Assembly (NCBI RefSeq): GCF_000463015.1
Contig: NC_022247.1
Location: forward strand, 3,348,001-3,412,000
DNA from: Variovorax paradoxus B4
Lineage (GTDB): Bacteria > Pseudomonadota > Gammaproteobacteria > Burkholderiales > Burkholderiaceae_C
Reading direction: 5' to 3'
DNA length: 64,000 nt
Of the stretch, positions 1-64,000 are shown one piece after another. Position numbers and translations under genes: made by a program. Numbering within the stretch: position 1 is the stretch's first letter; every line of letters starts with the position of its first letter. Under the pieces are notes generated by a model. That model saw only the letters and a program-made list of their open reading frames with translations. It did no database searches and was not told the origin of the DNA.

Positions 1-527
1 CCGGCGCGGGTCATCATGGCGTGCAAGGGTGTTCCACCTTCCGCGGCCAGGGCATCGACCCAGCTCATGAAATTGGCGCGGTGCGTGTCATCCAGCGAGC
101 GCATCAGGTTCGCATTGGCTCGGCCGTTGACGAGGCAACGGCCGGCCTGGTAGGTCCCAGCTGCGCTGTCGCCGAAAAAGCCGACACAGTTGCCGTTCTT
201 GCCGTTCTTGTTGTTGTTCATCGCCTGCCAGGAAAGGCGAATCCGATCGTTGGAAATATTGGCCGCCGAGAAGTTGTCCCTGAGCGCGGTCTTCAACGCT
301 TCCAGCCGCGTGGGTGTTCCGGCTGACGGGTCCTTTCCTTCCGACGCCCGCGACGACCACGCCATGCTGCCCGAGTTGTCGACCGACACGATCACATTCG
401 GCGCCGGCTCCTTGACCGCGGTGTTGCGCGGCGCCTGAGCCAGCGGATATTGCGCAGCGTGCCCGGCGGTCTGCGCCAGCACCAGGCCGCACAGCACGGC
501 GTTCCTCGAAAACCTGTGGATGTTCAT
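1..527 (-). CDS. pilY1: PilY1-like type IV pilus tip/assembly protein (partial, N-terminus only)
   Basis: The reading frame starts at ATG 527 and runs off the left edge, so only about 175 N-terminal residues are present. A signal peptide (MNIHRFSRNAVLCGLVLAQT) is followed by the start of a von Willebrand A domain. That domain carries the MIDAS metal-binding motif DNSGSM near residue 50 and then a helix rich in Asn and Lys. PilY1 proteins sit at the pilus tip, control retraction and mediate adhesion. Position as the last gene after fimT-pilV-pilW-pilX matches the usual minor-pilin operon. The C-terminal beta-propeller that would confirm the call lies outside the window. Confidence 0.85.
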   Translation of the reverse strand, partial: MNIHRFSRNAVLCGLVLAQTAGHAAQYPLAQAPRNTAVKEPAPNVIVSVDNSGSMAWSSRASEGKDPSAGTPTRLEALKTALRDNFSAANISNDRIRLSWQAMNNNKNGKNGNCVGFFGDSAAGTYQAGRCLVNGRANANLMRSLDDTHRANFMSWVDALAAEGGTPLHAMMTRA

Positions 528-547
528 ATCTATTCTTCCCGCCATGC

Positions 548-1234
548 TCAATTCACTTTCCTGACCGCGGCCGGGTCGAAGGACATCTGCAACAGGACCC
601 GCGTGCCGCCACCCGTGCTTGCGGTGCGCGCGCCGGTGGACAGCGCGGTGATCCGGTACAAGGGCTCGTCGCTGCGCGCGCGGTCGATCACCTCGATCCA
701 GTACATGGCGCTGGCCAGGGCTGGATTGCCGGCCGTCGGCGCGCCCGTGAATTCGCCGTACCTGGCGTACTGGTCCACGTACGCGGCGCGGGTCCAGAAC
801 CGGTAGGCCTCGCTGCCCGAAGCGGCACTCACGGAGTCGGTCCCGGCGAAGTAGCAGATGCCACGCTCGCAGCTGTTGGCGCCCTTGCCCACGTAGGCGG
901 TCACCCAGCCGGTATCCCGGTCGGGAAACACGCGGGTGTCCGCGGCCTTGCGGCAAGGTGAGCTCACGAGCGCGGAGCACGCCACGTAGGTCTGGGTCGC
1001 GGCATCGAAGGCCTGCTGCCGAATGTCGCGCTCGGCATCCAGCAGTGCGGCTTCGGCGGCTTCGAATGCGCGCTGGTAATCACGCTGATTGCCCGCCATC
1101 GATTCGAGCAGTTGGGCCGTCCGCGCACCGCCCACCGCGAGCAGCGCCGAGAGCAGCAGCATGATGAGCACGATGAACAGCGAGAACCCTCGGTGCTGCG
1201 CCGAGCATCTGCTGGGAATCTGAATGTGCTTCAT
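548..1234 (-). CDS. pilX: PilX-type minor pilin
   Basis: A 228-residue protein starting at ATG 1234, inside an ATGA overlap with the stop of pilW; a longer in-frame start at 1366 would overlap pilW heavily and is less likely. The N-terminus shows a prepilin-type site (RGFSLFIVLIMLLL) and one hydrophobic helix. It lacks the Glu at mature position 5, as PilX members often do. Two Cys pairs in the C-terminal half could form disulfides. PilX helps prime pilus assembly and traffic PilY1 to the surface. The pilY1 start lies 20 bp downstream. Confidence 0.85.
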   Translation of the reverse strand: MKHIQIPSRCSAQHRGFSLFIVLIMLLLSALLAVGGARTAQLLESMAGNQRDYQRAFEAAEAALLDAERDIRQQAFDAATQTYVACSALVSSPCRKAADTRVFPDRDTGWVTAYVGKGANSCERGICYFAGTDSVSAASGSEAYRFWTRAAYVDQYARYGEFTGAPTAGNPALASAMYWIEVIDRARSDEPLYRITALSTGARTASTGGGTRVLLQMSFDPAAVRKVN

Positions 1235-2034
1235 AGATTGCGCAGTGCGAACACCGCCGTGTAGACACGGCGCAGCCTGCCGTCGCTGCTGGTCTGCGAC
1301 GAGCCATCGCAGTCGACGTAGCTGCCGCCCGGGTTGCTCCTGGAAATACCCGCAAGCTGCAGGCACACGCGCACCGTGCGAACCTGATCGAAGCTCGCCA
1401 CGTTCGTGGCCGTCACGTAGCGCACCACCCGTTCAGTTCCGGCATCGCCGATGCCGTACATGACATCGAAGCGCTCGACGCCGTCGATGATCGGCTGCGG
1501 CGTGGTATGACCGCTGCCCTTGCACCGCAAGGCGCCGTTGACCACGTAGAACTCGCTGGTGATCAGGCGCACGTTCGCGGGGTCCGCGGGATTGCCGGGG
1601 GAGTACGCTGCGCCCGCCGAGTTCTTGGCCACCTGGCCGAGGCAGTCGTGGAAATAATCCGGGTTCGGCGCAAAGCCGACCTTCAGCGTGTCGTTCACTG
1701 AACCGGCGGCCGCCTCCTGCCCCTTGATCGCGAAGAAGGCCGGCTCGTTCGCGAGCTTGGGGTTCGCATTGACGTCGAAGTAGTACAGCGGCCCGGTGGC
1801 ATCGATCGGGAAGTAGCCGGCCTGCCGGATCTGCTGGCCCAGCAGCCTGAATGCCAGCGCCGACGACTGGTGCAGCGCATTGACGTCGTCGCCCGTCATG
1901 GCGGTGCTGCGCGTGCCGAGCATGCTGGCCATGGCGGCCAGCGCCACCAGCATGCCGATGATCAGCGCGACGAGGACTTCGACCAGCGTGAAGCCGGCCT
2001 GGCGCAGGCGGTGAGAGATGGCTTTGTTGTTCAT
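1231..2034 (-). CDS. pilW: PilW-type minor pilin
   Basis: A 267-residue protein starting at ATG 2034, overlapping the pilV stop by four bases (ATGA). It has a type III prepilin leader ending in AGFTLVEVLVALIIGMLV with the conserved Glu5, then a long globular domain. The length and the motif 'LLGQQIRQAGYF' are typical of PilW, a minor pilin of the assembly-priming complex processed by PilD in the inner membrane. The stop overlaps the pilX start by four bases, so the two are translationally coupled. Confidence 0.85.
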   Translation of the reverse strand: MNNKAISHRLRQAGFTLVEVLVALIIGMLVALAAMASMLGTRSTAMTGDDVNALHQSSALAFRLLGQQIRQAGYFPIDATGPLYYFDVNANPKLANEPAFFAIKGQEAAAGSVNDTLKVGFAPNPDYFHDCLGQVAKNSAGAAYSPGNPADPANVRLITSEFYVVNGALRCKGSGHTTPQPIIDGVERFDVMYGIGDAGTERVVRYVTATNVASFDQVRTVRVCLQLAGISRSNPGGSYVDCDGSSQTSSDGRLRRVYTAVFALRNL

Positions 2035-2570
2035 GGTTGGGGCACCGCAACGACGGCTTCCTGGCAGGCCTTGCCGGTCGGGCAGCTCCAGGCCGAATCG
2101 GGTGCGATCGGGTTGACTGCAGCGGGCTCGTCCCAGGCGATGTGCACGAACAGCAAGCCGCCGACGTCCTTGTTGCTCTGCACGTCGGCCACGCCGCCCG
2201 GCAACGCACCTGCCACCCTGTGCTTCCAGGTCCACAGATCGTGGGCGGCCAGTTGAGCGGCGGTGCAACTGGCCTTGGCCCCCGCGCACGAGCGGGTGGG
2301 TTCGGTGGCGTCCGCCGCCGCCCAGTCGGCCACATAGGGGCTGGCCGACGCGGCGCCGCTCATGGGATTCGCACGGATGCGATCGGCCATGTCGCCGGCC
2401 AGCTGCGCGGCGATGTTCTGGTTGCTCGCGCCCACGCTGTCGGAAAGCACGCGCAACTGGAAGCCGGCCAGCGCGAGCAGGCCGAACGAGAGCACGAGAA
2501 TGGCCACCAGGGCCTCGATCATCGAGAAGCCCGCTTGGCCGCGCGGCGCGCGAATCGGATTGCTCGGCAC
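2031..2570 (-). CDS. pilV: PilV-type minor pilin
   Basis: A 179-residue minor pilin with the leader GQAGFSMIEALVAILVLSFG, showing the Gly/Phe cleavage site and Glu5. The following segment 'LAGDMADRIRANP' is characteristic of PilV family members. It lies 15 bp downstream of fimT and shares an ATGA overlap with pilW, so it is part of one transcript. A role in pilus priming or initiation is inferred from the family. Confidence 0.85.
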   Translation of the reverse strand: MPSNPIRAPRGQAGFSMIEALVAILVLSFGLLALAGFQLRVLSDSVGASNQNIAAQLAGDMADRIRANPMSGAASASPYVADWAAADATEPTRSCAGAKASCTAAQLAAHDLWTWKHRVAGALPGGVADVQSNKDVGGLLFVHIAWDEPAAVNPIAPDSAWSCPTGKACQEAVVAVPQP

Positions 2571-2585
2571 GTTCCGCTCCTCCCC

Positions 2586-3095
2586 TCAGCACCGCCGGAC
2601 GCGCCAGCCGAGCGACAGGCACACGGCAGGGTCGCTGGATGAACTGGCGCTTCCCACCGCACGGAAGCTGATGCGGGCGACGCTCGAAAAATGGCCCATG
2701 GGATCGAAAGCCATGGACCCGACCGCGCTTTTCTCGATCGCAACGCGCGTGTCGGGGTCTTGCCGCTGCAGGATTTCGAACCCGTCGCCGCTGCCGACCA
2801 CTGTTTCCCAGCCGCAACTCCAGTCTGCGCCGCTGCACTCCGCGCGCTGCCAAATGGTCACGGCCTGCCCGCGCCGAGCCGCTTCTGCGCGGGCGTGGCT
2901 CACGCTCGCCATCAAGGCCGAAACCATGCCCTCGACGCGGTACTTCTCGATCAGGCTGTTGAAGCTGGGCAGCGCCAGTGCCAACAGGATGGCCATCAGT
3001 ACGATGACGACCATCATTTCGACGAGCGTGAAGCCGCATGGGGCTCCGCTTCGACGGGAATGCGCCCTCGCGGACGCGCAGAATCCGTTTTTCAT
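2586..3095 (-). CDS. fimT: FimT/GspH-type pseudopilin, first gene of the minor-pilin operon
   Basis: A 169-residue protein when started at ATG 3095; a TTG at 3167 would add 24 residues that do not look like a leader, so it is not preferred. The leader ends APCGFTLVEMMVVIVLMAIL, and a GspH/FimT domain with four C-terminal Cys follows. FimT-like proteins are minor pilins; some bind DNA and support natural transformation, which cannot be judged here. The gene heads an operon reading away from ribD across an AT-rich intergenic stretch. Confidence 0.8.
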   Translation of the reverse strand: MKNGFCASARAHSRRSGAPCGFTLVEMMVVIVLMAILLALALPSFNSLIEKYRVEGMVSALMASVSHARAEAARRGQAVTIWQRAECSGADWSCGWETVVGSGDGFEILQRQDPDTRVAIEKSAVGSMAFDPMGHFSSVARISFRAVGSASSSSDPAVCLSLGWRVRRC

Positions 3096-3294
3096 TGTTG
3101 TACCGTCCGCCGCCTCGCCGAAGTGGCTGGAGCGGTGGACGTTTTCTCCCTGATTGCAATTTTTCAAAAATTCTATTTGGCGAATTCTTATTGACCACCT
3201 ACTGAACGACGAACGGTCGAAATAAACAGATCAATGGATCATTGGCCTCAATTGCTTTCGAATTGATTTCCAAATAGATTTGATTTAATAAAAA
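3096..3294. promoter_or_regulatory. AT-rich divergent intergenic region between fimT and ribD
   Basis: About 200 bases that are markedly AT-rich, unlike the GC-rich surroundings, and hold the divergent promoters of the pilin operon and the riboflavin string. Visible structure includes an 8-base inverted pair CTATTTGG (3173-3180) with CCAAATAG (near 3270), and a short hairpin CAATT...AATTG around 3247-3263. No FMN riboswitch core is visible. Promoter boxes cannot be assigned with confidence. Confidence 0.5.
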
Positions 3295-4422
3295 ATGACA
3301 AATGCAAATAAAGTTGTGAATTTCATGGCCCAGGCCCTGGACCTCGCGCGCCAGGCCGGACCGGAGACCGACCCCAATCCGCGCGTCGGCTGCGTGCTGG
3401 TGGACGCGAATGGCGCGGTGATCGGCCAGGGCCGCACCCAGCAGGTCGGCGGCCCGCATGCCGAGGTCATGGCGCTGCGCGATGCCGCGGCGCGGGGCTT
3501 TTCGGTCGCCGGCGCCACCGCCTTCGTCACGCTCGAGCCCTGCGCGCACCACGGCCGCACCGGCCCCTGCTGCGATGCGCTGGCGGCGACGGGCATCGGC
3601 CGGGTGGTGGCGTCGATGGCCGATCCCAACCCACTGGTTGCCGGCCAGGGCTTCGAGCGGCTGCGCGCCGCGGGCGTGGCGGTCGAGGTGGGGCCGGGCG
3701 CGGAGGAAGCACGCGAGCTCAACATCGGCTTTTTCAGCCGCATGGTCCGCAAGACGCCCTGGGTGCGGCTCAAGGCCGCCGCCTCGCTGGACGGCAAGAC
3801 CGGCCTGCGCAACGGCGTGAGCCAATGGATCACCTCGGAACCGGCGCGCACCGACGGCCACGCCTGGCGAGCCCGGGCCAGCGCGGTGCTGACCGGCGTG
3901 GGCACGGTGCTGGAGGACGACCCCCGGCTCGACGTGCGGTTGGTGCAAACCAGCCGCCAGCCGCACGTGGTGGTGGTCGACAGCCAATTGCAGACCCCGC
4001 CCGGCGCGCAGATCTTCATGGCCGGCCGGCCCGTCTGGATCTACGCCGCGGCGCAGGACGGCGCCAAGGCCGCGGCGCTGGAAGCGCGCGGCGCCAGCAT
4101 CACCTTTATGCCCAATGCTCAGGGCAAGGTCGACCTCGCGGCGATGCTGCGGGATCTCGCCCGGCGCGAGGTGAACGAGCTCCACGTCGAGGCCGGGCAC
4201 AAGCTCAATGGCTCGCTGCTGCGCGAGGGCCTGGTCGACGAGCTGCTGGTGTACCTGGCGCCGAAGCTCATCGGCGACGGGCTCGACATGGCTTCCGGCA
4301 TTCATACCGGCGGGCCGCTGGCCGACCTGGCCGGCGCCCTGCCGCTGGAATTCAGGACCGTCGAGCGGATCGGGCCGGACCTCCGGATCGTGGCCCGGGT
4401 CGCTGGAAGGGACGCTTTCTAG
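3295..4422 (+). CDS. ribD: Bifunctional diaminohydroxyphosphoribosylaminopyrimidine deaminase / 5-amino-6-(5-phosphoribosylamino)uracil reductase
   Basis: A 375-residue RibD of normal length, catalysing the second and third steps of riboflavin synthesis. The N-terminal CMP/dCMP-type deaminase domain shows the zinc motif GGPHAEVMAL and the paired 'EPCAHHGRTGPCC'. The C-terminal reductase domain begins near 'PWVRLKAAASLDGKTGL' and ends with a DHFR-like fold. ATG 3295 follows an A-rich stretch without a clear Shine-Dalgarno. ATG 3325 (MAQALDLARQ) aligns with the core of other RibD proteins and is a plausible alternative. It is the first gene of the rib-nusB-tol string. Confidence 0.93.
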   Translation: MTNANKVVNFMAQALDLARQAGPETDPNPRVGCVLVDANGAVIGQGRTQQVGGPHAEVMALRDAAARGFSVAGATAFVTLEPCAHHGRTGPCCDALAATGIGRVVASMADPNPLVAGQGFERLRAAGVAVEVGPGAEEARELNIGFFSRMVRKTPWVRLKAAASLDGKTGLRNGVSQWITSEPARTDGHAWRARASAVLTGVGTVLEDDPRLDVRLVQTSRQPHVVVVDSQLQTPPGAQIFMAGRPVWIYAAAQDGAKAAALEARGASITFMPNAQGKVDLAAMLRDLARREVNELHVEAGHKLNGSLLREGLVDELLVYLAPKLIGDGLDMASGIHTGGPLADLAGALPLEFRTVERIGPDLRIVARVAGRDAF

Positions 4423-4477
4423 CGGGCGAATGCAGGCCCCTGCCGGGCGGACCCAGGATGTCTGCGAAAATGCGTGG

Positions 4478-5146
4478 ATGTTCACCGGAATCATCACCGG
4501 CGTGGGGCGCATCGCCGCCATCCACGACCTCGGCCCCTCCTCCTCCTCCTACGGCAAAAGACTCGGCATTGCGGTGCCCGACGGCTATCTCGACGACGTC
4601 GGGCTCGGCGACAGCATTGCGCTCAACGGCGCATGCATGACCGTGACCACGCTCGACCCCGCCCGGCAGCAGTTCACCATCGACATCTCGGCCGAATCGC
4701 TCGACAAGACCGCAGGGCTGACCGAGGAAGGCGCCCGCATCAACCTCGAGAAGGCGCTGCGCGCCAGCGACCGATTGGGCGGCCACATCGTCTCCGGCCA
4801 TGTGGACGGCATCGGCACGGTCAGCCACTTCGCGCCGATCGGCGAAAGCTGGGAGCTGCGCGTGATGGCCCCGCCCGCGCTCGCGCGCTTCCTGGCCTAC
4901 AAGGGCTCCATCACGATCAATGGCGTGAGCCTCACCGTCAACAGCGTGAGCGACATCGAAGGCGACGCGGAGATCAGCATCAACCTGATCCCGCACACCG
5001 TCGAAAACACCTCGCTGGGCAGCCTGCAGGCCGGCTCCAAGGTCAATCTCGAAATCGATACCGTGGCGCGCTACGTGGAGCGCATGCTTCAGGCCGGCGT
5101 TCTGGTGCCGCCCTCTTCCACATATTCCAAGGACACCGCCGAATGA
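4478..5146 (+). CDS. ribE: Riboflavin synthase, alpha subunit
   Basis: A 222-residue protein with the signature N-terminus MFTGIITGVG and the two tandem lumazine-binding barrels of the family. The repeats are recognisable from 'LNGACMTVTTL' in the first and 'INGVSLTVNSV' in the second. It dismutates two molecules of dimethylribityllumazine to riboflavin. The gene starts 55 bp after ribD and overlaps ribBX by four bases (ATGA). Naming follows the E. coli habit in which this subunit is also called ribC; ribE is used here. Confidence 0.93.
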   Translation: MFTGIITGVGRIAAIHDLGPSSSSYGKRLGIAVPDGYLDDVGLGDSIALNGACMTVTTLDPARQQFTIDISAESLDKTAGLTEEGARINLEKALRASDRLGGHIVSGHVDGIGTVSHFAPIGESWELRVMAPPALARFLAYKGSITINGVSLTVNSVSDIEGDAEISINLIPHTVENTSLGSLQAGSKVNLEIDTVARYVERMLQAGVLVPPSSTYSKDTAE

Positions 5147-6297
5147 ACGCTTCCGTCACGCCCATCGGCGCTCCCCGCAGCACGCGGGCGCCCGCGCCGA
5201 TTTCCTCTGTCGAGGAGATCGTGGCCGAGCTCGCTGCCGGCCGCATGGTGATCCTGGTGGACGAGGAAGACCGCGAGAACGAAGGCGACATCGTCATTGC
5301 GGCCGACCACATCACGCCCGAGGCCATCAATTTCATGGCGCGCCATGCCCGCGGCCTGATCTGCCTCACGCTCTCGCGCGAGATGTGCGAGCGGCTGCAG
5401 TTGCCGCCCATGGTGTCGCGCAACGGTGCCAAGCATTCGACGGCCTTCACCGTCTCCATCGAGGCGGCCGAAGGCGTGACCACCGGCATCTCGGCCGCCG
5501 ACCGCGCCCGCACCGTGCAGGCGGCCGTGGCGCGCAACGCCGTGGCCAGCGACCTGGTGCAGCCCGGCCACATCTTTCCGCTGCAGGCGGTGGACGGCGG
5601 CGTGCTGATGCGCGCCGGCCATACCGAAGCCGGCTGCGACCTGGCCGCGATGGCCGGCTGCTCGCCCGCCTCGGTGATCTGCGAGGTGATGAACGAAGAC
5701 GGCACCATGGCCCGCCTGCCCGACCTGCAGGTCTTTGCCGCCGAGCATGGACTCAAGATCGGCACCATTGCCGCGCTCATCGAACATCGCAGCCGCGTCG
5801 AATCGCTGGTTGAAAAGGTCGGCTGCCGCGAAATCCAGACCGCTTGGGGCAGCTTCACCGCCCATGCCTTCACCGACAAGCCGAGCCGTGGCGTGCACCT
5901 TGCGCTGGTGCGCGGCCAGTGGGCGCCGGAAGACACGGTGTCGGTTCGCGTGCACGAGCCGCTTTCGGTGCTCGACGCGCTCGAGATCAACCGCTCGCTG
6001 CACTCGTGGAGCCTGGACGCCAGCCTCGCCCACATCGCTAACGAGGGCAAGGGCGTGGCCGTGCTGCTCAATTGCGGCGAAACGGCTGGCGAACTGCTCG
6101 CGCAATTCGACGGCACCGCACGGCCCGCGCAGGCGCCCGAGCGCGGCCGCATGGACCTGCGCAGCTACGGCATCGGCGCGCAGATCCTGCGCGAATGCGG
6201 CGTGCACAAGATGAACCTGCTCGGCACGCCCCGCCGCATGCCGAGCATGGCCGCGGGCTACGGCCTCGAAATTGCTGGCTACCTGACCAAAGACTAA
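5143..6297 (+). CDS. ribB: 3,4-dihydroxy-2-butanone-4-phosphate synthase fused to a degenerate GTP cyclohydrolase II domain (RibBX type)
   Basis: A 384-residue fusion. The N-terminal RibB domain looks intact: the acidic loop DEEDRENEGD (about residues 41-50) and 'GHTEAGCDLA' are present, so ribulose-5-phosphate should be converted to the four-carbon unit of riboflavin. The C-terminal part resembles GTP cyclohydrolase II, but the three zinc cysteines are replaced by Leu274, Ser285 and His287. The catalytic stretch equivalent to RQEGRNIGL reads LNCGETAGEL. GTP cyclohydrolase II activity is therefore unlikely and a separate ribA is expected elsewhere in the genome. Such fusions are called RibBX in other proteobacteria. 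Confidence 0.92.
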   Translation: MNASVTPIGAPRSTRAPAPISSVEEIVAELAAGRMVILVDEEDRENEGDIVIAADHITPEAINFMARHARGLICLTLSREMCERLQLPPMVSRNGAKHSTAFTVSIEAAEGVTTGISAADRARTVQAAVARNAVASDLVQPGHIFPLQAVDGGVLMRAGHTEAGCDLAAMAGCSPASVICEVMNEDGTMARLPDLQVFAAEHGLKIGTIAALIEHRSRVESLVEKVGCREIQTAWGSFTAHAFTDKPSRGVHLALVRGQWAPEDTVSVRVHEPLSVLDALEINRSLHSWSLDASLAHIANEGKGVAVLLNCGETAGELLAQFDGTARPAQAPERGRMDLRSYGIGAQILRECGVHKMNLLGTPRRMPSMAAGYGLEIAGYLTKD

Positions 6298-6310
6298 AGA
6301 CTGACACGAC

Positions 6311-6778
6311 ATGCAAGGTGCAAACAAGGGAGCGGATGCAAAGCCGCTCGACGGAAAAGGGCTGCGCATCGGCATCGTGCAGGCGCGCTTCAACGCCGAC
6401 ATCACCGATGCGCTCGCCGCCGCCTGCCTCGCCGAGCTCGAGAAGCTGGGCGTGGCCGCTGACGACATCCATCATGTGCAGGTTCCCGGCGCGCTCGAAG
6501 TGCCGGTCGCACTGCAGGCGATGGCCGTGCGCGGCGGCTACCACGCGCTGGTGGCGCTGGGCTGCATCATCCGCGGCGAGACCTACCACTTCGAACTGGT
6601 GGCCAACGAATCGGGCGCGAGCGTGAGCCGCGTGGCGCTCGACCATCGCCTTCCCATCGCCAACGCGATCCTCACGACCGAAAACCTCGAGCAAGCCGTC
6701 GCCCGACAGACCGACAAGGGCCGCGACGCGGCCCAGGTGGCTGTCGAGATGGCGCAGTTGCTGGCCTCTCTCAAATGA
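6311..6778 (+). CDS. ribH: 6,7-dimethyl-8-ribityllumazine synthase
   Basis: A 155-residue lumazine synthase condensing the RibB product with the RibD-derived pyrimidine. Family motifs visible are '[13 protein letters not shown]', '[11 protein letters not shown]' and '[14 protein letters not shown]', including the substrate-binding Phe of the first and the catalytic His in the loop '[10 protein letters not shown]'. It starts 13 bp after ribBX and overlaps nusB by four bases. Confidence 0.95.
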
Positions 6779-7320
6779 CCGAAGACAACAACAAAGCAGC
6801 CGGCGCCAAGCCGCGCCCGGCACGGCAAGTGCGTACCGGCCTGACCAGCACCGGCGCACGCAAGGCTTCGGCCAAGTCGAACCGCAGCCGCGCGCGCGAG
6901 TTCGCGCTGCAGGCGCTCTACCAGCACCTGGTGGGGCGCAACGACCCGACCGAGATCGACCACTTCACGCGCGACCTCGCGGGCTTTCACAAGGCCGACG
7001 CCGCGCACTACGACGCGTTGCTGCACGGATCGATCGAGGGCGCCGAACAGCTCGACGCCTTGATCCGTCCGCTGCTCGACCGCAAGTTCGAGGAAATATC
7101 GCCCGTCGAGCATGCCGTGATGTGGATCGGCGTGTACGAGTTCCAGCACTGCCTGGACGTGCCATGGCGCGTGGTGCTCAACGAGTGCATCGAGCTTGCC
7201 AAGGAATTCGGCGGCACCGACGGCCACAAGTACGTGAACGCCGTGCTCAATGGCCTGGCGCCGCAATTGCGCGCCGCCGAAGTCGAGGCCGACCGGGCCT
7301 CGGGCAAGGCCAGAGCGTGA
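6775..7320 (+). CDS. nusB: Transcription antitermination factor NusB
   Basis: A 181-residue NusB with an N-terminal extension of about 35 basic residues before the core '[17 protein letters not shown]'. The C-terminal motif '[18 protein letters not shown]' is the family hallmark. NusB with NusE binds boxA RNA to support antitermination of rRNA operons. The adjacency ribH-nusB is conserved widely in proteobacteria. It overlaps ribH upstream (ATGA) and the next gene downstream (GTGA). Confidence 0.95.
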
Positions 7321-8513
7321 GAATCTCGGCGCGCGCGCAGCGCATCGAACCCTTCTACGTCATGGAGGTGGCCAAGGCCGCCGGCGTGCTCGCGCGCGAG
7401 GTGGCCCACACCGACCGGCCGATGATCTTCCTGAACATCGGCGAGCCCGACTTCACCGCCCCGCCGCTGGTGCAGGAAGCCGCCGCGCGCGCCGTGCGCG
7501 CCGGCGCCACGCAGTACACCCAGGCCACCGGCCTGGAGCTGCTGCGCGAGCGCATCAGCGGCTGGTACGCGCAGCGCTTCGGCGTCGACGTGCCGGCGCG
7601 CCGCATCGTGGTGACCGCGGGGGCCTCGGCCGCACTGCAGCTGGCTTGCCTGGCCCTGATCGAATCCGGCGACGAGATCCTGCTGCCCGACCCCAGCTAT
7701 CCCTGCAACCGCCACTTCGTGAGCGCCGCGGATGGCAAGGCCGTGCTGATACCCACCACCGCCGAAGAGCGTTTCCAGCTCACTGCCGCCAAGGTCGAGG
7801 CCGCCTGGACCGACAAGACGCGCGGCGTGCTGCTCGCCTCGCCTTCCAACCCGACCGGCACCTCGATCGCGCCCGATGAACTGCGCCGCATCCACGAGGT
7901 GGTGTCGCAGCGCGGCGGCATCACGCTGATCGACGAGATCTACCTGGGCCTGTCCTACGACGATGCGTTCGGGCAAACGGCCCTCGCCATCGACGACAAC
8001 GTCATCAGCATCAACAGCTTCAGCAAGTACTTCAACATGACCGGATGGCGCCTGGGCTGGCTGGTGGTGCCCGACGCGCTGGTGCCGGTGGTCGAGCGGC
8101 TGGCGCAGAACCTCTTCATCTGCGCGAGCACCGTGTCGCAGTACGCGGCGCTGGCCTGCTTCGAGGCCGAGAGCATTGCCGAATACGAGCGCCGCCGCGC
8201 CGAATTCAAGGCGCGCCGCGACTGGTTCATTCCGCAGTTGAATGCGCTGGGCCTGAACGTGCCGGTGGTGCCCGACGGTGCCTTCTACGCCTGGGCCGAC
8301 TGCACCGCGGTCGCCGAGAAGCTGGGCATTTCGGGCAGCTGGGATTTCGCCTTCGAAACCATGAAGCGCGCCCACGTGGCCGTGACGCCGGGCCGCGATT
8401 TCGGCACGGCCGAGACGGCCAGGTTCGTGCGCTTCTCCACCGCCAGCTCGATGGCGCATCTGCAGGAATCGGTCGAACGCCTGCGGGCCATGATCGCGAA
8501 CCCCGCCCGATGA
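7317..8513 (+). CDS. PLP-dependent class I/II aminotransferase
   Basis: A 398-residue fold-type I aminotransferase starting at GTG 7317 within a GTGA overlap with nusB. Key features are 'NIGEPDF' near the N-terminus, '[10 protein letters not shown]', '[11 protein letters not shown]', the PLP lysine (about residue 237) in '[15 protein letters not shown]' and a C-terminal Arg in 'FVRFSTASS' that would bind the substrate carboxylate. It belongs to the aspartate aminotransferase superfamily; the exact amino donor and acceptor cannot be decided from sequence. Its place between nusB and ybgC suggests a constitutive metabolic role. Confidence 0.85.
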
Positions 8514-8968
8514 GCTACGCGTTTCCGATCCGCGTCTACTGGGAAGACACCGACGCCGGCGGCATCGTGTTCTACGCCAACTACCTCAAGTTCATGGAGC
8601 GCGGCCGCACCGAATGGCTGCGCTCGCTGGGCGTCGAGCAGCGCAAGCTGCGCGAGGAAACCGGCGGCCAGTTCGTGGTGAGCGAAACGCAGCTCAAATA
8701 CCATCGCCCCTCCCGGCTCGACGACGAACTGCTGGTTACAGCCGATCTCCGACAATTGGGCACGGCGTCGTTGATAATCGGTCAGCGCGTGCTATCAAAA
8801 ACAGAGCAAGAACGAATGGGGGCCGCGGCGCCCGTTCTGCTGTGCGAAGGCACGATCCGCATCGGCTGGGTGGATGCCGCCACATTGCGTCCTGCGCGGA
8901 TACCAGCCCAAGTTACGGGAACCCTCGAGCGCCGCGGCGGCTCCATGATTCAACCTTTCAAGCCATGA
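8510..8968 (+). CDS. ybgC: YbgC-type acyl-CoA thioesterase of the Tol-Pal region
   Basis: A 152-residue single hot-dog-fold protein. The N-terminus contains the 4-hydroxybenzoyl-CoA thioesterase signature YWEDTDAGGIVFYANYLKF with the catalytic Asp. YbgC hydrolyses acyl-CoA thioesters and associates with phospholipid-synthesis proteins in E. coli. It overlaps the aminotransferase stop and the tolQ start by four bases each, matching the usual ybgC-tolQRA order. Confidence 0.9.
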   Translation: MSYAFPIRVYWEDTDAGGIVFYANYLKFMERGRTEWLRSLGVEQRKLREETGGQFVVSETQLKYHRPSRLDDELLVTADLRQLGTASLIIGQRVLSKTEQERMGAAAPVLLCEGTIRIGWVDAATLRPARIPAQVTGTLERRGGSMIQPFKP

Positions 8969-9687
8969 ACCAAGACCTCTCCATCATCAATCTCCTGCTC
9001 CATGCGAGCTTCGTGGTGCAACTGGTCGTGCTGCTGCTCGTGATCGTCTCGATCGCCAGCTGGGCCGCGATCATCCGCAAGTACTTCGCGCTGCGCCGCA
9101 TGCGCGCGCTCAACGACGACTTCGAGCGCGAGTTCTGGTCCGGCACCAGCCTGAACGAACTGTTCGCCTCGGCCGCGCAGAACGCCAAGTTCGCCGGGCC
9201 CATGGAGCGCATCTTCGCCTCGGGCATGCGCGAGTACCAGAAGCTGCGCGAACGCCACGTGAGCGACGCCCCCACGCTGCTGGACGGCGCCCGCCGCGCC
9301 ATGCGCGCGAGCTTCCAGCGCGAGCTCGACGCGGCCGAGCAGAACCTGTCGTTCCTGGCCACCGTGGGCTCGGTGTCCCCGTACGTCGGCCTCTTCGGCA
9401 CGGTCTGGGGGATCATGCATGCCTTCACCGGCCTGGCCGCGCTCGCTCAGGTGACGCTGGCCACCGTGGCGCCCGGCATTGCCGAAGCGCTGGTGGCCAC
9501 CGCCATCGGCCTGTTCGCCGCCATTCCGGCGGTGGTGGGCTACAACCGCTTCGCGCGCGAGATCGACAAGATCGCGATTGCCCTGGAGACCTACATCGAG
9601 GAGTTCTCCAACATCCTGCAGCGCAACCTCTCGGCCAACCCGGCCGCGGTGGCGTCGGCAACTTCGGCGGCTCCGGCCAACCGCTGA
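8965..9687 (+). CDS. tolQ: Tol-Pal system inner membrane proton-channel subunit TolQ
   Basis: A 240-residue MotA/TolQ/ExbB family protein with three predicted membrane helices: one near residues 15-37 and two in the C-terminal half ('VSPYVGLFGTVWGIMHAF' and 'ALVATAIGLFAAIPAVVGYN'). With TolR it uses the proton motive force to energise TolA during outer-membrane constriction at division. Ala-rich, probably unstructured C-terminus. It is followed 15 bp later by tolR with a GGAGG ribosome-binding site. Confidence 0.94.
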   Translation: MNQDLSIINLLLHASFVVQLVVLLLVIVSIASWAAIIRKYFALRRMRALNDDFEREFWSGTSLNELFASAAQNAKFAGPMERIFASGMREYQKLRERHVSDAPTLLDGARRAMRASFQRELDAAEQNLSFLATVGSVSPYVGLFGTVWGIMHAFTGLAALAQVTLATVAPGIAEALVATAIGLFAAIPAVVGYNRFAREIDKIAIALETYIEEFSNILQRNLSANPAAVASATSAAPANR

Positions 9688-9702
9688 GCGGAGGTCCAGC
9701 GC

Positions 9703-10140
9703 ATGCCCGCCGTTTCATCCCGGGGCCGAGGCCGCCGCACGATCAACGAGATCAACATGGTCCCGTTCATCGACGTGATGCTGGTGCTCCTGATCATCTT
9801 CATGGTCACCGCGCCGCTCATCACGCCGAGCGTGATCAACCTGCCCTCCGTCGACCGCGCCAACAAGCACCCCGACAAGCCCATCGAGATCGTCATCAAG
9901 AGCGACGACGAAGTGCAGATCAAGAAAGACCCGTCCACCGGCAGCGGCGGCGCGTCCGTTCCCATGACCCAGATCGGCTCCGCGGCCAAGACCGCCCAGG
10001 GCGGCGACGACCAGCGCCCCGTGGTCATCAGCGCCGACAAGTCCGTCAAGTACGAAACCGTCGTGAAGGCGATGAACCAGCTCAAGCGCAGCGGCATCGA
10101 GCGCGTGGGCCTGTCCGTCACCACCACGGGCGGCAAATAA
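9703..10140 (+). CDS. tolR: Tol-Pal system protein TolR
   Basis: A 145-residue ExbD/TolR family protein. One N-terminal membrane helix carries the essential Asp in 'INMVPFIDVMLVLLIIFMV'. The periplasmic domain contains a Gly/Ser-rich insertion near residues 78-90 and ends with 'KRSGIERVGLSVT'. It pairs with TolQ to form the proton-driven stator. A strong Shine-Dalgarno (GGAGG, 9690-9694) lies nine bases before the ATG. Confidence 0.93.
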   Translation: MPAVSSRGRGRRTINEINMVPFIDVMLVLLIIFMVTAPLITPSVINLPSVDRANKHPDKPIEIVIKSDDEVQIKKDPSTGSGGASVPMTQIGSAAKTAQGGDDQRPVVISADKSVKYETVVKAMNQLKRSGIERVGLSVTTTGGK

Positions 10141-10143
10141 GGC

Positions 10144-11070
10144 ATGTCGCTCGCCCTGGATCGCCCCGAGTTCGCACCACCGCCGCAGCGCGGCACGCCG
10201 CGCGCGGTGTTGCTCGCGCTGATTGCGCACGCGCTCCTGATCGCGGCGCTGACGTGGGGAGTGCGCTGGCGCAGCGACGCAGACGAAGGCGCCGTCGATG
10301 CGGAGCTGTGGTCGTCCACGGTGCAGCAGGCCGCGCCGCGCCTGTCCGCGCCGCAGGCACCCACGCCCGCTCCCGCGCCTCCGCCGCCTGCGCCTCCACC
10401 ACCGCCGCCGCCTCAAGTGAAGGCCCCTGAGCCCGCACCGGCACCGCGCGCTCCGGACATCGCGCTCGAGCGCGAGAAAAAGCTCAAGGAAGAAAAAGAG
10501 CAGAAGGAGCGCGAACTCGAGCGCCAGCAACAGCAGCGCAAGAAAGAGCTCGAGGCCAAGCAGCGCGCCGAAGACGAAGCCGAACGCAAGAAGGCGCAGC
10601 AGCAAAAGCTCGCCGAGCAGCAGAAGAAGCAGCAGCAGGAAGCCGAGGCCAAACAGGCCGAAGCGAAGAAGCAGCAGGAAGCCGCAGCCAAGCAGGCGGC
10701 GGCCGACCGCGCCGCAACGCTCAAGCGCATGCAGGGCCTCGCGGGCGCGAGCGGCAGCGACGATTCCAAGGGCACGGCCATGCGCTCGTCAGGGCCGTCG
10801 AGCGGCTATGCGGGACGCATTGCCGCGGCGGTGCGCCCGAACATCACCTTCCCCGACGCCGAGACGGTCAACGGCAATCCGGCCGCCGAGTTCGAAGTGA
10901 ATCTGGCACCGGACGGCACCATCGTCGGCGTCAAGCTGACCAAGTCGAGCGGATTGCCCAGCTGGGACGAAGCCGCCGAACGCGGCCTGCACAAGACCGA
11001 CAAGCTGCCGCGCGACACCGACGGGCGCATCTTCCCGTCGCTGATCGTCTCGCTGCGGCCCAAGCGCTAG
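10144..11070 (+). CDS. tolA: Cell envelope protein TolA
   Basis: A 308-residue TolA. A single membrane anchor (about residues 19-38) is followed by a proline-rich segment, a long Lys/Glu/Gln/Ala-rich helical region (about residues 105-200), and a TonB-like C-terminal domain containing 'AEFEVNLAPDGTIVGVKL'. It spans the periplasm and links TolQR to Pal and the outer membrane. It starts three bases after tolR. No tolB or pal follows; dnaE converges from the other strand 57 bp on. Confidence 0.92.
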   Translation: MSLALDRPEFAPPPQRGTPRAVLLALIAHALLIAALTWGVRWRSDADEGAVDAELWSSTVQQAAPRLSAPQAPTPAPAPPPPAPPPPPPPQVKAPEPAPAPRAPDIALEREKKLKEEKEQKERELERQQQQRKKELEAKQRAEDEAERKKAQQQKLAEQQKKQQQEAEAKQAEAKKQQEAAAKQAAADRAATLKRMQGLAGASGSDDSKGTAMRSSGPSSGYAGRIAAAVRPNITFPDAETVNGNPAAEFEVNLAPDGTIVGVKLTKSSGLPSWDEAAERGLHKTDKLPRDTDGRIFPSLIVSLRPKR

Positions 11071-11081
11071 CGGGGCGCCGC

Positions 11082-11127
11082 CGCCTTCGGGAGCCATGCC
11101 CCCGAAGGCGAGCCTCCCTCGCCGCAC
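11082..11127. terminator. Hairpins between convergent tolA and dnaE
   Basis: The gap between the two convergent stops holds an inverted repeat, CCTTCGGG...CCCGAAGG (about 11085-11110), and then a smaller GGCGAG...CTCGCC pair. Neither is followed by a clear T-run, so efficient intrinsic termination is not certain. Position between convergent genes is the main support. Confidence 0.4.
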
Positions 11128-14100
11128 TCACTCGTAAACGACCGAGGCCTTGCCGGCGTCCGCCTGCGCCGTCCAGCTGGCGAGCGCGGCGTCCGTCGGG
11201 AAGAACCTGGCGCGCTCCCCGAGCTGCAGCTCGACCTGCGCGCCGCCGCGCGCCATCGACAGGCGCACCGGCAGCCCCTGCACCAGGTCGCCATGCTCGC
11301 TCTGCTCGGTGCGCGGTGGAAAGTCTTTCACCAGGCGCGCGATGTCGGGCGCCTTGCCATTGACGGCCACCCGCAGGAATTTTCCGAAACGGCAGCGCGC
11401 GGTGGCCAGGTCCCACACCTGCTGCACCTGGAAGCGGGCCTCGAAGCCGCCGCGGCCCGGCTGGAGCCGGCCGCTCACGATCACCAGCTCGTCGTCCTTC
11501 AAGGTGTTGCGGTTCGCGTTGATCAGCGCCTCGTCGGCGGTGGCGTCGATGGCGTCCGACTTGTCGTCGAGCTTGAAGATCGCCAGGCGCCCGCGCTGGC
11601 CGTTGATCACGCGGAAATCGCTCACGATGCCCGCGATCACCTGCTGGTCGCGCGTGTCCATCAGGTCGCCGATCTCGCGCTTGCAGAAGCGCCGCACCTC
11701 GTGCGCCACCTCGTCGAACAGATGGCCCGAGAGATAGAAGCCCACGGCCGTCTTCTCGAAGGTGAGCCGCTCCTTCACGCCCCAGGGTGTGGCGTCCACC
11801 AGCTCGGGCTCCTGCGTGGCCGAGCCGTGCTCGCTGTCGCCGAAGATGTCGACCTGCGCCGCATTGGCCTCGGTGGCGGCTGCGAACTCGAAGGCGCGGT
11901 CGACCGAGGCGATGAGCGACGCGCGGTTCTGCTGGATCGCGTCGAAGGCACCGGCCTTGATGAGCGCTTCGACCGTGCGCTTGTTGATGCGCTGGCGGTC
12001 GATGCGCACGCAGAAGTCGAACAGGCTCTTGAACGGCCCGCCCTCTTCCCGTGCGCGCACCACGGCCTCGACCGCGAGCTGGCCCGTGCCCTTGACCGCC
12101 CCCAGGCCGTAGCGGATCACCTTGTCGGTGACGGGCTCGAAGCGGTAGTTGCCGCGGTTCACGTCCGGCGGCTCGAAGGTGAGGCCGAAGTTCTTCTGCG
12201 CGTCTTCGAACAACACCTTGAGCTTGTCGGTGTCGTCCATTTCCACGGTCATGTTGGCGCAGAAGAACTCGGCCGTGTAATGGACCTTGAGCCAACCCGT
12301 GTGGTACGCCAGCAGCGAGTACGCGGCGGCGTGCGACTTGTTGAAGCCGTAGCCCGCGAACTTCTCCATCAAGTCGAAGATCTCGTCGGCCTTGTCCTGG
12401 GGAATGCCGTGCGTCGAGAGCGCACCCGCGCGGAATTTCTCGCGGTGCTCGGCCATCTCCTCGAGCTTTTTCTTGCCCATGGCGCGGCGCAGCAGGTCGG
12501 CGCCGCCGAGCGAGTAGCCGCCCAGGATCTGCGCGGTCTGCATCACCTGCTCCTGGTAGACCATGATCCCGTAGGTTTCGGAGAGCATCTCGGCCACGGC
12601 CGGGTGCGGGTACTCCACCTCTTCGCGGCCGTGCTTGCGCGCCACGAAGCTCGGGATCAGGTCCATCGGGCCCGGACGGTACAGCGCGTTGAGCGCAATC
12701 AGGTCCTCCAGCCGCGTCGGCCGCGCATCCTTCAGCATGCCCTGCATGCCGCGGCTTTCAAACTGGAACACCGCTTCCGTCTTGCCCTCGGAGAACAGCT
12801 TGTAGGTCTCGCGGTCGTCGAGCTTGATGTTCTCGTACGCGAAGTTCTCCTGGCCCTTGTGGCGCTTGACGATGAACTCTTTCGCGATCTCAAGGATCGT
12901 GAGCGTGGCCAGGCCCAGAAAGTCGAACTTCACGAGGCCGATGGCCTCCACGTCGTCCTTGTCGTACTGGCTCACGGCCGAATCGCTGCCGGGCTGCTGG
13001 TAGAGCGGGCAGAAGTCAGTGAGCTTGCCGGGCGCAATCAGCACGCCGCCCGCGTGCATGCCGATGTTGCGCGTCATGCCCTCGAGCTTCTGCGCCAGCT
13101 CGACCAGCATGCGCACTTCTTCTTCCTTCTCGATGCGCGCCGCGAGCTGCGGCTCCATCTCGATGGCGTAGTTGTTCTTGTCGCCTTCCACCTTCGGGTC
13201 GGGCGGGTACTGGATCGTGACCGGCTGGCCCGGCTTGTTCGGAATGAGCTTGCTGATGCCGTCGCAGAACATGTAGCTCATGTCCAGCACGCGCCCCACG
13301 TCGCGGATGGCGGCGCGCGCGGCCATCGTTCCGAAGGTGGCGATCTGGCTCACGGCGTCGCGGCCGTACTTGTCCTTGACGTAGTCGATCACGCGGTCGC
13401 GGTTGCCCTGGCAGAAGTCGATGTCGAAGTCGGGCATCGAGACACGCTCGGGGTTCAGGAAACGTTCGAACAGCAGCTTGTATTCGAGCGGATCGAGGTC
13501 AGTGATCTTCAACGCGTAGGCCACCAGCGAGCCCGCGCCCGAGCCCCGGCCCGGGCCCACCGGGCAGCCATTGTTCTTGGCCCACTTGATGAAGTCGCCC
13601 ACGATCAGGAAGTAGCCGGGGAAGCCCATGTTCAGGATCGTGTTGATCTCGAACTCGAGGCGCTCCACATAGCGCGGCCGTTCGGCATCGCGCTTGGCGA
13701 CGTCGGGGTAAAGATGCGCAAGACGCGCTTCCAGGCCTTCAAACGACTCCTGGCGGAAAAACTCGTCGATCGGCATGCGCACGCCTTCGCTGACGAAAGG
13801 CGTCGGAAAGTCGGGCAGCTGCGGCTTGCCGAGCACCAGCGTCAGGTTGCAGCGCTTGGCGATCTCGACCGTGTTGGCCAGCGCGCTCGGCACGTCGGCA
13901 AAGAGCGCCTCCATTTCGGCGCTCGACTTGAAGTACTGCTCCTCGGTGAACTTGCGCACGCGGCGCGGGTTGCCCAGGATTTCGCCTTCCGAGATGCAGA
14001 CGCGCGCCTCGTGCGCCTCGTAGTCCTGGCGTTCCGCGAACTGCACCGGGTGCGTCGCGACCACCGGCAGGCGCAGCCGGGCCGCGAGCTTCACGGCGGC

Positions 14101-14646
14101 AATCACATGCGGCTCGTCCTCGGGGCGGCCCGCGCGCTGCAGTTCGATGTAGAAGCGGTGCGGGAACATGCCCGCCAGCTGCAGCGCCAGCTCGGCGGCG
14201 CGCTCTTCCTGCCCCTGCAGCAGCGGCGCGCCCAATGGGCCGGCCTGCGCGCCCGAAAGCGCAATCAGCCCGCCCTGCAGCTCTTCGAGCCATTCGAGCT
14301 TGCAGGCCGCCTGCGACTGGCCCCGGCCCACGTTCTGCGTCCAGGCGCGCGCCAGCAGCTCGGACAGGTGCAGGTAGCCCTCCATGTTCTGCACCAGCAG
14401 CACGATGCGGGTGAGCACGCCGGGCTCCTTGCCCAGCCCTTCGATGAAGATTTCAGCGCCGATGACGGGCTTGACGCCCTTGCTTCGCCCCTGCTTGTAG
14501 AACTTGACCGCCCCGAACAGGTTGTTGAGGTCGGTGATGGCCAGTGCGGGCTGCTTGTCGGCAGCGGCGGCCTTGACGACTTCGTCGATGCGGTTGGTGC
14601 CGTCGACGACGGAAAACTCGGTGTGCAGGCGCAGGTGAACAAACAT
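11128..14646 (-). CDS. dnaE: DNA polymerase III subunit alpha
   Basis: A 1172-residue replicative polymerase, close to the usual DnaE1 length. The N-terminal PHP domain starts '[15 protein letters not shown]'; the HLRLH form lacks one of the metal-binding histidines, as in E. coli, so proofreading is presumably left to DnaQ. The polymerase catalytic aspartates are in '[13 protein letters not shown]' near residues 403-412. A helix-hairpin-helix region and an OB fold follow in the C-terminal third. The start ATG 14646 is preceded by GGAAGG. It is transcribed divergently from trhO. Confidence 0.96.
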
Positions 14647-14708
14647 CCTTCCATTGTAGAAAGCACCGCCTCCACGATGTGGGTTGGCAATCCCTACAAT
14701 CGCCCCCC
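14647..14708. promoter_or_regulatory. Divergent promoter region dnaE / trhO with two TACAAT boxes
   Basis: A TACAAT -10-like box reads toward dnaE (minus strand, 14658-14653), only six bases before its ATG. A second TACAAT reads toward trhO (14695-14700), eight bases before GTG 14709. If used, both transcripts would start at or next to the start codon, giving leaderless or nearly leaderless mRNAs. No good -35 boxes are visible, so this is tentative. Confidence 0.4.
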
Positions 14709-15500
14709 GTGCAAGAGATTTTGAATATCGCGGCCTACAAATTCGTGGCCATAGACGACAGCCCCGTGCTGCGCGAAGACCTGCGCGAGCGCGCCCAGGC
14801 CCTGGGCCTCATGGGCACTATCCTGCTCGCGCCGGAGGGCATCAACCTGTTCCTGGCGGGCGCGGCCGACGCCATCCGCAGCTTCGTGGCCGGCCTGCGC
14901 GCCGATGCGCGCTTCGCCGACCTGGAAACCAAGGAAAGCTGGTCGGCCACGCAGCCCTTCCGCCGCATGCTCGTGAAGCTCAAGCGCGAGATCATCCGCA
15001 TGGACCACCCGGCCATCCAGCCGTCGGCGGGCCGCGCGCCGGGCGTGGACGCGCCCACGCTCAAGCGCTGGCTCGACCAGGGCCATGACGACGAAGGCCG
15101 GGAAATCGCGCTGCTCGACACGCGAAACGACTTCGAGGTCGACGAAGGCACCTTCGACGGCGCGATCGACTGGCGCATCACCAAGTTCACCGAATTCCCG
15201 CCCGCGCTGAAAGAGCACCGCGCCGATTTCGCGGGCAAGACCGTGGTGAGCTTCTGCACCGGCGGCATCCGCTGCGAGAAGGCCGCGATCCTGATGCGTG
15301 AAGAAGGCGTCGAGAACGTGTTGCAGCTCGAAGGCGGCATCCTGAAATATTTCGAGCAGGTCGGCGGCGCACACTACCACGGCGACTGTTTCGTGTTCGA
15401 CGGCCGGCGCGCCCTGGCGCCCGACCTGAGCGCGCGCGCGGCCGATGCCAGCGCGCGGGCATCGGAAGACATCGACCTGGGCAGCGGCCTGAAGAAATAG
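14709..15500 (+). CDS. trhO: tRNA uridine(34) hydroxylase, rhodanese-domain family
   Basis: A 263-residue protein from GTG 14709; an in-frame ATG at 14679 would add ten residues and lie upstream of the likely promoter. The N-terminal half matches the UPF0176 fold ('[15 protein letters not shown]'). The C-terminal rhodanese domain has the Cys loop '[13 protein letters not shown]'. TrhO uses oxygen to hydroxylate U34 of certain tRNAs as a step to 5-methoxyuridine-type modifications. An acidic tail of about 30 residues follows the rhodanese domain. Confidence 0.88.
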
Positions 15501-15513
15501 CCGGCGGCCTCCG

Positions 15514-16218
15514 ATGCGCATCCTCCTGGTGGAAGACGAACTGGACATGGCCTCGTGGCTCGTCCGGGCGCTGACCCAGAGCGGGTTCGTCGCCGACCAC
15601 GCGCCCGATGCGCGCACCGCCGAGGCCTTCATGGCCGGCACCGAATACGACGCCATCGTGCTCGACCTGCGCCTGCCCGACAAGCACGGCCTGAGCGTGC
15701 TGGCCGACATGCGCAATAGCGACGACCGTACCCCCGTGCTGATCCTCACCGCGCAGGGCGCGCTGCAGGACCGGGTCCGCGGCCTCAACCTCGGCGCCGA
15801 CGATTTCCTCACCAAGCCCTTCGAGCTGGCCGAGCTCGAGGCGCGGCTCGCGGCGCTGGTGCGGCGCAGCCGCGGCAAGCAGCACCCGCGGCTGCAGTGC
15901 GCCTCGCTCTCGTACGACAGCGAAAGCCGCGCCTTCACGCTGCGCGGAACGCTGTTGCCGCTCACGCCTCGCGAGCAGGCCGCGCTCACCGCGCTGCTGA
16001 TGCGCAGCGGCGCGCCGGTCGGCAAGTCGCAGCTCTTCGCCAAGGTGTTCACCAACGACAGCACCGCCGGCCCCGATGCCATCGAGGTGGTGCTGCACCG
16101 GCTGCGCCGCAAGCTTGCGGACAGCGACGTGCGCATCGTCACCGTACGCGGGCTGGGCTACATGCTCGAGAGCATCGCCGATGGATCCTCGGGCGCCCGC
16201 GCCGCCGCCACGGCCTGA
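15514..16218 (+). CDS. OmpR-family response regulator, TctD-like
   Basis: A 234-residue regulator. The receiver domain shows the acidic pair 'VEDE', the phospho-acceptor Asp in 'AIVLDLRLPDKHG' and the Lys of 'FLTKPFE'. A winged-helix DNA-binding domain follows, with 'AIEVVLHRLRRKL' and 'VRGLGYML'. It overlaps its cognate kinase gene by 38 bases and lies just upstream of tctBA-type genes. Control of that transporter, as in the TctDE system, is the likely job. Assignment to TctD rather than QseB/PmrA rests on context. Confidence 0.8.
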   Translation: MRILLVEDELDMASWLVRALTQSGFVADHAPDARTAEAFMAGTEYDAIVLDLRLPDKHGLSVLADMRNSDDRTPVLILTAQGALQDRVRGLNLGADDFLTKPFELAELEARLAALVRRSRGKQHPRLQCASLSYDSESRAFTLRGTLLPLTPREQAALTALLMRSGAPVGKSQLFAKVFTNDSTAGPDAIEVVLHRLRRKLADSDVRIVTVRGLGYMLESIADGSSGARAAATA

Positions 16219-17725
16219 GCCGCAGCGCTTCGGCATCCGCGCGCGCCTGCTCGCGCTGCTGGTGCCGGGCATCGTCGCGCTGATGGCGCTCGACAGCTGG
16301 AGCGACTACCAGGCGCTCACCGATTCGCTCGTCGTCGCCTACGACCAGAGCCTGCTCGAACCCGTGCGGGCGCTGGCCAACGGCATCGTGGTCGCGAGCG
16401 ACGGCAGCGTGAAGGTGCAGGAGCCGTTCTCGGTGCAGGCGATGTTCGAGTCCACGCACCTGCGCTACAAGTACCTGCACGTGGGCGTGCAGCGCATCGC
16501 CAGCGGCGAGCCGCTGGACACCAGCTCCCCCGAGACCACGCTGATGGGCGTGCCCGGCCTGCCCCGCCCCGCACAACGCCCGGCCGACGGCACGCCGGTG
16601 TTCTACGACGCGGTGTACGAGCAGCACCCGGTGCGCGTGGCCGCGCTGCGCCAGACGGTCTACGACAACACCGGCTCCGGCGCGGCCTGGAGCGTGCTCG
16701 TCCAGGCGGCCGAAGGCACCGGCCCGCGCCGCCAGGCACAGGCCGAATCGCTGAAGCAGGAGTTGCTGCGCGACGTGCGCATGATCCTGGTGATGGCCCT
16801 GCTGGTGTGGCTGGGCGTGGCCTGGACGCTGCGGCCGCTGGAGCGCCTGCGCCGCTCGCTGCGCGACCGCCCGCGCGACGACCTGAAGCCGCTCGACGCC
16901 GGCGGCGTGCCGCAGGAGGTGGTGCCGCTGGTGGAGGCGGTCAACCACCACATCGCGGACCACCGGCGCATGGTGGCGGAACATTCGCAGTTCCTGGCCG
17001 ATGCCTCGCACCAGCTGCGCACGCCGTTGAGCATCCTCTCGATCCAGGCCGGCTACGCGGTGCGCGAGACCGATCCGGCGCGCATGCGCGAATCGCTGCA
17101 CGCCATCGTCGCGCAGCTGGCGCGCACGCGCCGCCTCAGCGAGCAATTGCTCGCGCTGGCCCACGCCACGAACGAAGACGAGATCGCGGCGGCCGAACCC
17201 GAGGTGGTCGACCTGGGCGACGTTGCACGCGCCGTGGTGCTGCAATACCTGCCGCTCGCACGCGAGAACGAGCAGGACCTGGGCTGGGTCGATGCGCGCG
17301 GCGAACCGCAGCCCCAAGGCGAGATCCCGGCACTGCCTGTGCGGGCCAATGCTGCCGAGCTGCACGAGGTGCTCGCGAACCTCGTGCACAACGCCATCAA
17401 GTACACGCCGCGCGGCGGCAGCATCACGGTGACCGTGCGGCGCGAAGCCTCGCATGCGCTGGCCGAGGTGTGCGACAGCGGACCGGGCATCGACCCCGAG
17501 CGGCGCGACAGCGTGTTCGAGCGCTTCCACCGCGACCCGGCCGCCGGCAGCGCCGCCAGCCAGGGCGCGGGCCTGGGCCTCACCATTGCGCGCAGCTATG
17601 CGCGGCGCAACGGCGGCGAGATCGCGCTCGACAACGCCGACATGCCCGAGCGCCCGAACGGCGGCGGACTGCGCGCGATCCTGAAGCTGCCACTGGCGGT
17701 TTTACCAAGGGTTTCTGCGGGGTAG
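16181..17725 (+). CDS. Sensor histidine kinase, TctE-like
   Basis: A 514-residue membrane kinase starting at ATG 16181 inside the regulator gene. Two membrane helices (about residues 26-45 and 200-220) flank a periplasmic sensor domain of about 150 residues. The cytoplasmic part has the H-box 'ADASHQLRTPLSIL', the N-box 'NLVHNAIKYTP' and G-boxes 'CDSGPGID' and 'GAGLGLTIA'. The domain layout matches TctE, the sensor for tricarboxylates in Salmonella-type systems. The actual ligand is unknown. Confidence 0.82.
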   Translation: MDPRAPAPPPRPEPQRFGIRARLLALLVPGIVALMALDSWSDYQALTDSLVVAYDQSLLEPVRALANGIVVASDGSVKVQEPFSVQAMFESTHLRYKYLHVGVQRIASGEPLDTSSPETTLMGVPGLPRPAQRPADGTPVFYDAVYEQHPVRVAALRQTVYDNTGSGAAWSVLVQAAEGTGPRRQAQAESLKQELLRDVRMILVMALLVWLGVAWTLRPLERLRRSLRDRPRDDLKPLDAGGVPQEVVPLVEAVNHHIADHRRMVAEHSQFLADASHQLRTPLSILSIQAGYAVRETDPARMRESLHAIVAQLARTRRLSEQLLALAHATNEDEIAAAEPEVVDLGDVARAVVLQYLPLARENEQDLGWVDARGEPQPQGEIPALPVRANAAELHEVLANLVHNAIKYTPRGGSITVTVRREASHALAEVCDSGPGIDPERRDSVFERFHRDPAAGSAASQGAGLGLTIARSYARRNGGEIALDNADMPERPNGGGLRAILKLPLAVLPRVSAG

Positions 17726-17841
17726 TGCGCTACGCAGTAACACGTATTTTGAGGGTGGGAAGGCCTTCCACGCCCTCACCGAAAGGCGATTGAAAGCCTC
17801 GATTCCTAGACTGCGCTCCTTCCAGATTCGAAGGAGACTCA
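17726..17841 (+). promoter_or_regulatory. Intergenic region upstream of the tctB-like gene with an inverted repeat
   Basis: The 116-base gap between the kinase and the tctB-like gene holds an imperfect palindrome, GAGGGTGGGAAGG and its partner CCTTCCACGCCCTC, at about 17751-17777. It could be a terminator stem for the kinase transcript or a response-regulator site. A strong AAGGAG ribosome-binding site (17831-17836) precedes the next start. No unambiguous promoter is visible. Confidence 0.35.
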
Positions 17842-18360
17842 ATGCACCCGCACGGTGAAGATCCGGCCTCGCACGCGCTACGGCCCGCATCGAAATTCAA
17901 GAAGGACTACTACGGCGGCGCCTTGCTCGTGGTCGTCGGACTCGCGGCCGTCTATGCCGGTGTCGGCTACCGCGTGGGCGAGCTCGCGCACATGGGGCCG
18001 GGCTTCTTCCCGGTGGCGCTCGGCGGACTGCTCGCGCTGACCGGCCTGCTGATCGCCCTCTCCGCGCGCGGCGAGGAACCGGCGAGCGAAGAGGCCGTGT
18101 CGCACGGCCACCCGGGCGGCATGCCCGACATGCGCGGGTGCATCTGCATCATCCTCGGCATCCTCGCGTTCCTGCTGTTCGGCGAATACGGCGGCCTGCT
18201 GCCGGCCACCTTCGCGATCGTGTTCATCTCGGCGCTCGGCGACCGCGACAACTCGCTGACCGAGGTAACGCTGCTCTCGCTCGCGATGTGCTTCATCGCG
18301 GTCGTGGTGTTCTGGTGGGCGCTGAAGCTGCAGCTGCCCTTGTTCCAGTGGGGAGGCTGA
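17842..18360 (+). CDS. Tripartite tricarboxylate transporter small membrane subunit, TctB family
   Basis: A 172-residue protein with four predicted membrane helices (near residues 25-45, 55-73, 100-120 and 140-165), the usual TctB topology and size. It starts after a good Shine-Dalgarno and lies four bases before the large subunit gene. TctB and TctA form the membrane part of a secondary transporter that takes solute from a periplasmic TctC/Bug binding protein. No such binding-protein gene is adjacent. Confidence 0.85.
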   Translation: MHPHGEDPASHALRPASKFKKDYYGGALLVVVGLAAVYAGVGYRVGELAHMGPGFFPVALGGLLALTGLLIALSARGEEPASEEAVSHGHPGGMPDMRGCICIILGILAFLLFGEYGGLLPATFAIVFISALGDRDNSLTEVTLLSLAMCFIAVVVFWWALKLQLPLFQWGG

Positions 18361-18364
18361 AGCC

Positions 18365-19933
18365 ATGATCGGTCAATCGCTCCACGACCTCTGGTTCGGC
18401 TTCGGCGTTGCGTTCCAGGGCTCGAACCTGCTGTGGTCCTTCTTCGGCGTGCTGGTGGGCAACCTGATCGGCGTGCTGCCGGGCATGGGCGCGCTGCAGG
18501 CCATCTCGATCCTGCTGCCGCTCACCTACGTGATGCATCCGGTGCCCGCCATCCTGATGCTGGCAGGCATCTTCTACGGCTCGCAGTACGGCGGCGCCAT
18601 CGGCGCCATCCTGATGAACATGCCTTCGCACCCGCCGCACGCGGTGACCTGTCTCGACGGGTATCCGATGACCAAGCAGGGCAAGGGCGGCGTCGCGCTC
18701 GGGGTGACGATGATCGCCTCGTTCTTCGCGGCGTCGGTCGGCATCATCGTGATGATCTTCGCCTCGCCGCTCCTGGTGCAGATCGCGTTCAAGTTCGGCC
18801 CGACCGAGATCTTCTCGATCATGCTGCTGGGCCTGCTCGCGGGCTCGACCATGTCGCGCGGCTCGCCGCTCAAGGGCGTGGCGATGACGATCTTCGGTCT
18901 CTTGTGCGGCGTGGTCGGCACCGACGTGAACAGCGGCAGTTTCCGCTTCGCCTTCAACCTGCCCGAACTGAGCGACGGCCTCGAACTGGTGGCCATCTCG
19001 ATGGGCCTGTTCGGCGTGGCCGACTTCCTGCTCAACGTGAACCGCATGAAGAGCATCGGAGACACGGGCACGCTCAAGCTCAGCGACATGCGGCCCAGCA
19101 AGGAAGAACTCAAGCGCGCCTTTCCCGCGATGATCCGCGGCACCATCGTGGGCACGGTGTTCGGCGCGATGCCGGGCACGGGCCCGACCATCACCACCTT
19201 CATCGCCTATGCGCTGGAGCGCAAGGTGTCGAAGACGCCGAACAAGTTCGGCACCGGCATGATCGAAGGCGTGGCCGGCCCCGAGGCCTCGGCCCACTCG
19301 AAGACGCAGGTCGACTTCATTCCCACGATGAGCCTGGGCATTCCGGGCGACGCGGTGATGGCGCTGATCCTCGGTGCGCTGCTGATCCAGGGCATCCAGC
19401 CCGGCCCGCAGCTCATCACCGAGCATCCGGACATCTTCTGGGGCCTGATCGCCTCGTTCTGGATCGGCAACGTGATCCTCGTGGTGCTGAACGTGCCGCT
19501 GATCGGCGTGTGGGTGAAGCTGCTGAAGGTGCCCTACAAGTACCTGTTCCCGGCCGCGATGTTCTTCATTGCGACGGGTGTGTACAGCACGCAGAACAGC
19601 CTGTTCCAGATCTGGGAGGTGCTGGTGTTCGGCATCGTCGGCGCGGTGCTGATGACGCTGGAGTTCTCGGTCGCGCCCATCCTGCTGGGGTTCGTGCTCG
19701 GGCCGATGGTGGAAGAGAACTTCCGCCGCGCGCTGCTGCTCTCGCGCGGCGACATGTCGGTGTTCGTGACGCGGCCGATCAGCGGCACCTTCATCGGCCT
19801 GTGCGCGCTGTTGCTGATGGGCGTCGGCTACTCGGCATGGCGCGCACGCAGCCACCGCAAGGCCATGCTCGAACTACCGAAGGCGCCCGATAGCGCGCCG
19901 CCTGCGGAGGCGGTCGCGATCGGCGGCAAGTAA
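18365..19933 (+). CDS. Tripartite tricarboxylate transporter large membrane subunit, TctA family
   Basis: A 522-residue polytopic membrane protein with about 10-12 helices. It shows the internal-repeat TctA pattern: 'GNLIGVLPGMGALQAISILL' in the first half and 'GTVFGAMPGTGPTITTFIAY' in the second. After the first motif the usual NIPGxP loop reads 'MNMPSHPPHAVT', a noticeable deviation that could alter solute choice. The gene forms a unit with tctB and ends just before a strong intrinsic terminator. Confidence 0.87.
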   Translation: MIGQSLHDLWFGFGVAFQGSNLLWSFFGVLVGNLIGVLPGMGALQAISILLPLTYVMHPVPAILMLAGIFYGSQYGGAIGAILMNMPSHPPHAVTCLDGYPMTKQGKGGVALGVTMIASFFAASVGIIVMIFASPLLVQIAFKFGPTEIFSIMLLGLLAGSTMSRGSPLKGVAMTIFGLLCGVVGTDVNSGSFRFAFNLPELSDGLELVAISMGLFGVADFLLNVNRMKSIGDTGTLKLSDMRPSKEELKRAFPAMIRGTIVGTVFGAMPGTGPTITTFIAYALERKVSKTPNKFGTGMIEGVAGPEASAHSKTQVDFIPTMSLGIPGDAVMALILGALLIQGIQPGPQLITEHPDIFWGLIASFWIGNVILVVLNVPLIGVWVKLLKVPYKYLFPAAMFFIATGVYSTQNSLFQIWEVLVFGIVGAVLMTLEFSVAPILLGFVLGPMVEENFRRALLLSRGDMSVFVTRPISGTFIGLCALLLMGVGYSAWRARSHRKAMLELPKAPDSAPPAEAVAIGGK

Positions 19934-19942
19934 GCAGAGAGG

Positions 19943-19970
19943 AAGGCCCGCTCAGTCGGGCCTTTTTTTT
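19943..19970 (+). terminator. Intrinsic terminator of the tctBA unit
   Basis: A clean stem AAGGCCCG / CGGGCCTT with a six-base loop is followed directly by eight T residues, ten bases after the tctA stop. It is the best intrinsic terminator seen in the window. Confidence 0.9.
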
Positions 19971-20036
19971 GCGAATCGTGCGCTCGCTCTTGTTCAGGGC
20001 GGTCGTTGATCGGCGGTACACCTACAGCTTGCCCTG

Positions 20037-20130
20037 GTGCACAGGGCACCGGGTGCTCCCCGCAGCGAAATCAAGGAGGAGCCGAAGGCGGGGGACATTC
20101 GCGGAGAGGAGTACCCGGTGGCCTGTGCAC
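20037..20130 (+). repeat. Dispersed palindromic element, copy 1
   Basis: A 94-base imperfect palindrome bounded by GTGCAC at both ends. The outer stem pairs GTGCACAGGGCACCGGGT with the reverse complement at 20113-20130. Inside it, GCGAA pairs with TTCGC, and GCC-GAA-GGC forms an apical loop. The sequence between stems is nearly identical to copy 2 (24185-24278), and its core is shared with copy 3 (57871-57948). The left flank (19995-20036) shares TGTTCAGGGC and TTGATCGGC with sequence next to the other copies. It lies between convergent genes, and the reading frames through it are not credible. Confidence 0.75.
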
Positions 20131-20154
20131 GCGCCACGAATAACGCCCCAGAGA

Positions 20155-21078
20155 TCAGACAGGCGTCGTTCCGACATCGGGCTCGCGCACGCCAAAGGGC
20201 TTGCCGGGCAGCGGAATGAACTCGGTCTCGCCAGGCACATGTCCCATGCGCTGGGCGGCCCAGTCGGAGCCGGCTTCCAGGATGCGCTCGCGCCGGCTCG
20301 AGACGAAATTCCAGGTGATGTAGCGCGGGCCGTCGAGCGGCTCGCCGCCGATCACCATCAGGCGCGCGGCGGTGCCGGAGGTCAGCACCGCGCCCTGGCC
20401 ATCGGGCAGCACCGCCATGGTGTGCGCGGGGATCGATTCGCCATTGACGCTCGCATCGGCATCGACAACGTAGACGGCCAACTCGGGTGCCAGTGCGGGC
20501 AGCTCGAAACGGCCGCCTGCGGGCAATGCGATGTCGAGGTAGATCGTCTGCGACAGTGTCTTGACTGGCGAGCGTTGGTCAAAGGCCTCGCCCACCAGCA
20601 CGCGCACCGCCGCGCCCTGCTCCACCACCTCGGGAATGGCACTGGCCGGCGTGTGCTCGAAGCTCGGCTCGGCTTCTTCATGCGCCTGCGGCAAGGCAGC
20701 CCAGAGCTGCAGCCCGTGGTTGACGTAGGTGTCGGCCTTGAGGCGTTCGGGCTTGCGCTCGGAGTGCACGATGCCGCGCCCCGCGGTCATCCAGTTGATG
20801 GCGCCGGGCAGGATCTCCTGCACGCTGCCGAGGCTGTCGCGATGCATCATCGCGCCCTCGAAAAGATAGGTGACCGTGGACAGGCCGATGTGCGGATGCG
20901 GCCGCACGTCGTGCTCCATGCCGGGCTGCTCGGTGGCCGGCCCGAAGTGGTCGAAGAACACGAACGGCCCGACCGAACGGCGTTGCGCCGCCGGCAGCAG
21001 GCGTCGCACCTTGAAGCCGCCGCCGAGGTCCTTGTCGTGCGGTTGAAGCAACTGGGTCTGGGCGGCGGTGTCGGTCAT
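20155..21078 (-). CDS. Pirin family protein
   Basis: A 307-residue bicupin pirin starting at ATG 21078. The N-terminal cupin has the metal-ligand segment 'VRPHPHIGLSTVTYLFEG' and 'GRGIVHSE'; the C-terminal pirin domain follows. Pirins are mononuclear Fe(II) proteins; some act as quercetinases or redox-linked regulators, and the substrate here is unknown. It is the last gene of a four-gene minus-strand set (pirin, DoxX, flavodoxin, pirin) that points to redox or electrophile stress. Confidence 0.9.
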   Translation of the reverse strand: MTDTAAQTQLLQPHDKDLGGGFKVRRLLPAAQRRSVGPFVFFDHFGPATEQPGMEHDVRPHPHIGLSTVTYLFEGAMMHRDSLGSVQEILPGAINWMTAGRGIVHSERKPERLKADTYVNHGLQLWAALPQAHEEAEPSFEHTPASAIPEVVEQGAAVRVLVGEAFDQRSPVKTLSQTIYLDIALPAGGRFELPALAPELAVYVVDADASVNGESIPAHTMAVLPDGQGAVLTSGTAARLMVIGGEPLDGPRYITWNFVSSRRERILEAGSDWAAQRMGHVPGETEFIPLPGKPFGVREPDVGTTPV

Positions 21079-21103
21079 CGTGGGCTCCGTGGGTGACTGG
21101 GTT

Positions 21104-21655
21104 TTATCCGCGCGATCTTGCCACTTCGGCGATGCGCTCGCCGAAAGCGCGCGCGGTGTCGAAGTCGCCCTTGAACATTTCCGCCGGGCTCGCATCCGAA
21201 GGCGACTGCGTCAGCAGGCCGCCGTAGCCGCCCATGTAGTTCATCGAATCGCGCGTGGCCGCCTTGTTGTTGGTCGGCAGGATGCCCATGCTGACCCAGA
21301 TGCCGCTGTGCTGCATCGCGAGCGTCCACAGGTAGCTCAGGGTCGCGACCTTGTCGCCGTTCATGGTGGCGCTGTTGGTGAAGCCCGCGAAGAGCTTGTC
21401 CTTCCAGCCCTGCGTGTACCAGACCTTGGACGACGCATCGGCGAACTTCTTGAACTGCCAGCTCACGCCGCCCATGTAGGTCGGCGAGCCGAAGATGATC
21501 GCGTCGGCCGCGGCCAGCGTCCCCCAACCGCCTTCGGGCAGGTTGCCGTCGGCGTCGATGGCGAGCAACTGCGCGCCCGCGCCGTCGGCCACGGCTTGCG
21601 CCACGCGCTGGGTGTGGCCGTAGCCGGAATGAAAGACGACGACGATGTTTGCCAT
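21104..21655 (-). CDS. Flavodoxin-family NAD(P)H:quinone oxidoreductase-like protein
   Basis: A 183-residue flavodoxin-fold protein. The FMN phosphate loop appears as 'VVFHSGYGHTQRVAQAV', and 'IIFGSPTYMGGVSWQFKKF' and 'YMGGYGGL' match the WrbA-like group. WrbA proteins reduce quinones by two electrons. This protein is shorter than WrbA (about 198 residues) and lacks part of its tetramer insertion, so WrbA itself is not claimed. It lies 25 bp upstream of the pirin gene. Confidence 0.85.
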   Translation of the reverse strand: MANIVVVFHSGYGHTQRVAQAVADGAGAQLLAIDADGNLPEGGWGTLAAADAIIFGSPTYMGGVSWQFKKFADASSKVWYTQGWKDKLFAGFTNSATMNGDKVATLSYLWTLAMQHSGIWVSMGILPTNNKAATRDSMNYMGGYGGLLTQSPSDASPAEMFKGDFDTARAFGERIAEVARSRG

Positions 21656-21709
21656 TGGGCGATTCTCCTGAACGGAAGCGATGATCAGTGGTGTCGAATG
21701 GGGGAGAGC

Positions 21710-22129
21710 CTACTTCTTGTCGACGCTGAAGCGGCCGGGACCGAAGGCCGAGAGGGCGAGCAGGCCACCGGCGATCGCGATGTTCTTGTTGAAGTTGATC
21801 TGCTGCATCATTTTCACGGCGTCGGGCGCCGACCAGTACTTGTGGAAGAACAGCGCGGCGGCCACGGTGAAGATCGCCATCGCAATGGCAGTCCAGCGGG
21901 TCTTGAAGCCCACCAGCAGCGCGATGCCAAGGACGAGTTCGACCAGGATGGCGATCGCGGCGCCTACTTCCGGCAGCGGCAGGCCCACCGAGTTGATGTA
22001 GCCGACGGTGCCCGCAAAGCCCATGAGCTTGCCGATGCCGGCGGGAATGAACAGGTAGGCGATCAGGGCACGGCCGATCAGGGCCAGCGTGTCCTGGGCT
22101 GCGTTGGGGGGGGTGGTGGTGCTTGCCAT
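21710..22129 (-). CDS. DoxX family membrane protein
   Basis: A 139-residue protein with four predicted membrane helices, starting at ATG 22129; an upstream in-frame start at 22198 would add a non-conserved hydrophobic tail. The pattern 'LIGRALIAYLFIPAGIGKLMGF' is typical of DoxX/YphA proteins. Members are linked to redox stress and often sit beside pirins and quinone reductases, as here. No catalytic residues can be named. Confidence 0.85.
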   Translation of the reverse strand: MASTTTPPNAAQDTLALIGRALIAYLFIPAGIGKLMGFAGTVGYINSVGLPLPEVGAAIAILVELVLGIALLVGFKTRWTAIAMAIFTVAAALFFHKYWSAPDAVKMMQQINFNKNIAIAGGLLALSAFGPGRFSVDKK

Positions 22130-22212
22130 GGTTGAAAACTCCTCGATTGTCGAAATGAAAAATGGAAAGGAACAGGGGAAAAAGAAGCCGGGCGACACGC
22201 GCCCGGCATGGA

Positions 22213-22914
22213 TCAGGCGGCCAGGTCGAACACCAGCACTTCGGCATCCTTGCCGGCGCCGAGCGTGAGCTGCGATTCGCCTTCGAGCATCGCGGCGTCG
22301 CCGCCCGCGAGCTTCTGGCCATTGACTTCGAGCTCGCCGCGCACCAGGTGCACGTAGCTCTTGCGCTTCGGATCGAGCGCCAGGCTGGCCTTCTCGTCGC
22401 CGTCGAGCAGGCCTGCGAACAGGCGCGCATCGGCGTGCACCGTCACCGAGCCGTCGGCACCGTCGGGCGAGGCCACGAGGCGCAGCTTGCCGCGCTTCTC
22501 GGCGTCGCTGAACTTCTTCTGCTCGTAGCCCGGCGCAATGCCGCGCACGTTCGGCTCGATCCAGATCTGCAGGAAGTGCGTGGTCTCGTCGGCCTTGTGG
22601 TTGAACTCGCTGTGCATCACGCCGCGGCCGGCGCTCATGCGCTGCACGTCGCCCGGAGGAATGGACTCCACGTTGCCCATGCTGTCCTTGTGCGCCAGTT
22701 CGCCCGAGAGCACGTAGCTGATGATCTCCATGTCCTTGTGGCCGTGGGTGCCGAAGCCGGCGCCCGCCGCCACGCGGTCTTCGTTGATCACCCGCAGGTT
22801 GCCGAAACCCATGTGGGCCGGGTCGTAGTAGCCGGCAAAGGAAAAGCTGTGGAACGAGCGCAGCCAGCCATGGTCGGCATAACCGCGTTCCTGTGATTTA
22901 CGGACTTGCAACAT
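22213..22914 (-). CDS. Pirin family protein, YhhW-like
   Basis: A 233-residue bicupin protein of YhhW length, starting at ATG 22914. The metal-binding motif 'GTHGHKDMEIISYVLSG' and 'GRGVMHSEFN' supply three His and one Glu. YhhW has quercetin 2,3-dioxygenase activity in vitro; whether this one does is unknown. It is the first gene of the minus-strand redox set and is divergent from a LysR regulator. Confidence 0.9.
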   Translation of the reverse strand: MLQVRKSQERGYADHGWLRSFHSFSFAGYYDPAHMGFGNLRVINEDRVAAGAGFGTHGHKDMEIISYVLSGELAHKDSMGNVESIPPGDVQRMSAGRGVMHSEFNHKADETTHFLQIWIEPNVRGIAPGYEQKKFSDAEKRGKLRLVASPDGADGSVTVHADARLFAGLLDGDEKASLALDPKRKSYVHLVRGELEVNGQKLAGGDAAMLEGESQLTLGAGKDAEVLVFDLAA

Positions 22915-23058
22915 CGTCAGACTCCTTCGGCCGTTCCCCGGGGGGATGTTCCGGCCTTCTTCGTATGCCGCGCCGGATGCGCAGCGGATGTGAAGAACTT
23001 TAGGCCCGTACCCCATGGACAAAAGCGCCTGCTTTTGATGGCATCATTCAAATTTTTT

Positions 23059-23074
23059 GATCGATCAATCGATC
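23059..23074. promoter_or_regulatory. Palindromic candidate operator between pirin and LysR genes
   Basis: A perfect inverted repeat GATCGAT-CA-ATCGATC stands just upstream of the LysR start, in the divergent intergenic region of a LysR gene and its presumed targets. LysR regulators typically bind such dyads. Binding is inferred from position and symmetry alone. Confidence 0.45.
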
Positions 23075-23086
23075 CATGGAGCCGCC

Positions 23087-24040
23087 ATGCCCAGCGCCAG
23101 AGACGTACTGACCCCCGATGCGCTCGCCATGCTGCAGACCGTGGCCAGCACCGGCAGCTTTGCCGGCGCCGCGCGCGCGCTCAACCTCGTGCCCAGCGCG
23201 CTCAGCTACCGCGTGCGCCAGATCGAGGACGCGCTCGACGTGCTGCTGTTCGACCGCAGCGCGCGCCAGGCCCGCATCACCGAGGCCGGCGCCGAACTGC
23301 TGCGCGAGGCGGCGCGGCTGCTGGGCGAGATCGATGCGGTGGCCAACCGCGTCAAGCGCGTGGCCACCGGCTGGGAGCCGATGCTGACCATTGCGGTCGA
23401 CAGCGTGATCGCGCGCGACCCGCTGCTCGACCTTGCCACCGCCTTCTTCGCGCTCGATCCGCCCACGCGGCTCAAGCTGCGCGACGAAACCCTGCTCGGC
23501 ACCATCGAGGCGCTGACCAGCGGCGAGGCCGACCTGGCCATTGGCGCGGTGCTCGACGCGGCGAGCCTGGCCTTCACCGCCACCGGCATCCGCAGCCGGC
23601 CCATCGGCGAGCTGTGTTTCGTCTACGCCGTGGCGCCGCATCATCCGCTGGCACGCTTGCCCGAGCCATTGACCGATGCGGTGCTGCGCCAGCATCGCGC
23701 GGTGGCGGCCGCCGACTCGGTGCGCAGCGGGCCCAGCATGACGGTCAACCTCGTCGGCGGACAGGACGTGCTCACCGTGCCGAGCATGCAGGCCAAGCTG
23801 GCGGCGCAGCTGCACGGCCTTGGCGGCGGCTTTCTGCCCGAGCCGATGGCGCGGCCCTACATCGAGGCCGGCCACCTGGTCGAGCGCAAGACCGAACGCC
23901 AGCCGCCCCTGGCCACCATGCACTGCGCCTGGCGCGTGCGCAGCGCGGGCGGGCCGGGCCGCGCGCTCGACTGGTGGCTCGCACAGTTCGAGCACGAGGC
24001 CACACGGCGGGCGCTGCTGGAGCGGCATCGGGGGCGTTGA
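23087..24040 (+). CDS. LysR-family transcriptional regulator, likely controls the divergent pirin/DoxX/flavodoxin set
   Basis: A 317-residue regulator with start ATG 23087 after GGAG (an in-frame TTG at 23057 is less likely). The N-terminal winged helix-turn-helix reads 'TGSFAGAARALNLVPSALSY'. The C-terminal effector domain contains a Cys-poor cleft of the usual length. It is transcribed divergently from the pirin-DoxX-flavodoxin-pirin genes, the classic layout for a LysR regulator and its target. The inducer is not predictable. Confidence 0.88.
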   Translation: MPSARDVLTPDALAMLQTVASTGSFAGAARALNLVPSALSYRVRQIEDALDVLLFDRSARQARITEAGAELLREAARLLGEIDAVANRVKRVATGWEPMLTIAVDSVIARDPLLDLATAFFALDPPTRLKLRDETLLGTIEALTSGEADLAIGAVLDAASLAFTATGIRSRPIGELCFVYAVAPHHPLARLPEPLTDAVLRQHRAVAAADSVRSGPSMTVNLVGGQDVLTVPSMQAKLAAQLHGLGGGFLPEPMARPYIEAGHLVERKTERQPPLATMHCAWRVRSAGGPGRALDWWLAQFEHEATRRALLERHRGR

Positions 24041-24184
24041 CTCGGTGCGAACCGCGCGCTGACTGCACGAAAGGGGCATGTTGGAGTGCATTGTTCGAGG
24101 CGCTGCTGTTCAGGGCACGATCCCGCCGACGTGATCGTTATGCGGACCTGTTCTTGATCGGCCAGTACCACAGCCGCGCCTCTC
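24041..24184 (+). repeat. Repeated flanking module (uninterrupted form) next to element copy 2
   Basis: The stretch from about 24106 to 24180 begins TGTTCAGGGC, continues through CCGCCGACGTGATCGTT and ends with a TTGATCGGCCAGTAC segment. The same module, in reverse orientation and split by element copy 3, occurs at about 57815-57966. A shortened version lies left of copy 1. Nothing in it looks coding. The first 65 bases after the LysR stop show nothing recognisable. Confidence 0.6.
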
Positions 24185-24278
24185 GTGCACAGGGCATCGG
24201 GTGCTCCCCGCAGCGAAATAAAGGAGGAGCCGAAGGCGGGGGACATTCGCGGAGGGGAGCACCCGATGCCCTGTGCAC
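24185..24278 (+). repeat. Dispersed palindromic element, copy 2
   Basis: A 94-base element almost identical to copy 1. Its outer stem is essentially perfect: the left-arm variant GGGCATCGGGTGCTCC is matched on the right by GGAGCACCCGATGCCC. The C-to-T change relative to copy 1 is compensated by G-to-A on the other arm. It has the same inner GCGAA/TTCGC stem and GCC-GAA-GGC apex. It lies between the LysR gene and the FAD oxidoreductase gene. Confidence 0.78.
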
Positions 24279-24375
24279 GCACCCCGAACAGGACACGTCC
24301 TCCTGCCCCGCTCCCGGACCGATGTAGAGTCCGGACACATCCATCCGTCTCCCGTACACAAGAAAAGAGTCCCTC

Positions 24376-25458
24376 ATGACCACTCGCGCAACTGCAAAGG
24401 CGACCGACCGCCACCGACCCCCCGCCGCTCCACGCCACTACGCCGTCGTCGGCGCCGGCATTGCCGGCGTGGCCTGTGCCCGAACGCTGGTGCAGGCCGG
24501 CCACAAGGCCACGGTGTTCGAACGCGAGGCTGCGCCCGGCGGGCGCATGGCCAGCGTCGACTCCGCCTTCGGCCGCTTCGACAGCGGCACGCAGTACTTC
24601 ACCGTGCGCGATCCGCGCTTTGCGCTGGCGCTCGAAGCCACGCCCAATCTCTGCCGTCCCTGGAGCGCAAACCTCGTGCGCGTGCTCGATGCGCACGGCC
24701 GCGTGGCGGAAGCCGCATTGCCCGGGCACGAATCGCATTGGGTGGCGCAGCCCGGCATGGATGCCCTGGTGGCCCACTGGGCCGCGCCGCTGGGCGACAG
24801 CCTCGTGGTCGACACGCAGGTGACGCAGATCGAACCCGACGCGCTCGACCCCAAGCGCTGGCAGCTGCGCACCGCGGGCGAAGACGATTCGCAGCACGTG
24901 TACTCGGGCTTCGACGCCGTGCTGCTGGCCGTGCCGCCCTCGCGCACGCGCGTGCTGCTGGGCGACGGCAAGCTGTCCGCCTCCATCAGCCAGAAGATCG
25001 AGCCGGTGCGCATTGCGCCCTGCTGGACGCTGATGATCGCCTTCCCCCAGGCCAACCAGGCCAACATGTCGCACCTCGGCCCGCAGTGGAATGCAGCGCG
25101 CAGCACCCACCACCGCGTGGCATGGCTCGCACGCGAGTCGTCCAAGCCCGGTCGCGAACGCGTCGAGCGCTGGACGCTGCAGGCCAGCGCCGCGTGGTCG
25201 CAGGAGCACCTGCGCGACGACGCCGCACGCGTCGAAGCCAAGCTGCTGCGCGCCTTCGCCGAGATCACCGGCATCCATGCCGCGCCCACGCACGCCCAGG
25301 CACGCTGCTGGAACGAAGCCCAGACCCAGGTCCCGGTCGGCAAGAGCCACCTGTGGGACGCCAAGGCGCGCATCGGCGTGGCCGGCGACTGGTGCACCGG
25401 CCATCGGGTCGAAGACGCGTTCCTCTCGGGACTCTCGCTGGCGCTCGCAGTGATCTGA
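24376..25458 (+). CDS. FAD-dependent amine oxidase-like (renalase-type) oxidoreductase
   Basis: A 360-residue flavoprotein. The N-terminal dinucleotide-binding fold reads '[21 protein letters not shown]', then '[12 protein letters not shown]' and '[17 protein letters not shown]', a pattern typical of bacterial renalase-like proteins. The C-terminal '[19 protein letters not shown]' closes the FAD site. The substrate is unknown; characterised renalases oxidise isomeric dihydro-NAD(P)H. The preceding region holds a repeat element, and gluQ follows seven bases after the stop. Confidence 0.82.
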
Positions 25459-25465
25459 TCCGCGG

Positions 25466-26389
25466 ATGCGTGAGACCGGCCGTTTCGCGCCCTCGCCCAC
25501 CGGTCCGCTGCATGCCGGCTCGCTGGTGGCCGCGCTCGCAAGCTGGCTCGACGTGCGTGCGCGCGGGCCGCAGGCGCGCTGGCTGATCCGCATCGAGGAC
25601 GCCGACACCGAACGCTGCCTGCCCGACATGGGCGAGCACATCCTCCGGCAGCTGGCCGACTGCGGCCTGCTGCCCGACGAAGCGCCGATATGGCAGACGC
25701 AGCGCACCGAGCGCTACGAAGCCGCGCTGGCAAGGCTGCAGGCCCTTGGCCTTGCCTACCCCTGCGGCTGTTCGCGCAAGGACATCGACGAGGCGCTGGC
25801 ACGGCTCGGCCGGCCGCACACGCGCCATGGTGAGCGGGTCTACCCCGGCACCTGCCGCGACGGGCTGCATGGCAAACCCGCACGCGCCTGGCGCTTCGCC
25901 ACCGAGAAGTTCGAATCCGCCCAGCCGGCACTTGCGTCCGGCGAACTCTGCTGGACCGACCGCCGCCTCGGCCGCCAATGCCAGGACGTCAGCCGCGAGG
26001 TCGGCGACTTCGTGCTGCGTCGCGCCGATGGCCCGTGGGCCTACCAGCTCGCGGTGGTGGTCGACGACGCGGAACAGGGCGTGACCGACGTGGTGCGCGG
26101 CGAAGACCTGGCCGACAACACCGCGCGCCAGATCCTGCTGCAGCGCGCGCTCGGCCTGCCGACGCCCAGCTACCTGCACGCGCCGCTGGTGCGCGGCGCC
26201 GACGGCGACAAGCTCTCCAAGCAGAACGGCGCCATCTCCATCGACACCGCAACGCCCGAAGCCGCCCTGGCCGCCCTCGACACGGCCGCGCGCGTGCTCG
26301 GGCTGCGCGCCGCCACGGCGGCCTCCTGCGCGCCGGCATTGGCCGGCTGGGTGCCCGAATGGCGCGATCTCTACAATTCGCGGCCGTAA
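25466..26389 (+). CDS. gluQ: Glutamyl-Q tRNA(Asp) synthetase
   Basis: A 307-residue truncated glutamyl-tRNA synthetase paralogue without an anticodon-binding domain, as expected for GluQRS. The class I signature is '[20 protein letters not shown]' (HIGH equivalent HAGS) and the second motif is 'KLSKQNG' (KMSKS equivalent). It glutamylates queuosine at position 34 of tRNA(Asp). The stop overlaps the trmB start by one base. Confidence 0.93.
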
Positions 26390-27132
26390 TGACCTTTCCC
26401 AACACCGTGCCCCACGATTCCCCGCCAAGCGACGACGACGCGGCCGACAACAAGCCGCATCCGCTGCACCGCCGCCTCAAGAGCTTCGTGAAGCGCGCCG
26501 GCCGCACCACCGACGGCCAGGCGCGCGCCTTTGCCGAACTGGGCCCGCTGTTCCTCATCCCCTACAAGCCAGAGCCGCTTGACCTGGCGGCGGCCTTCGG
26601 CGGCCGCACGGGCCCGACCGTGCTCGAGATCGGCTTTGGCATGGGCGAGGCCACCGCGCACATCGCCACCGTGCTGCCCGAGACCAATTTCCTGTGCTGC
26701 GAAGTGCACGAGCCCGGCGTGGGTGCGCTGCTCAAGCGCATCGGCGAGCAGTCGATCACCAACATCCGCATCTGCGCGCACGATGCGGTCGATGTGCTCG
26801 ACCACATGCTGCAGCCCGGTTCCCTGGCGGGCGTGCATGTGTTCTTCCCCGACCCATGGCACAAGAAGCGCCACAACAAGCGCCGCCTGATCCAGCCCGA
26901 GTTCGTGAAGAAGCTCGCCGGGCATCTGCAGCCGGGCGGCTACATCCACTGCGCCACCGACTGGCAGCCCTACGCCGAGCAGATGCTCGAGGTGCTGTCC
27001 GCCGAATCGCTGCTGCGCAACACGGCCGAAGGCTACGCACCCAAGCCCGGCTACCGGCCGCTGACCAAGTTCGAGAACCGCGGCCTCAAGCTGGGCCACG
27101 GGGTCTGGGACCTGGTGTTCCAGCGCGCCTGA
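26389..27132 (+). CDS. trmB: tRNA (guanine-N7-)-methyltransferase
   Basis: A 247-residue TrmB forming m7G46 in tRNA. The SAM-binding motif is '[16 protein letters not shown]', followed by '[13 protein letters not shown]' and the family motif '[17 protein letters not shown]'. It shares one base with the gluQ stop. A TACAAT sequence at 26371-26376, inside the end of gluQ, could supply its own promoter. Confidence 0.95.
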
Positions 27133-27152
27133 GGCCGCCCTCCCTGAATCCC

Positions 27153-27174
27153 GGCGGCGAGGCCTCTCGCCGCC
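27153..27174 (+). terminator. Hairpin after trmB
   Basis: A stem GGCGGCGA / TCGCCGCC with a six-base loop, 20 bases after the trmB stop. It is followed only by TTCCCC, so it may act weakly or as a Rho-assisted end. Confidence 0.4.
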
Positions 27175-27231
27175 TTCCCCGCGGGCACCGAACTTGCTAC
27201 ACTTTTTTACTACTGTGAAAAAAGGTGACCC

Positions 27232-28389
27232 ATGGACAGTTCTCGCAGGGAATGGCTGGGCAAGGCGGGCGCAGCGCTGCTGCTGGGCGGTGGCGTTCAT
27301 CTGCCGGCGCTTTCGCAATCGAGCCGTGCGGCGGGCGCCCGGGTGGTCCTGCTGGGCCAGTCGGTCCCCCTGACGGGCGCGGCCAGCGAGATCGGCCTGG
27401 CCTTCGCGGCCGGCAGCCGGCTGGCCGTGGGCGACTTCAACGAGCGCAATGCCGCCAGCGGCCTGCAGCTCAAGCTCCTGCAACTCGACGACGGCTACGA
27501 CGCGGCGCGGGCCGCCGCCAACGCCCGCACCCTGCTCGGCGCCGACAAGGCCGACATGCTGTTCGGCTTCGTGGGCACCGCCAGCAGCGATGCCGGAGCG
27601 AACGTGGCCGCGCAGCAGGGCAGCCTGCTGTTCGCGCCCTTTGCCGCCTCCGACACACTGCGCGAGGCGAGCCATCCCCACGTGTTCCACGTGCGCCCCG
27701 GCATGATCGACGAGGCGCTGAAGATCGTGCGCCAGTGCGCGACCGTGGGGCAGACGCGCATCGCCCTGGTGGGCGACGACGACGCCATGGGCCGCGCCGG
27801 CCTGGCCGCCGTCCAGCAGGCCATCACCGAGCTGAAGCTGCCCGCGCTGGTGGCCACGGCCATGGTTCCGGTGGGCGGCGACAAGCTCGACGCGGCGCTG
27901 AAGACGGTGCAGCAGCAGACGCCGCAGGCCATTGTGCTGGTGTCGCTCTCGGGCACCACGGCCAATGCGATCCGCAAGCTGCGCAAGAGCGGCTACAGCG
28001 GCAGCTTCATGGCCTTCTCGATCGTGGGCATCGACCCGCTGTACGCCGAACTGGGCAAGGACATCGGCGGCATCGTGATCTCGCAGGTGGTGCCGTCGCC
28101 GCGGCCCTCGGCCATTCCGATCGTCAAGGAGTACCGCGCCGCGGTCGACAACTCCGACCAGACGCCCTCGTACGAAGGCCTCGAGGGTTTCATTGCAGCC
28201 AAGGTGGTGGGCGAGGCGGTGCGCCGCGCCGGCCGCGGCTTCACGACCGCGAGCCTGCAGCGCGTGATGACCGCCATGACCGACTACGACGTGGGCGGCT
28301 TCCGCGTCAACCTGCGCCCGGGCCTGCGCGATGCCTCGCGCAACATCGACCTGATCAGCATCTCGGCCGACGGCCGCGTGCTCCGCTAA
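27232..28389 (+). CDS. Orphan periplasmic binding protein of the branched-chain amino acid (LivJ-like) family
   Basis: A 385-residue protein with a Tat-like leader (SSRREWLGKAGAALLLGG) and the type I periplasmic binding fold seen in 'VVLLGQSVPLTGAASEIG'. No permease or ATPase genes of the Liv type are adjacent, so it may serve a transporter encoded elsewhere or deliver a ligand to a receptor. The start follows AAAGGTG. It converges with the Crp/Fnr regulator gene, with four bases between stops. Confidence 0.82.
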   Translation: MDSSRREWLGKAGAALLLGGGVHLPALSQSSRAAGARVVLLGQSVPLTGAASEIGLAFAAGSRLAVGDFNERNAASGLQLKLLQLDDGYDAARAAANARTLLGADKADMLFGFVGTASSDAGANVAAQQGSLLFAPFAASDTLREASHPHVFHVRPGMIDEALKIVRQCATVGQTRIALVGDDDAMGRAGLAAVQQAITELKLPALVATAMVPVGGDKLDAALKTVQQQTPQAIVLVSLSGTTANAIRKLRKSGYSGSFMAFSIVGIDPLYAELGKDIGGIVISQVVPSPRPSAIPIVKEYRAAVDNSDQTPSYEGLEGFIAAKVVGEAVRRAGRGFTTASLQRVMTAMTDYDVGGFRVNLRPGLRDASRNIDLISISADGRVLR

Positions 28390-28393
28390 GGCG

Positions 28394-29113
28394 CTACCCG
28401 GTGCTCACCAGCGCCTGCAGCGCATCGAGCGACAGCAGCTCGATGCGCCCGTAGCCCAGCGCAATCACGCCCTCGCCCGCCAGCGCATTGAGCTCCTTCG
28501 AGAGTGTCTGGCGCGTGACGCCGAGCATCATCGCCAGCGCCTCCTGCGGCAGCATCAGCGTGCGGCGCAACTGCACCGACTGCGTGGCGTCGCCGCGCGC
28601 CATCACCAGCAGCCGGTGCGCCACGCGCGCACGCAGGCTGCGCAGCGTAGCGTCTTCGGTGAGGCCATAGAGCATGCGCACGCGCGCGGCCAGCATGGCG
28701 GCCATCGCGTTCGCAAAGACCACGTCGCGCATCTGCTGGGCAAAGGCGTCCGGCGGCACCACGAGCAGGTCGAGCGCTTCCAGCGCGGTGGCGTCGTGCG
28801 TGCGCGGCGAGCCGTCGATCAGCGTGATCTCGCCGAACCAGTTGCCGGGCTCGAGCACCGCAAGAATGGCTTCGCGCCCGTCCTGCCGCAATGACGAGAT
28901 CTTGATCGTGCCGGCCAGGAGGCCATAGAAGCCGCCGCCCGCTGCGTGGATCGGATCGCCCTGGCGGAACACCATCGCGCCGCGCCGGACATGAATGAGT
29001 TCGGCCGCGCCCAGCAATGCTTCGCGCTGCGCGCGCGGCATGCTGGTGAACCATGGATTGCGCTCCATCGCAGCGCGGTGCGGGGCGGAAAGACGCGGCT
29101 TGGGAGGAGGCAT
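28394..29113 (-). CDS. Crp/Fnr-family transcriptional regulator
   Basis: A 239-residue regulator with an N-terminal cyclic-nucleotide-binding fold ('GNWFGEITLIDGSPRTHDATA') and a C-terminal winged helix ('LAMMLGVTRQTLSKELNALA'). There are no Cys clusters, so it is not an oxygen-sensing FNR with a [4Fe-4S] centre. It is divergent from the HD-domain gene, and a CRP-like dyad lies between them. Confidence 0.88.
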   Translation of the reverse strand: MPPPKPRLSAPHRAAMERNPWFTSMPRAQREALLGAAELIHVRRGAMVFRQGDPIHAAGGGFYGLLAGTIKISSLRQDGREAILAVLEPGNWFGEITLIDGSPRTHDATALEALDLLVVPPDAFAQQMRDVVFANAMAAMLAARVRMLYGLTEDATLRSLRARVAHRLLVMARGDATQSVQLRRTLMLPQEALAMMLGVTRQTLSKELNALAGEGVIALGYGRIELLSLDALQALVSTG

Positions 29114-29138
29114 GCGGGGGTTTACCAGAGCCCTGCAT

Positions 29139-29154
29139 TGTCAAATTCTTGACA
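29139..29154. promoter_or_regulatory. CRP-like dyad TGTCA-N6-TGACA
   Basis: A perfect inverted repeat TGTCA-AATTCT-TGACA in the 102-base divergent region between the Crp/Fnr gene and the HD gene. The half-site spacing of six matches CRP-family operators. A second, weaker TTGAACGTCAA dyad overlaps its right side. It is a likely operator of the neighbouring regulator, by position and symmetry only. Confidence 0.55.
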
Positions 29155-29215
29155 GTTGAACGTCAAGCCCGGGTCTACAGTGGCCGCTCCCCCCAGGAAC
29201 ACGGAGACAGACACG

Positions 29216-29806
29216 ATGAGCGAACGGGCAGGTTTCAGGAGCATGCAGGAGAGCACGCGCGAAGACTGGCAACTGATCGGCGGCGAATTCAGGCAATTCG
29301 CGGGTGGCCTGCCCGCGCGCGTGATCCGGCACCTGCAGATCCTCGAAGGCGACTACGGCGGCTTTCCGGTCGACCGCTACACCCATTCGCTGCAGACCGC
29401 CACGCGCGCGCTGCGCGACGGCCGCGACGAGGAATACGTGGTGTGCGCGCTCTTGCACGATATCGGCGACACGCTCGGCAGCTTCAACCATCCCGACATT
29501 GCCGCGGCCATTCTCAAGCCCTTCGTGAGCGAGGCCAACCACTGGATGGTGCAGCACCACGGCATCTTCCAGGGCCACTATTTCTTCCATCACATCGGCC
29601 TCGACCGCGACATGCGCGACAGCTTCAAGGACCATCCGCACTACGAGCGCACGGCCGAGTTCTGCGCGCTCTACGACAACCCGGCCTTCGACCCCCGCGC
29701 CGAGACGCTGCCCATCAGCGAATTCGAACCCATGCTGCGGGGCCTGATGGCGCAGCCGAAGCAGAGCATCTACAAGGCCGCCATGAAGGAACCGGCGGCG
29801 GCCTGA
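29216..29806 (+). CDS. HD-domain protein, PhnZ/myo-inositol-oxygenase-like
   Basis: A 196-residue protein starting at ATG 29216. It has the metal-binding His/Asp pattern of HD proteins: 'HSLQTATRA', 'ALLHDIGDTLG' and 'MVQHHGIFQGHYF'. These resemble the small mixed-valent diiron oxygenases of the PhnZ group, which cleave a C-H bond next to an oxygen or phosphonate, more than phosphohydrolases. The substrate is unknown. A class II aldolase gene follows 23 bp later, so the two may act on one pathway. Confidence 0.72.
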   Translation: MSERAGFRSMQESTREDWQLIGGEFRQFAGGLPARVIRHLQILEGDYGGFPVDRYTHSLQTATRALRDGRDEEYVVCALLHDIGDTLGSFNHPDIAAAILKPFVSEANHWMVQHHGIFQGHYFFHHIGLDRDMRDSFKDHPHYERTAEFCALYDNPAFDPRAETLPISEFEPMLRGLMAQPKQSIYKAAMKEPAAA

Positions 29807-29829
29807 CCCCCACAAGGAAACCACTCACC

Positions 29830-30597
29830 ATGAACGCAAACTCCCAATCCGAAATCCAGAAGCTCGTCTCCGCCGAGGAGTGGCAGCTGCGCGTCGACCT
29901 TGCCGCCTGCTACCGCCTGGTGGCGCTCTACGGCTGGAGCGACCTGGTCTTCACGCACATCAGCGCACGCATTCCCGGGCCCGAGCACCACTTCCTGATC
30001 AACCCCTACGGCCTGATGTTCGACGAGATCACCGCATCGAGCCTGGTCAAGGTCGACCAGCAGTGCAACAAGATCATCGAGTCACCCTACCCTGTGAACC
30101 CGGCCGGCTTCGTGATCCACAGCGCGGTGCATGCGGCGCGCGAAGACATCCAGTGCGTGCTGCACACCCACACCAGGGCCGGCATCGCCGTGAGCGCGCA
30201 GAAGAACGGCGTGCTGCCCATCAGCCAGCAGTCGACCTTCGTGCTGGCATCGCTGGCCTACCACGACTACGAAGGCGTGGCCTTCCGCGACGACGAGAAG
30301 CCGCGCCTGCAGGCCGACATGGGCAACGCCAATTTCCTGATGCTGCGCAACCATGGCCTGCTCACCTGCGGCAAGACCATTGCCGATGCCTTCCTTTCGA
30401 TGTACACCTTCGAGAACACCTGCCAGATCCAGATCGCGGCCCAGTCGGGCGGCGGCGAACTCACGCAGGTGAATCCCAGGATCGTCGAAGGCGTGGGCCA
30501 GGCGATGAAGGTCCAGACGGGTGGCCTGGGCGGGCAGTTCGTCTGGCCCTCGCTGATCCGCAAGCTCGACCGCATCGACGACAGCTACAAGCAATAG
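29830..30597 (+). CDS. Class II aldolase/adducin family protein (1)
   Basis: A 255-residue class II aldolase-fold protein. Zinc ligands appear as 'VLHTHTRAG' and 'LRNHGLLTC', and the acid residue of the active site as 'FDEITASSLVKVD'. Family members cleave or decarboxylate sugar-phosphate-like and oxo-acid substrates, and the specificity here is open. It is about 45% identical by eye to the second aldolase at 34372. A terminator follows its stop. Confidence 0.82.
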   Translation: MNANSQSEIQKLVSAEEWQLRVDLAACYRLVALYGWSDLVFTHISARIPGPEHHFLINPYGLMFDEITASSLVKVDQQCNKIIESPYPVNPAGFVIHSAVHAAREDIQCVLHTHTRAGIAVSAQKNGVLPISQQSTFVLASLAYHDYEGVAFRDDEKPRLQADMGNANFLMLRNHGLLTCGKTIADAFLSMYTFENTCQIQIAAQSGGGELTQVNPRIVEGVGQAMKVQTGGLGGQFVWPSLIRKLDRIDDSYKQ

Positions 30598-30624
30598 GCA
30601 ACACCCGCCGGTTCCGGTTTCCAC

Positions 30625-30666
30625 GGCTGCCAGTGCCTGCGCGACAGGTGCCGGCAGCCATTTTTT
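30625..30666 (+). terminator. Intrinsic terminator after aldolase gene
   Basis: GGCTGCC (30625-30631) pairs with GGCAGCC (30653-30659), with extra pairing inside (GTGCCTG / CAGGTGC), followed by A and six T. It closes the HD-aldolase unit just before the LysR gene. Confidence 0.85.
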
Positions 30667-30687
30667 CATCTGCGCGATGATGCGGGC

Positions 30688-31614
30688 ATGGAACTGAGGC
30701 AACTGCGCTACTTCGTCAAGGTCTGCGAACTCCGCAGCATGGGCCGCGCGGCCATCGAGCTGGGCGTGGTCACCTCGGCGCTGAGCCAGCAGATCAGCCG
30801 GCTCGAAGGCGAGCTCTCCACCCGGCTGCTGCAGCGCAGCTCGACCGGCGTCGTGCCCACCGATGCCGGCATGGCCTTCCTGCACCAGGCGCAGCTCACG
30901 CTGCGCCATGCCGACGACGCGGTGCGCGCGGCGCAGCAGGCGCGCCTGTCGGGCCATGTGAGCGTGGGCCTCGCGCCCACCACGGCCACCGTGCTCGGCG
31001 TGCCGCTGATGCGCGCCATGCAGGAGCGCTACCCCGAGGTGCGGCTGCACATGGTCGAGGCGCTGTCGGGCCATCTCACGACGATGCTGCATGCGCGCCA
31101 GCTCGACCTGGCGGTGCTGTTCCAGACCGACACGCCGCGGCGCTGGAGCGTCGCGCCGCTGCTGGCCGAGAAGCTGTTCGTGATCGCATCGCCGACGCTG
31201 GGCGGACGCCCCACGGGCACCAGGGTCCGCCTGTCGCAGCTCGCCGATGTTCCGCTGATCCTGCCGAGCGGCAGCCACGGCCTGCGCGCAACGCTGATGG
31301 CGGCCTTTGCCCGGGCCCGCATCCAGCCGCGCATCATTGCCGAGGTCGACGGCCTTGCGCTGCTGATGGACGCAGTGCGCGCGGGCTACGGCGCCACCGT
31401 GCAGCCCGGCGCCGCCACGGCCCGCCACGACCGCGACGACCTGGAGCTCACGCAGATCAGCGATGCGCACGTGGGCCGCCGCAACCTGCTCGTGAGCCTG
31501 TCCGACGACGAGCTTTCGCCGGCCGCGCTGGCCGCACGCGTGGTGGTTGCCGACACGGCGCGCGCCCTGGTGCGCGAGGGCCGCTGGACCGGCGCAAGTC
31601 TTCTCGAAAACTGA
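30688..31614 (+). CDS. LysR-family regulator of the adjacent catabolic block
   Basis: A 308-residue LysR protein. The helix-turn-helix reads 'LRSMGRAAIELGVVTSALSQ'; the effector domain follows at about residue 90. It lies upstream of and in the same direction as tcuA-like genes. Related LysR proteins (TcuR) control tricarballylate genes, so regulation of the following genes is a reasonable inference. The start follows the terminator of the preceding unit by about 20 bases. Confidence 0.85.
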   Translation: MELRQLRYFVKVCELRSMGRAAIELGVVTSALSQQISRLEGELSTRLLQRSSTGVVPTDAGMAFLHQAQLTLRHADDAVRAAQQARLSGHVSVGLAPTTATVLGVPLMRAMQERYPEVRLHMVEALSGHLTTMLHARQLDLAVLFQTDTPRRWSVAPLLAEKLFVIASPTLGGRPTGTRVRLSQLADVPLILPSGSHGLRATLMAAFARARIQPRIIAEVDGLALLMDAVRAGYGATVQPGAATARHDRDDLELTQISDAHVGRRNLLVSLSDDELSPAALAARVVVADTARALVREGRWTGASLLEN

Positions 31615-31691
31615 ACACCCGTTGCCTCTTTCGGCCTTTCGCGTGAAGGCCCCGCTCTCTAAAGTCTCCCGGATTCAAAGGAGACCCACGA

Positions 31692-33122
31692 GTGATCGAC
31701 GTACTGGTTGTCGGCGGCGGCAATGCCGCGCTGTGCGCCGCGCTGATGGCGCGCGAGGCCGGCGCTTCGGTGCTGCTGCTGGAAGCCTCGCCCAAGGCAT
31801 GGCGCGGCGGCAATTCGCAGCACACCCGCAACCTGCGCTGCATGCACGATGCGCCGCAGGACGTGCTGGTCGAGGCCTACCCTGAAGAGGAGTACTGGCA
31901 AGACCTGCTGAAGGTGACCGGCGGCCTGACCGACGAGCACCTGGCCCGCCTCGTGATCCGCGCCTCGTCGAACTGCCGCGACTGGATGCGCCGCCACGGC
32001 GTGCGCTTTCAGCCGCCGCTGTCGGGCGCGCTGCACGTGGCGCGCACCAATGCCTTCTTCATGGGTGGCGGCAAGGCGCTCGTGAACGCCTATTTCCGCA
32101 GCGCCGAACGGCTGGGCGTGCAGATCCGCTACGACACGCCCGTGGCCTCGGTCGAACTCGACGGCGACCGCTTCGTGGCCGTGCGCACCGAGGCCGGCGA
32201 GCGCATCGAAGCGAAGAGTTGTGTGCTCGCCTCGGGCGGCTTCGAATCGAACCGCGAATGGCTGCGCGAAGCGTGGGGCCAGAACGAGCGCGGCGAATGG
32301 CCGGCCGACAACTTCCTGATCCGCGGCACGCGCTTCAACCAGGGCGTGCTGCTGAAGTACATGATCGCCGCGGGCGCCGACAGCATCGGCGATCCGTCGC
32401 AGGGCCACATGGTGGCCATCGATGCGCGCGCACCGCTCTACGACGGCGGCATCTGCACCCGCATCGACTGCGTGTCGCTGGGCGTGGTGGTCAACCGCGA
32501 GGCGCAGCGCTTCTACGACGAGGGCGAGGACTTCTGGCCCAAGCGCTATGCGATCTGGGGCCGGCTCGTGGCGCAGCAGCCGGGGCAGATCGCGTGGTCG
32601 GTCATCGACCAGAAGGCCGTCGGGCGCTTCATGCCACCGGTGTTTCCCGGCACGCAGGCCAACACGCTCGGCGAACTGGCACGCAATATCGGCCTCGACG
32701 AAGCCACGTTCGTGCGCACCGTGCAGGACTACAACGCCGCCTGCCGCGTCGGCCGCTTCGACCACACCGCGCTCGACGACTGCCACACCGAAGGCATCGC
32801 GCCCGCCAAGACGCACTGGGCGCGCCCCATCGACACCGCGCCCTTCTACGCCTACCCGGTGCGCCCCGGAATCACCTTCACCTACCTGGGCCTGAAGGTG
32901 GACGAGACCGCGGCCGTGCGCTTCGGCGGCCGGGCGAGCCCCAACCTGTTCGTGGCCGGCGAAATGATGGCCGGCAACGTGCTGGGCAAGGGCTACACGG
33001 CCGGCGTGGGCATGAGCATCGGCACGGCCTTCGGCCGCATCGCGGGCACGCAGGCGGCACGCGCAGCAAAGAACCTTTCGAAAAAGAATTCCCCGGAGAC
33101 CGCCCTTGCAGCAGCTCACTGA
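31692..33122 (+). CDS. tcuA: FAD-dependent tricarballylate dehydrogenase-like protein (TcuA)
   Basis: A 476-residue flavoprotein of the fumarate reductase/succinate dehydrogenase type, GTG start at 31692 after AAAGGAG. The FAD fold is '[19 protein letters not shown]', and '[13 protein letters not shown]' and '[20 protein letters not shown]' match TcuA. TcuA oxidises tricarballylate to cis-aconitate and passes electrons to TcuB. Given the neighbours, another polycarboxylate substrate is possible. It overlaps tcuB by 17 bases. Confidence 0.85.
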
Positions 33123-34332
33123 CCTGGTCGCACGCGCCCGTGCGGATGCCGACGGCGTCGGCAGCGCCTCGGCGCGCGTGATCCCCATCCGCCCCGTCCT
33201 GCCGCTGACTGCCAGCGAAGGCGAAGTCGCGCGCATCCTGCAGATCTGCAACGCCTGCCGGTATTGCGAAGGCTTCTGCGCCGTGTTCCCCGCAATGACG
33301 CGGCGGCTCGAGTTCGGCAAGGCCGACACGCACTACCTTGCCAACCTGTGCCACAACTGCGGCTCCTGCCTGTATGCCTGCCAATATGCGCCGCCGCACG
33401 AGTTCGCGGTGAACGTGCCGCAGGCGATGGCGCAGGTGCGCATGCAGACCTACCACGACTACGCGTGGCCGCCCGCGATGGGAGCGCTGTACAGGAAGGC
33501 CGGCCTCACCGTTGCGCTGGCACTGGCCGCAGGGCTCGCGCTGTTCCTGGTGCTGGCCGTGGCGATGACGGGCGCGCTGCTGCACGAACCGCTTGCGGGC
33601 AACTTCTACGCGATCTTCCCGCACAACTTTCTCGCGCTGGTGTTCGGGGCGGTGTTTGCCTTCGTGGTGTTCGCGCTGGCGATGGGCGTGCGGCGCTTCT
33701 GGCGCGAGGTGTCGCCGGCGCAGGAGAACGCGCCGGGCGAAGTGGCCGGCGTGCGCGCCGCGGCCGGCGCCGAGGCCGCGCACGACGTGCTGCGCCTCAC
33801 CTACCTCGACGGCGGCCACGGCGAGGGCTGCAACAACGAAGACGACCGCTTCACGCTCTGGCGCCGCCGCCTGCACCACTTCACCTTCTACGGCTTCATG
33901 CTGTGCTTCGCCTCCACCTGCGTGGCAACGCTCTACCACTACCTGCTGGGCCTGCACGCGCCCTATGCGCGCACGAGCCTGCCGGTGCTGCTGGGCACCG
34001 CGGGCGGGATCGGCCTGGTGATCGGCCCCGCCGGGCTGCTGTGGATGAACCTGCGGCGCAACGCGGCGCATGGCGACGTGGCCCAACGGCCGATGGACCG
34101 CGGCTTCATCGCGCTGCTGCTGCTCACCAGCGTGACCGGCCTGGCCCTGCTCGCGTGGCGCGACACCGCCTTCATGGCGCTGCTGCTCGCGGTGCACCTG
34201 GGCGTGGTGATGGCGCTGTTCCTCACGCTGCCCTACGGCAAGTTCGCGCACGGCATCTTCCGTTCGGCGGCGCTCTTGAAGTTCGCGATCGAAAAACGCC
34301 TGCCCAGCCGCCTGCAGCTGGGCGCCGACTGA
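33106..34332 (+). CDS. tcuB: Tricarballylate utilisation electron-transfer protein TcuB
   Basis: A 408-residue membrane protein from TTG 33106. The N-terminal ferredoxin-like part has two Cys clusters, '[11 protein letters not shown]' and '[11 protein letters not shown]', for [4Fe-4S] centres. Six membrane helices follow, with conserved His residues that could bind haem. TcuB re-oxidises the TcuA flavin into the quinone pool. The 17-base overlap implies coupled translation with tcuA. Confidence 0.88.
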
Positions 34333-34371
34333 ATGAATGAACCGAATCCTCCCATCGAAAGGAACCCCGCG

Positions 34372-35160
34372 ATGACGAACCCTGGCGTGCTCCAGATCCC
34401 TTCCATGAAAGACCGCTGCTCCGAGGCCGAGTGGCAGGCCCGCATCGACCTGGCCGCCTGCTACCGCCTCGTCGATCTCTACGGCATGTCGGACATGATG
34501 GCCAACCACATCTCCTCGCACGTGCCCGGCGAGCATGGCGCGTTCCTCATCAACCCCTACGGGATGATGTACGAGGAGATCACCGCGTCGAGCCTCATCA
34601 AGGTCGACCAGGACGGCAACATCCTCTCGAAGCCCGACTTCGGCGAGCTGGACTACGGTATCAACAAGGCCGGCTACGTGATCCACAGCGCCGTGCACGC
34701 CGCGCGGCCCGACGTGGCCTGCGTGATCCACACGCACAGCTGGGCGTCGATGGCGGTGTCCTCGCTCGAATGCGGCCTGCTGCCGCTCACGCAGACCGCC
34801 ATGCGCTTCCTGAAGATCGGCTATCACGACTACCAGGGCGTGGTGCTCAACACCGAGGAGCAGGCCTCGCTGCTGGCCGACCTGGGCCACAGCGAAGCCG
34901 TGATCTTCCGCAACCACGGCGCGCTGGTGGTGGGCCGCAGCGTCGGCGAGGCCTTCAACTGGATGCACCGGCTCGAACTGGCCTGCCGCGCGCAGATCGG
35001 CGCGATGTCGTGCAACACGCCGCTCAAGGCGGTGCCGCAGCACATCCTCGAAGAGACCTGGAACAACTACCAGCCCAGCACCCGCCGCCCCTACGGACTC
35101 ATGGAATGGCCCGCGCTGCTGCGCAAGCTCGACCGCATGGACCCGGGTTTTCGCGACTGA
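34372..35160 (+). CDS. Class II aldolase/adducin family protein (2)
   Basis: A 262-residue protein from ATG 34372, eight bases after AAAGGA; an ATG at 34333 touching the tcuB stop is a weaker alternative. It has the same layout as the first aldolase: 'MYEEITASSLIKVD', zinc ligands 'VIHTHSWASM' and 'FRNHGALVV'. It is probably co-transcribed with tcuAB and the following binding protein. The substrate is unknown; an oxo-acid retro-aldol or decarboxylation step would fit the block. Confidence 0.82.
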   Translation: MTNPGVLQIPSMKDRCSEAEWQARIDLAACYRLVDLYGMSDMMANHISSHVPGEHGAFLINPYGMMYEEITASSLIKVDQDGNILSKPDFGELDYGINKAGYVIHSAVHAARPDVACVIHTHSWASMAVSSLECGLLPLTQTAMRFLKIGYHDYQGVVLNTEEQASLLADLGHSEAVIFRNHGALVVGRSVGEAFNWMHRLELACRAQIGAMSCNTPLKAVPQHILEETWNNYQPSTRRPYGLMEWPALLRKLDRMDPGFRD

Positions 35161-35206
35161 CTGGTTTTCTCCCCCGCATCGAAGAGCGAACGACGAGACA
35201 GACACG

Positions 35207-36172
35207 ATGAAAAGACGACACCTTCCCGCCCTCGCGCTGGCGCTTGCCGCCGCCTGGGCGCTGCCCGCCGCGGCGCAGAAATTTCCGCAGAAGCCGATCA
35301 CACTGGTCGTGCCCTTCGCGCCCGGCGGCAACCTCGACGTGGTGGCGCGCACGCTGGCTCCCGTGCTGAGCCAGACCCTCGGGCAGCCGGTGATCGTGGA
35401 CAACCGCGCGGGCGCAGGCGGTGCCATCGGCGCCTCGTATGTCGCACGCGCGCAGCCCGACGGCTACACGCTGCTGGTGAGCACGCCCAACGCCCTGGTG
35501 GTGTTGCCGCTGATGACCAAGACCAGCTACCAGCTCGACAGCTTCAGCCCCATCGGGCTGATGGCCACCACGCCGCTGGTGATCGCGGTGCGCGGCCAGG
35601 GGCCGTACAAGGACATCGATGCCGTGCTTTCGGCGGCGCGCAGCAAGCCGGGCCAGGTCACGGCCGGACATGCGGGCCCCGGTACCACCAACCACGTCGC
35701 GCTGCTGCAGCTCGAGCAGGCCGGCAAGCTGAGCCTCAACGCCGTGCCGTACAAAGGCTCGGCCCCGGCGCTGACGGACCTGCTGGGCGGGCAGATCGAC
35801 CTCGTGGTGGACCAGCTCACGAGTTCGGCCGCGCACATCCAGTCGGGCACGCTGCGCGCGGTGGCCGTGATGTCGCGCGAGCGCGACCCTGCCCTGCCGA
35901 ACGTGCCCACGCTGCGCGAAGCAGGCCTTGCCAATTTCGAAGCCACCACCGCCACCGGGCTGCTGGCACCGGCCGACACGCCGCAGGATGTCGTGAACGC
36001 GCTCAACGCGGCGCTGCGCAAGGCGTTGAACGACGATGCCGTGAAGCGCAGGCTGGTGTCGGTCGGCAGTCCGGGCCAGGCCTCTTCGCCCGACGAATGG
36101 CTGGCAACGCTCAAGAAGGAAGAAGCGAGCGCAGCGGTGCTCGCGAAGACCGGCAAGCTCAGGGCCGACTGA
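35207..36172 (+). CDS. Bug/TctC-family periplasmic binding protein (1)
   Basis: A 321-residue exported protein with a Sec signal peptide cleaved after 'PAAAQ'. Family motifs are 'FPQKPITLVVPFAPGGNLDVVAR', split by the conserved Gly-Gly, and 'VDNRAGAGGAIGA' and 'PDGYTLL', which line the carboxylate-binding loops. Bug proteins bind carboxylated compounds for TctAB-type transporters or for signalling. It lies between an aldolase and an amidohydrolase gene in one direction. Confidence 0.88.
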   Translation: MKRRHLPALALALAAAWALPAAAQKFPQKPITLVVPFAPGGNLDVVARTLAPVLSQTLGQPVIVDNRAGAGGAIGASYVARAQPDGYTLLVSTPNALVVLPLMTKTSYQLDSFSPIGLMATTPLVIAVRGQGPYKDIDAVLSAARSKPGQVTAGHAGPGTTNHVALLQLEQAGKLSLNAVPYKGSAPALTDLLGGQIDLVVDQLTSSAAHIQSGTLRAVAVMSRERDPALPNVPTLREAGLANFEATTATGLLAPADTPQDVVNALNAALRKALNDDAVKRRLVSVGSPGQASSPDEWLATLKKEEASAAVLAKTGKLRAD

Positions 36173-36182
36173 GGCGCGCACG

Positions 36183-37082
36183 ATGACCCGCCCCTGCCTT
36201 CCCCCTCGCGGCACATACGAGCCCCTGGCCTTCGACCCGCCGCCGGGCGCCTGCGACAGCCATGCCCACGTGTTCGGCCCCTACACCCGCTTTCCGCTGG
36301 CGGAAGACCGCAGCTACACGCCCGTCGAACATCCGGGCGAAGCCTTCGTCGCGCACCTCGACCGACTGCGGCTTGCGCGCGGCGTGCTGGTGACCGGAAG
36401 CGCCAGCGGCACCGACAACGGCGCGGTGCTGGCTGCCCTGCAGAGCTATCCGCAACGGCTTCGCGGCGTGGCCGTGCCGCAGGCCGGCACCACCGATGCC
36501 GAACTCGAGCGCTGGCACGCGGCGGGCATTCGCGGCGTGCGCTTCAACCTGTTCAAGCGCGACGGCCACGCGGTGTACCGCAACGGTGTCGGCATCGAGG
36601 TGCTCGAGGCGCTGGCGCCGCGGCTTGCCGGCCTCGGCTGGCATGCGCAGATCTGGATCCACGCGCCCGACCTGGTGGAACTCGCACCGCGCCTGCTGCG
36701 CACCGGGCTGCCGCTGGTCATCGACCACATGGGCCGCATGGCGGCCGCCCGCGGCGTGGAGGATCCGGGCTTTCGCACGCTTTGCCGGATGCTGGCCGAA
36801 GGCAAGGCCTGGACCAAGATCTCCGGCGCCGACCGCAACACCGACATGGGGCCGCCCTATGGCGACATCGATCCCTTTGCCGCGGCACTGCTCGAAGCCA
36901 ATGCCGGGCGCGTGGTGTGGGGCAGCGACTGGCCGCACATCAACTACTTCGAGGCGCACCAGGTGCCCGACGACGGCGCGCTGCTCAACCTGCTGGCGCG
37001 CTGGCTGCCCGACGAGCGCATGCGCCGGCGCGTCCTGGTCGACAACCCCGCGGCGCTGTACGACTTCGCACCGGCTGCATAA
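36183..37082 (+). CDS. Amidohydrolase family 2 protein, 2-pyrone-4,6-dicarboxylate lactonase (LigI)-like
   Basis: A 299-residue TIM-barrel hydrolase. The N-terminal 'CDSHAHVFGPYTRFPL' strongly resembles LigI-type lactonases, which open cyclic dicarboxylates. Further barrel motifs are 'HAQIWIHAPD', 'PLVIDHMGR' and 'WGSDWPHINYF' with the catalytic Asp. It is probably a lactonase or hydrolase of a carboxylated intermediate; the real substrate is unproven. It starts ten bases after the first Bug gene. Confidence 0.78.
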   Translation: MTRPCLPPRGTYEPLAFDPPPGACDSHAHVFGPYTRFPLAEDRSYTPVEHPGEAFVAHLDRLRLARGVLVTGSASGTDNGAVLAALQSYPQRLRGVAVPQAGTTDAELERWHAAGIRGVRFNLFKRDGHAVYRNGVGIEVLEALAPRLAGLGWHAQIWIHAPDLVELAPRLLRTGLPLVIDHMGRMAAARGVEDPGFRTLCRMLAEGKAWTKISGADRNTDMGPPYGDIDPFAAALLEANAGRVVWGSDWPHINYFEAHQVPDDGALLNLLARWLPDERMRRRVLVDNPAALYDFAPAA

Positions 37083-37100
37083 ACCCCGAGGAACAGAAAA

Positions 37101-38120
37101 ATGACACGAGAAAAGCCTTCATCATCCATCGATTCGTTCGCCATGCGCCGCCGCAGCTTCTCGGGCGCCGCAGCAATTGCCTTGCTCGCAGGCGGCCTGG
37201 CCACGGCCCACCGCGCCGAGGCACAGGCGTCGTATCCGTCGAAGCCGGTGCGCGTGGTGGTGGCCTTCACGGCCGGCGGCACCACCGACATCCTGGCGCG
37301 CGCAGTGACGCAGCAGATGTCCGAGAAGCTCGTGCAGCCCTTCGTCATCGACAACAAGCCCGGCGGCGGCGGCAACATCGGCACCGAGTTCGTGGTGCGC
37401 GCCCCCGCCGACGGCTACACGCTGATCGTCAATTCCGTGGGCCCAATGGCGGTGAACCAGACGCTCTACAAGAACCTGCCGTACGACCCGCTCACCGACC
37501 TCGTGCCGGTGGTGCAGATCGCCGACGTGCCCAACGTGCTGGTGGTGAACCCGGGGGTGCCCGCAAAGACGATGGATGAATTCATCGCCTACGCCAAGGC
37601 GAATCCGAACAAGCTGAACTACGGCTCCACCGGTGTCGGCACCTCGTCTCACCTGTCGAGCTACATGCTGAGCAAGCGCATCGGCGCCGAGACGCTGCAC
37701 ATTCCCTACAAGGGCGCCAATGCGCTGAACGACCTGCTCGCGGGCCGGGTGCAGTTCATGTTCGCGACCATTCCGTCGGTCATCTCGCACATCAAGGCGG
37801 GCAAGCTGCGCGCCATCGCGGTGAGCAGCCTGCAGCGTTCGCGTTCGCTGCCCGATGTGCCCACAGTGGCCGAGAAAGGCTTTCCGGACTTCTCGGCCGG
37901 CTCGTGGTTCGGCTTCTTCGCGCCCAAGGGAACGCCGGAGCCGGTGATTGCGCTGCTCAACAAGGCGGTCAACGACGCCCTGCCCTCGCTGAGTGCACAG
38001 ATGGTGCGCGAGGGCGCCGACCCGGTCGGCGGCACGCCGGCGCAGTTCGGGCAATTCACGCGCCGCGAGTACGAGAAGTGGAAGCTGATCGTGCGCGAAT
38101 CGGGCGCCATAGCCGAATGA
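37101..38120 (+). CDS. Bug/TctC-family periplasmic binding protein (2)
   Basis: A 339-residue exported binding protein; the start may be ATG 37101 or ATG 37143 (MRRRSFSGAA), the latter giving a compact Tat-like leader. Core motifs are 'YPSKPVRVVVAFTAGGTTD', 'IDNKPGGGGNIG' and 'PADGYTL'. It is the second of three such genes within 5 kb, all without an adjacent transporter. Ligands of the three may be successive or alternative carboxylates of one pathway. Confidence 0.87.
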   Translation: MTREKPSSSIDSFAMRRRSFSGAAAIALLAGGLATAHRAEAQASYPSKPVRVVVAFTAGGTTDILARAVTQQMSEKLVQPFVIDNKPGGGGNIGTEFVVRAPADGYTLIVNSVGPMAVNQTLYKNLPYDPLTDLVPVVQIADVPNVLVVNPGVPAKTMDEFIAYAKANPNKLNYGSTGVGTSSHLSSYMLSKRIGAETLHIPYKGANALNDLLAGRVQFMFATIPSVISHIKAGKLRAIAVSSLQRSRSLPDVPTVAEKGFPDFSAGSWFGFFAPKGTPEPVIALLNKAVNDALPSLSAQMVREGADPVGGTPAQFGQFTRREYEKWKLIVRESGAIAE

Positions 38121-38139
38121 CGCGGCATCGCCTGAAGAG

Positions 38140-39123
38140 ATGACGACGACGCAACCCCTGCGCATCCTGATGTCGCCCGCGGCCGAGCACCAGACGGCGG
38201 ACGGCCTGGCGGCGGCGCTGGGCGGCCGGCCCCATGTGCTGGCAGGCATCGGCGACGATGCCGACGTGGCCTTCGTCTCGCGCGACGTCACCGGCCTCTC
38301 GACCAAGCATGCGGTGCTGCCCGAAACACAACGCTTCCACGACGCCCTGCGCGGCGCGCCTTCGCTGCGCTGGGTGCATGCCCACTCGTCGGGCGCCGAC
38401 CGGCCGGTGTATGGCGAGCTCCTTGCACGCGGCGTGGCCGTGACGACGTCGTCGGGCGCCAATGCGGGCGTGGTGGTGCAGACCGCGCTGGCCGGGGTGC
38501 TGATACTGGCACGCTGCTTTCCGCAATTGCTGGCGGCGCAGCACAGCCGAGGCTGGACGCCGCTCGTGGGCAGCGGGCTGCCGCGCGACCTCGCGGGACA
38601 GACCGCGGTGATCGTCGGCTGGGGCCCCATCGGCCAGGGCCTGGGCTCGCTGCTCGCGGCGCTGGGCCTGCGCGTGATCGCCGTTCGAAGCAGCGACGAC
38701 GCGGCCGCGCCGCCCACATCCAAAACGGTGAGCTATGAGCGCATCGGCGAAGTGCTGCCGCGCGCCGACTGGCTGGTGCTGGCCTGCCCGCTGAGCGAAC
38801 GCACCCACAACCTCGTCGACGCGGCGGCACTCGCGCGGCTGCCGGCCGGCGCCCGGCTGGTGAACGTGGCCCGCGGCGAGGTGGTCCATGAGGTCGCGCT
38901 CATCGATGCGCTGCAGCGCGGCGCGCTGGCCGGCGCCTACTTGGACGTGTTCGCACAGGAGCCGCTGCCGGCCGCATCGCCGCTGTGGGCGCTGCCCAAC
39001 GTGATCGTCACGCCACACACCGCCGGCCACTCCGACGGCAACGAGACGCGCGTGGCAGCCATCTTTCTGGACAACCTGCGGCGCTGGACACAAGGCCAGC
39101 CGCTGCTGAACCGGGTGGGCTGA
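38140..39123 (+). CDS. D-isomer-specific 2-hydroxyacid dehydrogenase family protein
   Basis: A 327-residue NAD(P)-dependent dehydrogenase. The Rossmann motif is 'VIVGWGPIGQGLGSLL'; the catalytic residues follow in 'NVARGEVV' (Arg), 'VFAQEPL' (Glu) and 'PHTAGHSD' (His). It would reduce a 2-oxo acid or oxidise a D-2-hydroxy acid in the pathway of this block. The spacing to the neighbouring Bug genes (19 and 51 bp) suggests one transcript. Confidence 0.87.
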   Translation: MTTTQPLRILMSPAAEHQTADGLAAALGGRPHVLAGIGDDADVAFVSRDVTGLSTKHAVLPETQRFHDALRGAPSLRWVHAHSSGADRPVYGELLARGVAVTTSSGANAGVVVQTALAGVLILARCFPQLLAAQHSRGWTPLVGSGLPRDLAGQTAVIVGWGPIGQGLGSLLAALGLRVIAVRSSDDAAAPPTSKTVSYERIGEVLPRADWLVLACPLSERTHNLVDAAALARLPAGARLVNVARGEVVHEVALIDALQRGALAGAYLDVFAQEPLPAASPLWALPNVIVTPHTAGHSDGNETRVAAIFLDNLRRWTQGQPLLNRVG

Positions 39124-39174
39124 AACCCAGACCCTGCAATCTTCAAAACCACGACAACACCAAGACTCATCACG

Positions 39175-40155
39175 ATGAACAAGACGCTCTCCTCTTTCCT
39201 GCGCGCCGGCACGGCCGCCCTGCTCTCGGCGGCGGCCGCTTCGACCGCGCTCGCGGCCGGCTGGCCGGTCAAGCCCATCACCATCGTCGTGCCCTTCGTG
39301 GCGGGCGGCACCACCGACATCGTCGCGCGCACCGTGGGCCAGAAGCTCTCGGAATCGCTCGGGCAGCCGGTCATCATCGACAACCGCGGCGGCGCGGGCG
39401 GCACCGTGGGCGCGGCCATCGCATCGAAGGCGCCGGCCGACGGCTACACGCTGTTCCTGGCCACCATCGCGCATTCGATCGCGCCGGGCCTCTACAAGCG
39501 CCTGCCCTACGACTTCCAGCGCGACTTCGATCCCGTGGCGCTCGTGGCCTCCACGCCCAACGTGCTGGTGGTCAACGACAAGGTGCCGGCCAAGTCGGTG
39601 GCGGAACTGGTGGCCTACATCAAGGCCAATCCCGGCAAGGTGAACTTCGGCTCGGCCGGCAACGGCAGCACCGAACACATCTCTGGCGAGCTGTTCCGCT
39701 CGATGACCCGGACCGACATGACCCACGTGCCGTACAAGGGCGGCGCGCCGATGATGGCGGACCTGATCGGCGGCCAGATCCAGATGGCCATCGAAACCAG
39801 CCCCTCGGCCGCGCCGCACGTGCGCGGCGGCAAGGTGGACGCGCTGGCCGTGACCACGCTGAAGCGCTCGCCGGCCTACCCGGGCGTGCCCACGCTCGAC
39901 GAGGCCGGCCTCAAGGGCTACGACATGACCACCTGGTTCGCGCTCATGGCACCGCACGGCACGCCGCCGGAACTGGTCACGCGCCTGAACGCCGAAGTCG
40001 CCCGCGCGCTGCAGCAGCAGGACGTGTCCAGGCGTTTCGAGGAGCAAGGCGTAACAGCAGGCAACATGCGGCCGGCCGAGCTCAAGGCCTTCATCGGCAG
40101 CGAAACCACCAAGTGGGTGAAGGTGGCCCGCGACGCCGGCGCGACTGCCGAATAG
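39175..40155 (+). CDS. Bug/TctC-family periplasmic binding protein (3)
   Basis: A 326-residue binding protein with a Sec signal peptide ending 'STALAAGW'. Motifs are 'PITIVVPFVAGGTTDIVAR', 'IDNRGGAGGTVGA' and 'PADGYTLF'. It is the most typical Bug protein of the three and closes the catabolic block before the beta-glucosidase gene. Confidence 0.88.
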   Translation: MNKTLSSFLRAGTAALLSAAAASTALAAGWPVKPITIVVPFVAGGTTDIVARTVGQKLSESLGQPVIIDNRGGAGGTVGAAIASKAPADGYTLFLATIAHSIAPGLYKRLPYDFQRDFDPVALVASTPNVLVVNDKVPAKSVAELVAYIKANPGKVNFGSAGNGSTEHISGELFRSMTRTDMTHVPYKGGAPMMADLIGGQIQMAIETSPSAAPHVRGGKVDALAVTTLKRSPAYPGVPTLDEAGLKGYDMTTWFALMAPHGTPPELVTRLNAEVARALQQQDVSRRFEEQGVTAGNMRPAELKAFIGSETTKWVKVARDAGATAE

Positions 40156-40223
40156 GCCCCCGCGCCTACGGCCAAAGCCCGAGCGCACCGTGCGGCGTCG
40201 CTTTGGCGGGACAATGGCGGGCC

Positions 40224-42497
40224 ATGCACGTTCGAATCCCCGCCATGGCGGCCCTGCTGGGCCTGGCCTGTTTTCTCTTCTCCCCCGTCTCCCATGCCGC
40301 CCCGGCCACCGCCGAGGGCGCCGCGGGCGCGGATGCCCGCATCGAATCGCTCATCGCCCGCATGACGGTCGAGGAGAAGGTCGGCCAGCTCAGCCTCTAC
40401 GGCCCCGCCGACACCAACATCCCCGGCAATCCGCAGGCCGCCCAGCGCAATGGGCAGCAGGAGATCGACGACGTGCGCGCCGGCCGCCTCACGGGCCTGT
40501 TCAACAACGAAGGGCTGGAACGCAAGCGGGTGCTGCAGGAGGTGGCCGTGCGCGAATCGCGCCTGGGCATTCCGCTGCTCTACGGCGCCGACGTGATCCA
40601 CGGCTTTCGCACCATCTTCCCCATGCCGCTGGCCGAGGCCGCGAGCTGGGAGCCCGAACTCGCCGAGCGCACCGCGCGCGTGGCCGCGGTCGAAGCCAGC
40701 GCGGACGGCTTCCGCTGGACCTTCGCGCCCATGGTGGACATTGCACGCGACGCGCGATGGGGCCGCGGCATCGAGGGTGCGGGCGAAGACGTGTACCTGG
40801 CCAACCAGTTCGCGGCCGCGCGCGTGCGCGGCTTCCAGGGCAGCGACCTCTCGCGCGCCGATTCGCTGCTGGCCACGCCCAAGCATTTCGCGGCCTACGG
40901 CGCTGCCGAGGGCGGGCTCGACTACGCCGCCACCGACATCTCCGAGCGCACGCTGCGCCAGGTCTACCTGCCGCCGTTCCGCGCCGCGCTGGACGCGGGC
41001 GCGCTCTCGGTCATGAGCGCCTTCAACGAGATCTCCGGCATTCCATCCATTGCCAACCCGGCGCTCCTGACGGGCGTGCTGCGCGACGAATGGAAGTTCA
41101 AGGGCTTCGTGGTGTCCGACTACACGGCCGACGAGGAACTGATCGCGCACGGCTACGCGGCCGACGGCCGGCAGGCGGCGAAGCAGTCGTTCCTGGCCGG
41201 CACCGACGTCAGCATGCAGAGCGGCCTGTACATGCGCTACCTGCCCGAGCTCGTGGCCTCGGGCGAAGTGCCGATGGCGCGGCTGGACGATGCGGTGCGC
41301 CGCGTGCTCTGGGTCAAGCAAAAGCTCGGTCTCTTCGACCAGCCGCTTCGCGGCCTCGACGCCGCACCGCAGGCCCGGGCCGACAACCCTGCGCACATCG
41401 CGCTGGCGCGCGAGGATGCGCGCCGTTCCATCGTGATGCTGAAGAACGAACGCGCGGTGCTGCCGCTGCCCAAGTCGGGCCGCAAGATCGCGCTGATCGG
41501 GCCCTTCGCCTCGGGCACGCAGGACCTGCTCGGCGCATGGAGCCTGTTCCCGGGCCAGTCGGCGCCCGTCGGCATCGACGAAGGCCTGCGCGCCGCACTG
41601 GCCGACCCCGGCGCGCTGACGGTGGTGCGCGGCTCGGGCATCGATGCGCCGCTGGCCGGCGGCATCGAGGCCGCCGTGGCCGCCGCGCGCGATGCCGACG
41701 TGGTGGTGCTCGCCATCGGCGAGAGCGAGCGCATGTCGGGCGAAGCCCGCTCGCGAACCGACATCGGCATTCCGCAGGCCCAGCAGGACCTGGCCGAGGC
41801 CGTGGCCGCCACCGGCAAGCCCGTGGTCGTGCTGCTGAGCAACGGCCGCGCGATGGCGCTCAGGGGCGCGGTGCGCAACGCCGACGCCATCCTCGTCACC
41901 TGGTTTCTCGGCGTGCAGACCGGCACGGCCATTGCCGACGTGGTGTTCGGCGACTTCAACCCCTCGGGCCGGCTGCCGGTGAGTTTTCCGCAAACGTCCG
42001 GCCAGGTGCCCTTCTACTACGGCCAGAAGCGCACCGGCCGGCCGCTGCCCGACAACGACCAGGCCATGGCTTTCAAGACCCGCTACGTGGACACCACGAA
42101 CCAGGCGCTCTACCCCTTCGGCTACGGCATCGGCTATGCACCGGTGCGCTACGACGGCATGGAGCTGAGCCAGGACCGGCTGCCCCTCGGCGGCACGCTG
42201 CGCGTGCGCGCCACCGTCACCAACACCGGCCAGCGCGAGGCCGAGGAAGTGGTGCAGCTGTATGCCGCCGAACGGGCCGCGAGCGTGACGCGGCCGGTGC
42301 GCGAGCTCAAGAACTTCCGCAAGGTGCGCATCGAGCCCGGTGCGTCGAAGGTGGTCGAGTTCACGCTGCGGGCGGACGACCTGCAGTTCATCGGCCGCGA
42401 CATGAAGCCGACGGTCGAGCCGGGAGAGTTCGACCTGTGGGTGGCGCCTTCGGCGGCGGGCGGCATCAGGAAGAGCTTCGCGCTCACGCGGGAGTGA
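40224..42497 (+). CDS. bglX: Periplasmic beta-glucosidase, glycoside hydrolase family 3
   Basis: A 757-residue exported GH3 enzyme, start ATG 40224 and signal peptide to about residue 27 ('PVSHAAPA'). It has the (beta/alpha)8 domain with the nucleophile Asp near residue 299 in 'GFVVSDYTADEEL', the substrate loop 'KHFAAYGAAEGG', the alpha/beta sandwich domain and a C-terminal fibronectin-like domain. This is the full BglX layout and length. It hydrolyses terminal beta-linked glucose from oligosaccharides. Its stop lies 35 bp from the convergent autotransporter gene. Confidence 0.9.
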   Translation: MHVRIPAMAALLGLACFLFSPVSHAAPATAEGAAGADARIESLIARMTVEEKVGQLSLYGPADTNIPGNPQAAQRNGQQEIDDVRAGRLTGLFNNEGLERKRVLQEVAVRESRLGIPLLYGADVIHGFRTIFPMPLAEAASWEPELAERTARVAAVEASADGFRWTFAPMVDIARDARWGRGIEGAGEDVYLANQFAAARVRGFQGSDLSRADSLLATPKHFAAYGAAEGGLDYAATDISERTLRQVYLPPFRAALDAGALSVMSAFNEISGIPSIANPALLTGVLRDEWKFKGFVVSDYTADEELIAHGYAADGRQAAKQSFLAGTDVSMQSGLYMRYLPELVASGEVPMARLDDAVRRVLWVKQKLGLFDQPLRGLDAAPQARADNPAHIALAREDARRSIVMLKNERAVLPLPKSGRKIALIGPFASGTQDLLGAWSLFPGQSAPVGIDEGLRAALADPGALTVVRGSGIDAPLAGGIEAAVAAARDADVVVLAIGESERMSGEARSRTDIGIPQAQQDLAEAVAATGKPVVVLLSNGRAMALRGAVRNADAILVTWFLGVQTGTAIADVVFGDFNPSGRLPVSFPQTSGQVPFYYGQKRTGRPLPDNDQAMAFKTRYVDTTNQALYPFGYGIGYAPVRYDGMELSQDRLPLGGTLRVRATVTNTGQREAEEVVQLYAAERAASVTRPVRELKNFRKVRIEPGASKVVEFTLRADDLQFIGRDMKPTVEPGEFDLWVAPSAAGGIRKSFALTRE

Positions 42498-42531
42498 TGC
42501 GCACGCGGGCGAGGCCGCACGCCATGCCGCG

Positions 42532-44241
42532 TCAGTCGAACACACCCGTGAACGCCACCCGGCTCACCACGCCCGAACTGGTCGCGCCCACGCCGAGCGT
42601 GACGCTGTAGCGGCCGTCCTCCGACGTGCGGCGGATCGAGCCGCCCATCGCGCTCTCGCTGCGGAAGTTGCCCAGGCCCACGGCGTAGCTGGTCTTGCCG
42701 GGCACGACCGGCGCGGCCTCCATCGCGGCAACACCGGCGATGCCCGCGTAGGCGCGCCGCGCGTTCTCGTCCATCTGGTTCTGCAGGCGCACGGCCGTCA
42801 GGTCGGTGTAGGCCTTGCCGAACGGCAGGCCCTGCGCCGCGACGGTGTCGGTGTACGCGTTGGCCGATGCAACGCCCGTCTGCACCATGCCCTGCACCTG
42901 GCCCACGTTGGTCGCGTCGGTCGGCGCGCTGCCGGGCGCCACGCCGGTGAGCTGGCGGTTGCCCAGCGCCACTTCGCCGGCCGACGACTGCAGGCCCGCC
43001 ATGCCCACGGCCACGTAGTTCGACTGCGCGCCGCGCGTGGTCACGCTGCCCGAGCCCAGCGCCACGCTGTTCGCATGCGAGGCCGTCGCGTTGCTGCCGA
43101 TCGCCACGGCATTGTCGGCACTGGCGCGCGCGGACGTGCCGAGCGAGATGGCCTGGCTCGCACTCACGTACACACCGGCCTCGGTGCCGATCGCGATGTT
43201 GCCGTTGCCGGAGACGTTCTGGCCCGCACCGCTGCCCTGCGCGATGTTGTTGCTGCCCACCACGCCCTGGCCCGAGGCCGCGCCGAGCGCCACGTTCTGG
43301 CTGCCCTGCACCCCGCCGCCCGCGGCCTGCCCCATCGCCACGTTGTTGTTGCCCTCGACCTGCGCACCGGCCATCAGGCCCGAGGCCTGGTTGCCCGAGC
43401 CGGTCACCCTGGCACCCGCGCCCTGCCCCGTGGAGAGGTTGTTGCTGCCGTTCACGTTCCGGCCCGCGTCGCCGCCGTAGGCCTGATTGCCGTTGCCGGC
43501 CACGTTGCGCCCGGCGTTGCTGCCGTAGGCCTCGTTGCCGGTGCCCGTCACGTCGGTGCCGGCCCAGAAGCCGACCGCGTTGTTGTAGTCGCCGGTCACG
43601 TTCTGGCCCGCGCTGCGGCCCATCGACTGGTTCCAGCCGCCAACCACGTTGGTACCCGCGTAGTAGCCGATGGCCTGGTTGGCGTTCTTGCCCGACACGT
43701 TGGAGCCCGCTCCCTCGCCTATCGCGAGATTCCAGTTGGTGCTGACGTTGTTGCCTGCGCCCTGCCCGAAAGCCTGGTTGTTGCTGCCCGTCACGGTGCG
43801 GCCCGCGCTTGCGCCATAGGCGCTGTTGTACGAGCCGGTCACGCCGGTGCCGGCCCAGAAGCCGGTGGCGTTGTTGTAGTTGCCGGTGACGTTCTGGCCC
43901 GCGCTGCGGCCGAAGGCCTGGTTCCATCCTCCCGCCACGTTCTGGCCCGCGTTGAAGCCGATGGCCGTGTTGGCGTTGCCGCCGCTCACGTTGGTGCCGG
44001 CGGCCTCGCCGATGCCCAGGTTCCACTGGGTCGAGACGTTGTTGCCGGCGTTCTTGCCGATCGCCTGGTTGTTGCTGCCCGTGACGCCGGTCGTGCCGGC
44101 GTTGTCGCCGATGCCGAGATTGCCCTTGACCGGGTCCCAGGCGACCGGCTGGGCCGACGCCATGCCCGCGGCCGAGCCGATCGCCACGGCCAGCCCGAGC
44201 AGCGCCGTGCCGCGCGCCGTGCGCTTGTTCCTGTGCTTCAC
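42532..44241 (-). CDS. YadA-like trimeric autotransporter adhesin
   Basis: A 569-residue protein from GTG 44241, five bases after the phospholipase gene. A signal peptide of about 30 residues is followed by a head of roughly nineteen 16-17-residue repeats of the YadA left-handed parallel beta-roll type (NxAxGxxAGxxVxG). Then come a short neck ('LTGVAPGSAPTDATNVGQVQ'), a very short coiled stalk and a four-strand YadA anchor ending in FD. The repeats show a higher-order duplication: residues 53-149 recur as 150-246. It is probably a surface adhesin with an unusually short stalk. Confidence 0.88.
   Translation of the reverse strand: MKHRNKRTARGTALLGLAVAIGSAAGMASAQPVAWDPVKGNLGIGDNAGTTGVTGSNNQAIGKNAGNNVSTQWNLGIGEAAGTNVSGGNANTAIGFNAGQNVAGGWNQAFGRSAGQNVTGNYNNATGFWAGTGVTGSYNSAYGASAGRTVTGSNNQAFGQGAGNNVSTNWNLAIGEGAGSNVSGKNANQAIGYYAGTNVVGGWNQSMGRSAGQNVTGDYNNAVGFWAGTDVTGTGNEAYGSNAGRNVAGNGNQAYGGDAGRNVNGSNNLSTGQGAGARVTGSGNQASGLMAGAQVEGNNNVAMGQAAGGGVQGSQNVALGAASGQGVVGSNNIAQGSGAGQNVSGNGNIAIGTEAGVYVSASQAISLGTSARASADNAVAIGSNATASHANSVALGSGSVTTRGAQSNYVAVGMAGLQSSAGEVALGNRQLTGVAPGSAPTDATNVGQVQGMVQTGVASANAYTDTVAAQGLPFGKAYTDLTAVRLQNQMDENARRAYAGIAGVAAMEAAPVVPGKTSYAVGLGNFRSESAMGGSIRRTSEDGRYSVTLGVGATSSGVVSRVAFTGVFD
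43504..44085 (-). repeat. Tandem 291-base duplication within the adhesin head
   Basis: Two adjacent blocks of 97 residues (six head repeats each; 43795-44085 and 43504-43794) match repeat by repeat. For example, 'NVSTQWNLGIGEAAG' corresponds to 'NVSTNWNLAIGEGAG', and 'YNNATGFWAG' to 'YNNAVGFWAG'. The head therefore grew by duplication of a six-repeat unit rather than of single repeats. Confidence 0.85.
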
Positions 44242-44246
44242 GGTGC

Positions 44247-46499
44247 TCAGGCCTTCAGGTGCAGCGCCATCGCCGGATCGCTCACGCTCGGCTTGCCGGT
44301 CTCGACGCGGCCCGCGAAGCGGCGCTCGAAGTTGTCGGCGGTCACGGTGAAGTCGTACCAGTGGCCGCTGTCTTCCAGGCTCCAGTGCAGCATGCCCGTG
44401 GCTCCCGCAGCCACGTCGAGCGACCAGGGGCCGTCGGCGCGGTAGGCGTTGGCCGTGACCGCGACCGTGCCGCTGCCCGTGCCGGCGTTGTGCACCTTCA
44501 CGTAGACCTGGCCCGCGGCCGGGTCGTAGCACACCTGCACCTCGGGCTTGAAGGCCGCGGTGTCGGTCGCCAGCGCATCGCCCTGGAAGCTGCGCACGTA
44601 GCCATTGGTGCTGTAGACCCACAGGTCGTACTTGCCGCTGTCGGTGGCGCCGGTGTTCCAGTAGTCGGCAATCTGCTTGCCGGCCTCCACCGTGTAGCGG
44701 CGCGGAATGCGGTCCAGGTGCAGCTTGTCGTAGACGTGGAACACCGCGCCCTGCTCGCCGGTGTTGCCGAAGATCAGCGACACCAAGCCGCGCGGCTCGA
44801 TGCGCGCGCTGGTGTGCAGCTCGTAGGGCAGCGCGCGCGAAAAGCGCGTGCCGGTCTCCTGGTACAGCGGCTGCGGCGTGGCGGGCGCCTTTGTCACGGC
44901 AGCCGTGTTGGCCAGAGCTCGCTGCGCTGCATTGATCGCGGGATAGTTGCTCGTGTCGGGCAGCTTGGGGACCACCGGATCGTTCGGGCTGACGAAGTCG
45001 AAGCAGGAGGTGAGGTCGCCGCAGACCGCGCGATGCCACGGGCTGATGGCGTCCACCGTGATGCCGAAACGCTTCTCCAGGAACCGGCCCACCGAGGTGT
45101 GGTCGAACACTTGCGAATTGACCCAGCCGCCCTTGCTCCACGGCGACACCACGTACGTCGGCACGCGCGAACTCAGGCCCCATGGGCGAATCTTGCCGCT
45201 GGTGGTGTCGGCGGCGTTCAGGTAGCTGCCCACGGAGGCGTCGAAATACTCGCCATCCAGCGGCACGGTGGACTTGCCCATCAGCTCGCCATTGGCGTCG
45301 TACGACGGCACCGCCGGCATCGCCAGATGGTCGAAGAAGCCGTCGTTCTCGTCGAAGGTCACGAAGAGCGCCGTCTTGCTCCAGACCGCGGGGTTGGACG
45401 TCAGCGCGCTCAGCACATCCGAGATGAAGTCGGCGGCGCCGGCAACGCCTTCGCTGCTGCCGGGATGCTCGGCCAGAGCCTGCGTGGGCAGCACCCACGA
45501 GACCTGCGGCAGGGTGCCGTTCATCACGTCCTGCTTGAGCTGGGCGAGGAAATTGACAGCGCCGTCCGCCGTCGCGGGGCCACCCGTCAGGCCGTGTTCA
45601 TAGATCGGCGAACCCGGCTGCGCGGTGCGGAAGCTCTCGAAGGCCAGGCAGCCGTGCATGGCGCCCGTCCAGTTGTTGTTCATGTTCTGGTAGATGTGCC
45701 AGCTGATGCCTGCCTTCTGCAGTACGTCCGGCAACGTGTTCCATTTGAAGGCGTTGTTGACGTACTTGTAGTTGTAGGCCCCGGTGGTGGGGTCTTTCTG
45801 ACCGGTGCCGTCGGCCTCCTGCCCCCGACCCGCAACCCAGCTCGACGGGCTGGGCCAGCAGCGCGAGTTGACGGGTTCGGAATCGGTGTCCGTGCTGTTG
45901 ATGCCCTTCTTGCGCAGCTCCGGGTTGAAGTTGGAACCCGACCAGAAAATGATGCGGTTCGGGTCGGTGCCGGTGAGGATGGAACAGTGGTAGCCGTCGC
46001 AGATCGTGAATGCATCGGCCAGCGCGAACTGGAACGGAATGTCGTCGCGCAGGTAGTAGCCCATCGTCGCCTGGTTCTTGAACTGAATCCAGCGATCCAT
46101 CTTTCCCTGGTTCCATGCCGCTTGCTGGTCAGGGAAGTTGTGCGGCGTGCCGGATCCGATCAGCGCATTTGCGATCCTGGAATCGCGGCGGAAGGGCTGG
46201 ATCTCCGCGCCGCCGCTGGGATTGGGCTGGAAATACACCGGCTTGCCGCTGGCCAGCGGAATCGGGAAGCGGTCGCCGAAGCCGCGCACGCCGCGCAGGG
46301 TGCCGAAGTAGTGGTCGAAGCTGCGGTTCTCCTGCATCAGGATCACGATGTGCTTGATGTCCTGGATGGTGCCGGTGTCGACAGCGGCCTCGACGGCGAG
46401 CGCCTTGCGGATCACGGGCGGAAGCATCGTCATGGCCGATGCGGCGCCGATGGCGCCCGCCGACTTGCGGAAGAAATCGCGACGGTTGGTGGTGTTCAT
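44247..46499 (-). CDS. Phosphocholine-specific phospholipase C, Tat-exported
   Basis: A 750-residue phosphoesterase-family enzyme of PlcN/PlcH type, start ATG 46499. The leader RRDFFRKSAGAIGAASAMTM carries a twin-arginine motif. The catalytic domain shows 'HIVILMQENRSFDHYFGTLRG', 'GSNFNPELRKKG' and 'FVTFDENDGFFDHLAMP'. Two C-terminal beta domains of the bacterial PLC type complete it. It hydrolyses phosphatidylcholine or sphingomyelin to phosphocholine. The adhesin gene follows five bases after its stop, so the two are probably co-expressed. Confidence 0.9.
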   Translation of the reverse strand: MNTTNRRDFFRKSAGAIGAASAMTMLPPVIRKALAVEAAVDTGTIQDIKHIVILMQENRSFDHYFGTLRGVRGFGDRFPIPLASGKPVYFQPNPSGGAEIQPFRRDSRIANALIGSGTPHNFPDQQAAWNQGKMDRWIQFKNQATMGYYLRDDIPFQFALADAFTICDGYHCSILTGTDPNRIIFWSGSNFNPELRKKGINSTDTDSEPVNSRCWPSPSSWVAGRGQEADGTGQKDPTTGAYNYKYVNNAFKWNTLPDVLQKAGISWHIYQNMNNNWTGAMHGCLAFESFRTAQPGSPIYEHGLTGGPATADGAVNFLAQLKQDVMNGTLPQVSWVLPTQALAEHPGSSEGVAGAADFISDVLSALTSNPAVWSKTALFVTFDENDGFFDHLAMPAVPSYDANGELMGKSTVPLDGEYFDASVGSYLNAADTTSGKIRPWGLSSRVPTYVVSPWSKGGWVNSQVFDHTSVGRFLEKRFGITVDAISPWHRAVCGDLTSCFDFVSPNDPVVPKLPDTSNYPAINAAQRALANTAAVTKAPATPQPLYQETGTRFSRALPYELHTSARIEPRGLVSLIFGNTGEQGAVFHVYDKLHLDRIPRRYTVEAGKQIADYWNTGATDSGKYDLWVYSTNGYVRSFQGDALATDTAAFKPEVQVCYDPAAGQVYVKVHNAGTGSGTVAVTANAYRADGPWSLDVAAGATGMLHWSLEDSGHWYDFTVTADNFERRFAGRVETGKPSVSDPAMALHLKA

Positions 46500-46557
46500 G
46501 GGTGGTCTTTCAACGCGGGGAATGAGGAGCGGATCGGATGGCGATGGCGGTGTCAGG

Positions 46558-46769
46558 GCGCGCACTTGAGGGCGGGCGCGGGTTGCTGGGGCTGGTCGCC
46601 GCCGGGCTGCTGCGGGCCGCCACCGGTGGGCGGCGTCTGGCCCGGAGGAACGATGGGCAGGCCGCCGCCGCCGCCGCCGCCACCACCACCACCGCCGCAG
46701 GCGGCGAGGCCAAGGCACAAGACGAGGCCCGCCGCAGCGAGGCCGTACCGGGAAGAAGCTGTTTTTCAT
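46558..46769 (-). pseudogene. Small lipoprotein gene with an apparent frameshift
   Basis: An ATG at 46769 opens MKNSFFPVR. The frame then becomes an Arg/Trp-rich run, while the next frame reads LAAAGLVLCLGLAACGGGGG and on to a Pro/Gln/Gly-rich tail ending KCAP and a stop at 46558. Joining the two at about 46742 gives a classic lipoprotein: short basic N-terminus, hydrophobic core and lipobox LAAC. In the lipobox frame a TGA overlaps the ATG and no other start exists. It is either a one-base frameshift or a sequencing error in this GC-rich stretch. Confidence 0.55.
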
Positions 46770-46900
46770 GAGGTGTGCCTTTTTGAATCGGAGAGCGTGA
46801 GAAAAGCGAAATCGAAAAGCGAAGGCGAAGCCGCTCCCCTGCGGGCCCGCGAAGGGCTCGCACCGGATCGGAAAAGAGTCGGGGTATGGGGGGCTAGCGC

Positions 46901-47908
46901 TCAGGCATAGCGGCTGCGCAGCCGGGCTGCGACCCTGTCGAGCATGAGGACGGTCAGGAAGATCGCGATCAGGATCGTTCCGACGTGCGCGTAGTTGTAC
47001 ATGTCGTAGCGGCCCTTGAGCTCCTGGCCGATGCCGCCCGCGCCCACCAGCCCCACCACGGTGGCCATGCGCACGTTGCGGTCGAGGATGTACAGCGTGT
47101 AGGCGATGAACTGCGGCATCACCTGCGGCAGCACCGCGAAGCGCATCACCTTGAGCTTGTTCGCGCCGATGGCGCGCAGCGCCTCCTGCGGCTTGTCGTC
47201 AGCGGTCTCGATGTCTTCCGCGTAGAACTTGCCAAGAAAGCCCGCCGAATGCAGCGCGAGCGCCAGCACGCCGGCAATGGGGCCGAAGCCGTAGGCAAGC
47301 ACCAGGAACAGCGCGCTCACGAGTTCGGGCACCGCGCGGAACATGCCGACCACGCCGCGCGCGAGCGTGTAGACGGTGCAGTTGGGCGTGTAGTTCTTCG
47401 CGCTGCACCATGCCAGCGGCGCACTCAGCACGATGGCCAGCAGCGTGGCCCAGATGGCGATCTCGAAGGTCTCGAGCATCTTCACCGCCACGTGCCAGAG
47501 GTAACCGAAGGGCTCCACCAGCACCTCGCGCCGGTCGACCACCTCTTCCATCTGCAGCGTCTGCGGATTGAGCCTGGGCTGTCGCGACTCCTCGGTCTCG
47601 ACGTGCGAGAACCAGGGCAGCCGGTTGCGGTCGAAGCCCTCGATGCGCGAAACCTCGGTGCGCTCCGAGATCTGCGGTGGAAAGAGCGAACGCGCGATGG
47701 TGCCCAGGCCCGACAGCACCTGCGACTGGTCGCGCAGGCCGACGGCCGCGAGCACGCCCTCGCCGGTGAGCGACAGCATGCGGCCCATCTCCACGCGCTG
47801 GCCGGCGAAGAAGCCGACGACGACCACGAGGAACAGCACGACGAGGCTGCGGGTGCCAAAGGGCCGCGGCAGTTCCCAGGCCGACGAGGGACGGGTCAGG
47901 CTGCTCAT
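46901..47908 (-). CDS. phnE: Phosphonate-type ABC transporter permease (PhnE)
   Basis: A 335-residue permease overlapping phnC by four bases. A first membrane helix (about residues 20-40) is followed by a polar loop of roughly 90 residues before the ABC permease core. The core carries the EAA-type segment 'EALRAIGANKLKVMRFAVLP'. PhnE proteins are usually about 260-290 residues, so this one has an enlarged N-terminal loop. With PhnD and PhnC it would import phosphonates, phosphite or phosphate esters. Confidence 0.87.
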   Translation of the reverse strand: MSSLTRPSSAWELPRPFGTRSLVVLFLVVVVGFFAGQRVEMGRMLSLTGEGVLAAVGLRDQSQVLSGLGTIARSLFPPQISERTEVSRIEGFDRNRLPWFSHVETEESRQPRLNPQTLQMEEVVDRREVLVEPFGYLWHVAVKMLETFEIAIWATLLAIVLSAPLAWCSAKNYTPNCTVYTLARGVVGMFRAVPELVSALFLVLAYGFGPIAGVLALALHSAGFLGKFYAEDIETADDKPQEALRAIGANKLKVMRFAVLPQVMPQFIAYTLYILDRNVRMATVVGLVGAGGIGQELKGRYDMYNYAHVGTILIAIFLTVLMLDRVAARLRSRYA

Positions 47909-48726
47909 TGCGCAAGCTCCAGCATGCCGCCGGCGTGCAATGGCAGCATGGCTTCGGGTTCGTTGCCCGGTCCGTACGGCTGCGGCGCAGAGGCCGGGGC
48001 GCGGCCGTAGATCGTATCGAAGACCTTCGGCTCGAAGGCCTCCGGCGCGCCATCGAACACCACCGCGCCCTGGCGCAGCGCCACGATGCGGTCGGCGAAC
48101 TCGCAGGCCAGCTCGATCTGGTGCAGGCTGCACAGCACCGTGGTGCCGCGCTCGCGCGCCTGCCCTCGCAGCAGCGACAGCACGTCGTGGCTGGTCTGCG
48201 GATCGAGGCTGGCCACCGGCTCGTCGGCCAGCACCAGCGGCGGATCGAGCATGAAGGCACGCGCGATGCCCACGCGCTGCTGCTGCCCGCCCGAGAGTTC
48301 GCTCACGCGGCGCAGCAGATGTTGTTCCTGGAGGCCCACCGATTCGATCAGCGCGCAGGCCTTGCTGCGCTGCGCATCGGAGAACAGGCCCAGGAGCGCA
48401 CGCCAGGTCGGCATCGCGGGCAGCGCGCCGGCCAGCACATTGGCGGCCACGGTGGAGCGCAGCACGAGGTTGAACTGCTGGTGGATCATGCCGATGCGCG
48501 GGCGGATGCGGGCGAGCGATGCGGCCGCGATCTGCACGCCTTCGACCTGCACCGCGCCCTGCGTGGGCTTGACCAGCCCGTTGGCCATGCGCAGCAGCGT
48601 CGACTTGCCCGCGCCCGAGGACCCCAGCACCACGCAGAACTGGCCGGCCGGCACCTGCAGCGAGACGCCGTCGAGCGCGCGCGTGCCATCGGCATAGCGC
48701 ATGGCGACCGAATCGAAGTTCAGCAT
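47905..48726 (-). CDS. phnC: Phosphonate-type ABC transporter ATP-binding protein (PhnC)
   Basis: A 273-residue ATPase with Walker A 'LGSSGAGKSTLL', Q-loop 'GMIHQQFNLV', signature 'LSGGQQQRVGIA' and Walker B 'LVLADEPVASLD'. The Q-loop and PhnC-like 'SLHQIELACEFADRIVALR' identify the family. A C-terminal extension of about 40 residues is Pro/Ala-rich. It begins eight bases after phnD. Confidence 0.88.
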   Translation of the reverse strand: MLNFDSVAMRYADGTRALDGVSLQVPAGQFCVVLGSSGAGKSTLLRMANGLVKPTQGAVQVEGVQIAAASLARIRPRIGMIHQQFNLVLRSTVAANVLAGALPAMPTWRALLGLFSDAQRSKACALIESVGLQEQHLLRRVSELSGGQQQRVGIARAFMLDPPLVLADEPVASLDPQTSHDVLSLLRGQARERGTTVLCSLHQIELACEFADRIVALRQGAVVFDGAPEAFEPKVFDTIYGRAPASAPQPYGPGNEPEAMLPLHAGGMLELAQ

Positions 48727-48734
48727 GGCGGTGC

Positions 48735-49670
48735 TCAACGCTCCGCGGCCTTGGCGAGGATGCGGCCCTTGAGCTCGTCGGTCAGCAGGCCGAGCTTCTC
48801 GGCCGCGACGTTGAACTCGTCTTCGGAGAACTTGGTGTCGTAGCCGTCGATCTTGCTGCCGCCGTAGCCGCGGATCATGTCGGGCGTGACGCCGGGGGCC
48901 TTGTTCACCGTCTGGAAGGCGTCCTTCAGCTTGGCCTTGAGCGGCTCGGGCAGCTTCGAGTTGAGCGCGAGCGGCGGGTACGGAATGGCCATGCTCCTGG
49001 CGATGACCTTCATGGTCTTCGGATCGACTGCGCCCTGCTTCACCGCCTTCTCGTAGGAGTCGAACGAGAGCGATGCCACGTCGACCTGGTCCTGCACCAG
49101 CGCGGCCAGGCTGCTCGCGTGGCTGCCGGTCATGCGGATGGCGGAGAGGTCCCTGGCCGGGTCCATGCCCGCGTCCATCAGCATCGCGACCTGGAAGGTG
49201 AAGCTCGAGGCCGAGTTGACGTCGCCGAAGGCCACGCGCTTGCCCTTGACGTCCTTGATGCCTGCGATGGGTGCATTGGCCTTGGCGAACATGCCGGCGT
49301 AGTACACCGAAGCGCCCTTCTCCACGCCCACGGCCAGCAGTTGCGCGCAGCCGCGCTTGTGGGCCTGCACATACGACACCGGGCCAAAGAAGGCGATGTC
49401 GGCGAGCTGGTTGCACATGCCCTCGACCACGGCACCGTACGACTGGCCGACCTTCAGGTCGAAGTTCAGGCCCGTGGTGCGCGTGATCGCGTTGAAGACC
49501 GGCGCGTAGTCGGCCTTGGTGCCCGACTCGGTGCCGCCGTCGGCGGGAATCAGCAGCACGCGCAGCGGATGCTCGCGCGAGCCGTCGGCCACCGATTGCG
49601 CATGGACCGTGGGGGAAAGCGCTGCGGACAGCGAGAGTGCGGCGGCCGCGGCGGCCAGGAGCTTCTTCAT
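48735..49670 (-). CDS. phnD: Phosphonate-type ABC transporter binding protein (PhnD)
   Basis: A 311-residue exported binding protein with a Sec signal peptide ending 'PTVHAQS'. The fold shows the PhnD pattern 'VFNAITRTTGLNFDLKVGQSYGAVVEGM', split by the phosphonate loop, and 'GSHASSLAALVQDQVDVASL', where Ser/His contacts would bind the phosphonate group. It is the first gene of phnDCE, divergent from a HAD hydrolase gene. Confidence 0.88.
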   Translation of the reverse strand: MKKLLAAAAAALSLSAALSPTVHAQSVADGSREHPLRVLLIPADGGTESGTKADYAPVFNAITRTTGLNFDLKVGQSYGAVVEGMCNQLADIAFFGPVSYVQAHKRGCAQLLAVGVEKGASVYYAGMFAKANAPIAGIKDVKGKRVAFGDVNSASSFTFQVAMLMDAGMDPARDLSAIRMTGSHASSLAALVQDQVDVASLSFDSYEKAVKQGAVDPKTMKVIARSMAIPYPPLALNSKLPEPLKAKLKDAFQTVNKAPGVTPDMIRGYGGSKIDGYDTKFSEDEFNVAAEKLGLLTDELKGRILAKAAER

Positions 49671-49853
49671 GATCGGTTCCTTCGTTTCGGATCTGAGTGG
49701 CGAGCGGGTCCATCGCTCGGATGCCGGTGAGCTTAGAAACCGAAGATGACAGGAAAATGAAATTAGCTCAGTACAAAATAACAAATTGATTGAATAATGT
49801 TCAATACAATCCGGCGCCATGGCCGAGATACGGTCGGCCGATACCGGAGATCC
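49671..49853. promoter_or_regulatory. AT-rich divergent region phnD / HAD gene with palindrome
   Basis: The 183-base gap contains an inverted repeat ATTGAA-TAATG-TTCAAT at 49789-49805 and, overlapping its end, a TACAAT -10-like box (49805-49810) reading toward the HAD gene. The dyad is a candidate site for the RpiR regulator encoded downstream. GGAG at 49846-49849 is the HAD gene ribosome-binding site. Confidence 0.45.
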
Positions 49854-50729
49854 ATGAGCACGAAATCCAAGACAGCGACAGGCAATGGCAACGCCAGCAG
49901 CAACGGCACCGCAGTGAACGGCGAATGGCCCACGCGGGCCCGCCACTTGCTGGTCGACCTCGACGGCACGCTGGTGCGCCAGCAGGAAGCGATCGACGGC
50001 GCAGCCGCACTGCTCGCGCACTTTCACGATCGCTACGCCATCGTTTCCAACAACTCCACGCACACGGCGCAGGGCCTGGCGAAGCGGCTGGGCCGGCTGG
50101 GTCTGCGCGTGCCGCCAGGGCGCATCGTGCTGGCCGGCGAACTGGCGGTGCGGCAACTGGCGCAGCAGCACCCCGGCGCCCGCGTGCTGCTGATCGGGAG
50201 TCCGGCGCTCCAGCGGTTTGCGCGTGCCGAAGGCTGCGATCTCGTACAGGAGAGCGCCGACTTCGTGCTGCTCGCGCTCGACATGCACTTCAGCCATGCG
50301 CGGCTCGCCGTCGTCGCGAATGAATTGCTGCGCGGCGCCAAGCTGATCGCGACGAATGCCGACGCCACGCACCCCGGCCCGCAAGGCCGCGTGGTGCCCG
50401 AGACCGGCGCGCTGCTCGCCGCCGTGATCGCCGCGAGCGGCCAGCAGCCCTGGCGCGTGATCGGCAAGCCCGCGCCGCTGCTGTTCGAGGAAGGCCTGCG
50501 CCGCCTGGGCGCAGAGCCCGGCAGCACGGTGGTCGTCGGCGACAACCCGCTCACCGATGCCGAAGGCGCCGCGAGGCTCGGCATGGCGTGCCTGCTGGTG
50601 GGCCAGACACCGGGTGCGGTAGCGCCCACCGTGGCCGGACTGTTCGCTGCGCGCGAAGAAGCGCCTCAGTACCGCTTGAGCGAGAGCACGTCGAAAGTCT
50701 GGCGCAGCGTGCGCACCGAGGTGTCGTAG
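49854..50729 (+). CDS. HAD-IIA family hydrolase (NagD-like)
   Basis: A 291-residue phosphatase-like protein, start ATG 49854 after GGAG; an upstream ATG at 49797 lies within the promoter dyad. HAD motif I is 'LLVDLDGTLVRQ', motif II is 'AIVSNNSTHTAQGLAKRL', and the C2-type cap and motif IV 'VVVGDNPLTDAEGAARLG' follow. Its placement between a phosphonate-type transporter and an RpiR regulator suggests dephosphorylation of an imported phosphate ester. The 3' end overlaps the RpiR gene on the other strand by 64 bases. Confidence 0.85.
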   Translation: MSTKSKTATGNGNASSNGTAVNGEWPTRARHLLVDLDGTLVRQQEAIDGAAALLAHFHDRYAIVSNNSTHTAQGLAKRLGRLGLRVPPGRIVLAGELAVRQLAQQHPGARVLLIGSPALQRFARAEGCDLVQESADFVLLALDMHFSHARLAVVANELLRGAKLIATNADATHPGPQGRVVPETGALLAAVIAASGQQPWRVIGKPAPLLFEEGLRRLGAEPGSTVVVGDNPLTDAEGAARLGMACLLVGQTPGAVAPTVAGLFAAREEAPQYRLSESTSKVWRSVRTEVS

Positions 50730-51586
50730 TCCGAGAGCGCGAGGCAGGCGATCAGCACGTCGATGATCGCCAGCTGTGCGAGGCGGCTCGTCATTGCCTC
50801 GGTGCGAAAGCTGGTCTCGCGCGCCATGGTGAAGAGCACCACGTCGGCAAAGGCCTGGATCGGCGACTTGCCGAAGTTGGTGATGCACACCGTGGAGGCA
50901 CCCGCTTCCTTCGCAAGCCGCGTGGCCGTGACTGTCTCGTGCGTGCTGCCCGAGTGCGAGATGGTGAGCACCGCCACCTTCGAATCGGTGAGCGAGGCGC
51001 TGATGGCCTGCACGTGCGAATCGACCTCCACCTTGGCGTTCAGGCCGATGCGCAGCATGCGGTAGTGGGCGTCTTCGGCGATCGTGGCGGAGCTGCCGAT
51101 GCCATAGATCTCGATGCGCTCGGCCTTGCGGAACAGCTTGACCGCGCGCTCCATCGCCTTCGCGTCGAGCGTGGCCTGCGTGTCGTGCAGCGTCTGCACG
51201 TTGCTCTGGAAGATCTTGCGAATGACCGCGTCGGCCTTGTCCTGCGGATCGAGGTCTTCATGGATGAACTGCACCGGCCGCACGATCTCCTGCGCCAGCG
51301 CGATCTTGATCTGCTGGAAACCGGTGGCGCCAAGGTTCTTGCACAGGCCGACGATGCTCCCCTCGCTCGAGCCGGTGCGCTCGGCCACCTCGCTCACCGA
51401 CATGTGGACCACCTCGCGCGGATTCTTCACGATGAAGTCGGCGATGCGCTGGCCCACCGGGCCGAGGGAGGACCACAGCGTCTCGATGCGCGCCAGCACT
51501 GCCGAGACCTGCCCGTCCGGCGCCTCGGGCGGCGGCGTGGCGGTGGCCTTGGTGCTGGCGGATCGGGGGGTGCTGTTGCGCTTCAT
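50666..51586 (-). CDS. RpiR/MurR-family regulator (HTH plus SIS domain)
   Basis: A 306-residue regulator. The N-terminal HTH_6 domain reads 'SVSEVAERTGSSEGSIVGLCKNLG'. The C-terminal SIS domain, which binds phosphosugars, contains 'IEIYGIGSSATIAEDAHYRM' and 'LTISHSGSTHETVTA'. Such regulators sense sugar phosphates, consistent with control of the neighbouring HAD and phnDCE-type genes. It converges on and overlaps the HAD gene. Confidence 0.88.
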   Translation of the reverse strand: MKRNSTPRSASTKATATPPPEAPDGQVSAVLARIETLWSSLGPVGQRIADFIVKNPREVVHMSVSEVAERTGSSEGSIVGLCKNLGATGFQQIKIALAQEIVRPVQFIHEDLDPQDKADAVIRKIFQSNVQTLHDTQATLDAKAMERAVKLFRKAERIEIYGIGSSATIAEDAHYRMLRIGLNAKVEVDSHVQAISASLTDSKVAVLTISHSGSTHETVTATRLAKEAGASTVCITNFGKSPIQAFADVVLFTMARETSFRTEAMTSRLAQLAIIDVLIACLALSDYDTSVRTLRQTFDVLSLKRY

Positions 51587-51668
51587 GGGCCGCGAGCTTA
51601 CCCGCCAACGGTGGCGGTTTCACGTGCCGGCGCGGGTGGCGCGCATACTGGGCCTCCTTTGCTGCTTC

Positions 51669-51690
51669 GGGGCCTCGCCCGCGAGGCCCC
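51669..51690. repeat. Perfect hairpin upstream of methyltransferase
   Basis: GGGGCCTCG-CCCG-CGAGGCCCC, a nine-base perfect stem with a four-base loop, 12 bases before the methyltransferase start. It has no T-run. It could be a transcriptional pause or an mRNA hairpin limiting translation. Confidence 0.45.
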
Positions 51691-51701
51691 GCACCCCTCC
51701 G

Positions 51702-52385
51702 ATGCCGGGCTACCAAATCAAGCTGGAACGCATCGCCATCGCGGGTGCGGACGACCTCGTCATCCGGTCGCTGCTCGACCGCCAACAGTTCTCCGACCCG
51801 CTGGGCGCGGCCGCCGCGCAAGGCATTTCTTCGGCTTCGTGGCCGATGTTCGGCTTGCTCTGGCCGTCGGGCGCACAGCTGGCTGCGCGCATGGCGATAC
51901 ACCCGGTCGTGCTCGGTGCGCGCGTGCTCGAAATCGGCTGCGGTCTGGCGCTGGCGAGCCTCGTCGGCCATCGCCGCGGCAACGACATGACCGCCAGCGA
52001 CTGCCACCCGCTCACCGCAGGCTTCCTGCTGGAGAACCTTCGACTGAATGCGCTGCCGCCCATGAAGTACCGGCGCGGCCACTGGGGCATGCAGGAGACC
52101 GGGGCCGATGGCGACGTGCATGGCCTGTACGACCTCATCATCGGCAGCGACCTGCTGTACGAGCGCGATGCAAAGGGCCTGCTCGCAGCCTTCGTCGGCC
52201 GCCACGCCAGCCCCGCCGCCGCGGTATGGATCGTCGACCCCGACCGCGGCAACCGGCCGGCCTTCAACCGGCAGATGGCCGAAGAGGGGTTCGGCATGTG
52301 CGAGGAGCGGCTGGACCAGCTGGCGACAGTCAATACCGTGGGCTACAGGGGACGATTGCTGACCTACCGGCGAACCACCGGCTGA
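51702..52385 (+). CDS. Class I SAM-dependent methyltransferase, METTL/methyltransferase-16 family
   Basis: A 227-residue protein from ATG 51702. The SAM motif is 'VLEIGCGLALASLVGHRRGNDMTASDCHP', split by the glycine-rich loop, followed by 'LIIGSDLLYERD'. This pattern belongs to the lysine methyltransferase-like family 16. The N-terminal 'WPMFGLLWPSGAQLA' is also typical. The target, probably a protein lysine, is unknown. The 257 bases after it hold nothing recognisable. Confidence 0.75.
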   Translation: MPGYQIKLERIAIAGADDLVIRSLLDRQQFSDPLGAAAAQGISSASWPMFGLLWPSGAQLAARMAIHPVVLGARVLEIGCGLALASLVGHRRGNDMTASDCHPLTAGFLLENLRLNALPPMKYRRGHWGMQETGADGDVHGLYDLIIGSDLLYERDAKGLLAAFVGRHASPAAAVWIVDPDRGNRPAFNRQMAEEGFGMCEERLDQLATVNTVGYRGRLLTYRRTTG

Positions 52386-52642
52386 GGCCCTATATTCGGC
52401 CGTTCCTCATTCGGAAATGGCTGCTTTGTAGTGAAATCCGCCGGACTCCCTTCTCGCTCGGTCAGACGTCGCGTTTCGGGTCTCCGGGGAAATCACTTGA
52501 TCACCGGCACTCAGCAAGCAGGGACGCCGCCGAATGAATGAGTCTTCGCGAATCACGGACCTGCGAGCCTTCCCATCGGCATTGGCAGAGGATGTAGAAG
52601 CCGTGCTTTCGAGTCGTATGACCCACCCGATGAATTTCCGTC

Positions 52643-52954
52643 ATGCAACCGCCCATTCCCTTTGATTGCCGCCTGCAACTGGCCTCCGACACCCATGTCG
52701 AAATCTATTGGTTCCAGCCGAACGGTTTCGTTCGCGCCGTGCTGGGCACACAAGACGGCCCGCAGTGCGCGCCGCTGTTTCGCTACCGGGTTCTTTCCGG
52801 CGACAGCATCGAGCTGATCGGCTCGGACGGCATCATCGATACGTGGACGAACATCCGCGTCGAAAGCGAGCTGCTGCATGCCGAATCCAAAGGCGAGCCC
52901 AAGGCCTTCCGCATCACGCAGGAAGAAGCCGCCGAAAGGGGCCCGCAGCAATGA
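52643..52954 (+). CDS. Small hypothetical protein
   Basis: A 103-residue reading frame starting 'MQPPIPFDCRLQLASDTHVE' and ending in a Glu/Lys-rich tail. The composition is balanced and looks coding, but no family is recognised. There is no signal peptide or membrane segment. There is a possible overlap (ATGA at 52951-52954) with a shorter frame that shows no coding character. About 97 bases separate it from the 3' end of the group II intron. Confidence 0.5.
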   Translation: MQPPIPFDCRLQLASDTHVEIYWFQPNGFVRAVLGTQDGPQCAPLFRYRVLSGDSIELIGSDGIIDTWTNIRVESELLHAESKGEPKAFRITQEEAAERGPQQ

Positions 52955-53092
52955 AAGTCAAACGGCTGGTGCCGGACGCAATCCGTTCGGGAAGCTGGTC
53001 AACATCCTCGCGCACGCGGCCTGATTCGCACGAACGCTACCGCCACCGCCAATCGGATAGGGGCCGGTCAGCGAAGACCGGTCCCCTCCCAC

Positions 53093-53126
53093 ACCACCCG
53101 GCATGCGGGTCCGCACCGGGCGGTTC
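53093..53126 (-). ncRNA. Group II intron domain V
   Basis: A 34-nucleotide hairpin: lower stem CCGCCCGG / CCGGGTGG, a two-base bulge and upper stem TGCGG / CCGCA with a short loop. The length, the bulge and the position between the maturase stop and domain VI match the catalytic domain V of group II ribozymes. Confidence 0.82.
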
Positions 53127-53138
53127 GAGAAGTTGAGG

Positions 53139-54512
53139 TCAGCACAGGCGGGGAACTCCAAGGCGATCGAAGTATGCGATGGTGAGCACCCGGTTCAGGC
53201 CGAGTGCGCTGTTGTGCCACCAACGGCGAGAGTTGCCAGCGATCTGGGCCGCCACGTCGCCGCTGGCGCCCAAGGCGCGCAGTTCACGGTACATGGTCGG
53301 GCCCCGACACCAGAACTTCAACTGGATGGCTCGCAAGCGGTGCCGCAACCATTCGTCCAGTCGCCGCCAGACCGAGGGCGTCTGTGCCAGTTGGAAGTAC
53401 GCCTTCCACCCCGGCAGGAACGCTTGCAGGTCCTGTGCGATCTGGTTCATGCTGCGCCCCGTCTGGCGCCGGGTTATCTGGCGAATGCGCTGCTTGTAGC
53501 GTTGCACCGCCTCCCCGGCCACGGCCAGTTTCACCTGCTTTTGCGGCGCAGCCCACAGGCAGTAGCCCAGGAACTTGCGCCCCCATGCCGTCGCCACAGC
53601 GGTCTTGGTCTCGTTGACCTTCAACCGCAGCTTGGCGTAGCAGGCGCGCACCCCGTCCAGCACCCGTTGCCCGGCACGCTCGCTCTTGACGTAGACGTTG
53701 CAATCGTCCGCGTAGCGCACGAATTTGCGCCCCCTGCGTTCGAGCGCGCGGTCCACCTCGTCGAGCAGCACGTTGGCCAGCAGCGGCGGCGACAGCGGCC
53801 CACCTTGCGGCGTGCCCTCCACGCGCATCTGCATGACCCCGTGCGCCATGATGCCGGCGTTCAGGTAGTGACGGATCAGCCGCAGCACCGCCTTGTCGGC
53901 GATTCGCTTGCCCAGCCGATCCATCAGGATGTCGTGGTTCACGCGGTCGAAGAATTTCCCCAGGTCCACGTCCACCACCACACGTCGCCCTTGCTCCACA
54001 TACTGCCTGGCCGCTTGGACCGCCTGATGCGCGCTGCGCCCCGGCCTAAAGCCGTAGCTGTGCTCGCTGAAGGTCGGATCGATGAGCGGTTGCAGCACCT
54101 GCAACAGGGCCTGCTGGATCAGCCTGTCCACCACGGTGGGAATCCCCAATTCCCGTGTCCCGCCACCCAGTTTGGGAATGCCCACGCGGCGTACCGGACT
54201 GGGCCGGTAGGTACCGTCGAGCAAGCCGCGCCGGATGTCGGGCCATTGGGTCTTCAGGTCTTCCCCCGTTTGCTGCACCGTGCGTCCATCGACGCCGGCG
54301 CTCCCCTTGTTGGCTTTGACGCGTTTCCACGCCGCCGCCATGTTGTGCTGTGCCAGTGCCTGCCCCAGCAGGTCCTCTGGCCCCCAGTGCGTGTGGTCAT
54401 GCCGCGCCGGCCGTGCTTCATCGCGCCCACGCTCCGGCGCGGCTTCACCGCGCCCTTGCGTCGGTCGCTGCGCTTGCACGCACTTCTGATGCATTGCACT
54501 TCCGGTCGGCAT
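53139..54512 (-). CDS. ltrA: Group II intron reverse transcriptase/maturase
   Basis: A 457-residue intron-encoded protein. The reverse transcriptase domains run from 'VKANKGSAGVDGRTV' through 'YGFRPGRSAHQAV' and 'DLGKFFDRVNHDILM' to the catalytic 'RYADDCNVYV'. The maturase X domain includes 'GWKAYFQLAQTPSVWRRLDEWL'. No HNH endonuclease domain follows, as in class C introns. It appears intact, so the intron may still be mobile. The start could also be ATG 54494. Confidence 0.92.
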   Translation of the reverse strand: MPTGSAMHQKCVQAQRPTQGRGEAAPERGRDEARPARHDHTHWGPEDLLGQALAQHNMAAAWKRVKANKGSAGVDGRTVQQTGEDLKTQWPDIRRGLLDGTYRPSPVRRVGIPKLGGGTRELGIPTVVDRLIQQALLQVLQPLIDPTFSEHSYGFRPGRSAHQAVQAARQYVEQGRRVVVDVDLGKFFDRVNHDILMDRLGKRIADKAVLRLIRHYLNAGIMAHGVMQMRVEGTPQGGPLSPPLLANVLLDEVDRALERRGRKFVRYADDCNVYVKSERAGQRVLDGVRACYAKLRLKVNETKTAVATAWGRKFLGYCLWAAPQKQVKLAVAGEAVQRYKQRIRQITRRQTGRSMNQIAQDLQAFLPGWKAYFQLAQTPSVWRRLDEWLRHRLRAIQLKFWCRGPTMYRELRALGASGDVAAQIAGNSRRWWHNSALGLNRVLTIAYFDRLGVPRLC

Positions 54513-54896
54513 ACCTCGTCACTGTCCTTTTCGTTTGGCCCTTCGTCGGGGAACCCGACTACTACGGCCGCTGCTGACTTCTCGCTCCGGGCAAGCCCGT
54601 CGCCCTTTCAGGCACGAGGCGAGATCTCCCCAGGCAAGAACGCGATCCTTCACTGCACAATCGCCCCATTTACGCCACCTCGCCTTGACCACAAGAGCTT
54701 CGCGGTATCGTGCCCGCTCGCCCTGCTCGGCAGCGCCTCAGATGAGGTTTGTGTACCTCGACTCGCGGTTTACGCTTCACGCTTCCTCCCCACGCTCGGT
54801 CGCCCTCACGCAGTTGCGCTTCACTTCGCTCGCTGTGGTCAGCTCGCGGGAGGACTTGCACCTCCAGGATCGCGCCCATGCTGGGCGCACACGAAA

Positions 54897-54916
54897 AACG
54901 GGCCCGAAGGCCCGTT
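54897..54916 (-). terminator. Terminator used as group II intron target
   Basis: Stem AACGGGCC / GGCCCGTT with a four-base loop; on the minus strand it is followed by a short T-run and CGT, after which the intron begins. It terminates the secreted-protein gene 54958-55308. The stem is symmetrical and could serve the plus strand too. Confidence 0.82.
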
Positions 54917-54957
54917 GTTCTTGTCGCGCAGCCGATGCATCGGCTTGCCGTCCTGGC

Positions 54958-55308
54958 TTACAGGCCAGCCTGGCGCGTGAACGACACGCTGGGCTTCTTG
55001 TAGGCTTGCGGCACTTCGTCGCGGTAGAACGCGCGGCGGTCGAGGCTGGCCAGCGGGTCATGCGCCTTGGCAACGGCTTCGGCTTGAACGGTCGCGCGGT
55101 CGGCGGTCGAGGTGAAGGCTTGTGCGCCGGCGGCGGCGCCGTCGCTGTATTCATTGCCGGCACGGGCGGCTGCAACGGCTTGCGGCGCGACTTCGGCGCG
55201 CGAAACGCCCGAGTTCACGGTCAGCACACCTTCATAGGTTTCTGCATGCGCACCGGCGACAGCCAGGAGTGAGAGGGCAGCAGCGGCGAGGACTTTCGAG
55301 GCATTCAT
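54958..55308 (-). CDS. Small secreted protein of unknown function, DUF4148-like
   Basis: A 116-residue protein with a clear Sec signal peptide ending 'AGAHAETYEG'. The mature part is rich in Ala with 'VTVNSG...SRAEV' and 'DPLASLDRRAFYRDEVPQ' segments of the kind seen in abundant small exported proteins of Burkholderiales (DUF4148-type). No catalytic residues are apparent. It is followed by a terminator into which the group II intron has inserted. Confidence 0.65.
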   Translation of the reverse strand: MNASKVLAAAALSLLAVAGAHAETYEGVLTVNSGVSRAEVAPQAVAAARAGNEYSDGAAAGAQAFTSTADRATVQAEAVAKAHDPLASLDRRAFYRDEVPQAYKKPSVSFTRQAGL

Positions 55309-55456
55309 TTCAATCTCCTAATGGGTTGGTTGGTGAGATGAAGTTTGATCCCGAAGCCCCATAAAAAAACGCCGCAAAACGAATCACGGCGTTCACGAGA
55401 TTGAAACAATCGGGCAGATGCCAAGGCACAACCTGCCCCGCAATCTTAGCCAAGGA
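55309..55456. other. Intergenic region between fmdB and the secreted-protein gene
   Basis: The 148 bases hold the start region of the secreted-protein gene (minus) and a stretch with several A-runs. An inverted GCCGC..GCGGC-like segment is seen near 55371-55392, possibly the end of the fmdB transcript. No gene is visible. Confidence 0.3.
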
Positions 55457-55804
55457 TTAGTGCGAAATCATCCAGGGCCGCTTAGCCGGCGCGGACTTGG
55501 CACCGTTCGCCGCCGTGACCGTCGCGCTGCGACGCGACGATGAACCCGAGCAGCAGCCGCAGCCCGCCGGATGCTTGAAGCGCGCGTAGTCGCGCGAGCT
55601 GCCCGGCTCGTGCCGGGCGCGCTCGTTGGTCTCCATCGCACGGCGCGTGCCCGAGGCCATCAGCGCGAGCCACGGTGCGGCCGAAAGTACGCGCGGCGAT
55701 GCACAGCCGCAGTCGGGGCACGCGGCGGGATCGTCGCGCTGGCCCGAAGGCCGCAGCGCCTCGAAGCCGCCGCACTGGCCGCAGGCGTAGTCGTAGGTGG
55801 GCAT
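55457..55804 (-). CDS. fmdB: FmdB family zinc-ribbon regulatory protein
   Basis: A 115-residue protein with the FmdB-type N-terminus 'MPTYDYACGQCGGFEALRP' and a four-Cys zinc ribbon (CGQC...CPDC). A Cys-rich loop 'GCGCCSGSSS' occurs in the C-terminal part. FmdB was described as a putative regulator next to formamidase genes. It begins seven bases after fmdA. Confidence 0.85.
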   Translation of the reverse strand: MPTYDYACGQCGGFEALRPSGQRDDPAACPDCGCASPRVLSAAPWLALMASGTRRAMETNERARHEPGSSRDYARFKHPAGCGCCSGSSSRRSATVTAANGAKSAPAKRPWMISH

Positions 55805-55811
55805 CGGCGTG

Positions 55812-57044
55812 TCAGGCCAGGTCGTGCGACAGCGGCATGTCGATGCTGCCGTCGATCATCTTCATCGGTCCCGCGGCATTCGGGTTGATGTCGAAGTCGA
55901 AGATCTGCGTGGGCAGCCAGAGCGTGGCGCAGGAGTTGGGCACGTCGACCACGCCGCTGATGTGGCCCTGTACGGGTGCCGTGCCCAGGATCGAATAGGC
56001 CTGCGCTCCCGAATAGCCGAACTTCTTCAGGTACTCGATGGCGTTCAGGCAGGCCTGGCGGTAAGCCACGTTCACGTCCAGGTAGTACTGCTTGCCGGCC
56101 TCGTCGACCGAGATGCCTTCGAAGATCAGGTAGTCGCTGTACTGCGGCGTGATCACGCTCGGCTTGAAGATCGGGTTCCTGATGCCGTACTTGGCCATGC
56201 CGCCCTTGATGAGCGTGACCTTCATGTGCACCCAGCCCGCCATCTCGATGGCGCCGCAGAAGGTGATCTCGCCGTCGCCCTGGCTGAAGTGCAGGTCGCC
56301 CACGCTGAGGCCCGCGCCGTCGACGTATACAGGGAAGAACACCTTCGAGCCGCGCGACAGGTCCTTGATGTCGCAGTTGCCGCCGTGCTCGCGCGGCGGC
56401 ACGGTGCGCGCACCTTCGGCCGCCGCCTTGGCGCGCGCCTCGCCGGTCATCCTGCCCATGTGGGCGGTGCCGGCGAACGGCGGATTGGCGAGGCCGGGCA
56501 CGCGGTCCGGGTCGGTGGCGATGAGCTTGCCTTCGCGCTCGTTCCACATGTCGAGCATCGGCTTGTCGGGCAGGCAGCCGATCAAGCCGGGGTGGATCAG
56601 GCCCGCGAAGTTCACGCCCGGCACGTGGCGCGAGCTGGTGAACATGCCCTTGAAGTCCCAGATGGATTTCTGCGCTTCGGGAAAGTGGTCGGTCAGGAAG
56701 CCGCCGCCGTTCTTCTTCGAGAAGAAGCCGTTGAAGCCCCAGAGGCTGTCCTGCTTGGCGCCGATGTCGAGCAGGTCGACCACCAGCAGGTCGCCGGGCT
56801 CGGCGCCCTTCACGCCCACGGGGCCCGAGAGGTAGTGCACGGTGCTCAGGTCGATGTCGCGCACGTCGTCTGCGCTGTCGTTGTTCTTGATGAAGCCGCC
56901 GGTCCAGTCGAAGGTCTCGAGGATGAAGTCGTCGCCCGGGTTGACCCAGCAGGCCATCGGAATGTCCGGATGCCAGCGGTTGTGGATCATCTCGTTCTCG
57001 GTGGGCGGCTTGGTCAGGTCGACCTTGATCAGCGTGTCCGTCAT
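55812..57044 (-). CDS. fmdA: Formamidase
   Basis: A 410-residue acetamidase/formamidase family enzyme starting at ATG 57044. Motifs include 'NRWHPDIP', 'SGPVGVKGAEPGDLLVVDLLD' split at the conserved Gly-Asp, 'GGNCDIKDLSRGSKVFFPVY' and 'GDGEITFCGAIE'. It hydrolyses formamide to formate and ammonia. It follows the urtABCDE-type transporter, matching the arrangement in which short amides are taken up and hydrolysed for nitrogen. Confidence 0.93.
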   Translation of the reverse strand: MTDTLIKVDLTKPPTENEMIHNRWHPDIPMACWVNPGDDFILETFDWTGGFIKNNDSADDVRDIDLSTVHYLSGPVGVKGAEPGDLLVVDLLDIGAKQDSLWGFNGFFSKKNGGGFLTDHFPEAQKSIWDFKGMFTSSRHVPGVNFAGLIHPGLIGCLPDKPMLDMWNEREGKLIATDPDRVPGLANPPFAGTAHMGRMTGEARAKAAAEGARTVPPREHGGNCDIKDLSRGSKVFFPVYVDGAGLSVGDLHFSQGDGEITFCGAIEMAGWVHMKVTLIKGGMAKYGIRNPIFKPSVITPQYSDYLIFEGISVDEAGKQYYLDVNVAYRQACLNAIEYLKKFGYSGAQAYSILGTAPVQGHISGVVDVPNSCATLWLPTQIFDFDINPNAAGPMKMIDGSIDMPLSHDLA

Positions 57045-57085
57045 ATGCAGTGGCTCCTGGTTGGGTTGTGGTTGAACGGAAAAGG

Positions 57086-57787
57086 TCAGACCGAGAGATA
57101 GGCCTTGATGTGGTCCACGTCGGTCTTGTCGCGCGCGGTCTCGTGCACGAGCCGGCCGCCTTCGATCACGAACAGCCGGTCGGCCACGTCGAGCGCGAAA
57201 CTCAGCACCTGCTCGGACACGACGATGGTGATGCCGCGCAGCTTGCGGATCTCGTTGAGGGCCTTGGCAATGTCCTTGATGATTGAAGGCTGGATACCCT
57301 CGGTGGGCTCGTCGAGCAACAGCACCTTGGGATCGGTGACGAGGGCGCGCGCAATGGCCAGCTGTTGCTGCTGGCCGCCCGAGAGGTTGCCGCCCTTGCG
57401 GCGCTTCATGTCCCACAGCACGGGGAACAGCGCGTAGATATCTTCGGGAATGCGCCTCGTCTTCGAGTTCTCCAGGCCTGTCTGGATGTTCTCTTCCACG
57501 GTCAGCGTCGGAAAGATCATCCGGCCCTGCGGCACGTAGGCAATGCCCTTGGCCACGCGGCGAAAGCTCTCGTCGCGCGACACGTCCTGCCCCGCCACTT
57601 CGATGCGCCCGCTCCTGATCGGCAGCACGCCCATGAGGCTCTTGAACAGCGTGGTCTTGCCCATGCCGTTGCGGCCCATGATGGCTATTGTTTCGTTGGC
57701 ATGGCCCTCGAAAGAGATGCCGTGCAGTGCCTCGCTCTGGCCGTAGGCTACGTGAAGGTCTTCTGCCTTCACCATGATGTTGCTCAT
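57086..57787 (-). CDS. urtE: Urea/short-amide ABC transporter ATP-binding protein UrtE
   Basis: A 233-residue LivF-type ATPase with Walker A 'MGRNGMGKTTLFKSLMG', signature 'LSGGQQQQLAIARAL' and Walker B 'VLLLDEPTEGIQPS'. The 'GMGKTT' loop and 'TEGIQPSI' are typical of UrtE. It is separated from urtD by about 200 bases that hold a repeat element, unusual for this operon. Confidence 0.9.
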   Translation of the reverse strand: MSNIMVKAEDLHVAYGQSEALHGISFEGHANETIAIMGRNGMGKTTLFKSLMGVLPIRSGRIEVAGQDVSRDESFRRVAKGIAYVPQGRMIFPTLTVEENIQTGLENSKTRRIPEDIYALFPVLWDMKRRKGGNLSGGQQQQLAIARALVTDPKVLLLDEPTEGIQPSIIKDIAKALNEIRKLRGITIVVSEQVLSFALDVADRLFVIEGGRLVHETARDKTDVDHIKAYLSV

Positions 57788-57814
57788 TTGTTGACTCCTC
57801 TACTGCTCTTGTTC

Positions 57815-57966
57815 TGGGCGCGCTGCCGGTGCTTGGCCGAGCAACGACCTTCGTGTGCAACGATCACGTCGATGGGGTGCCTTGCGCAGCGAAATCAAGG
57901 GGGAGGCCGCAGGCCGGAGGACATTCGCGGAGCAAGGTACCCCGTCGGCGGGATCGCGCCCTGAAC
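57815..57966 (-). repeat. Repeated flanking module split by element copy 3
   Basis: Read on the minus strand, this runs TGTTCAGGGC, GCGATCCCGCCGAC, then (after the element at 57871-57948) GACGTGATCGTT and a GTTGCTCGGCCAAGCACC segment. The uninterrupted equivalent is at 24106-24180. The module fills the space between urtD and urtE. Confidence 0.65.
57871..57948 (-). repeat. Dispersed palindromic element, copy 3 (nested)
   Basis: About 78 bases. The outer stem GGGGTGCCTTGC pairs with GCAAGGTACCCC; the inner GCGAA/TTCGC stem is conserved, and the apex reads GGCC-GCA-GGCC. The outer-stem sequence differs from copies 1 and 2 but the pairing is kept. GTCG (in CACGTCGAT on the left, CCGTCGGC on the right) stands at both ends, compatible with a short duplication on insertion. 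Confidence 0.75.
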
Positions 57967-57988
57967 AAAGCACAACGCGAGACTTCAT

Positions 57989-58732
<744 letters not shown>

Positions 58733-58754
58733 GGGGTGGTGGCTCCGGGTTCAG

Positions 58755-59963
58755 TCATGCGCGCTGGCTGCCGACGCCTTCAGGCAACTGCGGTTCGGGC
58801 GACGGCAATGCAGAAGGAGAACCCGGTACAGGCGGTGTTGCAGTGGATGCCGGCGGCTGCACCGCGGCTTCGCGCAGCGCCTTGCGGCGCTCCTTCCACC
58901 AGGGCCTGATCTTTTCGTCCCACAGGCCCGCGAGCCCCATCGGGAAGGCCATGGTCACGCCGATGAAGAGCCCGGCCATCAGGAACAGCCACAGGTCCGG
59001 AAAGCTCTCCGAGAACAGCGTCTTGCCCGCATTCACCAGCAGCGCGCCGTACACCGCGCCCGCCAGGCTCATGCGGCCGCCCACGGCGCAGAAGATCACC
59101 ATCTCGATCGACGGCACGATGCCCACGAAGCTCGGCGACATGAAGCCCACCTGCAGCGCGAACATCGCGCCGCCGATGCCCGAGAGTCCGGCCGCCAGGC
59201 AGAAGATGAAGACCTTGAAGTTCGACACGTCGTAGCCCGAGAAGCGCACGCGGTCTTCCTTGTCGCGCATGGCCAGCAGCAGCGTGCCGAGCTTGCTGGT
59301 CTGGATCCAGCGGCACAGCACGATGCTCGCGATCAGCAGGCCGACGCAGACGTAGTAGAGAACGTACTTGGCGCCGTCGGTGCGCGTGTCCCAGCCCAGC
59401 ATCGTCTTCAGGTCGGTCATGCCGTTGACGCCGCCCGTGTAGCCCTGCTGGCCGATGATGAGCACGGTGCAGATCAGCGCCACCGCCTGCGTGATGATCG
59501 CAAAGTACACGCCGCCCACGCGGCGCTTGAACATCGCAAAGCTCACGAGCCAGGCCAGCGCCATCGGCGCCAGCACCACCAGCGCCAGGCTCAGCGGCAG
59601 GCTCTTGAACGGCAGCCACAGCGCGGGCAGCTCGGTGATCTGGTTCCAGTCCATGAAGTCCGGAATGCCGGGCGTCGACTGGATCTTGGTCGTGACGGGG
59701 TCGGAGGCTTCGAGCTTGAGGAACATCGCCATCGCATAGCCGCCGATGCCGAAGAACACGCCCTGCCCCAGGCTCAGCACGCCGCCGTAGCCCCACACCA
59801 TCACCAGGCCGACGGCAACGAAGGCATAGGTGAGGTACTTGCCCACGAGGTTGAGGCGGAAGATGTCGAGCGACAGCGGCAGCACGACCGCCAGCAGCAG
59901 CACCAGCAGCAGCAGGCTGCCGAGCTGGTAGCGCAGGATCGAGGCCTTGATGAAATTCATCAT
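58755..59963 (-). CDS. urtC: Urea/short-amide ABC transporter permease UrtC
   Basis: A 402-residue LivM-type permease starting at the first of two adjacent ATG codons (59963), after GGAG. About ten membrane helices are visible, with the motif 'YGGVLSLGQGVFFGIGGYA' and 'GQQGYTGGVNGMTDL' typical of UrtC. A Pro/Ala-rich cytoplasmic tail of about 40 residues ends the protein. Confidence 0.92.
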   Translation of the reverse strand: MMNFIKASILRYQLGSLLLLVLLLAVVLPLSLDIFRLNLVGKYLTYAFVAVGLVMVWGYGGVLSLGQGVFFGIGGYAMAMFLKLEASDPVTTKIQSTPGIPDFMDWNQITELPALWLPFKSLPLSLALVVLAPMALAWLVSFAMFKRRVGGVYFAIITQAVALICTVLIIGQQGYTGGVNGMTDLKTMLGWDTRTDGAKYVLYYVCVGLLIASIVLCRWIQTSKLGTLLLAMRDKEDRVRFSGYDVSNFKVFIFCLAAGLSGIGGAMFALQVGFMSPSFVGIVPSIEMVIFCAVGGRMSLAGAVYGALLVNAGKTLFSESFPDLWLFLMAGLFIGVTMAFPMGLAGLWDEKIRPWWKERRKALREAAVQPPASTATPPVPGSPSALPSPEPQLPEGVGSQRA

Positions 59964-59994
59964 CGGAACGTTCTCCAGAAAGGAATCGGGTTCA

Positions 59995-60909
59995 TCAGCG
60001 ACGGACCTTGACTGCAAACAAGCCCTGCGGACGCATCATCAGGATCAGCACGATCAGCGAGAGCGTCAGCACCTTGGCCATCGAGCCGGTCATGAAGAAC
60101 TCCGAGATCGACTGCGTCTGCGCAATGCCGAAGGCCGAGACCACGGTACCCAGCAGGCTGGCGGCGCCGCCGAAGGTGACGACCAGGAAGGCATCGACGA
60201 TGTAGAGCGAGCCCGAGGTCGGCCCCGTCGAGCCGATGGTGGTGAAGGCCGCGCCCGCCATGCCGGCAATGCCGCAGCCGATGGCAAAGGTCAGGCGGTC
60301 GGTCTTCATGGTGTCGATGCCGGTCGCGTTGGCCATGGTGCGGTTGGCCACGGTGGCGCGCACGCGCAGGCCCCAGCGGCTCTTGTGCAGCGCGATCAGC
60401 ACGCCGCCGGTGACCAGCGCGGTGAGCGCGAGCACGAACAGGCCGTTGATCGGAATGTCCAGGCCCTCGTGCGGCGTCCACGAGCCCATGAGCCACTCGG
60501 GCAGCGTGGGACTCACTTCCTTCGGGCCGATGAAGGTGCGGAAGATCTGCTGCAGGCCCAGGCTCACGCCCCAGGTGGCGAGCAGCGTGTCGAGCGGGCG
60601 CTTGTAGAGATGGCGGATCAGCACCCACTCCACGATCCAGCCGACGATGAAGGCGAACACGAAGGCGAGGCCGATCGCGATCGGAAAGTAGTACGGCATG
60701 AACGCGGGCGCGAGGCTTTCGGTGACGCGCGCGGCCAGGTAGATGGAGTACGCGCCGATGGTCATGAACTCGCCATGCGCCATGTTGATCACGCCCATCT
60801 GGCCGAAGATGATCGCGAGCCCGAGGCCCATCAGCAGCAGCACCGCGAAGAGGCTCAGCCCCGCGAAGCCCTGCATGAGGCCGATGTTCATCATGTCCGA
60901 CAGAGTCAT
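59995..60909 (-). CDS. urtB: Urea/short-amide ABC transporter permease UrtB
   Basis: A 304-residue LivH-type permease with about eight membrane helices. UrtB-type motifs are 'IIFGQMGVINMAHGEFMTIGAY' (split at the conserved Asn-Met-Ala-His) and 'TVANRTMANATGIDT'. It starts 67 bases after urtA, with a palindromic repeat between them, and lies 31 bases before urtC. Confidence 0.92.
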   Translation of the reverse strand: MTLSDMMNIGLMQGFAGLSLFAVLLLMGLGLAIIFGQMGVINMAHGEFMTIGAYSIYLAARVTESLAPAFMPYYFPIAIGLAFVFAFIVGWIVEWVLIRHLYKRPLDTLLATWGVSLGLQQIFRTFIGPKEVSPTLPEWLMGSWTPHEGLDIPINGLFVLALTALVTGGVLIALHKSRWGLRVRATVANRTMANATGIDTMKTDRLTFAIGCGIAGMAGAAFTTIGSTGPTSGSLYIVDAFLVVTFGGAASLLGTVVSAFGIAQTQSISEFFMTGSMAKVLTLSLIVLILMMRPQGLFAVKVRR

Positions 60910-60928
60910 GGAGATTCCTGTATTGACT

Positions 60929-60964
60929 CCCTCTCCCGCGCGCGGGAGAGGGTTGGGGTGAGGG
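60929..60964. repeat. Palindromic repeat between urtA and urtB
   Basis: A perfect 24-base palindrome made of CCCTCTCCCGCG and its complement, followed by TTGGGGTGAGGG. I recognise this as the GGGAGAGGG-TTGGGGTGAGGG type of repeat that is dispersed in many proteobacterial genomes. In the mRNA it would form a strong hairpin after the binding-protein gene, which could stabilise the urtA message relative to the permease genes. Confidence 0.75.
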
Positions 60965-60976
60965 TCGGCGGCCTGC

Positions 60977-62242
60977 TTACTGATAGCCCTTCGGGAACGG
61001 ATCCGGCTTGATCAATTCAGCCGATTCCGCCACCACCTTGAACGTCCCGTCCAGCTGCCCCTGCCCGATGCGCGCCTTGCTCCACAGGTGATGGTTCGCG
61101 TCCAGCTTCACGTAGCCTTCGGGTGCCGTCTTCAGCTCGATGCCCGGCGAGCCGGCCACCACCTTGTCCACGTCGAAGCTGCCCGCCTTCTCCACCGCCG
61201 CCTTCCACAGCCACGGGCCGAGATAGCCCGCCTGCGTGACGTCGCCGATCACCGCGTCCTTGCCGTACTTGGCCTTGAAGGCTTCCACGAACTTCTTGTT
61301 GTTCGGGTTGTCCAGCGACTGGAAGTACTTCATCGACGAGTAGAAGCCCGCGAAGTTCTCGCCGCCCACGCCGGTCATCTCGTCCTCGGTCACGGCCAGC
61401 GTCAGCAGGAACTGCTTGTCGCCCGTGATGCCCGCGGCCTTCAGCTGCTTGTAGAAGGCCACGTTCGAGCCGCCCACCACCGCCGCGAAGATGCAGTCGG
61501 GCTTGGCCACCTTGATCTTGTTGATCAGCGAGTTGAAGTTGGTGTGGCCCAGCGGGTAGTACTCCTCGCCCTTGACCGAACCCTTCTGGAAGTTCTCGAT
61601 GTGCTTGCGCGCGATCTTCATCGAGGTGCGCGGCCAGATGTAGTCGGAGCCCACCAGGAAGAAGGTCTTGGCCTTCTTCTCCTTGGCGCCCCAGTCCAGG
61701 CCCCAGATGATCTGCTGCGTGGCTTCCTGGCCGGTGTAGATCACGTTCTTGCTCTGCTCCAGGCCTTCATAGAAGGTCGGGTAGTACAGGAGGCCGTTCT
61801 CCTTCTCGAACACCGGCAGCACGGCCTTGCGCGAGGCGCTGGTCCAGCAGCCGAAGACCGCGGCGCAATGGTCGTTGACCAACAGCTTCTTCGACTTCTC
61901 GGCGAAGGTCGGCCAGTCGGAGGCGCCGTCTTCCTTGATCACCTTGATCTTGCGCCCGAGGATGCCGCCCATCGCGTTGATCTGGTCGATGGCGAGCTGC
62001 TCGGCCTGGATCGAGCCGGTCTCCGAAATGGCCATGGTGCCGGAGGACGAGTGAAGCTGGCCCACGGTCACTTCGGTGTCGGTCACCGCGAGCTTGGTGG
62101 TGTTGACCTTGGCCGTGGGGAACTGCGACTGGCCGAAGCTCAGGCCGCTCAGGCCCATCACGGGCAGCGCGGCGGCGCCCTGCAGCAGTCGGCGGCGGCG
62201 CAATGCCAGGGCATCGAGGGAGGGATCGGAATCACGCGACAT
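60977..62242 (-). CDS. urtA: Urea/short-amide ABC transporter binding protein UrtA
   Basis: A 421-residue periplasmic binding protein starting at ATG 62242. The leader holds a Tat-like RRRRLLQGAA motif near residue 30. The fold shows the UrtA hallmarks 'VGQLHSSSGTMAISETGS', 'AVFGCWTSASRKAVLPVFE' and 'NGLLYYPTFYEGLEQSKN'. With the adjacent formamidase, the ligand may be a short amide as well as urea. It is the first gene of the operon. Confidence 0.93.
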   Translation of the reverse strand: MSRDSDPSLDALALRRRRLLQGAAALPVMGLSGLSFGQSQFPTAKVNTTKLAVTDTEVTVGQLHSSSGTMAISETGSIQAEQLAIDQINAMGGILGRKIKVIKEDGASDWPTFAEKSKKLLVNDHCAAVFGCWTSASRKAVLPVFEKENGLLYYPTFYEGLEQSKNVIYTGQEATQQIIWGLDWGAKEKKAKTFFLVGSDYIWPRTSMKIARKHIENFQKGSVKGEEYYPLGHTNFNSLINKIKVAKPDCIFAAVVGGSNVAFYKQLKAAGITGDKQFLLTLAVTEDEMTGVGGENFAGFYSSMKYFQSLDNPNNKKFVEAFKAKYGKDAVIGDVTQAGYLGPWLWKAAVEKAGSFDVDKVVAGSPGIELKTAPEGYVKLDANHHLWSKARIGQGQLDGTFKVVAESAELIKPDPFPKGYQ

Positions 62243-62492
62243 CAGGAAACTCCAGGCAGGTTGTTGGAAAGGAGAGCCGCGCACCATCGCAGTGCATCGG
62301 ACGGTGCCCCGAGCACCATGGCTGGTACTTTAGAAATCACCTGCGCCGCCGCGAATACGTCATTCAACGTAGCGGCCAGAGGTGCGCCTGCGTCCAGACT
62401 CGCAGGCCGTGCACAGGCGGGCCGAATGCAGGGAGCGCTTCTTGCTGTGTCTGCCTGCCATGCCACCGCCGCCCTCGCCGCAAGAGCCCACC
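62243..62492. promoter_or_regulatory. Divergent region urtA / NCS1 permease
   Basis: 250 bases between the divergent genes; both promoters of the amide operon and of the permease must lie here. A slightly AT-richer patch (GGTACTTTAGAAATC, near 62325-62339) is the only hint of a promoter or activator site. No clear sigma-54 (-24/-12) signature was found by eye. Confidence 0.35.
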
Positions 62493-64000
62493 ATGCCATC
62501 CGTCACCGGCCAGAAGATCTTTCGCATCCGCCGCGACTACAACGCGTGGGTTGCGAACGAAACGCTGGAGGACTACGCGCTGCGCTACACGCCGCGCAGC
62601 TTTCGGAAGTGGTCGGAGTTCCGTGTCGCCAACGCGGCCTTCGGCGCCACTTCCTTCCTGGCGCTGGAGGCCATCGGCGGCGCCATCGCGCTGAGCTATG
62701 GCTTCTCGAATGCGCTGTGGGCGATCCTGGTGGTGGGGCTCATCACCTTCCTCACCGGCCTGCCGATCTCCTACTACGCGGCCCGGCATGGCGTGGACAT
62801 GGACCTGCTCACGCGCGGCGCGGGCTTCGGCTACCTGGGCTCCACCCTCACCTCGCTGATCTACGCGAGCTTCACCTTCATCTTCTTTGCGCTGGAGGCG
62901 GCCATCCTCGCGCTGGCGCTGCAGCTGTACCTCGACTGGCCGCTGCCGCTGCTCTACCTGCTGTCGTCGATCGTGATCGTGCCGCTGGTGATGCGCGGCA
63001 TCACGCTCATCTCGGGCCTGCAGTTGTGGACGCAGCCGATCTGGATCGTGCTGTTCGTGTGCCCGTTCATCGCGGTGCTGGTGAAGAAGCCCGAGCTGTA
63101 TGCCGACTTCACGGGCCTGGTGGGCCGCACCTCCGACAGCAGCAGCTTCGACCCGCTGATGTTCGGCGCCGCCGCCACGGTGGCCTTCTCTCTGGTGGTG
63201 CAGATCGGCGAGCAGGTCGACTACCTGCGCTTCCTGCCCGAGAAGACGGCCGCCAACCGGGGCCGCTGGTGGGCCGCGGTGCTGGTGGCGGGCCCGGGCT
63301 GGATCGTGCCGGGCATGCTCAAGATGATGGGCGGCGCCTTCCTAGCCTTTCTTGCGCTCCAGCACGAGATTCCGGGCAGGCACGCCATCGAGCCCACGCT
63401 GATGTATCTCACGGGCTTTTCGTACGTGCTGCGCGACCCGGCCTGGGTGCTTGCGATCACCACGCTGTTCGTGGTGGTCTCGCAGATGAAGATCAACCTC
63501 ACCAACGCCTACGCGGGCTCGCTGGCGTGGTCGAACTTCTTCGCGCGGCTCACGCACAGCCACCCGGGGCGCGTGGTGTGGCTGGTGTTCAACGTGGTCA
63601 TCGCGATCCTGCTGATGACGCTGGGCGTGTTCGCGGCGCTCGAGCACGTGCTGGGCTTCTACAGCAACATCGCCATCGCCTGGGTCGGCGCGCTGGTGGC
63701 CGACCTGGTCATCAACAAGCCGCTGGGCTGGAGCCCGCGCACCATCGAGTTCAAGCGTGCGCATCTGTACGACATCAATCCGGTCGGCCTGGGCGCGATG
63801 CTGGTGGCGGCCGCGCTGGCCATGCTGGCGTACTCCGGCCTGCTGGGCCAGTGGGCGCGCGCGTTCTCGCCCTTCATCGCACTGATCACGGCACTTCTTG
63901 TCTCGCCCCTGCTGGCCTGGCGCACGCGCGGGCGCTACTACCTGGCACGCAGCGACATCCGGCGCTGGACGCCGGGGCAGATCGTGAAGTGCTCGGTGTG
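62493..64000 (+). CDS. NCS1-family (cytosine/purine/allantoin-type) permease or permease-like sensor N-terminus, partial
   Basis: The frame starts at ATG 62493 and runs off the right edge after about 502 residues. It has about 12 hydrophobic helices with NCS1-like segments 'GLPISYYAARHGVDMDLLTRGAGFGYLGS' (split at the Arg-Gly), 'ALSYGFSNALWAILVVG' and 'VSQMKINLTNAYAGSLAW'. It is divergent from a urea/amide transporter, which suggests a nitrogenous substrate. The frame has not stopped after the last helix and reads 'GQIVKCSV' at the edge. The full protein may therefore continue into a cytoplasmic domain, for example a sensor kinase. Confidence 0.75.
   Translation, partial: MPSVTGQKIFRIRRDYNAWVANETLEDYALRYTPRSFRKWSEFRVANAAFGATSFLALEAIGGAIALSYGFSNALWAILVVGLITFLTGLPISYYAARHGVDMDLLTRGAGFGYLGSTLTSLIYASFTFIFFALEAAILALALQLYLDWPLPLLYLLSSIVIVPLVMRGITLISGLQLWTQPIWIVLFVCPFIAVLVKKPELYADFTGLVGRTSDSSSFDPLMFGAAATVAFSLVVQIGEQVDYLRFLPEKTAANRGRWWAAVLVAGPGWIVPGMLKMMGGAFLAFLALQHEIPGRHAIEPTLMYLTGFSYVLRDPAWVLAITTLFVVVSQMKINLTNAYAGSLAWSNFFARLTHSHPGRVVWLVFNVVIAILLMTLGVFAALEHVLGFYSNIAIAWVGALVADLVINKPLGWSPRTIEFKRAHLYDINPVGLGAMLVAAALAMLAYSGLLGQWARAFSPFIALITALLVSPLLAWRTRGRYYLARSDIRRWTPGQIVKCSV

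What the first reader, a model, noticed from the sequence alone, without database searches (positions are those of the whole stretch)
20037..57948. Three-copy dispersed structured element with compensatory stem changes
Copies at 20037-20130, 24185-24278 and 57871-57948 share a conserved core (GCAGCGAAAT...ACATTCGCGGAG) enclosed by long complementary arms. Between copies 1 and 2 a C-to-T change in the left arm is matched by G-to-A in the right arm. Copy 3 has a different outer-stem sequence but keeps full pairing, and its apical hairpin changes from GCC/GGC to GGCC/GGCC. Conserved pairing with changing sequence implies selection on, or a mechanism depending on, secondary structure. It could be a REP/MITE-like element mobilised in trans or a family of structured RNAs. 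I do not recognise the family.
Basis: seen in the sequence. Interest (0 to 1): 0.75.

Follow-up and report, generated by a model that had tools for sequence, protein, structure and literature searches.

The report
Conserved twin-hairpin mobile DNA repeat family
The three look-alike folded sequences are each a half-deleted copy of a twin-hairpin repeat found dozens of times in this soil bacterium and its relatives; its stems keep changing sequence but stay paired around a nearly fixed loop, so the folded single strand seems to be what matters.

Summary
The window's genome holds 62 strict cores; 46 of 61 genomes examined in the genus carry it, up to 124 cores. Covariance models find it in three more families, one outside the order. 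The complete unit is a pair of ~95-nt hairpins in inverted orientation between inverted repeats TTCRGGGCGC/GCGCCCYGAA, with two different arm sequences (A, B). I read all three window copies as deletion derivatives: copies 1 and 2 keep hairpin A, copy 3 keeps B. All 22 arm pairs with letters throughout covary, while an internal loop (UNAAGGRGGA/GGRGGACA) hardly changes. On the core strand G.U outnumbers A.C 601:50, so that strand is selected folded, single-stranded. At 3 sites where a near relative has the element, this genome has only a 3-51 bp spacer. Best reading: a non-autonomous mobile element that works like a REPIN/MITE. It fails REP/REPIN membership: no GTAG tag, no element beside 42 of 78 PF01797 places examined, three carriers without PF01797. 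The mobiliser is unknown and an RNA role is not excluded. Rfam has no match; nine paper searches found no description.

The parts
19990..20002 (-). Copy 1: left terminal inverted repeat (TTGTTCAGGGCGG; the - strand reads CCGCCCTGAACAA)
20003..20036 (+). Copy 1: linker (GTCGTTGATCGGCGG...); hairpin B is missing between the terminal repeat and the linker
   Evidence: by comparison; same kind of deletion in L370
20037..20130 (+). Copy 1: hairpin A (arms plus core; core 20062-20106)
   Evidence: R1 90.1 bits
20131..20145 (+). Copy 1: decayed right terminal repeat (GCGCCACGAATAACG)
   Evidence: by eye
24107..24118 (-). Copy 2: left terminal inverted repeat (TGTTCAGGGCAC on +)
24117..24139 (+). Copy 2: collapsed remnant of hairpin B (ACGATCCCGCCGACGTGATCGTT): outer arm halves joined, core lost
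   Evidence: by eye; compare L297
24140..24184 (+). Copy 2: linker
24185..24278 (+). Copy 2: hairpin A, 26-bp fully paired outer stem in the predicted fold (core 24210-24254)
   Evidence: R1 99.2 bits
24279..24290 (+). Copy 2: right terminal inverted repeat (GCACCCCGAACA)
57809..57821 (-). Copy 3: left terminal inverted repeat (TTGTTCTGGGCGC on +)
57822..57858 (+). Copy 3: linker; hairpin A is missing between the terminal repeat and the linker
   Evidence: by comparison
57859..57955 (+).
   Evidence: R1 90.1 bits at 57864-57953
57956..57968 (+). Copy 3: right terminal inverted repeat (GCGCCCTGAACAA)

Best explanation
A non-autonomous mobile DNA element of about 260 bp in Variovorax: inverted terminal repeat, hairpin of one arm class (core on -), linker of ~50 nt, hairpin of the other arm class (core on +), inverted terminal repeat. 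Because the two hairpins are inverted, either DNA strand, and a transcript from either side, carries one hairpin in its functional orientation, always the distal one. Shown: high copy, twin architecture, presence/absence at orthologous sites, arm covariation, near-fixed loop, strand-specific wobble. Inferred: a trans-acting protein recognises the folded single strand through the fixed purine loop and the shape of the stem, most likely as ssDNA handled by an HUH-type or other transposase. Copies are tolerated mainly just behind stop codons and then decay by hairpin deletion, giving singles like the three in this window. The mobiliser is not identified.
For: 62 strict cores in this genome, reversed control 1; 46 of 61 genus genomes, up to 124 cores. 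Adjacent cores under 400 bp apart: 101 -+, 3 ++, 0 +- (overlapping loci counted again; 89 distinct -+ twins). Terminal motif GCGCCCYGAACA at 58 places against 2 for the reversed control, 44 of 58 within 400 bp of a strict core; internally deleted derivatives keep one or both terminal repeats. Arms: 22 of 22 pairs with letters throughout have double compensatory changes, covariation 0.710 against 0.07-0.14 with partners slid. On the core strand G.U 601 against A.C 50 over 261 distinct arm pairs; 315 against 49 without bp 7 and 13. Over all 310 elements arms pair best with their own partner: WC 0.82 against 0.54 with a random other element's right arm. At 3 sites where near relative G020 has the element, this genome has spacers of 13, 51 and 3 bp instead of 251, 356 and 363 bp (four flanks were searched, the fourth had no match). 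Copy 2's site: of 28 relatives printed, 1 has half an element and none of the others shows one in the printed sequence (one row was cut); copy 1's site: 1 of 8 relatives has an (altered) element (drawn from the 30 best loci only).
Against: No transposase recurs next to the elements in the loci clustered, and none of the 42 PF01797 loci examined has an element. No target-site duplication of 4, 5, 6, 8 or 9 bp in 46 twins with both terminal repeats. No element was caught with its own gene. 14 of 20 loci fetched from a near relative are shared by descent, so movement is rare. Low core divergence in resident copies (8 of 560 against 959 of 10200 in flanks) would also fit a host function or gene conversion, and is biased because both sides were found by their cores. 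The empty sites are not polarised (gain or clean loss).
Confidence: 0.6

Rival explanations
1. The selected molecule is RNA: each hairpin is a 3'-UTR element (mRNA end protection, processing or protein binding through the purine loop), spread by transposition but kept because of the RNA.
For: G.U far exceeds A.C on the core strand. Of 35 own-genome elements with both neighbours assigned, 24 lie between tandem and 10 between convergent genes, 1 between divergent genes; in 25 of the 34 non-divergent ones a called gene ends within 60 bp of the hairpin, measured to 30 nt before or after the core (counted from the rows). The fixed loop differs at 8 of 560 positions in orthologous copies against 9.4% in flanks.
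Against: Background gaps are few and not clearly different: 10 tandem, 3 convergent, 3 divergent of 16 in the same loci, and 9, 2, 2 of 13 element-free gaps in the window. Single hairpins between tandem genes show no preferred orientation: 8 with, 7 against the genes (rows). The wobble bias fits ssDNA too. Core divergence is biased by ascertainment. No expression data.
Confidence: 0.3
2. A true REP/REPIN or RAYT/TIRYT-associated repeat family whose cognate Y1 transposase sits elsewhere in the genome or has been lost.
For: Same lifestyle: inverted doublets, high copy, extragenic, no target duplication seen. PF01797 is present in 58 of 61 Variovorax genomes and 17 of 20 carriers, 16 over the family cut-off. 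The loop end GGGGACA(T/C) is close to the GGGGWSAS motif that Di Nocera et al. report for TIRs of TIRYT genes (section 16 read; comparison by eye). The same section says REPtrons can be lost by deletion.
Against: 0 of 42 PF01797 loci examined (of 78 places found) contain an element. G035 (10 cores), G080 (15 cores) and G392 (14 model hits, a capped count), all at least 99% complete, have no PF01797 match. The gene is also in element-free genomes. GTAG in only 9 left and 2 right flanks of 310. Hairpins are about 90-110 nt, not 20-40.
Confidence: 0.2
3. Not mobile by any enzyme: old palindromes kept alike by gene conversion, template switching and recombination between copies.
For: Orthologous copies exchange apical hairpins and loop states as blocks; a chimeric B/A element in G029; a block variant with TTC beside the core shared by 14 of 310 elements, also seen.
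Against: Empty sites with only a 3-51 bp spacer between the neighbouring genes, tens to over a hundred dispersed copies and per-genome arm families call for insertion.
Confidence: 0.08
4. Spread by a group II intron reverse transcriptase acting on a structured RNA (an intron lies 3 kb from copy 3, and the loop resembles a ribosome-binding site, as I recall for intron domain IV).
For: Rfam group II intron matches at 54538-54809; AAGGAGG in the loop of many copies.
Against: No sequence link between the intron and the element was seen; not tested across genomes.
Confidence: 0.02

Closest known systems
REPINs / REP doublets with RAYT (Bertels and Rainey 2011, PMC3116915, abstract seen)
   Same: Short extragenic palindromes in inverted doublets, high copy, thought to be moved in trans, predicted to fold in ssDNA or mRNA
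   Different: Hairpins about 90-110 nt with a fixed core and internal loop; the two halves carry different arms; terminal inverted repeats outside; no RAYT found next to them; no GTAG tag
GTAG- and CGTC-tagged REPs and TIR repeats of TIRtrons (Di Nocera et al. 2013, PMC3733652, abstract and section 16 seen)
   Same: Located behind genes, between tandem or convergent ORFs; dimers; CGTC REPs also lack a dedicated transposase; some TIRs are self-complementary and some share GGGGWSAS, close to GGGGACA here
   Different: 20-40 bp palindromes with an unpaired end tag; here the commonest left-side CGTC lies inside the paired arm; Variovorax, Polaromonas, Burkholderi-, Acidovorax, Rhodoferax and Delftia do not occur in that paper's main text
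MITEs (recalled; papers on them seen only in search listings)
   Same: Terminal inverted repeats, ~260 bp, intergenic, no gene
   Different: No target duplication and no parent transposon found; the main conserved parts are internal hairpins, not the ends
Integron attC sites (recalled, not tested)
   Same: Arm sequence free to vary while a strand-specific folded shape is kept
   Different: Here the core is fixed and copies are dispersed singly or as twins, not in cassette arrays

Membership tests
REP/REPIN | High-copy extragenic palindromes in inverted doublets | tested here: met
   (5 of 45 own-genome groups fell inside a called ORF, probably miscalls)
REP/REPIN | 20-40 bp palindrome with an unpaired GTAG or CGTC end tag | tested here: not met
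   Stem plus loop about 90-110 nt. GTAG in 9 of 310 left and 2 of 310 right 45-nt flanks; CGTC in 84 and 134 of 310, the commonest left offset (47 of 84) being inside the paired arm; right offsets not tabulated
REP/REPIN | REP copies flank a rayt gene | tested here: not met
   0 of 42 PF01797 loci examined (2.0-3.3 kb each, of 78 places found) has a model R1 hit at E 0.1
REP/REPIN | A Y1 transposase encoded in carrier genomes | tested here: inconclusive
   58 of 61 Variovorax, element-free ones included; 17 of 20 chosen carriers
REP/REPIN | Single-stranded hairpin processed by TnpA-REP | not testable with these tools
   needs a cleavage assay
MITE | Terminal inverted repeats | tested here: met
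   46 of 89 distinct twins (several genera) have TTCRGGG and CCCYGAA at both ends; motif 58 against 2 control in the genome
MITE | Target-site duplication | tested here: not met
   For lengths 4, 5, 6, 8 and 9 at most 1 of 46 twins matches at any offset; 2-bp matches reach 20 and 3-bp 6 at single offsets, the 2-bp peak falling inside the terminal repeats. The true outer ends are uncertain
MITE | Parent transposon with the same ends | tested here: inconclusive
   No recurrent transposase among the neighbouring-gene clusters shown; two 3-kb stretches between inverted cores hold a TIR-domain gene plus an unmatched ORF, or ORFs without obvious transposase that I did not scan
Rfam RNA family | Match to one of 4227 models | tested here: not met
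   Only group II intron matches in the window; for four element loci six matches at E up to 5, all far below gathering score

The most novel reading that the evidence does not exclude
A previously undescribed class of mobile structured nucleic acid, found in at least two orders of Gammaproteobacteria (GTDB sense), recognised through a fixed asymmetric purine loop (UNAAGGRGGA/GGRGGACA, with a near-obligate A/G or G/A swap and wobble pairs at fixed helix positions 7 and 13) rather than through stem sequence, moved by an unknown non-RAYT machine and possibly co-opted as a 3'-UTR RNA element.
Probability: 0.3. Interest if true: 0.82.

Novelty: new variant of a known kind. Interest (0 to 1): 0.62.

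Why it matters
It is a large repeat family (up to 124 cores per genome) that Rfam lacks and that nine literature searches did not turn up, with about as strong sequence evidence for single-strand folding as comparative data can give. It offers a clean case for the old question of whether bacterial palindromic repeats are kept as DNA for a transposase or as RNA for the host, since the fixed loop and fixed wobble positions give specific mutants to test. It also points to an unidentified mobilising enzyme in well-studied plant- and soil-associated bacteria.

Tried and rejected
First genome pattern was one base out of register and found one copy; replaced. RAYT as the obligate partner: not supported. 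The weaker PF01797 scores in element-free genomes (beside) may be phylogeny only and were not used. Composite transposon between distant inverted cores: the G048 3-kb stretch has a TIR-domain gene and an ORF without Pfam match, the G065 stretch ORFs that I only looked at. Clustering of called genes around the element loci gave, among the 25 largest clusters, families that looked metabolic, transport or regulatory by eye, no transposase recognised (not annotated by a library). Target duplications: none. Rfam, permissive threshold: nothing relevant. Phages and viral contigs: none; plasmids: 3 Variovorax replicons of 1.2-1.3 Mb, 14 places. Intrinsic terminator: no hit over copies 1 or 2 (one search covered 19900-24420; copy 3 not scanned). 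Exact core strings in papers: 104 papers hold at least one of four short strings; the 20 listed look unrelated by title and abstract start. Enrichment for tandem/convergent gaps is only suggestive, the background being 16 plus 13 gaps. An early ORF list made copy 2 look divergent, but the conserved gene to its left is 23057-24040 on +.
Full report
CHECK. They fold better than shuffles (z -3.5, -6.6, -4.7; 0 of 200 as good in each). The compensatory C-T/G-A pair and the apical change are real. A covariance model built later, with these copies among its rows, finds exactly these three places in the window, at 90.1, 99.2 and 90.1 bits.

COPY NUMBER. The pattern GCGAAATN{12,42}ACATTCGC has 62 places in the window's genome (29 forward, 33 reverse) against 1 for the reversed-pattern control. 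Only 3 of 62 are on the smaller replicon C1 (1.35 of 7.15 Mb; binomial p 0.003). In the genus, 46 of 61 genomes examined carry GCAGCGAAATN{15,40}ACATTCGCGG, up to 124 cores (G029, 57+67). In the family, 15 of 150 genomes and 13 of 141 genera. Named carriers in the scan, which stopped at 120 rows, include Rhodoferax, Ramlibacter, Pseudorhodoferax, Hydrogenophaga, Xylophilus and Polaromonas, plus MAGs labelled Stagnimonas and Gammaproteobacteria whose binning I did not check.

WIDER RANGE. Model R1 (45 sequences) hits 13 of 300 genomes of the order: five of the window's family (the window's genome included), six genomes of one genus of family f13, and two genera of family f21. In most f13/f21 cores shown the sequence is GCGAAGTAAAGGAGGAG...GGGGGACATGAGC. 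Model R2 (39 sequences) hits 4 of 369 genomes of the class: the window's, one of its family, and two genera of family f63, listed as same class but not same order; in some of their hairpins the GCA/GGA loop or the inner stem is replaced while the purine loop stays. Both searches use stricter filters and score at most 14 or 11 candidates per genome, so counts are lower bounds.

ANATOMY. In 310 distinct elements collected from the loci held at that point the parts are: an outer stem of 22-26 bp; a GCA/GGA internal loop (273 of 310); a 5-bp inner stem; an asymmetric loop AUNAAGGRGGA/GGRGGACA; an apical hairpin of variable length. Adjacent cores closer than 400 bp are 101 -+, 3 ++ and 0 +- (overlapping loci recounted; 89 distinct -+ twins, 81 of them with 94-110 bp between cores). 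The two hairpins of a Variovorax twin have different arms, A (GTGCACAGGGC...) and B (AACGATCACGTCG...). By the strict pattern, 17 of 45 own-genome groups are twins and 28 single, several singles having a mutated second core. Outside lie inverted repeats TTCRGGGCGC/GCGCCCYGAA, recognised at both ends in 46 of 89 twins. The motif GCGCCCYGAACA occurs at 58 places in the genome against 2 for its control; 44 lie within 400 bp of a strict core. I fetched the other 14: 8 belong to six element derivatives that lost one or both hairpins or have a diverged core (L296, L297, L302, L303, L305, L307), and 6 look like chance matches, mostly in genes (L298-L301, L304, L306).

THE WINDOW'S COPIES. Copy 1: left repeat, linker, hairpin A; B missing. 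Copy 2: left repeat, collapsed B remnant (24117-24139), linker, hairpin A, right repeat. Copy 3: left repeat, linker, hairpin B, right repeat; A missing. These assignments are read by eye.

WHAT IS SELECTED. On alignment A1, 96.9% of structure cells pair (shuffled mean 67.8%, slid 37-42%); 22 of 22 arm pairs with letters throughout have double changes; covariation score 0.710 against 0.07-0.14 slid. The rows are 3 window copies and 42 of 48 picks made for arm diversity from 263 candidates that already paired at 19 or more of 22 positions (six picks were left out), so the percentage is flattering. The slid and cross-element controls on all 310 are not selected that way: Watson-Crick 0.82 with the own partner, 0.28-0.33 slid, 0.54 with another element's arm. 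Over 261 distinct arm pairs: 4791 Watson-Crick, 601 G.U, 50 A.C, 300 other; without bp 7 and 13, 315 against 49. Bp 7 is G.T in 190 of 310 and bp 13 T.G in 179 of 310. Double-stranded DNA cannot see this asymmetry, so the core strand acts folded, as RNA or ssDNA. The two central purines: A..G 252, G..A 46, A..A 7, G..G 0 of 305 parsed; 5 distinct cores (one element each) of the 310 did not parse. In the wide alignment: 22, 14, 2 and 0, plus one C..G. Against the rule, one G000 orthologue (L027, unparsed) reads G..G. Copies are related, so the Fisher p of 1.6e-47 overstates independence, but both states recur in distant families.

BEHAVIOUR. I fetched 20 of the G020 loci listed. Fourteen share the site with a G000 element. 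Of the other six I put flanks of four into one search: three had a clear match, and at all three G000 has no element, with 13, 51 and 3 bp between stop and start codon against 251, 356 and 363 bp in G020; the fourth flank had no match; two were not tested. So the missing stretch is longer than the repeat-to-repeat unit. In one pair (L377/L009) the two genomes kept opposite halves of the twin. In 13 pairs, 20 hairpins are in both and 4 deleted in G000; differences are 8 of 560 in the fixed core, 73 of 879 in arms, 25 of 188 in apical hairpins, 959 of 10200 in flanks. Both genomes' loci were found through their cores, so the low core rate is biased, and exchange between copies is visible. Of 68 changed arm pairs, 37 stay standard pairs and 31 do not, so resident copies also decay. 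Loop states changed as a pair (A..G to G..A or back) in 5 of 20 hairpins. Gene context by a GC3 heuristic: 45 element groups, 12 -E-, 12 +E+, 10 convergent, 1 divergent, 5 inside a called ORF (probably miscalls), 5 unassigned; background 16 gaps in the same loci (10 tandem, 3, 3) and 13 in the window (9, 2, 2).

MOBILISER. PF01797 is found in 58 of 61 Variovorax genomes, once in all but one of these, with or without elements; it is absent from G035, G080 and G392 among 20 chosen carriers; 0 of 42 loci examined, of 78 places found, has an element within the 2.0-3.3 kb held. No other recurrent transposase was recognised. The loop end GGGGACAT, or GGGGACAC in L318, L320 and L329, is close to the GGGGWSAS motif described for TIRs of TIRYT genes (section 16 of PMC3733652 read; my comparison by eye): a lead, not a test.

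LITERATURE. Nine paper searches gave no description of this family among the papers listed. Seen: abstracts of PMC3116915, PMC3733652, PMC8266576; passages of PMC2817692 and PMC6006769; one section of PMC3733652. Most subscription papers are not held, so absence is not proof.

VERDICT. A real, conserved and dispersed twin-hairpin element. It works like a REPIN or MITE and meets some but not all of their defining features. Whether the folded strand acts as ssDNA or RNA, and what moves it, are open.

Noticed in passing
window 54538-54809, minus strand (ORF 53139-54512 minus downstream): Group II intron RNA matches (RF02001, RF01998) 3 kb from copy 3; the ORF after it may be its reverse transcriptase.
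   Followed up: no
G000 C1 versus C2: Cores are depleted on the smaller 1.35-Mb replicon (3 of 62, p 0.003), although three Variovorax plasmid records of 1.2-1.3 Mb do carry copies.
   Followed up: partly
L037, L032, L052, L057, L062: Single B hairpins are followed by a similar sequence (ACAAATGCAGCTTC.GCAA.GC) and, in L037 and L062, by a shared small gene; may be another repeat or cassette family.
   Followed up: no
L062 2972-5014: A 3-kb stretch between a B hairpin and an A-like hairpin carries a TIR-domain protein and a second unmatched ORF, possibly a defence island.
   Followed up: partly
own-genome B hairpins, e.g. L013, L019, L024: A shared block change in the right arm (GGAGCAAGG to TTCGCCGCG) breaks part of the pairing yet occurs in many copies.
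   Followed up: no
flanks of elements, e.g. L048, L308, L367, L369: Outside the terminal repeats the left flank tends to be T/G-rich and the right flank A/C-rich with degenerate ~15-18 bp repeats of the terminal motif (by eye), and this region is also missing at the empty sites, so the true ends may lie farther out.
   Followed up: partly
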